Shown piece after piece: positions 1 through 64,000 of a stretch of DNA of 64,000 bases (position 1 is its first letter; every line of letters starts with the position of its first letter). Position numbers and translations under genes: made by a program. Origin of the DNA: Temnopleurus reevesii. Taxonomy: Eukaryota > Echinodermata > Echinoidea > Temnopleuroida > Temnopleuridae. The notes under the pieces were generated by a model. That model was not told where the DNA came from. It saw only the letters and a list, made by a program, of their open reading frames with translations, and made no database searches. The stretch covers positions 1 to 64,000 of the forward strand of contig BQKZ01000763.1 of assembly GCA_036244855.1 (NCBI GenBank). Reading direction: 5' to 3'.

Positions 1-1260
1 GTCTTTCTATCCTCTAAGTATCAAAGGGTAGCGTGGAGATAAACTAAAGATGAACTCAGGAGAACACATAAGAAAGGGAACTTGAAACGGTGAAGTCCAG
101 TACTGCTCTGATTTTATTACTAAAACAAGATGGCTACTTTGCCTGCTGGTTCACATCAAATTAACATATATACATATTAACATATTCAAATGGATCAATA
201 AACAAAGGATAAAGTGGATACACCTAACTAAAATGGACAAACCCTATTCATGAAAAGAACCAATAAGAGATAAGGGATGAGGCGACAAAAGGGAGGAGGA
301 GAATGACCATGAAAGAATGTAAGAATGATCTGAGCTAAATGAGCTGAACTAAAGAGTCAGGTGAGTGATGTAATGAGTGAGCACACCTGAATAGAGAAGG
401 AATGGAGAAGCATGGCAGATTGAAAGGAAGGGAATAGACAGGTGGTGAAAGTGATATCTGAATAAGAAGAAAATAGGAAAATGCCAGACTGCTTGGCAAC
501 TGAAATGAAATAAGATAATGTATGCAAATCATTTAAAAGCTAGACAGTCAATGAACTTAAAGGTAAAATCAGACAAACAAGAAATGTCAAAATAACAACC
601 TTACAATATATTTTATAAATGTGTAAAGATCTAACTTTACTCGTATCTTCTTCTTCTTCTTCTTCTCCTTGAGTTCCTCCAGTCTGGAGAACTGTACACA
701 GATGGAGTGTACAGGTAATTTGGAAAGTACACATACAAGGTGCAGGAACATATGACTTGGGTCAACAGTTAAGTCGTTGGTGATGTACGTCAGTTAGGTA
801 TCATATAGGCCTAAAGTAATTTCGAGAAACCAATAATTCAGTTGTCACTAGACAGTAACACAAAAATCAACATGTGGGACACGTCAAAGTTTGATACATA
901 TTAAATACCTAATTAAAGCATAGTAAAGTGAAATATTACCCACCTTCAGTCTGCACCTGCTCGACAGACATGGTATCATTCATTTGGCACTGTCTCAGGC
1001 ATCAATTCGTAAGATTTATATGGAAACCAGCTATGCTTGCGAGGGACTTCCGATTTTTATTTTCTTCTTTCCCCTTTTCTTGAAATAGATATACCGCCCT
1101 CTCTAGTTCATTCAAAGACATCCACACGTCTGTGAAGAAGGCACAGATAGGTGTTTTGCCATGAAAATTCGACAAATTTGTAATTTATGTCATTAATTCA
1201 ACTTATTATTTTTCTCTTTTTTTCTCATTCTAGTAGAATCGCCGGGGCCGCGGAACCTAG
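1..1260. other. Noncoding, no gene recognised
   Basis: AT-rich sequence with purine-rich stretches on the plus strand and a short CTT microsatellite at about 645-670. Short ORFs here are low-complexity and have no family resemblance. Confidence 0.5.
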
Positions 1261-1494
1261 GTCCGGGGGGGGGGGGGGGGGGGGGGGGGGGCTTCATCCC
1301 AACCATTTTCGGTGAAAAAAAAAATTTAGGATGCATCCAAACAATCATTTTCATAATTTTAATATCAACCCCAAAAATGAGTCCATTTTGCATAATTGAT
1401 TGCTGCTATGCCTAGCAAGCACATAACCTGTACCATCATTGATATGGAAATATAAACCGTATTACAAAGGGTTATAATAATTATCATTATCGGC

Positions 1495-1722
1495 AATTCC
1501 AGTTACCTTTCGCACGTACTTTCACCTATCAGAAGTCCTTCTGTTCCGACTCTATCAGGTTATGGAACTCCTTGCCAGATGAAATAGCCAACACGACATC
1601 TACTAAACTCTTCAAGCAGGAGGTACAGAGCATCCTGCTTCGTTAAGAGAGGAACAAAAAATTTTAAGTACGACAATACACCAGATGGTGGATTGTACTT
1701 TACAAGAAGAAGAAGAAGAATA
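1495..1722 (+). mobile_element. 3' end of a non-LTR retrotransposon (LINE), fragment
   Basis: In the frame starting at 1515 the sequence reads 43 residues to a TAA at 1644. It contains YQKSF, IRLWNSLPDEIA and LFKQEV. The (I/V)RLWNSLP...FK pattern is the classic C-terminal tail of CR1/Jockey-like reverse transcriptase ORFs. A short 3' UTR and an AGA microsatellite (1699-1720) follow, as at LINE 3' ends. The insertion falls between sequences that are contiguous in copy 2 of the local duplication (around 2445). Confidence 0.75.
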
Positions 1723-2860
1723 ATGAATAGGTCAATCAAAACTGAAGAAGCTTAGCATAATGCGTAATTCATTATAAAAGATTTCCGCTCTATTTCATTA
1801 AGCCTTTCACCAATTCTTCACTTTCAAGAACATGCTATAACTGATTTGGATTTTCTGCAAACTCTGACCGATTAAACACCAAGGATTAATTCATACGTAT
1901 ACATTTATATGTGCGCTGAAGAGTAAATTTTGCACATTGTGTACAGTTAGATTAAAAAATCATACACTCTCAGAAAAAGGGATGCAACTATAAGCACCTT
2001 AAAGAGTGCAAAATTATGCAACACTGGGAGCATCTTTTAGGGTTCAATATTGCGCTGTTTTTCATAAACGTGCAATAGTTTACTGCGCTGACCCAAAGCA
2101 CATTTATGTACACCGGGCTAAAATACTATATATGAACTTTGGGATCGAATTAAAAAAAAAAATATATGTGACTCGTTTTGTTCGCATCTTCATTCATTTA
2201 TGATCATAATGAANGTAGGGGGCTTCATCCCAACTTTTTTGTCGGTTAAAACTTTTTTTTCGCTGAATTTAAGCTCCTTCAGAACTTACCATGACCACTT
2301 TAGGATGCATCAAAAGAAAAAATCAAAGGAAATATTTTTTATGATTTTAATATCAAACACAAAAATGAGTCCATTTTACATAATAGCCTGATGCTATCCT
2401 TCATTATCACTGATGAGGAAATATAAACCGTATTACAAAGGGTTATTAATAAGCAGGTCAACCAAAACTGAAGATAGCTTAGGATGCGTAAATCATTACA
2501 AAGATTTTCGCTTTATTTCATTAAGCCTTTCGCCAATTCTTTACTTTCAAGAAAATCCTAACTAATTCGGATTTTCTGCAAACTCTGGCCGATTAAACAC
2601 CAAGGGATTAATTCATATGTATAGACAAGGGTGATGCATAAACGATCTAAAATTTATCTCGTTTGGGGCGGTGAAGAGTGAATTTTGCACATTGTGTACA
2701 GTTAGATTCAACAATCATACACCCTCAGAAAAAAGGATGCAACTAAGCATCTTGAAGAGTGCAAAGTAATGCAACATTGGGAGCCCCTTTTAGGGTGCAA
2801 TATTGCAAAATTTTCATAAAAGTGCGATATTTTACCAAATACATCTATTACAAAAATTGT

Positions 2861-3166
2861 GGCAGTTGTGGGGTTTGAACCCACGCCACGAAGGATCGCT
2901 TTATTCTGAGGCAGATGATTTAACGATTGAGCTCCTCGCTACTTTCAACCGGTAGACGGATTTATAAGAAATCGAGCATAAACTCCGATCCGTCAACCGC
3001 GACATTTCCTTTCTCGTTAAAAAGTAAAAGTATTGACTCGTGGCTACTGACATATGATATCATGATGTTCCTCTCTCAATGAGACTCAATAGATTGTTTA
3101 GTCGGGAACTCGTCTTCTTGGAATAAAAAGACCATTTATGGCGCGGTTACGAACCCCACAGCTGCC
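2861..3166. repeat. 306-bp inverted-repeat element with tRNA-like ends
   Basis: The ends GGCAGTTGTGGGGTTTGAAC and, on the minus strand, GGCAGCTGTGGGGTTCGTAA form an imperfect inverted repeat of about 28 bp. On the minus strand the left arm reads GGGTTCAAACCC, a pol III B-box-like sequence, with a weak A-box-like stretch farther in. An inner palindrome (AGACGGAT / ATCCGTCA) is present. Likely a tRNA-derived palindromic element, not a functional tRNA. Confidence 0.4.
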
Positions 3167-4293
3167 GTTATTTTAAAATATTTTATAAAATCTTGCACAC
3201 TTAGTAAAAGGAGCAATATTGCATTTTTCTGAAAGAAATGTAATATTACCCTTAAAACACTGCCAGTGTTAACCTCTTTTTGTTATACGTGGGTCTACTC
3301 TGTCATATTTCTACTCGAAAAGCTAAATTTGACATTCAGATTCAAACAACATCCAAAGAATAATTAGTAATTTTAACTAAGGAAATAAAGGATTCCAGTT
3401 TGAATAATCGTAATTATTATTCGCTTTAAGCTAATCAATTACGCGCCTAACGTCACGCACACAATGAGGGGGGGGGGGGGCGGCAAAGGAGTTTATGACC
3501 TTGTTTTGCTTGTCAGCTCCTCGAAGGGGGCGGGGACGCAAAAACTCGAGCCCCCACCCCCAGTTCTCAAAATCATGGGTGTGTGCAAATGAAACAATTT
3601 GTAAGAAATCTAAATAAATCGTTATATTTCTTTAATCAATTACCTCAAGCAATGTTAATGAATTAATGTTGTATTCTATATGATTTGATAATATGGTCTT
3701 AGTATGATATTGAGGGATATACCGTATACGAGGAAGTAAGTAACCGTAACATGTACAGGCTTTGTAAATTTTAAATTCTTGATAGAAATCTCGGAAATTC
3801 AGCAGTGGAAATAAATCTTTCCATCTTATTTCAGTATCTAAGAATATAATGAAACGGATGAAAACATATATGAATTTTGGGATCGAAAAAAATTAAAATA
3901 TATGTGACTCGTTTTGTTCGCATCTTCATTCATTTATGATCAGAATGAACGAGGGCTATAAAGAAATAATGTCTCAACAATAATTTGTTACTTTTAACAA
4001 TACGTTTTAGTGAGATATGATAAAATGATAATCATAATATAATAAAAATGATAAAAACAATGGTAAAGTCAAACAAAATTAAAGTAGCAAATATTTCTAA
4101 TGACGGGGAACATCATCATTTGGGGGGGGGGGGGATATATGCATAATATATGAGGATATGGACAAAGAGCTACACTAATTGTGGATAACTAAAAAAAAAA
4201 AAAAAAAAAACATTTTTTTTTTAATATATAGGCACCAGATATTTTGTTTAATGTCTGCTTTATTGTGTTCGTTGAATTAACACGAAATAAACA

Positions 4294-4458
4294 ATTTCCG
4301 TGAAATAAAGTGGGTCATGTATATAATAGAGCCGTACGCCGTGTATTGAACAGTGCGGAAACAATTACAAGCCGGTTCTGGTTTGAATAACATTGTAAAG
4401 GAGCATTGAATTGGCGTTCGACTTAATATTACGATTTCGCAAAATTCAGTCGAAATAG
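4294..4458. mobile_element. Hairpin element, TTTCCGT family, copy 1
   Basis: Shares ataaagtgggtcatg, gtattgaac-gtgc, and caaaggagcattgaattg with copies at 9184-9339 and 46500-46650. The best copy (46500) has ends CTATTTCCGTAAA and its reverse complement, so this looks like a MITE-type nonautonomous DNA transposon. Confidence 0.55.
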
Positions 4459-4675
4459 TTGATATCGTGTTAACTGTGATCCTCTTTTGTCTCCATTGAA
4501 ATCGGATTCGGTTGGACAATGTATAATATTACGACAATAATGATTATAGGATAATGCAGATAACCTTCACAACCGTGACAAAAAGATTTCTTCGAAAATA
4601 TGTTTGTAAATTTGTAATTGATAAGCGGATAAAGAAGAACTTACAAGAATAAATAAATAGAAAACAATAAGTGGA

Positions 4676-5025
4676 GGAGGAAGAAAAATACAAAGAAGAA
4701 GAGGTAAAACAGTAGGAGGATGAATAAGAATAACAAGTAAAAGAAGAATAAAGGTGTTGGTGGAGGAGGAGGAGGAGGAGAAGGGGGAGGGGGAGGAGGA
4801 AAAGAAGAAGAAAAGGAAGAATAATGAGAAGAAGCTGAGAGCCAGCGGCAGCAGCAGCAGAATAAGAAGGAGAAGAAGAAGAGGAAGGAGAAGAGGAAGA
4901 AGGAGAAGAAGAAAAAGAAGGAGAAAAAGAAGAAGAGGGAGGAAAAGAAGAAGGTGAAGAAGAAGAAGAAGAAGAAGAAGAAGAAGAAGAAGAAGAAGAA
5001 GAAGAAGAAAAAGAGGAATTGAACG
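4676..5025 (+). repeat. 350-bp purine tract, (GAA/GGA)n microsatellite
   Basis: Almost pure A/G on the plus strand, with pure (GAA)n near 4955-5010. It yields spurious Lys/Arg/Glu-rich and, in reverse, Phe/Ser/Pro-rich ORFs. Such homopurine mirror repeats can form triplex DNA. Confidence 0.9.
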
Positions 5026-5099
5026 GAGGAAAACTGGTTTAGTATATTTTTTATCATAATTCTGTGATATAAACGATGAAGTGTCGACAAATTATCAAT

Positions 5100-7183
5100 A
5101 TTTTTGTGTTATGAACAATGATGTGTCGACGGTCCCGGTCTAGCTCGTTAAGTTGGGAACAATTGTGGCAAATATTCATTATCTTTAATCTACGGAGCAA
5201 GCTTTATTGGATGTATACATATTTTATTTATTTATTTATTTATTTATTTATTCTATTCAAACATATTTATTCAGGATAACAAGATCAGTTAAAAACTATT
5301 TTACATCATGGTCCTGAGATTAACCCCTAAACTGCTGCGGCCCACGTTTGTGGCCCAAGAACTTAAAACTGCCATACCTAAAAACTTTGTGCATGACAAA
5401 AGGATACAGAACTATTGTGCATGAACCACTTTCTCAAACATCCATTTGATATACGTTGTCAAAAGTCATTCAGGACTCTGGGCTGAAAAGAATTCTTCCA
5501 AACTTCAGTGACATTACACAATGGACTGATATGTTAGGGCATGAATCAAATTCTTTCCGAGCTCATTATTGATACACACAGAGCTTTAGTACAGGGCTTT
5601 GACTTTCACTTCAATTTGACTCCTGATTAAATATTCAAAGCATTGTTTTAGGAAGAATCATTTACTCAAAAATTGTAACATGTTTTGCCATGATATTGTA
5701 CAGTATTTGAGAATAAGTTGTGGAAATTCCAGCATCATACCACTAACAGTTATAACCAAATTTGAAGGTCAAAGTAACCCATGTTTTTTGTGGAATTTAT
5801 TGCATCAAGAAAAATGTTCAGCAGTTTATGGGTTAAAAACATGAATATAGAACAGCAAGAAAATTGGAATGTAGATAAATTAAAAACATAGATACATAAT
5901 GAACTACAAAATATTATATATACATAATACATGACATTGATATTAATTACATAATGTAAAAAGGATACATTAAAAAGATAAGATTATCATCAAAATATAA
6001 GTTAAATATAATTTATTGACCATCATATTGACCACCATATTGACATATACCATCTTTTTAAGAGAACATGGGAACTTCATATTCCAACTTCTTGTTTCAA
6101 CCGTATGGTGATGAAAACGGTTTATAACAATAATAAACCAGCAATGACAATATCGATTTTTGCACCAACTATTGATTATAAACTCACAAAATCTTCCACC
6201 GGACCTCGTGGAAGGTTAGACAAGTGAACTTCTATTATTATGTAAAGTTGGGGTTCAATGGAGACAAACAATTGGGGCTGGTTATCAAGAGCTCAATTTC
6301 TTCGTAAAAACATACCAATGTGTTGAATCAAACAGTAAAAAGAGTGACATTTTAGCTGAATTATGAATGAAATAAGAGTGCTATTAGAAATAAATATGTT
6401 TTATTAGTACTTCTATAATGATGTTATATACATGATTATTATAGAAGTGAATTATTTACATTTCTTAACTGTCATTCCTCCTGCCATACATAATCACATA
6501 ATTAATCACATTATAATTGCTATATTACTCTATGTAATTATATTTTAAGTACATTTGTACTATGAGTGTAAACTATTTGTTATTTTTAGTGCTATTGATG
6601 TTTTTATGTTATTATTGTAATTGAAATGGAATATTGAAACATTCATTCATTCATTCATTACATCAACGTAATTGATCTAGCTTGTATTTCTTCATCGTGT
6701 CAGCCTGTATTATGTTTATGGAGATGAATCTCAATCAGCAATTTCAAAGCAAATATGCATATCGAAATTTTGAGCACGTGTTTTCGCGGTAGAACGATAG
6801 AACATGATATTTTATAACAACACATATGTATCACAGAACCCAAAATATCTTTATCTTTTATAGGCCTATCAATCTGTAACTTGTAAATAGTTTGCTTGTT
6901 CTTTTGTACGAATACCGTGGACACCAAAGACCAATGTTGTTACGAAACCAATCAAATATGTTCATTGTGATGATGAACGCTGAGAATATAAAGAAAAAGC
7001 CACTTCCGTGTTGGGCTGGAAATGCTTTTCTGGGAATATCCCCATTTTCCCTATTCTATATCCTAGTTCAGACATGTATCTATTCTTTGTGTATTTCTTT
7101 CGGATCTAAACTAACCGCATGGATTGGGAATTAAAACCCAAACCACGCACATGCCACCCACGCCATTTCTGAAGGCTGATGTT
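5100..7183. other. AT-rich noncoding, no gene recognised
   Basis: Contains short TTTA (5223-5262) and CATT (6643-6659) microsatellites. The small ORFs show no domain, codon bias or family resemblance. Confidence 0.5.
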
Positions 7184-7880
7184 GACAAACATTGTCGTAT
7201 GAATAATTAAGATGAACTGTTCGTCCCAATAACGCTGTCGTTATGTTTTTTGATCATTTCGAAAACGCTTTCAACTAAAATGTCGCGTCAAACACATTGA
7301 CCCCGCCAATGGGAAAGTCAAAATAGATGGAGAGATAGGGAAGGAGAGAGAGTGAGACAAACATTGTCGTATGAATAATTAAGATGAACTGTTCGTCCCA
7401 ATAACGCTGTCGTTATGAAGAATGTATGTAATTTGGTCATTCGAAAAACAACTTTATGTCGCGTCCACTATTGCCCCCTGCCAATGTGAAAGTCAAAATA
7501 GATGGAGAGATAGGGAAGGAGAGAGAGAGAGTGAGACATACATTGTCGTATGAACTATTCGTCCCAATTATAACACTGTTGTTATGAAGAATGGATGTAA
7601 TTTGATCATTCGAAAAACAACTTTATGTCGCGTCCAACATTGCCCCGCCAATGTGAAAGTCAACATAGATGGAGAGATAGGGAAGGAGAGAGAGAGAGTG
7701 AGACAAACATTATCGTATGAACTGTTCGTCCCAATAACACTGTTGTTATGAAGAATGGATGTAAGTTGATCATTCGAAAAAAGCTTTCAGCTATAAAGTG
7801 TCGCGTCAAAAACATTGACCCTGCCGATGTGAAAGTCAATGGAGAGATCGGGAGAGAGAGATGGAGAGAGAGAGCGAGTT
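7184..7880 (+). repeat. Minisatellite, four units of 167-179 bp
   Basis: Units begin with gacaaacattgtcgtatg at 7184, 7356, 7535 and 7702. Each contains ctgttcgtcccaataac, a tgtcgcgtc block, an aatgtgaaagtcaa block, and a GA-rich tail (ggagagatagggaaggagag). The units differ mainly by small indels. The array ends 0.6 kb upstream of exon 1A. Confidence 0.9.
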
Positions 7881-8478
7881 TTGGCGTCACGCTACCAAGC
7901 AACGAATCTCGCAAAGTGGGTCAGCTTTCATACCCCCTTCCTTGGAGTTGAGACACCACAGGGGTAATACACTTTTTCTGAAGGCCACACACTACTACGT
8001 GCACAATAGGATATACAGCACACACACTGATGAGCTGTACATGTGTCTGCAACGTACACACACACTCACACACACGACAATACACTGTGCTTACTCAAGC
8101 TTTGCAGTCCAAAGGCGCGACTGCCGTAGATCGCGCGGGAACGAAGAATGCATACAAATTTGCACGTATCGAAACACCGGTATATTATTTTGACTCATTG
8201 GTATACACTCTACTATATTGTGAGCACATGTTTTCTTGATCGGACTGTTTTCATATCGAAGTTTGCTTGTTTTTCATAAATCTTTGTCGATTTGAATCCG
8301 TGATCATCTTTCGGTGAGGAAATTGCATGAGGAATACATATCAACATTGAGTGTTCCTTATAAGGAAGAGTAAGATTTGTGAACACGACTCTCGACTCCA
8401 CTATCCATCGTACATCAGCAACTGGCCAGAAGGTTTGTTGAGGTCTGTGTTTGTTGACGGACCAGCCATCGACCAGCT

Positions 8479-9013
8479 ATGCCGCCATCGAACGAAAAGA
8501 AGATGTCCGCCATTCTAAACACATCCCAAGAGCCCTGTCTTCACGGGATGAACGGCGGTCCCTACTACGGAACCAAAGTCAGCAAGATGGACGAGCCCGT
8601 ACGACTACGGCGCGAAGTCGGACTCGTAAATTGCGTCACCGTCATCGTCGGCTGCATAGTCGGCTCGGGTATATTCCTCTCCCCGCGTTCCGTGCTCGAA
8701 TACTCCGGCTCTGTGGGCATGTCCCTCGTCGTGTGGACCCTATCCGGCGTCTTCTCCCTCATCGGGGCTCTCTGCTTTGCCGAGCTTGGCACTACCATCA
8801 CCAAATCAGGAGGAGAATATGCCTACATCCTCAAAGCTTTTGGAGACTTACCGGCATTTATTTTACTCTGGGTGACACTTCTTATTATTAACCCCACAGG
8901 ACAAAGCATCACTGCTCTGACATTTGCTAATTATGTTGTGCAACCTTTTTACATTGAATCTGACTGTGGACCGCCTGATATATTTGTTCGGCTTCTGGCT
9001 GTCATGTGCATAA
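8479..9013 (+). CDS. Exon 1A: alternative first coding exon (N-terminus and TM1-TM3)
   Basis: ATG at 8479 is the first in-frame start after a TGA at 8455. The exon encodes 178 residues plus one base and ends at a strong donor, GTAAGT, at 9014. The reading frame runs on into intron for 55 more codons, but transporter similarity stops exactly at the donor. Residues 1-45 are hydrophilic (cytoplasmic N-terminus), followed by hydrophobic TM1 with [15 protein letters not shown]2 with [16 protein letters not shown], and TM3 with [14 protein letters not shown]. Cys163 sits in SDCGPPD, the position of the conserved heavy-chain disulfide. GC content of the exon is much higher than its flanks, with many third-position C/G in its first half. 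Met9 is a possible alternative start. Anything 5' of the ATG is probably UTR or promoter; I see no clear TATA box. Confidence 0.9.
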
Positions 9014-10142
9014 GTAAGTATTTTATTCATATATATATTTTTTCTTCCTTCCTTTTCCTCTTCTTATTTTCCCTTTCTTCTTTTCCCTTATCCTCCACTG
9101 TTCTTGCTAGGTTGATCCAAGTACAAACAAATTTATTTATGTGCAATGTTTTCCCCTCAAAATTATTAATAACATGATATAAACTATTTCCCCCAAATAA
9201 AGTGGGTCATGGACAATAGATCCGACGGTAAGCCATGTATTGAACTGTGCCGACACAACAATAACAAACCGGTTACAATTTGAATAGCATTACAAAGGAG
9301 CATTGAATTGACGTTCTAAAAAAAATTATTCGGAAATAGATTATATCGTGTGTAATGAATAATTACGCGCGCACAGTGAACAGTCTTCAGACTTCAGCAT
9401 TTTACGAAGATTTATAATCAAGAATTAAATCATTTTCTAAATTCTAATCTTCGAAATATTATGTTCATTGTAGTCATGACGTCAAACTCTATATACTTAG
9501 AGGAGGGTTCAACAATGAATACATGGCATTTGCATGTTTTATGTTCAGATTTAATCTTTTCCTATTTCACTATAATGCGCTTTTCCACTATACCATTAAG
9601 CCTAAATCATTTTCTAATCTTCGAAATATTATGTTCATTGTAGTCATGACCTCAAATACTATACTTAGAGGAGGATTTAACAATAGATAATGGCATTCGC
9701 ATATTTATGTTCAGATTTGATCTTTTCCTATACCACTCTAATGCGCTTTTCCTCTAACCTATATGCCTAAATCATTTATCTAATCTTCGAAATATTATGT
9801 TCATTGTAGTCATGACGTCTCTAAGAACTCTGTTCTTAGAGGAGGATTTAATAATAAATACAATGTACATGGCATTCGCATGTTCAGATTTAATCTTTTC
9901 TTATACAACTATAATGCGATTTTTGTATGGTGCAATATCCCATGAATCAACTTTATTCCGAGAAAACGCATCTACTACAGCCTCGGCATATCGGGAATAT
10001 TCAGAATCATTCAATTCAAGGAGACAGGGGATTTTACTGCAATAAATTCGTTATATATACCGTTTAGTGCCTATACAATATCCAACCATGTTGGGCTCAA
10101 CAAATGTCTGTATTCTTAGAAATCGCATTTGGAGTGAGTATT

Positions 10143-10191
<49 letters not shown>

Positions 10192-13100
10192 TGGATAGAA
10201 AAACACAGCAGTGAAATATTGTATGAATATGAATACAATTATTTATATAAATTAATTTAAGAGTAAAATTGTGTTGGGGGGGATGAAAACTCGTTTTCAA
10301 TATATTTTCATTAGTGAAAATTAATTAATGTAGACTGTCAAGAAATTGTCGAAAAACAAATAAGACGGATATGAGAGGAGAGGAAACTTGTGTGGCTCAG
10401 TGGGAGAGCGTCTGCCTTATGAACGTGAGGTCGTGTGTTCGATCCTCGGCTGAGTCGTACCAAAGACTTTAAAAAAGGGACAATATGCCTTCTTATCAGG
10501 CGCTCGGTATGGAGAAGGGTAATAATAACTTTCGTTTATGCAGGGCCCGCTGGAAGGACAGCTCACAGCTGAGAGGGGCTACCCTTGGTAAATAAGAGAT
10601 ATTATTATTATCATTATTATTGAATATCCTATTTCTTGATTTAAACATTTTGGTTCTGTGATAACAAAATGTGATTATTTAAGGAGTGGTGGTCCGCATA
10701 TTTCTTTTTTTTATATATAGATACAAGAAAAGAAAAGAAGTATGTGATTATCTTTCAATTGCATGGATCCTAAACTAAAGCAAAAACAAGTTTGATCAAA
10801 TTAGCAACTTAAGAAGCGGAAATATAAAATAGAGAAAACAAGGAGATTAGCTGCATAAAAGTACACGACGTGAGACAACATTAGAAGTCGAAAGTTAGCA
10901 TGGGGGTATTTTTATCCACTTTTACGTTACATTAAACAAGGACTAAATATGCGTTAATCAGAATGGATCGATTGCTTTTGTGGTAGATGAAAATAGCCAG
11001 GCATGTATTTTTTTCTTCAATTGTTTAATGAATAACGTGGTATTATTACCATTACGATACAAGAAGGTATAAATACATTGGGCCCGGTCATTTTGGTGAC
11101 GTACATGTTCGAAAATTTTAAGTTACACACATTGAGAGAGGAGTATGAAGAAAATTAAAAAAGTGGTCGAATTCTCCTTGAGGAGAAAATAATCCTTAAG
11201 TCTCTATTTCCTGAAATAACAAAGGATTAGATTAATGTATTTTAACGTTAGATTAAGCATGAACAAAATGTTCAATATGAAATACAGTTGATTGTGGCTT
11301 ATGTTGCAGACGGAAATAGCATGAAGGTTTGTTTTTAATTCTGAAAACAACAACAGTAACGTCATGTTATGGTTATTCAGTTTGTTTTCAGATTTCGAAT
11401 TGCAGGAATTGTCGATACTGAATGATTAAATGATTTTTGGAAGAGTTCCGTTTCTCTGGAGGATCGAGAACTTTATTTGGGAGTAAACATCATTATATTT
11501 TCCTAGTTTTTTTTAATGGAAAACTTCTTTTTTTTAAATATCTGATTCGAATTCCATTTTCCCTTGAAATTGTATAAGGAAATGTATTGACTTGGTTTTG
11601 CTTTTATTACATGTATCTGGTTATATTTAAACTTTTCCCGAGTTTTGTTGATGGAAAACATTTTATCTGACTTGACTTCCATTTTCCCTTGACACTAAAA
11701 AGGAAATGTATTGACTTGGTTTTACTTTTACCGACATCTATAAATAATACTGATGCCTGGTATAATTAAACCTACATATTATGTACACTTTAAAAACTCA
11801 AAATGATAAATGCACATTAAGGTTGGGGTATATAATAACGGCCAACCTTTCCAGAATCGTAAATTAACATTTAAAATATGTTAGATTCAACTTTTAACGT
11901 GTTGGATTTACAAAGGTAAATCTTCACGAAAAATCTTTAAATCTTTAGGCATACATTTCAAAATTTTAATTTAGCATTTGATTTTTTTTATAGTGTAACA
12001 TTTGACTAGTATCTCAATCTATAGCCGGAGTGACTTGTCTCGTCGCTGGCTCAATTGCCCTTTTCGAGATCTAATTAATTCAGAAAATCATTTGAGTATA
12101 CAAACATGTAGGCCTAACCTTTGTGAAAGCAGCGATTATTTTCGACTTTCAATCAGTATTCCGGATTTACCCGATGGCCAAATTCGGTCGATCTTAAGAC
12201 CGACTCACACCTTTGCCTTTTTAGCCTGCATCGGACCTGCGTTTTTGAAAATCAGAAACGCTCTCTAGACGCACAAAGACGCAGGCCATACGTTGGATCG
12301 ACGTTCGGCGTACGCTCCTTCCTTGAGCGCAAGCCGAACGTCAGTCCGCCGTCTGATCCGCGTATGCTGTGCGTCCAGGGAGCGTTTTTAATTTCGAAAT
12401 AAGCTGAGTCGACGCAGGTTAAAAACGCAAATGTATGCGGAGTCGGCCTTATAAGGCTGATGATAAATTACTTTCCCACAACCCTGTATCCAATGTAATT
12501 TCCAGCAAAGTTTCCTGTTGTTTGACAAATAACCGAACTGGGTTAATCGTCATTATTTCCCAACAATTAATTAATCTATTATCAAGCTAAATGCCACGAA
12601 ATCCATATTAATGAACAAAAGGATAATTGCATTGTCTATACTCTTTCTAAAGAAGGGTATAGATACTAGTACAACCCGTAATTATTGCTCTGAAATATTG
12701 TCATCATCTTTTTTATGTTTATAGTTTTGTTAAAAGTCATCAAGTTTCAATCCATTTTCACTCATCTAAATATTGATTTTTTTTTTTAATTACGGTAGCT
12801 GACCAAGTACTCACCTCAAATACAGTTGCAAATTCATCTAACTGAATTTGGATTTTAAAGCGTTATCATTCAATACTTTCAATATCATTCAATATACGCA
12901 AAATATAATCACAGGTAAACCATTTAGCAATGTTCATTAAAAAAATCACGATCATTAATTGTGGAAGAGGAAGGAGACATTTTGAAATGTGGTCCGATTA
13001 TTTGCTTTTTTTATGGTCCTGAATACTCAATTTGGCATTTCATTTGTTGCGATGTCGTTCATGCATGTGAGATCAACATACCTTTAGTATTCATCATATC

Positions 13101-13378
13101 TCTTTGATGCTGTATTTTTTACTTGGCAAGAAACCAAAATCTCGTAGATTTGATGAAAATGATGATAATGGTAATCATATTCCTATTCATGACCACCTTA
13201 TTAAACTCAATTTCGGCATACTGTATTAATCTCTTGCTCTTCATGCTCTTGGCGCCTATTTTCATCCTCTACCTTTGCAGCAATATATCACCTGTTCAAG
13301 TGAAATTGTGCATGTGTGTGGTGTGTGGGTGTGTGTTTCAGTGTATGTTTGTGATGTGTGGGTATGATATGTGTTTGT

Positions 13379-13412
<34 letters not shown>

Positions 13413-16400
13413 AAGCGATGTGTTTACAGGGATGAAATATTGTCTTTGTGTAATTTGATGTGGGTTTGTGTGTATGGATGTGAGATTTGTATGTGCATCT
13501 ATGCGTATGTATGTAAGTAAGTATGTGTATATGTGGTATGTGTCAGTCTTTTGCATCAAATATTCTTTTCAAAGCATTTTGATTGTCTTTTCCTAGCTTT
13601 TGCAATTAGCCAGATTATATCTTTTTGTTATTAAAATGTCACTGCCTCCATGCTTATTTTCTTCTTCATCAGATTCTTATGCTAATGCAAATTTGAAACA
13701 AACGATTATGTTCATTTAAAACTCAACAGAACAAAATATACTTGTCTATACCCTTGTCCTTACAAGAGTAAAGTTGTGTCTCGGTTCACAAACCGTTTTC
13801 TTTGGCTCCGACTCTGAAATGTCCTTTTGTCGACCTGGTTTAGCGTGAACTTGGACCACTGATCGCCTCATGGTTTAACCATGTGATACTGTCTCAAGAG
13901 TACCAACGCCCCCTTCTTACCCCCAGCCCACCCCACCCCCTCGCTCATCGTAAACCTGTTAGAACCATGGCGGATCCGGTGGTCATGGGGGGGGGGGGGC
14001 GGAACTCCTTTTGACACATTAAAATACATAGCGCCTAACATTTACTTTGTCAGTCGTCCCCATAAGCGCTCTACAATGTAGCATAATTACCCTGGCTTTA
14101 GCAGTGCAGCTGTAGGTAATGCGCTGCATTTAAAGGAAAAAATATCCTGCCAGGTACCCATTCACCTCGCCTGGGTCGAGTGCAGCACAATCGGGTTGAA
14201 TTATTTGTTGAAGGAAATTAACGCCATGGATGAGACTCGTACCCTCAACCATCTAGTTGAAAGGCGAGAGTCTTAACTACTACACCACGACACCTCCATA
14301 TTTATTTATGTGCTTGTTATTTTTGCTGCTCAAGGCCATCGGTAGTCTTACGGACCGTCTTTTGAGGGAATAAAGAACTCTTCTTGTGCTTCTCAAATCA
14401 TCGATAGCCCCTTGTATTGATAAATTCTGGATCCGCCCGTATGATAAACTTGCAGTCTGGCAAGAGTTCAAGGTGAAGGGAACTTATTTAAAAACTAGAT
14501 TGCTCTACACTGCTGTTGTCATTGATCCCATTCTTACTCTACGATGAATCTTGGCTGCCCTTTCTGTTTTTTAATTGACCAAGGTGATGCTACTATTTGA
14601 CTTGGCGTACATCAGTCCCACACACTCAGAATGGATGCATGTTTGCATTCTCATCGCAAGTAAATCACGACTGCGGAGTTATCCACCATGATAAGAAACG
14701 GACAATGCTTTTGTACAAAGTAAACAACTTAATTCAAGCATTCACAATAGCTAAAAACCCATAAAAGAAATTTAACTCCCTCTAATTATGTGGAAATATG
14801 ACGAACATGCGTCGCACAATGAATAGTGAGGGTACTTGCTTTTGTGTTTACAAATGGATCTAGCTATTGTGAATTAATACCAGACTGAAGTTGTTTAATT
14901 TGTCCAATATTCTATGTCCCGACTGCTTATGGTGATCTCTTGGTCGGGATGAAATGTTTTGATTATGAGCTGTACCACGTGATCTAGCGTCAATCTCTCG
15001 TCCATTCCTCCTCCAGTTTATGGAAGCTAGATGCATGTATATGTCGGACTCATGCCAACGAAGATGGGATGCATAGATAAAGCGCTCGACTGCGTAATAG
15101 ATCGGACAAGAATAGATTGATGCGTATATTACCGACATATCCAGTACCCCACTCCTCTCACAGATTGATGTTGAGATGCCGCCGTCCCCACCATATTCGA
15201 TAGATGAATGGCTGGGAGCTTCATTAAATTTCAGATGTAAATATGTATTGTGCAGTTGATTAATTCTTATGCATTTTAGCCAATAATGAATAGTTCTCAT
15301 ATATATTTTAGGGGGAGGACAGGTATTAGGCAGCCATAGGTGCAATCCAATTTAGGACTCTGATGTACTCTGTAGTTGAGTGCTGTATGAGAATATGCAG
15401 ATATGGGTGCTATTAGAACACCGAGTCCTCAACTGGACTACCAAAGCAGACACCAACACAAAATAATGATCATGGTTATAAGATGAAAACTCAACTGCCA
15501 CGCCCCTTTTAAAAATGTATAAATATCAATAAGAATGTATTGCTATCATCATATAATACTTATTGTAGGATATTATAATAATCAGTATGAATATTAAAAC
15601 GTAGAAATTAAGAGGGGCATGCTTGTACGCACTGTTGTGTATTTCATCAATGTTAGGAGGAGTTACCAGGTGTAGAAGTATGTAAGGAATGATGATGACG
15701 TATATTGTATAATTACCTGGTAGTTGATTAGTCCCGGCATTGTACTCCACAATGACCGACCATAAATTATGAATTATATACCTCGTTTTTATTCTTCTTG
15801 TCTTTTGATTTTTGATAATGCTTAATATAGCGCTTAATGTTATAATAAATCTCTATGCGCTTGACAATTATTTAACACAAGTTACAATAAATAAAACAAT
15901 AATTTAGATAGTACTCTATTATTTTTTTAGGAAAGTGGAAATATTATATAAAGACATATGTAATCTTCAATATATCATGATCCAGAGTGTCATGAAAGTT
16001 CCTCTTACATAAGCAACTAAGTTTACACAGATTATGACTATAACTTACAATTCAATAAAGTATTACAATACATTTATATCAGTGTATATAATGTAGTAAT
16101 AAATGTTTTTACCACCGAACAATAATCATGATAATCAGAATTAGTCATGATTGAGGAAACAAGTTTGAAATCAAATGTAACAAAATCCAAGATTTTGAAA
16201 GCCCGACAATTATAGTGGTTTCGACTGTTTGCTGGTTTTAGTGCCCCCCGCCCCGCCCCCACGTTCAGCACGACCAGACATTATAGAAACAATGTATAAT
16301 ACAATATTCAAAAGGATAGACATACATTTGATGATAATTAGTCGATAATCCCTGAGAGTGGAAATGAAATATTATTGTTAAAAGGTCCGTTAACATAACT

Positions 16401-19400
16401 TGTCTGAATTATTTTTTCTCACTCTAACAATACATGTATGTTATTACTTGAACTTGAACTTTTGTGGAAAATAAAGTTGAACTTATTTTCACATATTCTG
16501 CATTCAGATTTTGAAAATGTAATTTTTGCATTTATTCTTTCCCCTGAATATCGAGAATGAGACTGCCTGGTTCCTCGAAAATGTTGATGTCCTACGTGTA
16601 CCTCCGATGGAATTTTAATTTTTTCTATATGAACAATTCATCAAATTACAAATGCAGCTAATTGCATTCCATTATACAGTTCAGTTGTCAATGGACCACT
16701 ATCATGACTATGAATGAAACTTCATCAGATTAAGCGATTATCATTAATAACCGAAATTATATTTGAACATATGAAATTAAATTTGGTCGCATGACAGAGC
16801 CTTATTTGTATTGGAAAATCATGTTATGGCGGTTTGTGAATTTGAAACATTTGGTCCATGTTGCAAGGAATGGTAAGATGTTGCAAGGGGATGAATAGGA
16901 GAGAGCTCACATCTATTTGCCCATTCCATAAATATGGGCAGCATTTGAAATAATTTCAGGTTCCCATCAACGAATTTATAGATCTAATACAAAGAAAAGC
17001 TTTACTTTTTATTATTTATTTATTTTTTCTTTTTACTGAGAGTAAAATGAATCTGGTAAGAAATAAATGAAAATAAATTATTTTCCTCTTATCCCGATAG
17101 GTATATATGGAGAATAATTTGTTCAAACTAAATTATGCGCGCAGTTTTCTTTATTCCTATGAGCAGGTAGTGAAATAATATCACATCCCTTCTTAAAAAA
17201 AAACACTTACCACCTCTGTTCAATTTTGCTTGAATATCCGACGTATTAATAGCCATGATAGTTTATGAGAGTACATATATCAAGGCTGGCTCGTCATTTC
17301 GATATGTTACCATGGCAATAAGAGATCATTGTGTCGCACTTTAGAAGGTGAAACTTCTTGAATCTAGACGGCGTTCAATGTTAACTTCACACATGCAAGT
17401 TCTTAGATTATTCTTTGTTTTAGTTCAGGCCACCATATGGTACATTGTCATTATTTTGATAATAATGAGTCTTTTGGGCGTAAGTATATAGTCAGGCCTA
17501 CATGTATACCGTTTTGCTAAAATAAACGTGACATTTTAAATGGGTGCTTAAAGCATATTTTATGGAATGCATTTTGGTGTGCAAGAAGATCCCCTTTTCA
17601 CCAAAATTGGAGCATTTTATAATCTGACTATGAAAGGAAGGATATTAATGATCTACAATGTAGCGAAATGAAAATAAACCAGTTTTAACCGCGGGTAAGC
17701 TGAACCATGGACGTAGAACATCCAACGATTACGACAATTTCTATTTTAATGCAGCTGGGGGATCAACATATATTCTCAGAAGATATTGGTTCATACATCA
17801 ATCGGCCTTGCCAAAATTACCAGCAACTTAAAATGTTCTTATTTTATTGAAAGTTTTAATGGCCTAATTAACTTGCATGACGCTGCAGATTACTATAATT
17901 ATTATATTATATTATCATGTAGTATTACGGTGGTTTCCGGAAGTGTTGGATTTCATGGTTGAAGTAAAGCCTTATCTTCTTCTTTCCTTATCTTTCTCTT
18001 ATCTGTATTTCACCGTCATATTTGGTAAACTCTGTCTCTTATACCATTCCATCTACCTTTAGCTTATCTTCGTATTATTTTAGCTCGATCAATTTGGCTA
18101 TTGTCTCAATTTCTTTTGTATTTATTGTTGTTTTTTGGCCAATTTTCTCATTTGTTCATCTTAAAATTACATTCGTCTTTATCGTCCGCCATACTATCAT
18201 CTTCATCTTGTGAACAGCTTTATTTATCTCCATCTTATATAATACTATCCTTATTTTAATCTTTCCCTCACCAGGGGGCCTGTAACATAAAAGAGATACG
18301 ATTAATCTTGCAATTAATTGCATCTCTTTGGTACACATTTTCCGTAGACTTACGATAAATATTTATCGTAAGTATAATTGCATCTTTTATGTTACAGGTC
18401 CCAGATCACATAAATGTATATCTTAACCTTTTTTGTATACCGTTTTATGATTAAATCGTATGTTCATTTCACCAACTTCACCCTTACCATTACTTTAATC
18501 TTATCTCATATTCACCAGCACCTTAATTTCACCTTCAAATCACCATCACCTTAACTTTATCTTCATTTCCACCCACTCCAGAATCCTCATTTTGACTAAC
18601 AACTTCATCCTATTTCTTCTTCCCGCCATCATCTTCACGATGCATTCCATTTTACCATCATGGTGAAACTTCTGATCCATACTATTGATTACGAATCACC
18701 TTTTAAGAAGAACTTAGCCTTGAATACTTGACTCGTATCCATAGTGATAGATATCGACCCCAACGATATCGCACTTTTGATTTCCTTTCTGGTACTCTTT
18801 ATATAAGGATAAACTAGACCGCTAATGGAACGATGAATTGAAATTAAAATGGGATAATAATAAATGATCTTTTAAAAAAAAATGACAATTTTGGTCATTT
18901 TGACAAACATGTGCTGCTTGCACTAAGAATGAAATACGACAGTACACTTTACTTCAGGATAAACTAGACCGCTAATGGAATGATGAATTGAAATTAAATG
19001 GGATAATACTATTTGATCTTTTTTTTAATGATGTAAGGTGATTTTGACAAACATGTGATGCTTGCACCACGAATGAGATACGACAGTTAAGGGCACGTGA
19101 ATGGATGTAATAGATATGAGAACGTCGTAAAATGTATTGCTTATTAATATTTATTGTACCCCTAAAAGATGGGAAGATGGTATCCAAACAAGTATGAATT
19201 TTTAATAGATTCCATTTTTTATGTGTACTTTTGTCAATCAGAGCAAATTTTAAACAACGTGGGAAAATATCCCCACCCGATGTAACTTCTTATCTAATGT
19301 GGGAAATATTTATAGGTTTTCACATTCAATTTCATATTCCTCTCAAGCAATTTTACGATTCGATAATTCAATTCCATCGATAAGCACGTACTGCGCAAAA

Positions 19401-22400
19401 GTTGGATTGTTTTGAAAATAGATTGAAATAATTGGGAAAATCTTTTGGTGCCCAAAATACTTGTTTTTTGTGTCTTATTTTCGAGAGGATGTGGGGTATT
19501 AAAAGGCAATAATGATTGTAAGATTTATTGTTGCTAAAATAGTCAAAAATTGATATTTATTGTGGTAAAAGAGTCAATGTTTGTTTATTATTTCATCATT
19601 GATACTTGCAATATATTCAGCTTCTTCTTCTTCTTTGGTTGGATTTGTTTGGCGATCAGTCATCATTGACTATTTTCGCCACAAAATTACGTTTTTATAT
19701 TACTTTTTATGTACATGTATGATGTACATGTACAGAGTCTTGAACAAAGACTGTACAAAGCGAATGATATGTTGGGCAAGCATTGATTCAATGTGATCAG
19801 GTGATGGAAGGGGTAGCATGCGTGCCAGTTAAATGGATGTTTCCATTGAATAGGGGGCCAATTTCTGATATGTTAGTGTCCCTGTTACATAGTACACTTA
19901 TACTTAAACGCATGGACCGGTGGGCTAATTGGTTAAGATATAATAGAGAAGTGAGATTATAAGCTAATTATTGATCAGACATTGCACCCACGATTAAACA
20001 CCATCCTAAATTACATCCTCACCAAGCCCGGGGGGGGGGGCATAAAAAATGTGGATTAACCAAATAGATCACTCCTTTATCTATTTGGATTAGATATAAC
20101 GGAAACAAAGGTGTCACAAACTGGCCTCTTATGTAAAGAAACACGAAAATACCGTTTTGATACACCAGAATAGGCTTTGTGTAGTGAAGTTTGATAGTGA
20201 TAATTTTTTTAAACATTCTGGTGATGGGGAGGCGAAAGGCAGCGTGACAAAAGTAAACCCGGCCGTTCTATTTACCAATACATTCCATAGTATCAACAGG
20301 AGTAACTTAATTGTTCGTTTGGAATTGGCCCACAGGTAGATACAAAGGATATATGCACCAAGGATCAATATTGATTATGTAACTTTTTGAGAAGGAGCAG
20401 CATAGGCTTTGTGCCAAGTCAGTGGCGTCTCAGTGTGTGTGCTGTGAATGAAAAAATGGCCCCTTTGCCCATGTGGTGACCTTTTACGTTGAACCTCTTA
20501 ATGGTACAACTCAATACGTGTGTTATCCACCTAAGACGCCATTTCTGATGATAATTTCCGAAGTATTCCTCTTCTTGAGGCTTATTCTCAAAATGCAAGT
20601 TCATCAATATGTTCTTGAAAATTTTCCTCAATATATTCTACTAATCTTTTTCTTAAAGCAGAATATTCTTCATTTTTCACGTGTATTATAAGGAGATGTC
20701 ACTCAGAGCATTACACGGGTTTCACGAGTCAAAACAAACGTCTTTCAGAAAATGCATATTACATTCCTTGAAGTATGGGATACGAAAGAAATCAAATTTT
20801 CATATGGAATTTCATCAGTTTGCCTCAATTTCAGAGTTTAGAATGCTTTATTACATGAGTTGCATTTCTAATTACTTTGATTATTTTGTAAAGTGTTCCT
20901 TACTCTCTTAATTAGCGGATATTTTTCCAATTTATCATCCGAAATTAATGTCCATATCTATAGTTATTTAAATACAGAGTTATTGGATAAGCAGTTTCAA
21001 CAATTCTCTTGAATTATATACAGAGTTATCAAACATTAACTGATTTATAATATTAGGATATAATAAAGTAATTGCCATATTGGTAAGTCGGAATTTCACG
21101 TAAGATTATCGTAATTTTATGGATTTATGTACATTATATTCTCAAGTGTTAATTTGTAATCAAAATTATTTTTATAATTGCTATCAATCAAAACGAGTAC
21201 TGCTCTGATTCATAGCCTCTCTGAATATTTTCTGAAAACTGTCAATCAATGAAAATCTATATGATCTAATTACTATGTTGGTGCATGTGTATATACAGAA
21301 ACTATAATGGCACGCGAGATTCACACGGAACTGTATAGGATTGTGGTAATGATCCAGTAATATTTTTAAAAATGTTTCATTAAAAGATTATATTTAGGTA
21401 CATAATAAGAAATTAGATGGTAGCTATAAATCTATCTAACGATTTGTCATTTCTGAATGGTAATTGCAATGCACATTATTGTTTCCGATTTCATTTTTAT
21501 CCAGGAAATAAATAATAAAGCGCATGGTAAAGTTCATAAATCGGTTGATTAATTCCACCAAGGAATCATACTTCTTTCACTTTGCCCGAGAGTCCCCGTA
21601 TGTATAAGTCACATGTCATATTTGAGATATTTGTAAACATCAAGGTTTTCATTTTTGGCGCGTTTTGATTCTCGTTGTGTTTACATTCGCTCATCCATTG
21701 CACGGGGCACGCATTCCTCTGAATCGCCTTTTCCAGACCGGTTATTTCTACTCGAAAACTTCCCGATAATAAACTTGTTCCATTTTCCTCGCTTTGGTGA
21801 ACATGAAAAGATTCGATAAGTCAAAAGCTGAAAAGGAATTTTTAATGATTTTCTGACTTTTGTAAATTCCATTCATCTTTTGTTAGCACGCATGGAACCA
21901 CTTCGCCTATTTGCAAACCGCACTAAAGCGGTCTGGTTTGGGCCAGGTATCAACGACATGTGACATTGCGCGCTTTTTAATGACACAAATATTTTTTTCT
22001 TTTCTTTTTTAAGAAAGTGACGAAAATATATAGCATTTGTGGATTTTATGGTAAATATCGTGGATTTGCCCTAATAGGCAAATTTAGGGAGCGAATGCTA
22101 CATGTACTCCACGGAAATTGTATATGCTTCAAAGGTTTCAGACATGAAAAATAGGATTTTTTTCAATATCTATATTTAATATTGTCTTCATTTTATACTG
22201 GAACGACTTTGAGGGAAGTAAGTTGTTATACACTTAATATCTTCGTTAACCTGGTTAATTTGGTCGAAAGAATACTTTTTTTTCTTTTCCTCGCTCGTAG
22301 ACTTTAAAGCAAATATTTGAATGATTTGGGAGTCACGATCTTGTTGTAGCAAAGCCCATTTCTCAGTATGATTCAGAAGCATTAGCAATTATCAGATTAT

Positions 22401-25400
22401 TATCTCGTTATGTCCTCGTACTAATCTTTCAAATTTGACTTACAATAAACTTTCATAGTCACGTGACTTGATATGTCCCATTTACAGTTTTACTCTCTAC
22501 TTAGTTTCATTACAAAAATATAAACCCTTCAAATGAGCTCAAATTTGAACGATAGTCTTTGTAAGAACGTCAATTCTTATCCATTTATTGGCTAACTTCT
22601 TTGAAATTGATTTCTTATTTTTGTATTTAGTGATAATGTGGTGACACAAACATTTTTAGAATTTGCACTTAATTTTTATTTTCTTGACCTCTAAGACGAA
22701 TGTTTATCTTTCTTCATTTTGTGTGATATTATTTTAAACACTAATTAACTCTTTTATCTGCGTTGATCGACTAGAATTACTTCGCCATTTTGGATCAGCG
22801 GTTTGAAACATCCATTATGGATGATATAGTCATTCTTTTCAAGTAGACCAAGGTTGAAACAACCTCAAATAATTGATTTCAATTCACAAGAAACAAAAAA
22901 TGTACTGTCTCTCCTAAATCAATACTAAGATGTTTTATATGCCTGTCTAGTCTGTAAATACTGATGATCTAAAGACATTTACATGCATATAGCGGGTCAT
23001 ATACGGTACGGCATTATGTTGATATAAGTATTATTTTTTATTACTTTAATTTTTTTCACATGTTTGGGCATGATGAAAAGAATACGAAAGCAACATGCTA
23101 ACAAGCCTAAATCAAGTTTATCAATATTTTGATGCCAACGTCAGAAAAAAAAGAACTTTTGCTGACAAGCAAAATCTTTACATCTGAGTGTAATTTGGTT
23201 TTGTATAGTCTCACAATGTAACACATCATATTTTTAGATTTCTAAATATACAAGGATCCATGACCTCTGCTCAACTATCAGTGACTATTGCAGAGTTAGA
23301 AATGTAATGCCATTTTCATATAGGTTGCAGAATTTTAATATTCTGATAAAGCGACTTTCATGATCTGATTTTCAATAATCAACCCTACATTTAGGGGGAT
23401 CCCCTGTCCCACACCCCTTTTTGGTCGCTTCGCTCCCTCTCATTGCCCCTACCCCACCACCCCGCAGGGGTTCGGCCTATAATTATAAATACGGTATCTG
23501 GAGATTCACATCGTCACATCACGAACTGACTGTAGCCAAAGAGTTTTGAATTGTTGCCATGTCGGGATTTTTTGTCTTCATGCAACAGTACCATCTAGCT
23601 ACCTTCGTTCCATGGAAAAGGGACTATACCGTAATTATGTCTCTTCTCATTACACACCAGTCATTGTTCAGAAAATGTCTCCTTCATGGTCTGATTTGAA
23701 AAAAATCTCCCCGCCTCCCCCTCTCTAAAAGTCATGGCTATTATATTGATTCAGATTCCATTTCCATTAATTTCATGCACATGCTCTTGAAATGATTTTT
23801 TTTCATTACTGCCACGTCTTTTTCAAGGGCGCAACATACGTCCAAGGAAGAGCCCGTTCTAACAAAATGATTTTACCACCCACTATAGCATCTTCATAAA
23901 TTTAACCCAGTGACAACCGAACTCTATCACTTTATGCAGAGCCTTCCCTGTTCGAGTAGTCAATGGGTTAATTCCGTGCATTTCCCAATCGAATGCAACA
24001 TTTAGTCATTACTGTCACGTCCCATTATACATATTTATTCCATCTTTATTGTATGGAAGCAGAAATCATATCAAAGACCCTTTCACATAATACGTTAAAG
24101 CCAGTGTTAGGCGAGCGTTAGTTTCTCCCTTTTCGTTAAAAAAACAAAAAATATATTCGTTTACAAGCTCTTCATTTTTGCTGATCTACGTCCCATGGTT
24201 TTATTAGTTAATCCTATAAGTGATTTAAATTTATTCACGTTTCTTGCCAACGAAATTTGTAGCGTGGTATTCCTTAAACCTGTTTTTTAAGTGTGTGTGT
24301 ATTTTTTTTTTTTGGGGGGGGGGGGGGGGCTNNNNNNNNNNNNNNNNNNNNNNNNNNNNNNNNNNNNNNNNNNNNNNNNNNNNNNNNNNNNNNNNNNNNN
24401 NNNNNNNNNNNNNNNNNNNNNNNNNNNNNNNNNNNNNNNNNNNNNNNNNNNNNNNNNNNNNNNNNNNNNNNNNNNNNNNNNNNNNNNNNNNNNNNNNNNN
24501 NNNNNNNNNNNNNNNNNNNNNNNNNNNNNNNNNNNNNNNNNNNNNNNNNNNNNNNNNNNNNNNNNNNNNNNNNNNNNNNNNNNNNNNNNNNNNNNNNNNN
24601 NNNNNNNNNNNNNNNNNNNNNNNNNNNNNNNNNNNNNNNNNNNNNNNNNNNNNNNNNNNNNNNNNNNNNNNNNNNNNNNNNNNNNNNNNNNNNNNNNNNN
24701 NNNNNNNNNCTTTCAAGTGCAATCCTGACCAGTCTCCTGCATGTGGCATGTATGGTAAATTGCCATAATCTCTTGTCGGTTGAGTGTTGAGTTGCACGTA
24801 GGCACTTCCCTGCAGGCAAAATGTCACGAAGTTAGACCTCACTACCCGTCTCCTCTGCATCTGGTATGTTTGCAGCTTTCTTCGAATGTAAACAATGCAT
24901 AATGAGTCTCCAAATCCTCCTCGATTTACGAGATCTATTCGGTTTCATCAAAGAAGAGTTTGAATTTGAATCTTGGGTTTGAAGTATTTTTGTGGAATAA
25001 ATTAATATAAATATATTTGTATATAGTTTATATTTACTTTGCCAAAAGAAATTCCAAAAAAAGGAATGATAGTACTATTGGGAGGGGTGGATCCAGGATT
25101 CTGAAAGGGGTACATGGACATTAAAGGAGAAGCTCGAACTGGTATTTGTATTTTTGTACTTTATTTATTTTATCACGGTAAATAAACCTGCTATCAGCTA
25201 GAAGCTGTTTAGGTGATCATTGAAGGTTTGAATACGTGTAGGGGGTCTGGGGTGCCATTCCCTAGGGGTTTTTATATTTATTTATTTTTTTAAATCTAGA
25301 TGACTTTAAACTTGATTTACCGGCTGCTGAGATGTGTTCTTGTTTTCACAGAAGTTGAATCCGTAAAGTAAAACACTATTGCCTTTGTTACATGATTAAT

Positions 25401-28400
25401 TATCGGTATATGCTTTCTGTGATATGTCAAGATAAAACCCGATTACAAACGAATGGGTGGCACCATGGAAAAGTAAACATAGAAACGTTTTTTTTTTTAT
25501 AATTACATATCGAATGAAAATAGGCAACTAATTCATCTCGATATTCCACTTTTTCGTCTCAAGAATTTCGCATTTATTTTGGTTTCCAAAAAGGTATTGT
25601 CTGAAACATCCACATTTTACCGATATATACCAAATGTTATATTTCATACCACGGGTCATGGCTTGTTTAGGGAGTTTAATTCATGTATACTACCAACTAG
25701 CCAATGCATTTTGGGGTGCCTCAGATACCCTTTAAACAAAATAATGAACCCATCAAAATTTGTAAAGAGCTGAACTTTTGTTGGAAATATTACCATGATA
25801 TACAATGACGCATCTAACCACCGCGGAAGCATTCGTTTAAAAGCCTGCGTCACACCTTTGCGTTTTTAGCCTGCGATGGCCTCGCGTTTTTGGAAATTAA
25901 AAACGCTCCCTTGAAGCACAAAGACGCAAGCCATGCGATGGACTGACGCTCGTCGCACGCTCGTTGAACGCAAGCCGAACGTCAATCCACCGTCTGATCT
26001 GCGTATGCTGTCCGTCAAGGGAGCGTTTTTAATTTCCAAAAAAGCTAGGACGACGCAGGCTAAAAACGAAAAGGTGTGACGCAGGCTTTACTTGTACCAC
26101 CATTTGACATTGGTTCGTGTCCTTATTTGGTTAAAATTATTAATCATTACATTATGCTATGCCATGCATGGAGGCTTTGGGGGAATGCAGGTCATTGTCA
26201 AACCACACTGCTGGATTTTGATAATTTAATTACCGCGTAACGGTTCTCATTAGAGATGAATAATGTAATTATCAGTGGTTGGTGCCCACGTATACTTGTT
26301 ATCAAAAGCTCCTTACAGATTCCTTCATAGGTAGCTGCAAAGCATGCGAATGTAGAATCTGAACAACCACTGATACAAACTTAATAGACGTAACTCGAAT
26401 ACTAATACCGGTAATGTGCATCATTATTAGCCAAGCATGATTGTATTTATTATATTAGTAAACTCATATTTATTTTTTATGGACTCCTGTTTATTTTGGG
26501 CGAATTCAGTGGGGGAGGGGTGAGAGCTGCCGCGTCCACCCTATTGACGATGCCGAGGGAGTGTCATAGCTTTTTCGTTCATTGAGGACCTTTTTTTTTT
26601 GCTGGTCAGGAGATGAAAAAATGTCCACCCCCATTATAAAATCCTGCATTTTGTGCAATAAATTCTGCACTTAGTGTTCAGAGGCTCATGGAGTAAACTG
26701 TGACGTAGGTCTATATGAACTTTCCACTCTGTTGTTTGAACTGCCAAGTTTGATTTCGAATCTTCAAGGCTTACGAGCCAGACAGGAGCATTAAGACTGA
26801 CTCACACCTTTGCGTTTTTAGCCTGCGTCGGCCCAACGTATTTGGAAATTAAAAACGCTCCCTGGACACACAGCATACACAGATCTGATGGTGGACTGAA
26901 GTCAGGCTTGCGCTCAACGAGCGTACGCCAAGCGCCAGTCCACCGTAAGACCTGTGTCTTTCTGCGTCGAGGAAGCGTTTTTAATTTCCAAAAACGCCGG
27001 GCCGACGCAGGCTAAAAACGCAAAGGTGTGAGTTGGCCTTAAGCGATCTCTGTATCGTACACCATCGTGTAATACACGATGAGTCAATAACACGAGATAC
27101 ATTGACAACATTGACATGTTCAAACGCTAAGCATTTTATTATGGGCCAGCGCCCTATTGCATACAAAGTTTTTTTTTTTAAACGCAAGTTAGAAAATTAA
27201 GCGCAACTAAAATTTCAACCGATCATGAATGTGTATTTACCACTTGCGTATAATTTTCTCAGTTGCATTTAAACGCAGTTTTAATGTAATAGGGCCCAGG
27301 ACCCCATAACATTAAGATTTCTAATCAATCGTATGATTGTTATGGGAAATGATACACTGAAGAATAAATCTTGCGATCAATTGCAAATCTTTTTTTTTAC
27401 ATGCATGCCTTAGAAGCTGTAATGAAAACAAAAACAAAACAAAGCATCAATATCAAATAAGCAACAGAACATCGATGACGACAACAACAATGAATCAATG
27501 ATGATGATATTAGAAGTTTACAAACAACCAAAGAACAACAACAACTTAAAACAACCACAGTACATTACATTACGATGTTCTTATTGTGCAAACCCTCTAA
27601 AGATCGAGAACATAAGAACTATAGTTTATTTCATTTACATTATTTTAGATTTATTTCTGTATTAAAACCACAAATTTTATTCCATGTTGGTGTTATATCA
27701 CAACCAAGTTCGAATATAATTATTTCCTGGTTCTGAGTCGATGTGAAATTTACGCGCTGATTATGCAGCGCATCATAACAATAATAATATTATCAAGATA
27801 ATTATTTAATAAAAATAATCTTGATAACAACGGCACAAACAACTGAAACTGAATAAAATGCATATGAATTGCGGAATCGAATAACATAAGAACATTTCAT
27901 AATACATGCATTCAGTATATGAGAGCAATTATCATAGATCATAATGATAAACTTCCTGCATTGTACAACTTGCATTTGGCACATATTGTAATACAGACTG
28001 ATTACCGACACAATTGCGTTTCCAAGAAACAATGGCTTCCTAATACCGTTTCGTGCTGGAGGATCACATTCTATTTTCAGTGCTATTCAGTCGCTCAAAT
28101 GCACTATTCAGAAACATATTTTTGTCAATAGCATATTATTTTCATCAGCAATATGGACTAGGTAATAGAACTATCTTTTGCTCAATTTAATTACTTGATA
28201 AAAAAAAAAAATTATATTTGTATTGTGAGTATCAATGTTCATGTCATCATCTTTTTGTCGTTATTCATTTTTTTTTTTGGGGGGGGGGGGGGAAGGGGAG
28301 GGAGTTTTTTTTTTTAAATAAATATTTTGTAACTATTCTCAACCTATAGTACCATTTAGGAAGAATTTAGTACTTCCTCAATCGAAAAAAATGTAAACAA

Positions 28401-31400
28401 CCGAGAGTAAAAGCACAAGCCCTCACCTAAGCGCAGATTGTTTATAAATATACGTTTTATTTTGAATGTGTGATTTATATGCAGCCTATAATGCCCCATT
28501 ACAGGTCAGTCTGAATGCAAACATATCGTTTCTGTACACGTAAATCACCTCCAAGACACGACTTGAGCCTTTTTACACACAACCATATGGCATCCCCATC
28601 CCTGATAAAGATAAGTGGCTACTACGATCATTGTGACGTTTGCTGACGTCACACTACGAATTTCATTCATAAAGTCCGTCTAGTCTTGGGACACAGAACA
28701 TTGGTTTGCGGAGCTGCAATTTGCCGGGGCAGTAAAAGTGTGTAACTTGTGCATTTGCGATCCACGGAATTTATACACAAAATTGAAAGAAATCAGAAAG
28801 TAGTGAAAGTGTTCTCTGAATGCAGACTCTTGATTACGCACCATGCACATTGCGGAAAAACCGAAGCCGAGAGTCTGCGCCTACAGACTAAAAACTATTT
28901 GTGTAATAGACTTTTATCCAGGCGGTCAATCGCTCAAATACTAATGACGAGCGGTCGTGACGTAAGCAGTGAATAAAACTGTCGTTGCTTGTTCACGAGA
29001 GGGCTCACTGCAATAATTGCATCAGCTCAGAATGAGTTCTCAACATCGTACCTAGCTCTTTATTTCCACATCTTCTTTCAGAATTTTTGAGAAATTGATT
29101 ATTATTTCAAGCCGAAGGATCCAAAATTCATTTAATTGTAAAGGAAAATCCGCTGCAATAACGAGACAAATTTTGATGTTCATGAAAATTTATTTTAGGT
29201 GATATGAAAAGTCAACTGTACTTTTCTTATCACGTTTTATGGTTTACATAATGATAAGAATGCGATATATGGCTCTTGTATTTGTATTTGACGAGGAAGT
29301 CTGAATTTTAGCATTCTCGGTTTTATAGGACCTGTCAATGCGTAGGCGGCAAATGTTCGAACAAAAAAAGCCGTCAAATTTAATATTGCAAAAAATACTG
29401 TCTGAAAATGTTTTAGTATTTTCATTTTCATGTTAATTTTTTAGTATCTTTTATACTCGAACGGAGTCATTTATTTTACAGTATAAAAGTATCCTAAAGA
29501 AACCCTCTTTCTTCTTTGGAGAAGGGGGGGGGGGGGGGGTGGCGTTGATTGCCTGGTGCAGAACCAGCGGTAATTGAATATACCTGATACCCCTGCTTGA
29601 ATGTGGTAGGCACTTCTTGGTCTCCGGCGGGACACACCGCGCATGCGCAGACGGAATTCTTCGCTGGATTTTACGAATTTCTACCGATGCGAATGTAGAG
29701 GCAAATTTGAAAGGAAGCGAACGTACAAAGTGAGATGAATGTAGGAGAAGGTGAAGCGAATGAAGAAGGAGGTTTTAGAGAAGTTAACAGGGTATTCTTT
29801 TTAAAGGAGTGGAAGCGGTCAAAGAATCCAAAAAGCTTTATAAAGCTCTTTGAGAATCACGTCCGTCTGCGCTGCCTATGAAGGTAGCCTATACATCCGC
29901 ACGCGGTGTGTCCCGCCGGAGACCAATAAGTGCCTACCCTTGAATGTCAAGACAGTCATTATCTGTCCTTCTGTGACAAATTTTTTAGCTCTGTCTGTCC
30001 CCATTCAATCGGAACAGAAGTGAGGGCGACGTGGAGAGGGAGGGGGAGGGGCGAAGGGGTGGTTTGCGGAGCTAAATCGATGGATAAGGCCTGTGACACT
30101 GTGGTAGCTGTACGATTCCAAAGGGTGCATGGTAACGGAATTACGTGCTATTTTAGCTACATTTTTAGACTCTCAGTGCAAAAAGAACATGATGTAAAGT
30201 TAGCCACAAGAGAATGTCGATAACGGAATAATTTGCCATTTTTTATCATGAAATAGTCAATACTTTTACTGAATGATTTAAAGATATATCAATGTACTAT
30301 AATTATACTTTTGTCCAATTATCCACGAAATGATGTCTATGAATTATAATTAAAAAAAAAAACAAGAAAACTGGGGAAACTTATAGATGTTGTTTCCTTC
30401 AGATTTTCTGCATAACGTGACCGTATAGCTTTTACTCGGGTCATATAGAGTTTAACAGAAACGTCTTGCATCTTTACCAATATTTATTCAGCCCTGGGAA
30501 ATGTAAAAAATAAAAGCTATTAACCTCACCTATTCTCACGTTCAAAGATCATCGGAAGTGATTGGCAAACACTATTAAAACATTTAAGATCCTGTTGGTG
30601 TTTTGAGATTAGATTATTATTTTGGGACATCGAGAAATGTAAGAACAGAGTTTATCGAAAGTTTAATAGATCAAATGCCCGAATTTATTATCGTTTTGAG
30701 TATTGAACTTGGGTAAGATGGAATTTTGGGGAAGACTTCTACAGTGACAATCTCAATTTTTTATGAATTTTCAAGATTTTACCCTCATCTGCATGCGAAG
30801 AAAAAAAAAGAGAAAGAAAAAAAAAAAAAAAAAAAAAAGAACCCCAAATAAAAGGGGGGGGGGTGGAAATTCAGACGATGTAAAGAAAGAATATAGGTCG
30901 TACTTGCAAATGATGATATGACAACCCCCATTTAGAAAGTCGAATAGGCACTGGTCATATTGTGGTAGATAGGGGATGAGACTGCCTGCCGAACCTTGGT
31001 CACTGAATAAAGAAGGAAAATACGAAAGTATAAATGGGAATCAGAAGGATTGGGGGAGAAGAAGAAGAAGAAGAAGAAGAAGAAGAAGAAGAAGAAGAAG
31101 AAGAAGAACAAAAGGAAGACGAATAGTAAGAAAAAGAAAGGGAAGAAGAAAAAAAAAACCTGCTTACCCCTTTCAAGCTATAATTAGTGCCCCTTTAGGG
31201 TTCAGAGCCCTATCCAGCTCGACTGAAGGTAAGAAGGTCGTCATGTTTAGGTGATTGTACTTTACAGAGCTGACTCTGGTCTCAGACAGTTTACTTGTCC
31301 AGTTGTCTTGTTGCATAAGAGTCATACATACCATAGACCTACCAACTTTCATAATTTTAAGACATGAAGCTATAAACGAACCATTTGATACGTTTGTTCT

Positions 31401-34400
31401 GTCATTCAGTCGAAGATCAATACTTATGTGAAATTATTTGTAATCTAATTTTATCAAAACGACTGGATTTCAAGTCCACACGTTTGACCGCAAAGCTGTC
31501 TGAATTCCGCGCCCATTCAAACCGTGTGTAGTATATTCATATACGGAGATTGTTGTGTTGACAAATCGTACTCAATTTGTACGCGCCATCCACGTGGCTC
31601 ATTCATTCATTGATTTTTGTCTTATCGCCGGGTCAAACATTTCCGCTTTGCTACAGATAAGAACAGTGATTTGTGTTGTTGGACAACCCCATCCTAGTGA
31701 CCAACGAAAATCATATTTAGTCTACGGAATCGTCCCAGAATTTGCCATATTTTCAAGAAGTATCTAGAGTGACATTTGGCGACATGGTTTTAGAGAGTGA
31801 TCAACCGGGAGGAGGCGATGCTTCAACAGCTGTGTCGCAGCCGGGCGGAGAGCAGAACGGCAAGGAAGACCGCGCCCAAAGTGACGGGGACGCAAGCAAC
31901 GACAGCCGCATCGCTCTGAAACCAGAAATTGGTCTTTTCAGCAGCAGTACGATCATCGTCGGCTGCATTGTCGGATCGGGAATCTTCCTATCGCCGAAAA
32001 GTGTCCTCGACAATGCCGGGTCGGTTGGAATGTCCATGATTGTGTGGGTCGTATCGGGGATATTTTCCCTGATCGGTGCGCTGTGCTTCGCCGAGCTTGG
32101 GACAACTATCCCCAAGAGTGGCGGAGAATATGCCTACATCATGGCGGCATTTGGTGATCTTCCAGCTTTCCTTTTGCTCTGGGTAACCCTGATCATCATC
32201 AACCCGACTGGGCAGACGATTGTAGCTCTAACATTCGCGTACTACGTCATTCATCCTTTCTACCCAACCGAGGATTGCCCGCCTCCAGATCTTTTCGTGA
32301 GGCTGATGTCCATTCTTTGCCTTGGTAAGCAAACAAATCTTGGACCCGACACGGAAATTTTGATAAAAAGTTATTCTTTGAATTGATATCAAATGCAAAG
32401 CCCACTGGTTTGTGATATCATGATAATCATGATATTTGGTGGTGGTGATGATGACGATGATGATTTTGGTGAAGTGATGATAATAAAGCGAGACTAAACA
32501 TTTGTTGTGATGGGGATTTCTTGAATGATGATAATGATGATTATGTACAGTATGCCAATATGGACATGATGATGATGAGGATGATGAGGATGGTGGATAG
32601 GTCAGATTATTCCGATGTTATTTGTTTTTCTATTCTAGGCCTTCACTGTAAATGCTTTGCAAAATGTGATGTAGTCTCGTAGACCATTGTCGATGATTAA
32701 ACATTGTGAAGATAAGAATATCGGATTCATGGATTGTTTGGGTCACTGCACTTTCACTTTGAATTGCATCATCCTTGATGTATGGGTTAGGCTGTTACAT
32801 TAATGTTGCCAACCTTCTACCAGCAGAAAGGAGTGGGTGGGAAATTAAAGGATATATGATTTATTAAATGCCGATCTGTTCAGTTGAATGTTTTAGGGAA
32901 GGTAGGATGGAAAACGGCACCCCCACCCCCCTTTCATGTGTCTAGTGGAAGAAGCAGAAGTTGTGGAAGGCGGGGAAGTAGAATAATGAGAAGATGGATG
33001 ATGAGGAGAGTGATGATGAGAAGAGTAAGGAGAAGAAGGAGGGCTGGAGAATACTAGGAAAGNCCCCCCCCTCTTTCATGTGTCTAGTGGAAGAAGCAGA
33101 AGTTACATGTCTGGAAGGAGAAGTAGTAGATTGGGAATGGAAAAAATGGATGAGGAGGAAGAGAAAAGCAGAAAGAAGAAGAAGAGGAAGATGGTGAAGA
33201 AGAAGAAGGAGAAGAAGAAGAAGAAGAAGAAGAAGAAAAAGAAGAAGTAGTAGTAGTAGTAGCATCAATAGTAGTAGAATTAGAAGAAGGCGACGAAGGA
33301 TGAAAATGGGGTAAAGAATACTCGATAAGGGTGAAGAAAGAGATGGTGGAGAATGTAGAGGATAGACATAACTTGCTCAAAATGACAAGCATTCATTTAC
33401 TGTAATTTTTTATTTTAATTATTAAGTAATAACTAATTGTGTGTCATATGTAGGTTGCTGTGTCTTTAGAGGGTATGGGTCGGTTCTTTTGAAGCGGCAT
33501 CCAGACGAAAACTGAATATCTAACCCAGTCAAAAAAAGTGAACGTGTAAAGATGTTCGTACACCGTTTTATATATCTTGGCTGGAAGACTAGTATGAGAA
33601 GGCCAAACCTACTTGTATTGACAAGAGTGCCTGTAATTAAGATGCCATCACGTTGTGAATTACCTTGTTACATCATCTGTGGTACATTAATGTTGATACC
33701 AGACTCGAGATCAAGAGGGGCCTGTTATACACACGCATCAAATTCAATTGATCTTATATAATAGGCGGGTTTAGTAGTACTTTTTAGTAGGTGCAAATTT
33801 TATGTCTTCGGCTATTTTTGTACAAACCAAAAGCTGTCCAAGTCTAGCCTGTTATAGAAACAAGGTATGCAAGCTTATTCAAGTATTTATTTGTTTCTAA
33901 CAGGTTCGATGTATATCGAATTGAATGAAATATCCAAATTATGAACATTTGTTCGCACGAAACGTTCATTGATTTGAAACTTTTAGTAAATCGGCATATT
34001 ATTAAAAATCATTAGGATTAGTATATGTTCTGATTTCATTTGATTTATTCGTTAGTGCAGTAGAAAAATTCATGACTGGAGAACCCAGAAAAGCCGACAA
34101 GGCTTATTTCCAATGGGGTATCGCCTAACCACGTGAATACAGTATATACTTTGTTGTTATATTGTCATCATATTTTTATTATCGTCATGTCACACGCCTA
34201 TGATGATTTCAAGGAATTAAGGAGATAGGCGTGCTATTCAGTCTAAAAAGTTCGTTTATTGACATTCAAGTTTCAGTCCTCTAAAATGTTGCTTCCTCCC
34301 AAAGTGAAATTGTAATAGGCTAGGATGAAGTTACATGTGTTGATCGATTTATGATAACCTTCAGCCCATGTATGTATCGTCGGAACACAAAGGAGACCCT

Positions 34401-37400
34401 AGCGACACTACTGCTCCGATAATAGGAGAACATATTTGCTTTTTACATTTTTTGACAATGACGACCCGCTTTGTTTACATTTTGTACTACGTATTTTACG
34501 TCATCGTGTTAGAGCGGGAAATTCGTAAATTTCGCGCGCCGTGTACAGCTGCCGTGTGAATCATAACAAAGAGTTTGTGTCTTTCACGCACGACCGTACA
34601 TTTACACGCACAGTATGCATGCATTGCCAAGTGCAATTTTCTATGCTTTTGATGAGAGACGGGTAATGAATTTATGCCCCAAAATTTGAACGACCGTTAG
34701 AAATATAATTTTTCACCAACTGAGTGAATGTGATGTACGGTAGATCTCGATATTAAATTAAGAGAAAACAAAATTGACGTTAAACCGATTGGCTGCTCGA
34801 AACTAGTGGCCTTGTACAAAAGCTATGGGAATATGAAGAATTCGGTAGTCAGTGGGTTAAGTCGGTAGAACTCTTATCATGTTGGTCGAAAGTGGACGAT
34901 GTCTTGTGTTTTGTGAAGAAATTTGAAACGCCTTTTGGGAAGTATAACAGCCTTGTGCACTATTTTCAATATGATTTGTTCCTATCTAATATATGTATTC
35001 TGCACTGAACAAGTATACTGCGACTAGACACACCTGTGCTGTACTCTACTACGGTTACCACCCAAATTATTATCAGCCATAGTAATCATTAGTCATCTCA
35101 TCGATTGAACTACATCATACACTAAGTACATTACAGGCGAGGGAAATTATAAAGCGTGAAGTCATGGGAAACTTCCAATCCGATATGACAGTCGATTAAA
35201 TTTATTGATTTCTGACAAAAATTCACAGCACTCCATTCAAACTTTTACGTGCTTTGATTTTTACTGTGTGCCTAAAACTACTCAATCGTTTAGTGGGCTA
35301 AGAAGGTTTAAAGAAGTTTCTTTGTAATATACTAGTCATCCATTTTAAGTTTCTCTGAATAAAGAAGGAATGTCTGTTCTCTGGCACCAATTATATAAAT
35401 AAGTACACCGAGATTGACAGTGGAATTTGTAAGACTTCGCACGCATTCCATGCAAATCTTGCAAATCATTTTCATACCACTCTTGGATTTAGAGGAAATA
35501 ACTTGAATGATTTATTCCAGAGTATTTGATGTACATTTAAATTGTAATACGATACCAAATGTAGTAAACCTGCTTTGTTTATGGAACTCAAGTTCTGTGG
35601 ACTGCATGCTGTTTGGGCACGGTGAATTGCATCATTTTTTCTCAACCAGCTTGCAAAGAGATCGGACTGCTAGACTTGCATGTACAGGATTTTTCCGGTT
35701 CGGTTTACGACCAACAATGATGAAACGTATATTTTCATATTGTCTACCAGTATATTGTTCGAATGTCTCGAGTTACTTAAATTGACTGCAATTAATAATA
35801 TTCGTAAGGATTGCATTATAGTTGTACATATAATATTTCACCCAACCCCCTTACAATATGTAATAGGGTTTTGTTGTTTGATCTGCCGTATTAACGCGTA
35901 GTGAAGTATAAACTTGAATCACACTCTGTAAGTTGTCGTTGTATGGCAGGAGGCCAAATCGTTTACCATGTGCAATCATAGTGCTCACATAATGAAGAGA
36001 TCCTGTGATCAGATCTATTGAAATAGAATTAATACACAGATATCATTAAGGTTGGAAAGTGACGTGCAAATATGTCAGATAATACAACTACTTGGCGGGT
36101 GGGGACTCGCTTTGTTGTGAAACAAAATACATGTAATGAATGAATGGGTTTGATCGCTGGTATTACAGTACAATAATAATTTGTCATAGCAAATTTCCTC
36201 CTGAAGCTGAGTGGTATATTTCTATTGTGTGGCAACGAAACAGAAACACAGTTAAAACACAATTTAAGCAACAAAACGTGTCTAGGTTGGGAACAAGGTC
36301 GTTCGATTGTTTGACGAGCATATTGAAACGCTGGGAATGATGAAATATTGATGGATCAATTCCGCTTAATCACGTGACCTTCACGTTGAGAGCTAATTAT
36401 GGCGCGAAAAATTTATGCATTTCGCCCACACGATTGACTGCCTGCCAACCCGACCGACGTTACTTTATGAAAATATGGGGGAAATTATGTTTTATCCCGA
36501 CTTTAAGTGTCCATATTGAATCTCTTTATTGAGTGTGTTCGGAAAACCAACGCAAGGTTGGAGGGAGGGGGGCGGTCAGTAATTGTATAGAATTTTTTTG
36601 AAATACTGAACTGCGTCTCAGAATGCATTTCATCATAATCCGACTCTGAATAAATAATAACCAGGTGAATTCAAGAACTTGCCGAAGTACAAATCGTGCC
36701 AGTCCTTTTGTCTTTTTTAATCAAATACCAAAGCCAAACAAACTTTTCCATGTACTACTAACTGTGTCTTTTGCAACGAGTTTCAAACTAGCTTGGTTGT
36801 ACAATTATTACAGATTAGAAATAATATCTTGGGCCTGTTGTATAAAACTTGAAATTTTGACAGCTTTGTCATTCAGTGGTAATTTCCATGACAATGGTGT
36901 GCAACAACCAATCAGCATGGACTTGCCATCTTATGGTAATGCCCCGGTCACATAGGACCCCGGAAGCAACACGATTCACACCGACTCTTTGTTAATTCAC
37001 AGTTAACTGCCTCAGAACAACGAGCCGGGGTGAATCGTGTTGCTTCCGTGGTCCTATGTGACCGGGGCTTAAAGTTGTCATATTCTTGAGCATGGCTGTG
37101 CATCTGGGCTCTTATATACGGGGTAAATGTAGATCCCTGTTATTATGAACAGATAAAAGTAGAATGTACTGTCGATTGTTGTGAGGTCATCCTGAAACCA
37201 TTAGCCAATTATCTTTATCTATCGGATGTTATGCCAAGAGATGTGACAGACAAAATGCAACAAGGTCACTTTCTGACGCATGTGAGTTGTCTCTGTATTG
37301 CCATGGCCAAATGGCAGGTGCTTTGGTATGCAGAATATCTCTATATTTGTTTGGTCTGTGAAATTAGGAAGTAAAATACATGTAGTAAAATCCTTTTAGA

Positions 37401-40400
37401 AAGTTTGTGTTTAGACACTTTTAAATGATGATGTTGATTATCATATTTAGGTTTTTTCGTCAAATGTGGAGTACCCAATATGATGGAAGAATTCTACGAG
37501 TTAATGCAAATTCAACTATGAATACCTTGTCATAGGCTCAAATAGTCTGATACACCTGGGAACCATTAATATAAACACAAGAGAAGCTAAAACTGACTGC
37601 AAAGTGTCCAAGTTGGGCGGATCAACCTCTCTGTAAAAAAAAAAAAAATTAAGAGATTTAAAAAAAAAAAAAGCAGTGGAGGGGGAGGTCATGTCCAAGA
37701 TGTCATGAACAGGTTATCGGTGACTCTATGAGCAAAACAAAAATGATACCATCGAAGAAAAAAAAAGCAACGTACAGACAGTTCAAAGATTCTCGAACGT
37801 CAATATTCAACTGTAAATATAATGGTTTCCTCTATCTGTCTCTTTTTCTGCAGCTCTCTTGACGTTTGTCAATTCTTGGAGCGTTCCCTGGGCCACACGT
37901 GTCCAATATGTTGTGACCATGGTTCCTATAAATCTGTGAGCAAAACAAAAATGAGAATAGAAGCGAAAATGTCCTTATTCCAATGTAAAACTGATGCATT
38001 TCTGTATCTGTCTGCTCCTTTTTCTGCAGCTCTCTTGACGTTTGTCAATTCCTGGAGCGTTCCATGGGCCACTCGCGTCCAAGATGTCTTCACGGTTGCT
38101 AAGGTTCTAGCCTTGGTTGTCATCATTGGAACTGGACTCGTCTACATCTGCATGGGTAAGTTCATTTTGCACAAAGAGTAATCAACTCCTCTGAAAGTCA
38201 ATCATTTAGGGAGGGAGGTGACCAGTAAGAAAAAGAAAACATTGTTGTACAGGCTCATAGCCAGGATTGCACTTAAACAGGGGGGGGGGGGGGGGTGTCA
38301 TATGTGCTGACAAGAAAAGAAAACCCGCACAAAAGCTTGCACATAACATTCTGTCGCCGAGATGACTCGGAAAAAAAGGGGGGTTTCACTTCCCACCGAT
38401 GGAGAAGTAAAACAAAAGTATGTTTTTGCCAATTTTTTACTCACCCTTGCTACTCACCCTGGCGTAACTGAATTCTGACTAACTTGTTTTTGAAGATCAT
38501 CATGATCTAACAAATTATGCATGATTTTATATGCCCATATTTCTTGTCACAATCCGAGTTTTGCTACTCACTGAGACATGGAGTTTTGATGTGTTTGTGA
38601 CAGAAGCATAAACGTGCACCAAAAGGGCGATTCGAACAAACGCACCAAGATATCATCACATTCTCTTGTCTGCTCGAGTTGTTGCACTTTTACAACGTCT
38701 GTATCGAATAGAAAACTGTCCACGTCTCGGCTAGTCGCGAGGCTCGAATCGTGACAGTGAATTGTGGGCATGAGCACCACTATTCTTTTTTTTTCTAATC
38801 GTTTCAAATCACTGAAATTGGTTCAACCGTTTCTGGAACTTGATAATCTATTTAAAGTACATATATATGTCTAGTTTTTCAGATTCCAGTCAATTTGTTT
38901 TAATGCTGCTATTTACACAGCTGCCATTTTGTCTGTACCAGCACATCACAGAATATGTCGTCAGCGTACCCTGTTGAAATTTTATGAGCAAAAATTGATA
39001 TGATTTCCAATAAACAGCGTGCATATTTAGCTTACAGTATGTCTAGTTCTCGGTCAAACTTGTACTATTGAAGTAGAGGCATATAAATAGTTCCAAGAAC
39101 TTACAACATTCTTATGATCTTTAGTGCAAGTTTAAATATATTCATAGAAATGATAGATCCAAAAAGTTTTTAGATATATAAGCTCCCTCACACATATGCA
39201 GATGGGAGCAGACGGAGGTTGACGAATCGGAAACGTATGGAAGCTTACACGTGCAGCGCGAAGGCAAGAGCTTAGCTCTTTGCGCGAAGGCGAGTTTTTC
39301 GACTTCTCGAATTCTTGTCAACTCGCCTATGTGCTCGCATTTGTGCTGCACTTTCAAGCTTCCATATTTTTCCAATTCACCAGCCTTCGTCGTCTCAATT
39401 CACATCTAGGTGGGAGAGAGTTAAATGCAGGAAAGTCAAAAGTCAAGACAAACACAGCGAGAGTGCATTCAAAGTTCTGAATTTATTCTGAGCGATAACG
39501 AATGGGTTCAGCATGCTCTATATATCAATGACTTTGTGACTGTTTTAATAACAAAATAAGCTTATCATGCGTTCCATTGTTCTAATGCACTTTTGGCCCC
39601 TCCATCTGTATCGCTATAAGTCGCAATGATGGACATTCTCAGTTATTTCATGCCAACCTTCGAAATCGAATTATATCAGAATGGAAAAACATGAGGGGTG
39701 GAGGGGCTCACATAATGTGAAAGGAAAAGAAGAAACAAAAAGATGAACAAGTTCACCTGTAGATTAGTGTACCAGTAATCCCTGAATCTTGCAATGATTT
39801 TGACTTCATATTTTGACAATTTATGGATGGGCGAACGGAACTGTGATGTAGATATTTTCAACATAACATCTGCTGACAATGTTCTCGACACATATTGGCC
39901 ACTTACCCCCATTTATTTAGTCCAGTGTAAGTGAATATGCAGAGGTGGGTGCTATCAGAACACTCAGTCCTCAAATGGACTACCATTTATTTTAACAGAT
40001 AACATATAATTATATGATACATTAATGGTTAGTTAAAAAAACATCATACACTCTTAAAACGAACTAGTTTAAAATGACTCGGAAAGTAGTCAGCTTGGAG
40101 CCAACTACAATCTCGTTAAATTTGACTTTCTTTCTTGTTGGGTTCGAATGATTTCAATCATTTCTAACTGGCAATACGTAAAATAATAGTTGGCTCTCAG
40201 CTGACTACTCGTATAGGCATTTTAATTACTCGTATAGTCATTTTAATTGGATCGTTTTAAGATTGTAACATAAAAATTCTTCAATACGTTTAACTCTCTG
40301 GCCAGACTTAGGTCATGCTTGAATTTAGACTTGATGCACTGTCCACTTTTTACCGTTCCTTACGAGGTTATCGTGTTTTGAATGTGTCTCCTTCGAAATT

Positions 40401-43400
40401 ATATTCCCCAAATCATCTCCATTTTCCCAAAATATGAATGCAATTATTAGTTATGGGGCGACTGCCCCCATTTTCCCAAAAGATGACTGCGTTTATGAAA
40501 TCAATCAATGGTTAGTTATAAAAACACCGTAGCATGAAAATTCTTCAATGTGATTTATTCAGACTTTGGTATTGAATGAAGATTTGATGCCCTTTTGCAC
40601 TTTTTACCTTTCCTAAAGAGGTTATCGTGACTTATAAAAGTGCCACCTGCGAAACTTCAGAGTATATTCCCTCAAATCATTCAGTTCTAAAAATTGCTTT
40701 TCAAGCGGGCCTTGTGTAAATCCATTAATGGTTAGTAAAAAAACATCGGAACATGAAAATTCTTTAATGTGATAGACTTGGGTATTGAATGAAGACTTAA
40801 TGCCCTCTGCACTTGTTACCTTTCGATGACGGGTTATCATGTCCTGAAAATGTCTCCAGCGAAAGTGGTTTTTATTTCCGATAAACGCTTATCTTGAAGA
40901 GTCGAGGTCCTGTTGAGAAATTTCTAAGACAATTAGAAGTACTTTATACCGGGTTGTTTGTAATTATTATTTTGGAATATTATGCCGGTATTGGTTCAGT
41001 TAAAGGGTAGGCCTATATATAGGCCAGGGTGATGCATATAGAACTTTGCATTCATAAACTTGTTACATATTCACATGTTTGTTACAGCCCAGTAATAATA
41101 ATTTTGCTCTGTATTTTATGCCGACTAAATTGTTCTCCAGTGTTGCCATGGTAATTTCCATACAAGTCACCAGATGTATGACAAAGAATGAGGTATTTAG
41201 AAGAATCTGGATGTGCATTCGTGAACTAATTGTTGTAAAAAGTGCGTAAGCCTCCCCATTTGTACCCCGAAATGGCACCGTCTTTCCACGACAAAATCGT
41301 GGCCAAAAGTCGTGCAATTGTCAGCCTTTATATATTACACGTATTACGAAACCCGCTTATTGAAGAGAAAGTGTTCTCGACCTTTCCGCGTACATGTATA
41401 ATGTAGGCCTATATAACAAAATAATTTTGATTCAGTTATGATGCTCTTCTAACATTGTCGGTGTGTTTGTAGATTTTGAAGTGGAGTTACGCTAAACGAC
41501 TTTTTTTTTTAACTGTAATGAAAGTGTATTATATTACCACCTTATTTTGCTGACAAGTATAATATACAAGCCATGTTCACGGGCAATATGGCCGAGTTAG
41601 CAAGCAGATATGGAATGTGACTTGTTTCAGGTCAGACGAGGTCACGATGAACCCCGCCGGTTCGACTAGTCTTTTGCAACAGTCTGATACAAAGTGATGA
41701 TAAATGACGATGATGATGGTGATGAGGATGATGGATATATTGTTTAATGGCGTTAGGGGAGGCAGATTTACAATTTATAAGAATAAAAATAAGTTTGAAA
41801 TGGTTTTATTGGAGTCAGTTGCAAACATTTGGGGTTTGAAAATTGGAGTAAAAAATGATGTATGAAAGAAAGAAAAAGAAAGAAGGGGGAAAAAAGCTCG
41901 AAGGAATTTGAGTTACTAGGGAACCCAAACACATAGGCGCTGATCATTATGTAATTGGAAATGATGTGTATTTGTAGCACTTGGTGACTAAAGCCTACCT
42001 ATGTGTTATTTCCAATGTGTAAACATCTTTGCTTTATTACGTCCAGTTTGGTCAATTTACATCCTATCAAGAAATAAAGATGTTTTTTTTCGCTAAAATT
42101 TCTTTATTCTCTTATTTTTTATTTACAGGAAATACACAAAACTTCGACAAACCTTTTGAAGGCAGCAAGAACGGGGAGAGCATTGCTTTGGCATTTTACG
42201 GCGGTCTTTTTGCCTATGCAGCTTGGTAAGTAATCATCACCGCCTGTTCAGAATAAAAATCTAAAATTCCTAGAAAAACGTCTTTATCATAATCTGTTCA
42301 CCATTAAATTACGACTTGGGGAATAGTGCGAAATTCAGAACAGTGCAGGGAGCTGTAACATAAAAGAACATCGCGATCAATCGCAATAGGCGGGTTTACT
42401 AATAGATGCAAATTTTATGCATACCTATAACACGAAGGTTGTTCTTGACAACCCGAAAGCTTGCCCAAGGCTTGCCCGACATAGCAACAAGTAATGTATG
42501 CAAACTGGATTCCAATTATTATAGTCTTATTGTCATCAACCGGCCTATGGAATACCGCGTAACTACGTTAAATGCACATAAATTTGAATATTATAAGTAA
42601 ACCAGCCTATTTTAACACATGGTTTCCAAGAGACTTGCGATTGATATCAATCGTACGCCAGTTTGAAAAGCGGAGTTTGATCAGACAGAGACTACACACC
42701 TAGGACCGAAACATTCTCAGAACGCATGACTGATTGTGAATCATGTCTGATTTCAACAAGTGTGAAATACATTAGTCAGGCCCCAGTCACATAGAGGCCC
42801 GAGAGCAACACGATTCAATACGACTCTTTGTTAATTCAGTTCACAGTTAACTGCCTGTGAACAAAGAGTTGTGTTGAGTCGTGTTCTGTCGTTGCCTGTA
42901 TGTGACAGGGGCATAAGGTTCACACTGAGAGCCGAAACCTCAATGTTCCAGAAACTTCGAGAGTCCAACGGCCGCTTAAAGGTGCAGCGCGAAATGAGGC
43001 GCCAATGTGAGTTTGTAAAACTTTGTACAAGTCCTCTTCTCGCCTTTTCGTTCTGAACAGGCGTCATGGCAAGATGAACATCTCGTGGTGCACTTTTCAG
43101 TTTTTGAATAACCGGCGTAGTTTCTGAAGCCTTAAAGTTTCGGCTCTGAGTGTGAACCGAACTGTTGTAACGATTAATCGTCTGCTCTATAATAACAAAA
43201 AAAAAATAGTCACACCGTCAGACATATCCTAACCTGTTCCCAAACTGTATCAACAAAATTTCTATAAATACAGTTTTTATTAATCAAATCCATCAAGATT
43301 CATTCGTGATAGCCATTTTCTACTGAAATATTGTTTTTTTATTTATTTATTTATTTTATTTATTAGGTCTTCTTTATACAGGGTAACCCTTTCAATAATG

Positions 43401-46400
43401 AAATTGATCTTCCAAGGGGCCCTGTACTTTAATGATTATATTGATTTACGAGACAAGTTAATTTCGGAAGTAAACATGAGGATTGTATTGAATTGTTGGT
43501 TTAGAAACTTAGAGAGTGAATAAACATACATGAATTTAGAATGATGAGCAATGTTGCAATTAATGTTACAAATTAATGAGCATCGTTTACTTCTCATGTG
43601 ATTCAGGAATTTGATACTTATTCATATTACATTTGGGAATATGTATTTCCGATGGATACGCATAATAAATGATTTATTGGCAGTTTAATTGAGTTTCTCT
43701 GCTATATTATTTTATAGTCTGAAACTGTATATGAACATTACATACTTGCGGGTTTACTTGTTGATGTATAAAATGAATTACTTGATGTTAAGATATTTTG
43801 ATGACGATCGTGAAACGTTAGGAACAGAAATTCTTAATGAGTATTAAAACGTTGTCAACGTTTACCTCTTTCTGTTTAGTAATAGAAAATGTTTTACAAT
43901 ACTGAAGTATTAGAAACATATTTGGTAATGTTTTTGATTCCCTAATGATTATTTATAATGTTCTAAACATTTTCCTCTTTCTGTCAAGCAATAGAAGATA
44001 TTTTATAATACTTTAGTAATAGAAATATATTTGGTAATGTTTGTAATTTCGTAATGATTGTTTACAAAGATCTAAACATTTTCTGTTTCTGTTTAGTAAT
44101 AAAACATATTTTATAATACTTTTAGAACTAGAAACATATTTCGTAATGCTTGTAATTACGTAACGATTATTATTTAAACGTTCCAAAAAAATTTCTTGTT
44201 TCTGCTTTGTTTATCTCAACAGGAATTACTTAAACTACCTGACAGAGGAGATCAAAGAACCAACCAAGTAATTATGAAATTTTCACATTTGTCAGGGGAT
44301 TAATTACAGAATGTATGTTTTGAGTAATTAATTTCCACTCCAATTTCTGGTGAGAACGCCTTTAAAGACTTTTGAATGTGTGGAGTATTAGCAGTCCGGC
44401 GCACAGTTTCCGAGAGTAAAGATATTACAGGAAATCCACAAAGTTTAGGAAGAATAAACAGAATTTTGTCTAAAAACAACAACGACCAATAGGTGTAACT
44501 TCTTAGCTTTTTTATTTTATTTTTCTCCATTTTGTGTTAGCGTTTAGCTCGTCTCTAGATGTTTATTGTTCCACAATCGTACCAAATTTGTTGAAGAATC
44601 TTCCTTTTTATTGATAAATTATCCTGACCATCCAACGAGGATCGTAAATACCAAGCAGCAAAAAATGTTTGGGTCAATAAGCATATGCGTACATCGGCTC
44701 GTTACAAGGGCCGGTACAAGGTTGCTCAATAAGAATGAGGAGCAATGAATCCCAAATACAAGAACTAAACAAGAAGAACATTGTTGCTTAGGGAATTTTG
44801 GAGTGGATCATGACCCCTAACGTATCTGTCAGTAATTTTAATTTGATGAAGACAAATTTATCATTGGCATTTGACAATTCTGTGAAAAGCGGGAAATAAA
44901 ACTTATTTGATTATTTCTTTACGTGATATTAGAGCGAAAACTTTGACGGAACATTGTGGAAATTTACTCTTTCCTGAATAAACATTTTTACTTGAAAGTA
45001 CATTGAAAGACTGCCCTTTTTTCTATATCCAAGAGTGACATGGAGCTTGATGATTATTTGATTATTTCTTCCGTTTAAATCGATGTGTTCAGTTTGCGTT
45101 AATTTGGTTTTATTCTCCATAAACTAAAACACAACCCATTTCTTTTTCAACTCTTGCAGAAATCTTCCACGTGGTATCATGATCTCCCTCCCAATGGTCA
45201 CGATCATCTACGTCCTGGCTAACGTCGCCTACTTCGCCGTTTTGTCGCCAGAAGAGCTTGCTGCATCCAACGCTGTGGCAGTGGTAAGTTATGTTGCTTT
45301 CTTGCGATAGTCAACGACATTAGCGTGTTTCCGAAATCGGTAGACGGAGGCATGTGAACGGTAGAAAATAAGTACGCATGTGATGTGCGCTATAAACGAT
45401 GCGCAGATCAGATGCGCTCTCGTTTTCAAACGTTCACAGGCTTCCGTCCACCAACTTCGAAAACACCCAAATATTATCTAATGAAATCATGATTAATCGT
45501 GATTATTGTGAAGAGAAAAAAAGCGCGGCGGTAGTTTTCAATCTGCTCGATCTAGACAAAGGCTGTCGAACTTTATATCTAATATTCTGATTCATCGGGA
45601 GAGTCATTTAAAAAGAATCTCCGAAAAAAAATGGTTGGTTGATGTCGGGTATGTCTTACAACCACGATAAATATAATTTGGTAAGATTGCGGTCATGCAG
45701 TGAAGGGGAGTGTTACTGAGCGGCGACCGGGCGTTAGCGATCGTAGCGAATTTTGGATTTCGCCGGTTCGTAAATGTTCGTTCAAAATTTGCAAGAAATA
45801 TCGCCAATGGATTGTTCGTTACAAGGATTTTTTTTTTTAATTCAAGAGGCCCTCAAGCATTAAGCCCCGGTCACATAAGACCCCGGAAGCAACACGATTC
45901 ACCCCGACTGTTGTTCGGAGGCACTTAACTGTGAATTAACAAAGAGTCGGGGTGAATGGTGTTGTTTCAGGGGTCCTATGTGACCGGGGCTTTAGCAAAC
46001 GGTCGTAACGCGGTAACATTTTGTTCCGACTTATACTTCCCAAGCACTTTGTTTGTCGCTTCGCAAAATATCAATTTAACCATTTTTTAAAAGCATAACC
46101 ATCGTGAAGTACATTAATTCTGTTGTCAAAACTTTTTTCCTTTATCGTTCATCTTCAATTCCAATTTCAATATTCTAGGTGATTCTTGTCATTTTAATTG
46201 AAAAACAATACTCAAGACATGCTCACTCATCGTAAAAACCTTGTTTTCAGACGTTCGGGAAGAAGGTGTTTGGTCGAATGTCTTGGATCATGCCGGTCTC
46301 TGTTGCCATGTCAACATTCGGCGGTGTCAATGGCGGCTTCCTCTCGTTATCTCGGTAAGGACTTTCAACATTATTGATGAAATATTATCTATGAAATATA

Positions 46401-49400
46401 AATACTTTAAGTAACGATTGTCCATCAAGAATCATGCGTTTCGCTAAACCATTTGCTGGATTTCCAATCATTGATGTTTTGGTTTAAACACGAGATAATC
46501 TATTTCCGTAAATTTAAGAGTGACATGAGACAATAGCTCCGAACGTCATGTATTGAACTGTGCGGACATGAGAATAACAAATCGGTTACGATTTTAATAG
46601 CATTACAAAGGAGCATTGAATTGGCTTGCGACTTAATTTTACGGAAATAGATTATATGTGTTTTTAGATAATCATGGCAATTAAGGTAATGGTTCGTGGC
46701 AACGTTGTGATGTTTAAAATGGAAATTGATATTATGCATGTGATTGCGACCTTTTCAAGAAGTTGTGCTGGAATTTCAATTCGGTCAAGTCGATTCAAAT
46801 ATTTGTAAAGTTTTTTTTAGACAAAAAAAGTTGAAACGTCCGTCGAACATAGCGCACTGTTAGTCATATTTCCATTTTCTTTCCATTTTATCAATGTTTT
46901 ACCTACGCACTGACTTGCTCCAGAACAGCTTTAGCTGATGAAAGTGTCTCCGTGTTAAATCAATAATAATTCAATTTTTTTCATGAGTAGAATCGTTTTA
47001 ACGAATCATGTAATTGAATGCTAAAATGCTTAAAAACCCTCATTTTTTACAAACAGGTTATTTTTTGTTGGTGCCCGTGAGGGTCAGCTCCCCGAGTGGT
47101 TAGCCATGATCCAAGTCAGCCGAAAAACTCCGATGCCTTCACTTGTATTCACGGTAAGAAGTTTATTTATTTGTTATTCAATGAATTAGATGATCAGAAC
47201 AAGACGGGTTTTTTTTTGACGTTCTGGGCGGCGTTTCACCACAAGTTACCAAATATTTTAAGTACGACTTTCCACACAACTGGTATCAGTTCTTGTGCTG
47301 AATGATCGAGGATCGCACGCGTTAAACTCGTTAACGTACTCCAGTCGTCCATTAGTTCAAGAACGATTTGATGAAACACCGCCCAGGTCCACTTCGGACA
47401 CAATTAATCCACCAAGCAATGGAAGTAGCGAAATTATGTTTACAGTAATCAAAACAAACAGAAAGCCAAAGATTTTTTTAAATCAGTCCAGAAAATTTGG
47501 AGACTATCAGTTTAGAACTTTACATGATATTAGAGCGAATACTTTGACGGAACATTGTGGAAATTTACTCTTTCCTGAATTAACATTTTTACTTGAAAGT
47601 ACATTGAAAGAATGCCTTTGTGATATCCAAAAATGACATGAACTTCTGTAGAGTTTGCTGGATGTCCTGTCATACGCTTGTAATGTTTTATGTGGAAGTT
47701 ACGCAACGACTTTGTTGATGTAAAAAAAAGTAAAGAGATCACGACATGCCTTTGATTCGGTGACGTCAGAAGAAAGCAGTCCTCTGAGATTTGGAATGTC
47801 TGTAAAATCTCAAATTGTATCACTTTCGTTGCCTCATGTCGTGTTTAAAATATCGAGATTTTGATTTTGATTCGCATTCGATATATTCTACTTATCATAT
47901 ATTCAAGAAGGGTTTCCGTATTATGACTTTGCCAAAAATTACTCTTTTTCAGGTATGATTGAATTCAACTTGTTTGTTATAAGTAATGTTGAGTATTCTT
48001 TCTGTTAACGACATATTTGATGGTGATAATTTGTTATGTATTAGTGAATGACGCTTTTTTTTTCGATTTCGCGATAATGACTTTTCTCTAGACGCACTTA
48101 TATTCAATTTGTTTGTGGCGGGAAGGGGAAATGTGGAAAGCTCTTATCCAACGATTGCTTTGATGATGATGATTTGTATTTTATTTGTAAGTTATATCTT
48201 CTGTCTTGATTTCGCGATGATGACACCAATGAATTAGCACTAGTAGAACTTAATTCCTTGATGACACTTAGGTGAGTTGTACGAGAACTCCGCAGCTTGC
48301 TCTAAATGTAACTTCAGACAATTCCGTAAGGCACAGAATAAATCGTAATAACTCAGGGTAAATCGTAATAATAGTTCTTGCGAAACTCGCCATGAAATCG
48401 CATATGTTTTCAAAATTGCGGAACCTGTTCAAACATTGTATTTACCCGAAGTAGGCTTATCCTTGGGAAGGCTGCTGGAGAGTCAATTTAGGACGGGAAA
48501 TGAAGAATTTTTTTTTCTGATACCTCTTCTGTAAAGACGAAAAAATGGTCTTCTATTTTAAAGCAATTCTTTGTTATGACTTGACGATAATAACGTAAGT
48601 TAATTTTTTTTGTAACTTATTTGTGATGGGGAATGTGGAATAATGCTTTTGCAACTTCTGTCATAACATCGGCGGATCATTTTGACAAAAGCGCTGAATT
48701 AAATATTTAGAGGATAATTTCAAGAGTAAATCAGAGTGGTATTGTGGTGAGTATTTTGTTTTGATAACCTTTCAGACCCGTCATGTCTTTGGGTTGCCGC
48801 GACAGATGCCAACTTAGATATATATTATTTTTTTTTTTAATTTCCGAGTAACAGGACTCTTTTTATATTTTCTTCCTACCAAAATAGCCGGAAAGCTATT
48901 TAAGAGCGCACGGGATCTATTTTGTATGATTTTCGCCCTTTTCTCCGTATTTTTAACGCAGCATTAAAATAGCGTTTGTCAAAATTTATTTAAGTGATTT
49001 TTGCAGCAGTTTATGAACAATGAGAATTTGGGATCACGATAATATAACATGTTTTTCTAATCCTGTTTCTTGTTCCGTACGTCAATGCGTAGTGTCAGCG
49101 TATCAAATATTCATGTCAAGTTTATCTTGTCACCTGTTCGGCTCGGGCAGATAATTACTTGCGTGTATAAACAGGATTATAGACAACGTAAACCCAATGT
49201 TCGTCACATTTTAAATACACACCATGGCCATGAGCGTAGAAATGCGGAGTACAGACGCTTGGCTAACACTAACATGTGCGTACGTCGACACAATAAAATG
49301 CCTAACATCAGTCTTCTTTCGTATTTCTTCATTTCATTACCGGTGAACCGACTTTGGCCAGTGAAGTAAATGTGTGAACATCTTTATTACTGTATTAGCG

Positions 49401-52400
49401 ATTCGATGCATTACATCACGTAATCAAGATTAGCGCCATCTGCCCCGTTTATTAATAATTATACCGCTGATAATTAAGAACAACGTGTGAGAGAAGTATA
49501 TTAAGCTTTGATGTTAGATACTCTAGTGCAAAGGTAATGGTAGCGATCTTATTCTTTATACGGGATGAATTTCGATTTGGGGAATTGGGGAAAATCTTTT
49601 TTTTTCAATAGTTCGTGAAAACATGCCGAAACTGACAAATATGTGGATCATTCTCCAATTTTTTTAACATGAGATGCACGTCAATAAGTACCTCGTAAAT
49701 GTTGCTGTGTATCTTATATATCACTTGAGATTAATTTCAAAGTGGCACATTAAGACAATTAATGACGGTGCCGTGAAGACTTAATTAAGAAAGAGAACAA
49801 ATTGCGTCGTCGCAAAGCTGAACAAGATTGCGAAGCTCAGTTGTGATTGATATGTTTACGGCAACCGAGCACGATATTTTTGTGACTGGGGATTTTACAA
49901 AATGGCGCCAACTTGCGGCGAATATGTCTGAAATAAATACTGTATCCAGATTTGTGACAATCTGCCCACCTTTTTTTACTTTTTGTATGGGATTTTTTGT
50001 CGAGACTTTTATATTTTTTACGAATTATCGCACCTTTTAATCGCTTTCTGAAGAGCAATATGATTTATGGATACTTAACATGTTTCATACTTCGTTTGCA
50101 AGAGTCAACAGTAGACATAATTCACATTTTCTTTCATTATAAATGAATTTCATTGTTTCGTACTGATTAAATATTTTGGAGAAATAGTTCTGCATTTTGT
50201 ACCCATTTATCGTTCGTCTTCAGATTCGCTATTTTTTCCTATTACTCACATTAAGTTTAACATTACTCAGTAGTCTGGATTAAAGAAAAAAAAGATAAGG
50301 TATAAAGATTTATATATTCATATAATATTCCTCAAAGACTATTGTAGAGGAAAGGAGAAACACGTAGGAACGCGGATAACTCAGAGTTCATAAATCGGAG
50401 ATGTTTTCCTCAATATAAATCAATGTTTCACCCCTAGATAAACTTTGACGACATTAACAACCTATTTACACGACCTGAACAAGAAATACATAAATTGATC
50501 TTGAATTTTCCTAATGGCAATCACCTCGATTCAAGCACGGTTTGTTTCCAGAGATAACTAACAAACATCGATTATGCCGGTGTACCGCGTTGAAAAGACG
50601 AGCAATGAATACTAAATTTATATTCCGCGGTTAGTTAAATGAATAAAATGGGCGCACTCACGGCGGTTTGTAATCGATGTCGTTTTGTAGAAGGCCCTTC
50701 GAGCTGTCGGATCGCCGTTCATGCGGGACTTCGACCACGCGCTGGTTTTCGTCAGGGAAAGTTTTGAATTCCCGCGGCAGCATTCTTGCCGTTCAATACT
50801 CTGGGTAAACGAGAAGATGGCTTTTGAGCAATTTCCCCCGTCGAACCATCGATTGACCCCGGAGGACTTAAAATAATTGAAATCCACTTTTATTTGATGA
50901 AATATTGAATCCCCAAACTATCGGACCTACAATTTAATTTATTAATAATTCGTAATAAGTTACAAGTTTGTTATGTATTTATGTCATTGTAATCCTTCAC
51001 AACATTTTGAGAACGAGTGAAGTAAGTCGATAAAACTACGTTATTTGAAAGCCTGAATAATTTGGAAGATAGAAATTAAAATACACCGCAGAGAAACAAA
51101 CGAGCGTTTCCCGAAAATAAGTTAATGCAAGTCTTATTCTTGACCTATCAAGAGTAGGGCGCCCTCATGTTTTTATTTTATGTTTGTTCAATTACGGATG
51201 ACTTCCTTGCACTTAAATCTCTCATTAAGAGTGGAAATTGTGTTTGTTTTTATGTATCGTTAGTTTATTCACAATATTTTTGCTAACAGTTGATGTATTC
51301 TCATCTAATTTTGCTCAAGATATATTGGACCTAAATTAAAAATGTGATGCTTTTAGAGGACAAAAAAATGAAAGTCATGTGGTGTTACTGAAAATAAGAT
51401 TACCTGGTGTTTCTTTGTTTTTGTTTGACAAATTTTCCATATTGTCTGAATAATTTACCAAATTTAATTTCTTTTATGTGCTGTCTTTTTGTTTTGCTTT
51501 TTAAACCATTAGCAGCCCCCCCCCCCCCCCCATTTATCCTCGATTTCCCCAGGGTTTTTGTCAAAATCTGGACATTTATAGTATGATTGCCTTAATGAAT
51601 AGCAAATTTATTTCCATATAAGAAATTATGATATTTTACTATTTACACAATTATATTTCAGCTGACAAATTAAATATCAGCAGTGCCATAATTCCGATTT
51701 TCATTAGTCAGTTGATTCATATTTCATGCTCTTACTTCAATATTTTCTTTCCATACAAATCTGATTTTATTCTTCTCATACAGTGTCCGATGTCCATCTT
51801 GTACGTGTTTTTACCATCGACTCTCTGCTCAACTACTTCATTCCTTATTAATGATCCATTTCATTTTTTACATTTTCATTCCTGCTGACTTATTGTCATA
51901 ATTCCAGTTAAATCATATTTCATGGTCAATTTTTGTACGATGCCAATCTCATTTGATTTTTCTTTTCAGTGTCTGATGTCCATCTTGTATGTGTTTGTGC
52001 CTACCATCGACTCTGCTCAACCATTTCATTCCTTATAAATGATAATGATTCCATTTCATTTTTTACATTTTCATTCCTGCTGACATATTGTCATAAATTC
52101 CCATTGCTATATCATTGCATTCATATTTCCTCCTTGATTCCTTTTTTAACAATGGCGGTCTGTTTCTATTTTTCATCTGCAGTGTCTGATGTCAATCTTG
52201 TATGTGTTTGTGCCTACCATCGACTCTCTGCTCAACTACTTCAGCTTCATGACGTGGTTGTCGATCGGAGCTGCCGTCGCAGGTCAAATCTACCTCCGAA
52301 TCACTCAGCCAAACTTGGAGAGACCAATCAAGGTAGGTCTAAGATCGTTATGGTGCTTTTAATTTTCCTCTCTCAAGGCAACCTTTACCTGTAAAAGTTT

Positions 52401-53755
52401 TATGTCATTAACAGAAGGGACAAAAGACAAAGCAACAATATCTATTTGAAGCATTTGCAAAACCCAGATGCGCCCCCAAAAATTTTGGACAAGAATTTGG
52501 GTGAAATTGGAAATTTCCCATGCATAATTGACCTTTACCTGTAAAGGTTATGGTCAAATCACTGTGAATAGGAGGGACAAAGGATTATGACAATATAAAC
52601 AATGCTTATTGAAGCATTCACATGAGCTAAATACACCCAAAAGAAATTTCCCCACAGCAGAATATGACAGTTATCTTCCCAATTGTCAGCATTAGTTTCA
52701 ATTTGTCTATAGTTAGAATTGTGTCAATGACAGTTTTTTAAACCAGCTAAATTTTCTAAAAGTAAATTCTGCATTTCCTACTACTTCATGATCAGATTAA
52801 GAAAAAAGAATGTTTCTCAATTTGTCCCTTTATTTCAATGATTCACAGTTTTTTTAAGAAGTCAAATTTTCAACAAGCCTTCCCTACACCTCTACTGGCA
52901 TATTTAAAAAAAAATCTAATGATAATCTCTGAATATATTTTTTCCTTTATTCCTATCATCAACAGTTCCACATCCTCCTCCCGATCACCTTTGTCTTGGC
53001 ATGCATCTTCTTGGTGATCATGGGAACGGTGGCCGCGCCCATGGATACATTAATAGGTCTCGCTATCACCCTGACGGGTTTCCCAGTCTACTTCCTCTGC
53101 GTGTGGTATAAGAAGAAACCAGACTTCATCATGAAAATGAACAGTAAGTATTTCTTAATCCCTTTATTTAGGTCTACTAGGAGGTGTTTCAACAAGTTAC
53201 AAACTACTTTTAGATTGTTTGTTGTCAGACATGATGTGTGCAGGCACCACTATTTGGCAGCTCCACATCAAGCTCCTCCCTCTTCTTCACTATATATGTA
53301 ATGTTTGATGTACGGCGCCTTAAAGCGTCATTGGTGATGGACCTGTGCGCCTCAAAAGAAATCACCATTATTGTTATTCTCGTGCTGGATGATTTGGAAT
53401 CCTATAGCACTCACTAATGTACTCCAGTCATTCTTTCTTAAAGTCAACTTTAATAACAATTTGGCGAAATACTGCCCTCGTGTAATTTGATGGAATATGA
53501 TGGAATTGTTTCATATTCTATGAAATCATTCTCCCATTTTCACTTTTTTAAAGAATATCTACGGTACTTTATAGCAATGACATGATTTTGTTCTTTGCTA
53601 AGAAGACATATTTCTCAAGTTTTCGCATTTTAGTTCTATCATGTACTTATTATTCTGTCAACCATGAACTTTTATTATTCTATTCTTTTGCAGAGAAAAT
53701 CACAGTCTTCGTGCAGAAGTTATTCGTCGTCGTCAGTGAGGAAAAAGAGTTGTGA
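8479..53755 (+). CDS. SLC7A-like: SLC7A LAT/y+LAT-type amino acid transporter, isoform A (exon 1A + exons 2-10)
   Basis: Spliced model: 8479-9013, 38030-38155, 42129-42225, 44223-44267, 45160-45283, 46251-46354, 47057-47153, 52183-52332, 52966-53143, 53694-53755. The total is 1518 nt, or 505 aa plus a stop, in the usual size range of LAT1, LAT2 and y+LAT light chains (about 507-535 aa). The family is a 12-helix APC-fold plasma-membrane exchanger that works as a disulfide-linked heterodimer with an SLC3 glycoprotein. Seen: GSGIF at residues 62-66 (TM1), Cys163 in the TM3-TM4 loop, ATRVQD after TM4, [15 protein letters not shown] around 248 (TM6), [24 protein letters not shown] and ERPIK. The first intron would be 29 kb and would skip exon 1B, which has no coding-side acceptor. 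Sequence features mix LAT1/LAT2 and y+LAT traits (PTGQ in TM3 and a FEGS loop are y+LAT-like; AWN in TM6 is LAT-like), so the exact subfamily is open. Family assignment is very sure; joining 1A to exon 2 is inferred from phase and absence of any other partner exon. Confidence 0.8.
9184..9339. mobile_element. Hairpin element, TTTCCGT family, copy 2
   Basis: Matches the copies at 4294 and 46500 in order (aaataaagtgggtcatg, gtattgaactgtgc, cattacaaaggagcattg) and ends in cggaaatag. It lies in intron 1A just behind exon 1A. Confidence 0.6.
9427..9940 (+). repeat. Three-unit tandem repeat of 165-177 bp in intron 1A
   Basis: Units start at 9427, 9604 and 9769 with aaatcattt-taatcttcg. Each contains atgttcattgtagtcatgac, an actTAGAGGAGG block and atgttcagatttaatctttt. 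Short ORFs beginning MFIVVMTS are artefacts of this repeat. Confidence 0.85.
10151..10187 (+). repeat. (GA)n microsatellite
   Basis: About 18 uninterrupted GA dinucleotides. Confidence 0.95.
10388..10622 (+). mobile_element. tRNA-derived SINE
   Basis: The head has an A-box-like TGGCTCAGTGGGAGAGCG and a B-box-like GTGTTCGATCC about 35 nt later, as in a tRNA promoter. A body with no further tRNA pairing follows, ending in (ATT)n. The tRNA fold is imperfect, so a SINE is more likely than a tRNA gene. Confidence 0.65.
10623..12195. other. Intron 1A sequence, nothing recognised
   Basis: AT-rich. A loose pair of similar stretches (11520-11600 and 11640-11730, both with ttccattttcccttga and ggaaatgtattgacttggtttt) indicates a small local duplication. 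Confidence 0.5.
12196..12450. mobile_element. 250-bp hairpin element (GCGTTTTTAGCCTGC family), copy 1
   Basis: The ends AAGACCGACTCACAC and GGAGTCGGCCTT are inverted. Inner blocks cgtttttagcctgc / gcaggttaaaaacg and gaacgtc-type arms near the centre pair almost along the full length. It is a full-length palindrome inside AT-rich intron and clearly more GC-rich than its flanks. Confidence 0.75.
13390..13411 (+). repeat. (GT)n microsatellite within a 200-bp GT-rich stretch
   Basis: A GT run in a TG-rich region extending from about 13310 to 13550, giving spurious Cys/Val-rich ORFs. Confidence 0.9.
14036..14297 (-). mobile_element. tRNA-derived SINE, minus strand
   Basis: On the minus strand it starts GGAGGTGTCGTGGTGTAG, with an A-box (GTGGTGTAGTAGTT) and a body with ATGGCGTTAATTTCCTTC, then CACTCGACCCAGG. 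These blocks match the plus-strand copy at 61591-61888 in the same order. Confidence 0.75.
14700..14905. mobile_element. Long-TIR hairpin element (GGACAA family), copy 1
   Basis: The left arm has AACAACTTAATTCAAGCATT then CACAATAGCT; the right arm is its inverted match (AGCTATTGTGAATT ... GAAGTTGTTTAATTTGTCC). It shares arms and order with 61052-61229. Confidence 0.65.
14906..18270. other. Intron 1A sequence, no gene recognised
   Basis: AT-rich sequence. A stretch at 15390-15440 (gaatatgcagatatgggtgc ... gtcctcaactggactacca) recurs at 39932-39985, so it is an old dispersed repeat. A 161-codon minus-strand ORF at 14860-15345 overlaps a hairpin element and has no family resemblance. Confidence 0.45.
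18275..18402. mobile_element. Short hairpin element (CTGTAACATAAAAG family), copy 1
   Basis: The ends GGGCCTGTAACATAAAAGAG and CTTTTATGTTACAGGTCCC are inverted. The centre holds ttacgataaatatttatcgtaa, a perfect palindrome. Related copies are at 42348 (nested) and 54541. Confidence 0.75.
18807..19088 (+). repeat. Two-unit tandem repeat, ~150 bp
   Basis: Both units start ggataaactagaccgctaat (18808 and 18957) and end with a block like tgagatacgacagt. The units differ by small indels. Confidence 0.85.
19089..24331. other. Intron 1A sequence, no gene recognised
   Basis: AT-rich. The small ORFs have no domain or splice structure. A run of 11 G occurs at 20030, and a run of 16 G at 24314 abuts the assembly gap. 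Confidence 0.5.
24332..24709. other. Assembly gap (378 N)
   Basis: Runs of N directly after T13 and G16. The apparent ORFs across it are artefacts. Confidence 1.
24710..25840. other. Intron 1A sequence, nothing recognised
   Basis: AT-rich intronic sequence between the gap and a hairpin element. Confidence 0.5.
25841..26088. mobile_element. 250-bp hairpin element (GCGTTTTTAGCCTGC family), copy 2
   Basis: The ends AAGCCTGCGTCACACCTTTG and its inverse (AAGGTGTGACGCAGGCTT) match at the far termini. The inner arms are shared with copies at 12196 and 26793. Confidence 0.8.
26793..27040. mobile_element. 250-bp hairpin element (GCGTTTTTAGCCTGC family), copy 3
   Basis: AAGACTGACTCACACCTTTG at the left and CAAAGGTGTGAGTTGGCCTT at the right are near-perfect inverses. 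It is flanked by TTA on the left, with TTA/TAA at the right boundary depending on where the end is placed. Confidence 0.8.
27141..27297. mobile_element. Short hairpin element (GGGC...CCCTATTGCAT)
   Basis: Left GGGCCAGCGCCCTATTGCAT, right AATGTAATAGGGCCC; inner arms gcgcaactaaaatt and ttctcagttgcattt pair imperfectly. Seen once in this form in the window. Confidence 0.5.
27298..29604. other. Intron 1A sequence, no gene recognised
   Basis: AT-rich. A diverged copy of the CTGTAACATAAAAG hairpin may begin at about 27300. Poly-T/poly-G tract at 28268-28292. Confidence 0.45.
29605..29938. mobile_element. 334-bp TIR element with 9-bp target site duplications (MULE-like)
   Basis: Terminal inverted repeats of about 37 bp: GGTAGGCACTTCTTGGTCTC then CGGCGGGACACACCGCG at the left, with the inverse at the right (one or two mismatches). 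Direct 9-bp flanks CTTGAATGT lie at 29596-29604 and 29939-29947. Long TIRs plus a 9-bp duplication are the pattern of Mutator-like elements. The interior has no coding capacity, so it is nonautonomous. Confidence 0.85.
29948..31040. other. Intron 1A sequence, no gene recognised
   Basis: AT-rich, with an A-rich tract at 30800-30840 followed by a short G run. No coding signal. Confidence 0.5.
31055..31110 (+). repeat. (GAA)n microsatellite
   Basis: About 17 AGA/GAA triplets, encoding a spurious poly-Arg run. Confidence 0.95.
31784..32324 (+). CDS. Exon 1B: alternative first coding exon (N-terminus and TM1-TM3)
   Basis: ATG at 31784 has a good context (gacATGg) and an in-frame TAG lies upstream at 31718. 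It encodes 180 residues plus one base and ends at donor GTAAGC (32325). Phase is identical to exon 1A. The first 46 residues are acidic, polar and Gly/Ser/Asp-rich ([18 protein letters not shown]) and unlike the 1A N-terminus. From residue 50 on it matches 1A at 97 of 131 positions without gaps. TM1 holds [17 protein letters not shown]3 holds [17 protein letters not shown], and Cys165 lies in EDCPPPD. A possible acceptor (ctacag at about 31655) leaves room for an upstream noncoding exon. Differences from 1A are mostly conservative, which argues that both copies are under selection. Confidence 0.92.
31784..53755 (+). CDS. SLC7A-like: SLC7A LAT/y+LAT-type amino acid transporter, isoform B (exon 1B + exons 2-10)
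   Basis: Spliced model: 31784-32324 joined to the same nine downstream exons as isoform A (38030 to 53755). The total is 1524 nt, or 507 aa plus a stop. The protein is a multi-pass sodium-independent amino acid exchanger light chain by family. Exon 1B carries the cytoplasmic N-terminus and TM1-TM3, exon 2 TM4, exon 3 the TM5-TM6 region, exons 4-7 TM6-TM9, and exons 8-10 TM10-TM12 and a short C-terminus. GSGIF is at residues 64-68, the heavy-chain cysteine at 165, FAYAAW at 250-255. The C-terminus ends with an acidic-lysine tail and is short, as in LAT1. Exon 1B lies 5.7 kb from exon 2, against 29 kb for exon 1A, so B is likely the default isoform. All junctions preserve the reading frame. Confidence 0.9.
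32400..32600 (+). repeat. (GAT)n-rich tract in intron after exon 1B
   Basis: Recurrent gatgatgatga and related triplets interrupted by unique sequence. Confidence 0.8.
32910..33260 (+). repeat. Local duplication and purine microsatellite, with one ambiguous base
   Basis: tttcatgtgtctagtggaag followed by aagcagaag occurs at 32932 and again at 33074. The second copy follows an N at 33063 and a C-run. GAA/AGG-rich sequence fills the rest, with (GAA)n at 33215-33240. Could be a real tandem duplication or an assembly joint. Confidence 0.7.
33261..36939. other. Intron 1 sequence, no gene recognised
   Basis: AT-rich. A partial copy of the AATAGGC hairpin family starts at about 33762 (ataggcgggttta, then ggtgcaaattttatg). 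Small ORFs have no resemblance to known families. Confidence 0.45.
36940..37069. mobile_element. 130-bp GC-rich hairpin element (GCCCCGGTCACAT family), copy 1
   Basis: The ends GCCCCGGTCACATAGGACC and GGTCCTATGTGACCGGGGC are exact inverses. Inner arms with agcaacacgattca / tgaatcgtgttgct also pair. It is flanked by TAA on both sides, a 3-bp target duplication. Four copies occur in the window. Confidence 0.85.
37854..37935 (+). pseudogene. Partial decoy copy of exon 2 with its own splice acceptor
   Basis: A near-identical copy of the last part of intron 1 and the first ~62 nt of exon 2 lies 176 bp upstream of the true exon. The acceptor (tttttctgcag) and the codons for [17 protein letters not shown] are conserved. 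The sequence then diverges and reaches an in-frame TGA at 37935-37937. A possible donor (GTGAGC at 37936) would give an 82-nt exon, not a multiple of three, shifting the frame against exon 2. Splicing to this acceptor would therefore end the protein early. A further weak echo of the same unit (tgtccaagatgtcat ... gagcaaaac) occurs near 37690-37745, so the block is a decayed tandem array of about three units. Confidence 0.8.
38030..38155 (+). CDS. Exon 2 (TM4 and following loop), shared
   Basis: Acceptor tttttctgcag ends at 38029; donor GTAAGT begins at 38156. The exon enters in phase 1 and leaves in phase 1. It encodes (T or A)[20 protein letters not shown] and then a hydrophobic stretch, [22 protein letters not shown] is a hallmark of LAT-type SLC7A proteins just before TM5. 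The split first codon reads Thr with exon 1A and Ala with exon 1B, so the isoforms differ by one residue at the junction itself. Confidence 0.93.
38156..39182. other. Intron 2, nothing recognised apart from a G17 run
   Basis: AT-rich sequence with a 17-G homopolymer at 38280. Confidence 0.5.
39183..39416. mobile_element. Imperfect hairpin element in intron 2
   Basis: Left CTCCCTCACACAT with inner GGAAGCTTACACGTGCAGCG; right GTGCTGCACTTTCAAGCTTCC-type arm and a CACATCTAGGTGGGAGAG end. The arms pair with many mismatches. Confidence 0.4.
40026..40860 (+). repeat. Three-unit tandem repeat in intron 2, first unit interrupted
   Basis: Units start with ggttagtta-aaaaacat at 40027, 40510 and 40729. 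They share gaaaattcttcaatgtg, a ttgaatgaaga-ttgatgccc-type block, and a tttttacctttcc stretch. The first unit is opened by the hairpin element at 40053-40261. Confidence 0.75.
40053..40261. mobile_element. 209-bp hairpin element inserted in a tandem repeat unit
   Basis: The ends CTTAAAACGA and TCGTTTTAAG are inverted; inner arms AAAATGACTCG-AAAGTAGTCA and TTGGCTCTCAGCTGACTACT pair. Sequence on either side is contiguous in the other two units of the array, which proves insertion. Confidence 0.7.
40862..42128. other. Intron 2 remainder, nothing recognised
   Basis: AT-rich. A short segment at 41266-41335 (aaatcgtgg ... gtcgtgcaattgtcag) loosely resembles the right end of the inverted-repeat element at 62321-62854. 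Confidence 0.4.
42129..42225 (+). CDS. Exon 3 (loop and TM6), shared
   Basis: Acceptor tatttacag ends at 42128; donor GTAAGT begins at 42226. It enters in phase 1 and leaves in phase 2, splitting the Trp codon of the TM6 motif. The encoded segment has an extracellular FEGSKNG loop and then [13 protein letters not shown]. Family members usually have a Gly or Ser pair before this Trp (for example FAYGGWN in LAT1/LAT2 and SYSGWD in y+LAT). Here both positions are Ala. Confidence 0.93.
42348..42671. mobile_element. Hairpin element (CTGTAACATAAAAG family), copy 2, split by a nested element
   Basis: Left arm GGGAGCTGTAACATAAAAGA-catcgcgatcaatcgc is interrupted at about 42385. It resumes at about 42612 with acacatggtttccaagagac and ttgcgattgatatcaatcgt. 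Read on the minus strand, the two parts join in the order seen in the copy at 54541. Confidence 0.65.
42385..42611. mobile_element. Nested hairpin element (AATAGGC family), copy 1
   Basis: Ends AATAGGCGGGTTTACTAATA and, inverted, AATAGGCTGGTTTACTTATA. Shares cttgacaacccgaaagcttgcc and a gacatagcaacaag block with the copy at 55799. It sits inside another hairpin element. Confidence 0.7.
42779..42913. mobile_element. 130-bp GC-rich hairpin element (GCCCCGGTCACAT family), copy 2, diverged
   Basis: GGCCCCAGTCACATAGAGGC at the left, ATGTGACAGGGGC at the right; inner acacgattcaatacgactct and its inverse are retained. It has more mismatches than copies 1, 3 and 4, so it is older. Confidence 0.75.
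42917..43158. mobile_element. 242-bp TIR element abutting the previous one
   Basis: GGTTCACACTGAGAGCCGAAAC at the left begins with a perfect inverse of AGTGTGAACC at the right; GCCGAAAC pairs with GTTTCGGC. Inner arms pair weakly. Only this copy seen. Confidence 0.6.
43159..43856. other. Intron 3, nothing recognised
   Basis: AT-rich with a TTTA microsatellite at about 43337-43365. Confidence 0.5.
43857..44190 (+). repeat. Three-unit tandem repeat (~110 bp) before exon 4
   Basis: Units begin with aaacattt-cctctttctg at about 43857, 43967 and 44075. Each contains tagtaatagaa, ttttataatactt-type and acatatttggtaatgtttgt blocks. The array ends about 30 bp before the exon 4 acceptor. Confidence 0.8.
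44223..44267 (+). CDS. Exon 4 (45-nt micro-sized exon after TM6), shared
   Basis: Acceptor tctcaacag ends at 44222; donor GTAATT, weaker than the others, begins at 44268. It encodes [14 protein letters not shown] and completes the TM6 Trp codon. The LNY-TEE signature is typical of all heteromeric SLC7A transporters. It is too short to appear as an ORF on its own; the call rests on phase, splice sites and family match. A tandem repeat array (43857-44190) abuts the acceptor. Confidence 0.9.
44930..45045 (+). repeat. Dispersed 115-bp repeat, copy 1 (intron 4)
   Basis: gatattagagcgaaaacttt, gaacattgtggaaatttactc and acttgaaagtacattgaaag are repeated nearly identically at 47525-47640 in intron 7. 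Function unknown. Confidence 0.8.
45160..45283 (+). CDS. Exon 5 (TM7 and loop), shared
   Basis: Acceptor actcttgcag ends at 45159; donor GTAAGT begins at 45284. It enters in phase 2 and leaves in phase 0. It encodes [20 protein letters not shown] followed by [25 protein letters not shown] and the SNAVAV motif match the LAT/asc branch. The hydrophobic stretch is TM7. Confidence 0.93.
45325..45466. mobile_element. 142-bp hairpin element in intron 5
   Basis: GTGTTTCCGAAATCGGTAGA at the left and its inverse near the right end (TCCACCAACTTCGAAAACAC); gaggcatgtgaacg pairs with cgttcacaggcttc. Confidence 0.65.
45863..45991. mobile_element. 130-bp GC-rich hairpin element (GCCCCGGTCACAT family), copy 3
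   Basis: AGCCCCGGTCACATAAGACC and GGTCCTATGTGACCGGGGCT ends. TTA lies on both sides, a clean 3-bp target duplication. In intron 5. Confidence 0.85.
46251..46354 (+). CDS. Exon 6 (TM8 region), shared
   Basis: Acceptor ttgttttcag ends at 46250; donor GTAAGG begins at 46355. It enters in phase 0 and leaves in phase 2. It encodes [20 protein letters not shown] then [14 protein letters not shown]. The STFGGVNG motif is conserved in TM8 of LAT-type transporters. Confidence 0.93.
46500..46650. mobile_element. Hairpin element, TTTCCGT family, copy 3 (best preserved)
   Basis: CTATTTCCGTAAATTTAAG and, inverted, CTATTTCCGTAAAATTAAG. The interior matches copies at 4294 and 9184. In intron 6. Confidence 0.75.
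47057..47153 (+). CDS. Exon 7 (end of TM8, intracellular loop, start of TM9), shared
   Basis: Acceptor caaacag ends at 47056; donor GTAAGA begins at 47154. It enters in phase 2 and leaves in phase 0. It encodes [20 protein letters not shown] and then [12 protein letters not shown]. The AREG-LP-LAMI and TP-P-L pattern is the classic intracellular loop of SLC7A light chains. Confidence 0.93.
47226..47384. mobile_element. 159-bp hairpin element in intron 7
   Basis: GGGCGGCGTTTCACCACAAG and, inverted, GGGCGGTGTTTCATCAAATC. A related, interrupted copy seems to be at 53171-53490. Confidence 0.6.
47525..47640 (+). repeat. Dispersed 115-bp repeat, copy 2 (intron 7)
   Basis: Near-identical to 44930-45045, same orientation. 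Confidence 0.8.
47641..51780. other. Intron 7, no gene recognised apart from exon 8 decoys at its end
   Basis: AT-rich. C16 run at 51516. Small ORFs (for example at 49070 and 50618) have no family match, splice structure or composition shift. Confidence 0.5.
51784..51841 (+). pseudogene. Decoy copy 1 of the 5' part of exon 8, with acceptor
   Basis: catacag precedes about 58 nt almost identical to the start of exon 8 (TGTC-GATGTC-ATCTTGTA and on to CTGCTCAACTACTTCA). It lacks 4 nt in the GTGTTTGTGCC stretch, which shifts the frame and leads to a stop downstream. After the match the sequence changes to intron-like attccttatt. It has no convincing donor. I read it as a broken partial exon duplication. 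Confidence 0.78.
51970..52028 (+). pseudogene. Decoy copy 2 of the 5' part of exon 8, with acceptor
   Basis: ttttcag precedes about 59 nt that match the start of exon 8 more closely than copy 1. A 2-nt deletion in GACTCTCTGCTC breaks the frame, and a TAA follows within seven codons. The 3' flank (attccttataaatgat, then a run with tttcattttttacattttc) is the same as behind copy 1, so the duplicated unit includes both exon start and intron. The spacing of the three copies is 186 and 213 bp. Confidence 0.78.
52183..52332 (+). CDS. Exon 8 (TM9-TM10), shared
   Basis: Acceptor tcatctgcag ends at 52182; donor GTAGGT begins at 52333. It is exactly 50 codons, phase 0 to phase 0. It encodes [20 protein letters not shown], then [19 protein letters not shown] and [17 protein letters not shown] is the conserved intracellular motif before TM11 in LAT1 and b0,+AT. 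Two damaged copies of its 5' part lie upstream (51784 and 51970). Confidence 0.93.
52966..53143 (+). CDS. Exon 9 (TM11-TM12), shared
   Basis: Acceptor tcatcaacag ends at 52965; donor GTAAGT begins at 53144. It enters in phase 0 and leaves in phase 1. It encodes [20 protein letters not shown], a loop, then [20 protein letters not shown]. The TG-PVYFL-V motif in the last helix is typical of LAT1/LAT2. Confidence 0.93.
53171..53490. mobile_element. Diverged hairpin element with embedded SINE tail (intron 9)
   Basis: The outer arms (aggtgtttcaacaagttaca at the left; gtactccagtcatt and tttggcgaaatactgccctc at the right) resemble the element at 47226. The interior at 53309-53379 (tacggcgccttaaagcg, cctgtgcgcc, aaatcaccattattgttatt) looks like the tail of a tRNA-derived SINE. 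Confidence 0.45.
53694..53755 (+). CDS. Exon 10 (C-terminal tail and stop), shared
   Basis: Acceptor ttcttttgcag ends at 53693. The exon enters in phase 1 and encodes [20 protein letters not shown] followed by TGA at 53753-53755. Family members end with a similar amphipathic segment (QKLMQVV in LAT1). The tail is short, without the long C-terminus of LAT2. Confidence 0.9.
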
Positions 53756-53895
53756 TACATACCTTCCGATGCGGACTTGAACTCTATAAAATGAAAAAGA
53801 AAAAAAAAAAGCTCTGAAAAAAAATCTCATAGAAATAGACTAGCGCTCCCCTGGATGAACTTTTATTCTGTCAGCTGTTAGGGCAGAACAAGTGG

Positions 53896-54346
53896 TGAAG
53901 CATCAATGTTTAAAGCTGCAATAATGATGCGAGTTCCCAAGGCACCAGAGTGGCTTCTGTTTCGGGTTACAGACAGACGGATTGTGAAACTGGCGTACGT
54001 CACGTAAGAATGCTCGCTATGCTACCGTGTGACTACGTGATGAAGCATCAATGTTTAAAACTGCAATAATGATGCGAGTTTCCACGGCACCAAGGTAAAT
54101 TCTGTTTCGAGTTCGGAAATAAGAGGCAGGCAGATGGATGTTTGAACTGGCGTACGTCACGTAAGAATGCTCGCTGTGTTACCGTGTGACTTCGTGATGA
54201 AGCATCCATGTTTAAAACTGCAATAATGATGCGAGTTCCCACGACACCAAGATAACTTCTGTTTCGTGTTCGGAAACACGAGGCAGGCAGACGGATGTTT
54301 GAACTGGTGTACGTCACGAAAGAATGCTCGCTATGCTGTGTGACCC
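53896..54346 (+). repeat. Three-unit tandem repeat (~145-157 bp) in putative 3' UTR
   Basis: Units start with tgaagcatc-atgtttaaa at 53896, 54041 and 54198. Each has gcaataatgatgcgagtt, cttctgtttcg, and ggcgtacgtcacgtaagaat blocks. The ACGTCAC core is kept in every unit. Confidence 0.9.
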
Positions 54347-54540
54347 AGGAAAACACCTTTGTCGAGATGCTCTATTTCAAGTTCACCAGACCAGGTCCCT
54401 TGTATTTGCAATATGCTTGAAAAAGAATTTTCTTTAAAAAGAATTTTCTTCTGAAATTTCAAACCAGAAGAATCATTAGTTTAACCTGCTTTAGGTCTTA
54501 TAGGTTTGATATAGCTTTTAGATATGCTCTTCATACACCT

Positions 54541-54662
54541 GGGCACCGTAACATAAAAGCCTTCCAATCGAGCGTACAATTGATATCGATCGCAAGTCTA
54601 TGGGAAAACATGTCTTTAAGTTTACGATTGATTACAACTTGTTTTTTGTTATGGGACGCTGG
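54541..54662. mobile_element. Hairpin element (CTGTAACATAAAAG family), copy 3
   Basis: GGGCACCGTAACATAAAAGC at the left; ttgttatgggacgctgg at the right. Central gatatcgatcgcaag block shared with the split copy at 42348. Confidence 0.6.
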
Positions 54663-55798
54663 TGATATTCTGTAAAAGTTGTGAAACACTCATTCTCTGA
54701 CAGATACCAAGGCTACATACATTAATGGAAGTGTTTTCCAATTAAAAGATTCTCTTCATATACCTGGCATTGTTCTGTTCACGTTTTCAAACAGTGATTC
54801 TGTGACAGATACCATAGCTCCATACAGAGATGGGAGAACTCTCCTTTCAATCAAAGCTAAAGATTACATTGGATAAGTCAGTGCTGACTAATCTGCCACT
54901 GCGGCAAGCTTCATGAAGTACCCTCAGGGTGTTGATGTACAGATGCAATGTAACATCTCGAATACTGACATTTCCCTGAGCTTTTGAGCTACAGATTCAA
55001 ACATTAGATTTTATTTTTCAATTTTTTCACCCAAACACGAGCTTTCCAGGGCATCGGGTTTAAATCATTTGGACGGGGTGTATTTCATGAATAGTTCATA
55101 ACTGAAGAATTAATCAGCACTGACTTATCTTATGAAAACTTGTAGTTTCTTTTTGGTACTGTCTCTGTTACTTACTCTGGTAACTGTCTGAGAACGACAG
55201 CTTGTAGCCTCTAAATTTAGAGCTTTGAAATTGCAGAGAAAACTCGCATGATCTCATGTGCTCAAACATCTATCCCAAAGTAGAAAGGGATTCTATTTGT
55301 CTACCAGGATGTATCGGTAGATAAGAAAGGTGGTATTTGTTCACGTTGTAGGTATATCTTTTGTGATGATTTGATAGTCATACAAACATTTGATAAGTTT
55401 ATGAACGTTTCATGTGAAGATAACATACAATTATCAATGGGATTCTTCAAACAAAATGAATGTTTGCATCTAGATAAGCAATGTAATCCCCCTCCTTGAA
55501 AAAAATTAAAAAAAAAAAGTTTGCTAGAGAAAATGATAAAAAAAAATGATAAGAGAATATTTTTATAAGAAATATCCCTTGTTGCTAGAAATAGATTAGC
55601 AAAAGGATGACTTAGCAGCATTGAATGATCTATAGTTTATGCAGTAGAACCATTTTATTTTTTATTTCAATCTCAGATGATGAAATTAGAATTCGCTTGA
55701 TTGTTGAGTATATTTTTTGTGTGGCCTTTTCTTTGGCAGTGTGAAATACAGCTCTGGGAAAATACTAACCAAGATGATTTTTAAAGGAATTTACCACA

Positions 55799-56034
55799 AT
55801 TAGGCAGGTTTTCTAATAGGTGCAAATTTTACGCATTCTCTATAAACAAAGTTTGTTCTTGACAACCCAAAAGCTTGCCATAGGATAACCCGACAGAGCA
55901 ACAAGCAAATGTATGCAAACTGAATTCCAAGTATTGTAGCCCAATTGCGACTAACATGTCTAAGGAATACCATGTCACTTAGTTTGCTGCAAGAAACATG
56001 CATAAATTTGAATCTATTAGTAAACCGGCCTATT
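55799..56034. mobile_element. Hairpin element (AATAGGC family), copy 2
   Basis: Left TTAGGCAGGTTTTCTAATAG, right end inverted AATAGGCCGGTTTACTAATA; shares the interior with 42385-42611. Confidence 0.7.
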
Positions 56035-57003
56035 AAACATGGCAATTACAGAAATGGATTCATCTCATCATTTGCAATTATTTCGTCTTTAGCCATGATA
56101 TTTGGAGATTTATGCAAGTGATTTTATTTTGGGGTCTAAGAACTGTGATATGTCTAGTCTTCCAAACTGTTTTTTCTAGAATTTTCACAAAGATTTATTC
56201 TTTCAGGTATGATTTCTAAACATTGATGATACTTCATAAATGCCTTGTAAATAGCAAATTAATTAAAAAAAGAGCACCGTTGATGAATTTGCTTTTATCA
56301 TTCCAATCTATTTATTCTTGAATGGCCTGATATAAAGGCAGTCCATCCTTTGATGTAAATATTTTGCATCCAGCTCTACATTTTTCCATCCTCAAGTCTA
56401 TACTTTTTTTCAGAAATATTCAGCATTAGTCCCAGTAATGTATATTGGTGTTGCACTAGTATTCAAGACAATAAATCCAAGAAAATTGATCTATTGATTA
56501 TGTTTATATCGGCTTGAGATCCATTTTGAGTTACTCCTTTGCAGGAATACTAGAGATGCCAACCATTATGGAATATGCATGAGATTAGAAATTAATCATG
56601 TGAGTAGCTGAACTTGTGTACCAAACTTTTCTTTGAAAAAAAAGCATGGCAACAAAGACCTTTAAGTTAGTCATTCATGTTGATCGGGGTGAATAGCAAC
56701 ACAGGTGAACCAAATGTATCCTCCTGAAACAAAGCATGGCAACAAATACTTTAAATCTATCATTTCTGTAGGTCAGGGTGTAAGGACAAACAGCCGAACC
56801 AAATGTTTTCTCAAGTAAGAAAGCACGGTAATAAGGGTCTCTTAATCATTCATTCATAGAAATGAAAAACCGAACAGCTGAACCAAATTTGTTCTCATCT
56901 TAGAATGAATACCTTTTCTATGGCGTTCATTTGGGAAGTAACACTGAACATACTGGTACATTAGAATGCAATAATCAATATTTTGTAATGGTTGGCACTC
57001 CTA

Positions 57004-57180
57004 GGGGGTGTTGCTCAAAAGTTGCAATTGATCGCAAGTTGCAGTTGATCGGAACGCGCCAATCAAAATCATTGTTTCATGCACGTCTTTTTTAATGCGC
57101 AATACCGTGCGCAAATAAAAATGCGCGTTACAATTGGCAAAGTTGCAGTTGATTTGCAGTTGATTTTGAGCAACACCCCA
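57004..57180. mobile_element. 177-bp hairpin element (GGGTGTTGCTC family), copy 1
   Basis: GGGGGTGTTGCTCAAAAGTT and, inverted, GGGGTGTTGCTCAAAATCAA. Inner arms gcaattgatcgcaagttgca / tgcagttgatttgcag. Confidence 0.8.
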
Positions 57181-57476
57181 ATAGAGTCAAAAGGTTGTAC
57201 TTCTCAGAAATTATTTCCTAGACTAGTAATGTAATTGTTTGCTCAAATAAACGCACCTTATTTTTTATATGAAAAACACGTGAACTTGAATACGGCCTTA
57301 TGATATAGTACTTCTTATACAGGGTCTTACTATTTGAAGAAGTGTTTCTTTGAGGTCGCTATTGCTTATAAACTTGTGCTTCTTTCCTCTATTAATATTT
57401 ATGATGTAATGGCTAGAAGCTGTATTTGCCATATCTTACCAGAATAAGGGTTAAGGATCCAAGTTTGTCAATCTAA

Positions 57477-57652
57477 GGGGGTGTTGCTCAAAGGTTGCAA
57501 TTGATCGTAAGTTGCAGTTGATCGGTACGCGCCAATCAAAATCATTGTTTCATGTGCGTCTTATTAAATGCGCACACCACGGGCGAATGAAAATGCGCGT
57601 TACATTTTGCAAAGTTGCAGTTGATTAGCAGTTGATTTTGAGCAACACCCCC
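57477..57652. mobile_element. 176-bp hairpin element (GGGTGTTGCTC family), copy 2
   Basis: Same ends and interior as copy 1 300 bp upstream; same orientation, few differences. Confidence 0.8.
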
Positions 57653-57825
57653 TAATACTTTTCGAGTAGATCTTATTAATGTTTGGTAAGATACTATGAA
57701 GGTATATGTACTATGCTTTTCATCTTGATGAAGTTTTCACCAATTTCTGGGACTGGAAATTTGATCAGGAGTTGGATCAATCAATCAGTAAATAAATAGA
57801 TTAGGGGCTGTATTACTTTGATGAT

Positions 57826-57999
57826 GTTGCTTCAAATTTGCAATTGATCGCAAATAAATTGAAAATCTGTTGCAAATTGAAACACATATTTTCATTGGTG
57901 TAAAGTCTGCACTCTTGAAAAGAAGCGCATAAAACAAGGTTTTTGATTGGTGCATGCCAATCAACAGCAGCTTGCAATTGATTGCAGCTTTCCAGCAAC
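57826..57999. mobile_element. Related hairpin element, diverged third member
   Basis: GTTGCTTCAAATTTGCAATT at the left, AATTGATTGCAGCTTTCCAG then CAAC at the right. The arms resemble the GGGTGTTGCTC family without the G-run end. Confidence 0.5.
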
Positions 58000-59726
58000 A
58001 CTCATAAGTGCATGATAATCTTATGTTATAAATATACATGTATGTTATAAATATGAATTGTCAATAAGAGGATATTGATGAAGAAGGAGAAGAAGCAATT
58101 TACTGAAATATGACAAGTTTTGTTTGAAAATGTGATTATTTTATATTTTGATGTTTGTACCATGCAATAGATATTGAATTATATTTGAATAGCCAGAAGC
58201 TTGTTTGTGAAGTTCATCACAAAAGTGACTTAACCCTTTCAAAATATGTCATTATTTCAATGCATGCACTCATAGAGGGAGTATGTAGAATAGTGCTCAG
58301 TTATTTGGGGAAATTTATGCAGTAACAAATACGTACATTCCCTGGAAAGTGCAATAATTATCTGAATAATGGCCTATTTGTAAAGAGTTTATAATTTTTA
58401 TCACTTTTGTGAGGAACCTGTCCCACAACAGGCATATCATGGTTATCATTTTTATTTCAAATTGAGCCATGGAAAGATATGAAATGGTTATTGTAAATAG
58501 ATGGGGAGAGTTTAAGAAAATGTAAAATGTTTTGCAAGTTGTACATAGTTATTTTATGTTGCTAGCATGTACATGGTAGTGTAAATATACTAGAAAATGG
58601 TAGAAATAAGCGCAGAAATCTGAAAATCAAAAGCATGTCTAATTTCAATTTTGTTGGTTCCTTTTCTTTTAATATGTAGTATATTATTTATTTATATCAT
58701 TTTGTTATATTTATGCCTTAAGTACATCTGCATTAGGTTATTTGTTGAGTGGTGTGCTACAGCTATCACTGTTTTTCTTGTGATATCGTATGTAAATTCC
58801 TTTCGCTCGCAAATTTATAAACTGCTTGGTTGAAGTTTAAAAAAAAAAGTTGTATTGGCAGGGCTGAAAGAACCTTTTGTAAAGATCAACTTGAGCAACT
58901 AAAGTTCAAGATTCGCTCTTGTTATCTTCATCTATTATTTTGGGTTTTTCTTCAGAGGATTCAAGAGAGGTTTAGCCGGGAAATAATGAAGGAAACTATG
59001 CCTTGAAATTTCTGTATTATTAAGCGGACATGTATTACCTATTTATTATTTAGAAGTCAATTTGACCATATTGTTTTTATTACTGGTGCTGACTATGGAC
59101 TTATTGGAGGAATACATCGCTGAAAATATTGGTAAATATATTCATGTCTCATAAAATACGCATTTAAACGTTCATGAATTTTTTTTAAAACATCTATAGC
59201 AAAATGTACACTAAAAGCAGGCCCTTGCTAGAAACATTGAAGATATTTTCCGAAATTTTTGTTAACAATATGCTTTAAATGATTTTGGTTCTCTACTATT
59301 CCATTTCAAATCCTAGGTATATATGTGAATGCAGAGGTCATTGTTCTAATTTACACATAATTTCTAGAATATGTTTGATTGTTTTTTATTTTTCCGGCGT
59401 GCAAATTTTGAAGATTGCTGTTCTCCTATGTATATAGATATTTTCGTTCGACAATGCATGATGCTTATGTATGATTATGTGTGTACACCTGAGAAAATCT
59501 GTTCAAAACCATTGGTCCAACTTAGTTTGGACATGTAATACTTGCGTTTTCTGTCATCATTGGTTGAGGAAGGGGAATGTTTTAGTCTTTTCATTATGCA
59601 ACAGTTCATTTGACAGGCTAGATGACCATTTTGCGAACTTCTGGTGCAAAATTCTTCCTCAAGTCAATTTAGGCAGAGGTTATGCTTGTGAATTATTTGG
59701 ATTAAGTTTGCTTTTATTGAAACACA
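58000..59726. other. AT-rich, putative 3' UTR, nothing recognised
   Basis: No coding signal; ORFs are short and random-looking. Confidence 0.45.
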
Positions 59727-60198
59727 TTGCCCCGTATTCCGATAGCTGGGTTTAACTCAAGTTGGGACTAAGCCATTGTTATTTAGGCATTGGCTATTCG
59801 AAAGTTAAACCAATTATGACAATGATTTAGACCTTGGTTAAGTTAAAAACTTTCGTAATATGGATCCCAGTCTTTTCTTGGTTTGTTTGTATTTTTACTG
59901 TCGTTATCGTGTTTTGATTCCTTTCTAAATCCCAACCATGTTCACCAAGATGATTTGATTTCTCCTGATTATACGAATACACGCAATCATATTACGCCTC
60001 CACTTGGTATTGCAATCACCAAGCATGTAACTTATCAACATTTGAAGAAATTCTGGTTTTGAACACAATGTCTTCTATGTTTTGTTGCTTTATTTTCATG
60101 TACAGCAGAGATTTTGGTTCTTTGGCATGTCTAAACTTTTATAAATATGAGTCAAATACCATTTGCGTTTGTTCGATACTGTGTACTATACATTATTC

Positions 60199-60204
60199 AA
60201 TAAA
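60199..60204 (+). promoter_or_regulatory. Candidate distal polyadenylation signal AATAAA
   Basis: AATAAA in cattattcaataaaataa, followed 25-50 nt downstream by a T/GT-rich run (tgttattattctgttcatg). It is the best-formed of several AATAAA hexamers behind the stop codon. Confidence 0.4.
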
Positions 60205-60824
60205 ATAATACTTCTCGAAGTTGAGCCAGTGTTATTATTCTGTTCATGTATGTATTGATACTCTCTTCTTTTCTATATATCGTCTGTGTTTTCACGAAAT
60301 GATGGTAGCAAATGGAAAGTGTTGCATGAAGACGAAGAAATCCTGACATAGCACCAATTCAAGGGGTATCCTTTTGAAATAAGCATTCTTAAAAAGAAAA
60401 CAAACGTTTTCGATGAACGTGTATATCACATGTTTCTTGCAACAGTTCCCTTTGGCTACTGTCCCTTTGTGAAGACATCAACAGGCTTTCGCTTTCCGAA
60501 CAACGCGAGTGTATCAGCCAAAATTCAACTAGCCATGCACGTTCTTTGCCTAACATATCACCGTTCTCCTTTGTCTCATGGTAGCCCAAGCTATAGATCA
60601 ATGAATGAAGATGGTTTCGCGATCGCTGATTGACAGAGCTATATTGTCTAGCGACATGTACTGGGCGTACTCGCCAGACAACGGATCTGGATTTGTGGAC
60701 AACGGCCGATTGTCTGTTTGGCACACGAAATTTGCACTGCGTTGTTCTGAATGGACTTGCGAAAACCCAATATTGATTGTATAGTGCACTGTAAATTCGC
60801 TGAATGGACATCTGGATAGTTTTA

Positions 60825-60954
60825 AGCCCCGGTCACATAGAGCCCCAGAAGAAACACGATTCAACACGACTCTTCGTTCGGAAGCAGTTAACTGTGAATT
60901 ACCAAAGAGTCGTGTTGAATCGTGTTGCTTCCGGGGTCCTATGTGACCGGGGCC
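60825..60954. mobile_element. 130-bp GC-rich hairpin element (GCCCCGGTCACAT family), copy 4
   Basis: AGCCCCGGTCACATAGAGCC at the left, GGTCCTATGTGACCGGGGCC at the right; central agttaactgtgaatta shared with copies 1 and 3. Two minus-strand ORFs here are artefacts of it. Confidence 0.85.
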
Positions 60955-61051
60955 TATGTTAACACCGCTGATGTTATTCCATACCGCACGGTATATATAC
61001 ATCGGACAAGACCAGTTGGTGTCACCGTAAGCAGAAGGGACAAAGGTTTTT

Positions 61052-61229
61052 GGACAAAGGGAACAACTTTATTCAAGCATTCGCAATAGCTAGATACACA
61101 CACCAGACATTTCACTCTCTCTTATTCTGTGGAAATGCCAATCAGGCGCCGCACGATGAAAGAGGAAGGTACAATTTCTGTGTGTATCTAGCTATTGTGA
61201 ACGCCTGAATGAAGTTGTTTACATTGTCC
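61052..61229. mobile_element. Long-TIR hairpin element (GGACAA family), copy 2
   Basis: Terminal inverted repeats of about 50 bp: GGACAAAGGGAACAACTTTA ... CAATAGCTAGATACACAC at the left, inverted at the right (GTGTGTATCTAGCTATTGTG ... GAAGTTGTTTACATTGTCC). Confidence 0.8.
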
Positions 61230-61590
61230 AAAATCCTCTGTCTGATCTGTTCACAGTACGTTTTTGCAGTGCATGAATGAAAGCACAATTTCTCACATCT
61301 TATACTTCTGCAAAATGTCGAATATAAGATCAGCTATGCAGTATTCAAATTTATATTTCATCAAATACAAAACATGGCGAGATGTGATATTTATATAATA
61401 TTGGATGGCAATGAATGGCATACCAGGGAATATTGCACGAGTTAGGGTAATATTGCACGAATCGAAGATGAGTGCAGTATTCAATATTACATTCTTCATG
61501 AATGTAAGCCATTCAATATAATTATTATCTATATGAGAGTTCAACATATAATCACTGCTGTTGCGCATGCTAAAGAAATATGGCGTAATG

Positions 61591-61888
61591 GGAGCGTCGT
61601 GGTGTAGTGGTTCGGACTCTCGCCTCTTAACAAGAAGGTCGGTGGTTCGAATCTCTCCCAGGGCGTTAATTTCCTTCAGCAAGAAATTTACCCATAGTGT
61701 GCTGCACTCAACCCAGGTGAGGTGAATGGGTAACAGCAGGAATTTATATTCTTCTAAATACAGAAGCGCCTACATGGCAGCTATGCTATGGCCGGGTAAT
61801 AATATTAGATAATTTGTCTCGCGCCTCTCAATAGGTGACTAGAGAGATGGCTTGTTTAAATGCTTTTTATTATTATTATTATTAATAT
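61591..61888 (+). mobile_element. tRNA-derived SINE, plus strand
   Basis: GGAGCGTCGTGGTGTAGTGG carries an A-box; GGTGGTTCGAATCTC is a near-consensus B-box. The body has GGCGTTAATTTCCTTC and CACTCAACCCAGGTGAGG, and the element ends in (TTA)n. Minus-strand copy at 14036-14297. Confidence 0.85.
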
Positions 61889-62320
61889 TGCACGGGTAAA
61901 AAGTCTCATATAGATAATAATTGATTATGTTGCATTGCTGAAGAGTTCACTGGGATTCCTGACAAAACGCACAATTTGATATCTCCGCCTCTATCTTGAA
62001 ATACGTCCAAATATAAAAACGCCTTAAAGAAATACACTACAATACAGTCAGAAATAAACACAACTCCTGTTATCATAATTCCATTATTGATAATAATATT
62101 TGCAGTAAAAAACAACCAGTAGTGTATTAACGACGGAATAATTTCTCAACCATGTCAATAAGGTTATCAAAATGCAGTTTGACAAATGCATATAATCAAA
62201 GGTAAAGTGTTTGATAAAGGAATTCTAGATACGTAAATATAAATACACACAGAGACAACGTGCGTCATGCATGAGGCGGTGTCGTTAATGAAGGGAAAAT
62301 AAATTTGTTAAATCATTCAT

Positions 62321-62854
62321 GCCAGGCTGACACTTGCACGTTTTCGTGGCACGCACTGGCCAGTGTGCAAACTAGTCATGAACTGAAGTGAAGCGTGCGC
62401 AAACTCGTCGTGACTGCATGCCATATCGGGATGAGAATTTTGAAATCTTCAAAATTTCGTGATCGGGTCGTACACTATGTGGAATTCGTCGGGACAATGC
62501 GGCATGATACGTGCCAATGGGTTGCAGTGCGAGTCATGCAACGGCTGTCACGAACTGTAGCAAATAGCCTCATAGTCATCCATACCAAGTGTCGATGTTA
62601 TCCCGGAGACACAGCAGAATCGCGACACCGTACAGATTGCGCAAACTCGTCGTGCCAATGCGGGAAGTGCGCAAACTATGCACAAGCGATAGTTCGTGTC
62701 GATGTGGACACAGATTTGCACGCATCCATGAAATTTTCGCAAACTCATTGTGAACTATGATTGAACTAATCGTGAACAATGCGGAAACCTCCCAGTTCGT
62801 GTCCCCAAAATGACACGACTTGCCACGGCAAAATCGTGCAAGTGTCAGTCTGGC
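62321..62854. mobile_element. 534-bp inverted-repeat element
   Basis: GCCAGGCTGACACTTGCACG at the left and, inverted at the right, GCCAGACTGACACTTGCACG (19 of 20). The interior is GC-richer than its flanks and repeats gcgcaaactcgtcgtg-like words (62396, 62640, 62668). The 121-codon ORF inside has no family resemblance. Confidence 0.7.
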
Positions 62855-64000
62855 TTAAAACTCTTATTTAAAACGGTATTCTACTAAAAGTGTGCTGATT
62901 TTGCACGCCAAGTATGCTTACAGGTGCTGCGCTCAAAATGCAAATATTTATCTGCACAAACCAGTTCTGGTGTCAAAATAGCTGTTAATTTTTGTTCAGA
63001 TAGGTCCTGGAGAAAGATAATGGTGGATAATAATAATAATAATAGACAACATTTATAATGCACTTCATATATATGCAAAAGTTTCAAAGCGCAAGAAGAA
63101 AATAGAATGTTAATACATGATTGGGTGTTGGCGATTTGATACATAAAATTCATCCGATTCTTTTTCTGAACACTCGTCTGAAAACTAAGTATAATGTTTA
63201 ATATGTTGTCAGCTTTATATCGGATACAAGTAACAAATTGGTTTCACATCGTCGAAAATCTTCAAAGACTACTACGACGCGACACGATGTCATTGCGACT
63301 CGGTGCCGATTCCGCTTTCTCTTACGACGTGAAAGCTTAATTGCAGTAGCTCTATTCTGTTTTCCCGATCTAATTACGCTTTCTTGATACTAAAATCGAA
63401 TCGCAGACTGATCGTAAGATGTGCGATGGACTACGACCATTCTATTGCAACAGCCCTCACTTCACGATGCAAATACGAATCGAAAATCATTCGAGGATAC
63501 CATACGGAGATATCCCGCTGAAATAAAAATAACATTTAAGATTTGGGTGTTATCACGACAAACAGGAATATATACTTCTGAGATAAGAATAATTCAAGTT
63601 TACGTCACATTTACAATGTTATCAAGACAAACATAATGTCTTTGTCTCTATTGATTATGATAAACTAATCGTTTAATGAGAATGTTCAGATACTTTGATA
63701 ATAAGTCTGGGAGTCATCGTTCTTTATATTTAACAAAAAGACAAAACAAAACAGAACAAAAACTGTAAGTGAACTTTCAGAAAAAGTGCGTCCAATGGGA
63801 AACGTAATTATTTTCATTTTTGCTGTATCATTCTTCATCTTTTTTTACATTTTCTTTCTCTTGGCATTTTCTTCTTTTCGTTGTTCATTCTCCACCTTCT
63901 TCTCCCTCTTCTCTTCTTTACCTTTCATCTTCTTATTCTTCTTCTTATTATTATCACCTTGTTCATGATTCTTTCTCTGTTTCTTCTTCGTTTTCTATAC
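62855..64000. other. AT-rich intergenic sequence, no gene recognised
   Basis: Ends in a CTT/TTC-rich tract from about 63890. No coding signal. Confidence 0.5.

Follow-up and report, generated by a model that had tools for sequence, protein, structure and literature searches.

Within the SLC7 family, duplicated exons of the single gene SLC7A2 are used alternatively to give CAT-2A and CAT-2B, and this changes affinity. The UGT1, GCNT2 and protocadherin loci, as set out in the available part of PMC1885805, carry large first exons that are homologous, arranged in tandem, nearly equal in length and in one frame, and that share common constant exons. The variable part of UGT1 holds the aglycone-recognition domain, and the same portion of that source calls the organisation of Ugt1, Gcnt2 and Ugt2a vertebrate-specific (PMC1885805). 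The chelicerate Dscam genes have tandem 5′ cassettes (accessible text of PMC4835542), and transcripts of Drosophila mnd differ only in the 5′ UTR and come from separate start regions (accessible text of PMC11352668). A sequence-only reading of the present locus had suspected that swapping part of an SLC7 protein through duplicated first exons was undescribed, and our literature search found no report of it: among the matches listed, titles and abstract openings gave no description of variable first exons in SLC7 or other invertebrate transporter genes, with subscription papers outside the scope. The terms 'first exon' and 'isoform' were absent from the main text of PMC5811215.

Here we analysed a window of 64,000 nucleotides (the whole stretch of DNA, contig BQKZ01000763.1) from the sea urchin Temnopleurus reevesii. 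We consider it highly probable that a single SLC7 L-type transporter gene lies here, with nine constant exons behind two variable first ones, built like the vertebrate UGT1 or protocadherin clusters; its main effect in urchins would be regulatory. The features are as follows.

8479 to 9013, forward strand: exon 1A, alternative first coding exon; N-tail of 40 aa, TM1-TM3, extracellular loop and start of TM4; phase-1 donor
24332 to 24709, no strand: assembly gap of 378 N between 1A and 1B
31784 to 32324, forward strand: exon 1B, alternative first coding exon; N-tail of 42 aa unrelated to that of 1A, same TM region; phase-1 donor
37831 to 37911, forward strand: partial extra copy of the exon 2 acceptor and 5′ end (exon part from 37854; 89% similarity)
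38030 to 38155, forward strand: shared exon 2; remainder of TM4, then TM5
42129 to 42225, forward strand: shared exon 3; contains the Phe aligned with the LAT2 gate F243
44223 to 44267, forward strand: shared exon 4
45160 to 45283, forward strand: shared exon 5
46251 to 46354, forward strand: shared exon 6
47057 to 47153, forward strand: shared exon 7
51784 to 51839, forward strand: partial extra copy of the exon 8 5′ end, first of two, behind its own AG
51970 to 52014, forward strand: partial extra copy of the exon 8 5′ end, second of two, behind its own AG
52183 to 52332, forward strand: shared exon 8
52966 to 53143, forward strand: shared exon 9
53694 to 53755, forward strand: shared exon 10, coding part; stop codon TGA at 53753-53755

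The two first exons lie in tandem and are each intact. Exon 1A (535 nt) runs from its ATG at 8479 to base 9013 and the donor GCATAA/gtaagt, and exon 1B (541 nt) from its ATG at 31784 to base 32324 and the donor GCCTTG/gtaagc; both end in phase 1, and an in-frame stop is found upstream of each ATG, at 8455 and 31718, respectively. The single exon 2 has its acceptor, ttctgcag, directly before 38030, so that the introns leading to it would measure 29 kb from 1A and 5.7 kb from 1B, with the stop codon 22 kb beyond 1B. All 10 possible introns of the model follow GT-AG, and joining 1A or 1B to exons 2-10 yields an open product of 505 or 507 aa, respectively; the two have a core of 326 residues in common. 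This arrangement of two same-phase first exons ahead of one set of exons 2-10 was as first read, with the coordinates exact. The proposed exchange of TM1-TM3 also stands, and it reaches further than first described: the junction corresponds to residue 177 of the ortholog P0001, inside a predicted helix at 165-185 (TM4), so that about 13 residues of TM4 are exchanged along with the N-tail, TM1-TM3 and the extracellular loop carrying the heavy-chain cysteine.

Several lines of evidence assign the family. The domain PF13520 scored above its cut-off in exon 1A, exon 1B and the proteins P0001 and P0003, and TIGR00911 was the best family by far (600.5 bits for P0001 and 599.4 for P0003), its curated cut-off of 701.8 not being reached; we took this cut-off as a naming threshold and not as family-defining. 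Foldseek with the P0001 model returned SLC7 light chains in all of the first 23 rows, the best being 8kdg (LAT1) with a query TM of 0.82. Each first exon alone also found SLC7 light chains in the PDB, with y+LAT2 best for 1A (6.6e-51) and LAT2 best for 1B (9.4e-51); since the E values are about 1e-50 for each, the resemblance is far above chance. The gene shares the fold and the GSG motif with human LAT1, LAT2, y+LAT1 and y+LAT2, and both 1A and 1B have a cysteine at the equivalent of LAT2 C154, the heavy-chain disulfide cysteine (available text of PMC9618567). The gene is predicted to encode an SLC7 L-type (heterodimeric) light chain. Its database name, 'Y+L amino acid transporter 2-like', looks doubtful, because the pocket-1 acidic residue of the human y+LATs, Asp243 in y+LAT1 and Asp251 in y+LAT2 (available text of PMC7653941), is absent from the shared core, which has N at LAT2 position 249 and A at 246.

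From VRLRREV in 1A and IALKPEI in 1B to the junction, 99 of 138 residues are identical; dropping the first 7 of these positions returns the 97 of 131 reported earlier. The preceding tails are unrelated, as had been claimed: the score of the first 40 and 42 aa was reached by 274 of 500 shuffles. The substitution comparison that the earlier reading had proposed gave pN 0.19 and pS 0.82, with saturated silent sites and a conserved protein, and 62 of the 99 codons for identical residues differ between the exons. Judged by these substitutions, purifying selection has acted on both 1A and 1B.

An alternative is that a neighbouring gene was duplicated and 1A is its surviving head, or that 1A is misassembled; in either case it would not be spliced to the core. 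The N gap between 1A and 1B leaves room for this, the placement of 1A upstream of the gap being known from one assembly, and the partial copies of exons 2 and 8 testify to local duplication. The separate exon set for 1A that the sequence-only reading had asked about was not found, however: tblastn of the window with the core gave exons 2-10 and the partial exon 2 and exon 8 copies, all the rest having E >1. The exon 2 copy was also considered as a working alternative exon and was rejected as a relic, since its similarity stops after about 60 coding bases. A third first exon, of the type found in Acanthaster X4, Asterias X1 and Amphiura X1/X2, was sought in the window by tblastn with 13 N-parts; the good matches were 1A and 1B only, and the others had E of at least 0.2. 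The Rfam and tRNA scans of the window found nothing.

Other echinoderms bear on the same alternative. Our protein searches each listed the best 120 matches, clustered at 90%, and the proteins closest to the window gene among them came from Lytechinus. Exon 1A is identical to L. variegatus isoform X2 at 133 of 138 residues, while the core matches that isoform at 301 of 326 and 1B matches L. pictus isoform X1 and P0004 at 122 and 123 of 138, respectively; 1A is more constrained than either the core or 1B, which speaks against a stranded fragment. Each of the genera Lytechinus and Diadema includes both types. Between L. variegatus X2 (1A type) and L. pictus X1 (1B type), 322 of 326 core residues and 100 of 138 in the N-part agree; between Diadema setosum X1 (1A) and D. 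antillarum X2 (1B), the counts are 323 of 326 and 99 of 138. Nearly identical cores beside N-parts differing at 38-39 positions are unexpected if 1A belonged to a separate gene, and we regard that alternative as very improbable.

The reading of two alternative first coding exons for one transporter core is thus supported by the window and by the isoforms of other species. Isoform sets with a 326/326 core were found in Patiria (X1/X3), Acanthaster (X2/X3/X4), Asterias (X1/X2) and Amphiura (X1/X2/X3); their N-parts are identical at 81-114 of 137-138 residues, and the differences lie before the exon 1/2 junction. The joining of 1A to the core in other species comes from automated NCBI isoform models. 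A same-species 1A/1B pair in an urchin was not present among the best 120 matches listed per search. The full 1B-type protein P0004 lies on a contig of 4536 bases, which is probably a spliced transcript, because this length is too short for a gene in which, as here, 1B and the stop codon lie 22 kb apart. The holothurian and crinoid matches listed carry no isoform label, and the variable-first-exon system may therefore not be universal in echinoderms.

In the phylogeny of the first exons, 1A grouped with its own type from other urchins, and 1B likewise (tree supports 97/93 and 84/92); in a second tree that included spider and Pomacea exons, support for the 1B group was 95/95. The topology tests gave p values that flatter, several of the tested groups having been named after the first tree was inspected: window 1A and window 1B as sisters were rejected (AU p 2.47e-5), all seven sea-star exons as one clade were rejected (p 0.017), and all seven urchin exons as one clade were not rejected (AU p 0.17). 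The grouping suggests that 1A and 1B have been kept distinct since before the Lytechinus-Diadema split.

We propose that transcription would start at either 1A or 1B, giving a pre-mRNA headed by that exon, whose phase-1 donor would then be joined to the one exon 2. As a first exon that shows no acceptor, 1B would be passed over in transcripts that start at 1A. The 326 core residues would be common to both proteins, and the differences would fall in the cytoplasmic N-tail, in TM1-TM3, in the loop that bears the heavy-chain cysteine and at the start of TM4. We infer one promoter per first exon and the splicing of both 1A and 1B to the core in T. reevesii. GC and CpG are raised at both first exons, which may reflect coding sequence alone. 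The two upstream regions share a 57-base similarity, about 173-248 bases ahead of each ATG, with a score that was reached in 1 of 200 shuffles, but 2 of 94 control segments (window pieces without simple repeats, N or the two first-exon loci) match its score against each.

One promoter with mutually exclusive cassette splicing of 1A and 1B, or trans-splicing, would be another way to reach the same products, and the long introns (5.7 and 29 kb) leave room for such schemes. Such a design sits poorly with first exons that each have their own ATG and upstream in-frame stop, and no polypyrimidine-AG acceptor was found in the 300 bases before either ATG, using a simple pattern that weak sites can escape. 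The tails also begin alike within each type. Tails of the 1A type start with MPPSxEK, and the whole 1A tail is alike in the window, Lytechinus and Diadema (MPPSxEK...LNTSxEPC); 1B-type tails start with MVL, and the 1B tail resembles that of Diadema only weakly (score 33; with L. pictus the score is 98). We give this scheme a small chance and favour separate starts at the two first exons.

The suggestion that the exchange changes substrate range found no support in the urchin. In LAT2 the substrate site is lined by TM1 and TM3 (available text of PMC9618567 and PMC7653941), and 39 of the 138 residues differ between 1A and 1B, including S136T and T138V in TM3 (LAT2 numbering), which leaves an argument for altered range or affinity. 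Against it, the first-exon contacts that the available parts of these two papers name for LAT2 (I53, G55, S56, G57, T86 and N134) do not differ between 1A and 1B, and neither does C154. Across seven urchin rows, three 1A-type and four 1B-type, fixed differences occupy only 7 of 138 positions (R37K, N44S, I121L, L128I, a G/P difference near C154, V166I and I169L). Indirect effects are possible. We therefore judge a change in substrate range or affinity unlikely. Separate promoters and different tails appear the likelier function in urchins, where the main effect would be on the place and time of transporter production and on control through the tail, with the substrate site unchanged.

Outside the echinoderms, isoforms of three spiders and of the gastropod Pomacea break at the same junction as the urchin exon 1/2, with up to four isoforms seen in Parasteatoda. 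In the tree, the spider and Pomacea alternative exons group apart from those of echinoderms. A single clade of the seven spider exons was rejected (p 6.6e-17), and so was a sister relationship of the two Pomacea exons (p 0.006). These results fit old duplications, but long branches (Ptep_X1 1.19) may contribute. TM3 positions 131 and 135 differ between some alternative exons of sea stars, brittle stars and spiders, and in spiders the TM1 GSG motif also differs in some (GSG to GTG). From these comparisons, the first-exon swap looks like a real and recurrent route to transporter variants. Only tentatively do we extend this to a means that animals have used repeatedly to diversify LAT-type transporters through the choice of TM1-TM3, with separate origins at the same junction in echinoderms, spiders and a gastropod, and with changes in the substrate-facing half-site turning one core to several specificities.

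The locus suggests that a fixed junction inside TM4 can divide a LeuT-fold transporter, with interchangeable first thirds supplied by one gene. The same junction in three animal groups raises the testable question of why the fold tolerates the swap, and the isoforms offer natural chimeras for assigning the roles of TM1-TM3 and the N-tail in transport and control. Where expression studies treat the locus as a single transporter, distinct proteins may be lumped together.

Compared with CAT-2A and CAT-2B of SLC7A2, the urchin gene shares the SLC7 family and the alternative use of duplicated exons, whereas the CAT exons are internal, mutually exclusive and cover a much smaller stretch. Drosophila mnd also encodes a LAT1-like light chain, varies at its 5′ end and has two start regions upstream, setting a precedent in a related gene for the choice between promoters, but its alternative part is 5′ UTR and all transcripts give one protein, according to the accessible text of PMC11352668. 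The chelicerate Dscam genes, as far as their source describes them, resemble it as invertebrate loci with repeated 5′ units, and the spiders with LAT isoforms are themselves chelicerates; the Dscam genes encode cell adhesion molecules and not a transporter. In design the gene resembles the UGT1-type clusters as portrayed in the available part of their source: 1A and 1B are likewise tandem, homologous, large, in the same frame and followed by one constant exon set. Unlike those clusters, the urchin gene encodes a LeuT/APC-fold membrane transporter with two first exons in the window, and its junction falls inside TM4, which makes the variable and constant portions interlocking pieces of a single fold.

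The + strand of the 64-kb window carries a single amino-acid transporter gene, whose exons we located with a human LAT2 probe and whose splice sites were assigned by eye. The resulting gene model has two alternative first coding exons ahead of a single shared core:

8479-9013, + strand, exon 1A
31784-32324, + strand, exon 1B
38030 to the stop at 53755, + strand, exons 2-10 (core)

All 10 possible introns of the model have GT-AG ends, and the reading frame is kept in both joins, giving 505 residues for 1A plus exons 2-10 and 507 residues for 1B plus exons 2-10. Exons 1A and 1B are identical at 99 of 138 residues, or at 97 of 131 without the first seven; this latter count and the exon coordinates, both proposed in the sequence-only reading, proved correct by gene model and alignment. 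Alignment scores show no relationship between the two N-tails (274 of 500 shuffles scored as high). Partial tandem copies of acceptor and 5' end were also seen, one for exon 2 (37831-37911) and two for exon 8 (51784-51839 and 51970-52014), with AGs intact, and these could act as decoy acceptors.

Both 1A and 1B match SLC7 light chains and Pfam PF13520, and among the matches listed, proteins of the urchin genus Lytechinus are the closest (91% across the 1A form). TIGR00911 (L-type transporter) was the best NCBIfam model for the full-length orthologs P0001 (1A type, Lytechinus) and P0003, with scores of 600.5 and 599.4 bits that lie below its cut-off of 701.8. In the AlphaFold2 model of P0001 (34 sequences, mean pLDDT 79.9, tail <50), helices span residues 47-62 and 67-74 (TM1, broken), 77-104 (TM2), 121-155 (TM3) and 165-185 (TM4), TM names being assigned by helix order; the best structural matches were LAT1, asc1, y+LAT1 and LAT2. 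Since the exon 1/2 junction falls at residue 177, inside TM4 of this model, exon 1 is predicted to encode the tail and TM1-TM3, followed by the outer loop that carries the heavy-chain cysteine and by roughly the first 13 residues of TM4. The database name of P0001-P0015 is Y+L amino acid transporter 2-like (the 1B-type P0004 is unnamed). The dibasic transport that this name implies is doubtful, because the core lacks the acidic residue that y+LATs carry at the pocket-1 positions linked to such transport.

For the search of related proteins, three protein searches, keeping the best 120 each of thousands of matches, gave 213 different proteins, many of them NCBI-named. Isoforms of the same species, all automated gene models, shared the core completely in four echinoderms, while the parts before the junction (N-parts) agreed at 81-114 of 137-138 residues.

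Isoforms with a common core and alternative N-parts
Patiria, X1/X3, core 326/326
Acanthaster, X2/X3/X4, core 326/326
Asterias, X1/X2, core 326/326
Amphiura, X1/X2/X3, core 326/326
Spider and Pomacea LATs, common junction: P0043, P0120, P0145, P0202; P0045, P0086; P0040, P0129; P0062, P0071

Among the matches listed, no urchin species had a 1A/1B pair, and holothurian and crinoid proteins had no isoform labels. Across urchin species, L. variegatus X2 (1A type) and L. pictus X1 (1B type) agreed at 322/326 core and 100/138 N-part residues, and Diadema setosum X1 (1A) and D. antillarum X2 (1B) at 323/326 and 99/138. The assembly has a 378-base gap between 1A and 1B, across which 1A might have been misjoined to the locus; this is unlikely, because both types in Lytechinus and Diadema have near-identical cores. 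P0004 (512 aa) lies on a 4536-base contig that we infer to be a transcript, because 1B and the stop codon are 22 kb apart in the window gene.

Among the 213 proteins, 24 pairs were identical over at least their last 100 residues. Five were, by name, barely differing entries of one species or congeneric species, and the other 19 were isoform pairs of 8 species: the four echinoderms, the spiders Parasteatoda (X1, X2, X3 and X5, the X5 model beginning at TM2), Stegodyphus and Argiope, and the snail Pomacea, again automated gene models. Counted back from the C-terminal end, the shared part sets in at residue 326-334 in all 19, which is the same junction. What precedes it is homologous yet distinct in 18 pairs; in the remaining one, Pomacea X1/X3, the N-part is the same apart from an insertion at the junction. 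In the tabulated rows, GTG replaces GSG in every spider alternative that reaches TM1 (P0120, P0145, P0086, P0129). P0086 has S, not C, aligned at the heavy-chain cysteine position.

The history of the exons was followed in an N-part tree of the 30 rows left after four long-branched ones had been dropped, and a larger one of 56 rows (54 of the 213 proteins and the two window exons). Urchin 1A rows formed a clade (97/93, 30 rows); support for a clade of 1B rows was weaker in the same tree (84/92) and reached 95/95 in 56 rows. Window 1A and 1B as a sister pair were rejected (AU p 2.47e-5), and a single clade of all 7 urchin exons was compatible with the data (p 0.17). One exon type joins Acanthaster X4, Asterias X1 and Amphiura X1/X2 (100/99), and a single clade of all 7 sea-star exons was rejected (p 0.017); the variable exons are therefore probably older than the sea star/brittle star split. 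The echinoderm N-parts of the gene form one clade in the 56-row tree (100/99), apart from spider and Pomacea rows, which indicates that the echinoderm duplications are their own. Spider alternatives cluster (99/100) away from other spider exons, Pomacea X2 branches off basally in a snail group, and close sister pairing was rejected for both (p 6.6e-17 and 0.006, 56-row tree), a pattern consistent with ancient duplications or with an effect of long branches. Selection has maintained both 1A and 1B, since pN between them is 0.19 while silent sites are saturated (pS 0.82). Exon 1A is nearly fixed (133/138 against L. variegatus), and 1B is less conserved (122/138 against L. pictus, 123/138 against P0004).

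The window also holds repeats. A MITE-like palindrome able to fold back on itself, about 130 bases long, occurs in four copies (36936-37071, 42775-42912, 45859-45990, 60821-60956), with arms of 51-53 nt that are 90-92% complementary in the three copies checked. The + strand further has three purine-rich arrays of the (GAA)n type (4801-5076, 30996-31187, 33098-33280); two of these lie on either side of exon 1B, each less than 1 kb away.

The sequence-only reading had proposed that the swap could change substrate range. For LAT2, one paper names I53, the G55-S56-G57 motif, N134, G246 and F243 (PMC9618567), and another names N395 together with T86, Y396, Y399 and Y430 (PMC7653941). The first-exon positions of this list are identical in 1A and 1B, namely I, G, S, G, S (T86) and G (N134), and both retain the C154 cysteine. 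The TM3 neighbours S136T and T138V differ, and fixed differences between the types amount to 7 of 138 positions in seven urchin rows. The identical positions and few fixed differences argue against a substrate-range switch in urchins and make control by promoter and tail the likelier possibility. Other echinoderm exons are more divergent: most of the tabulated rows have N at TM3 position 131, where the Acanthaster X4 type carries V or I, and position 135 is Q, N or H. The related fly gene mnd is reported to have alternative 5' ends with two upstream start regions for one protein (PMC11352668).

In the openly available literature we found no description of a variable-first-exon transporter gene of this kind, though papers on one may exist elsewhere. 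The closest kind is the multiple-variable-first-exon gene, such as UGT1, in which variable exons, each under a promoter of its own, are joined by splicing to constant exons (PMC1885805). The window gene fits this kind in the structure and evolution of its exons; separate promoters and use of both first exons in RNA are predicted.
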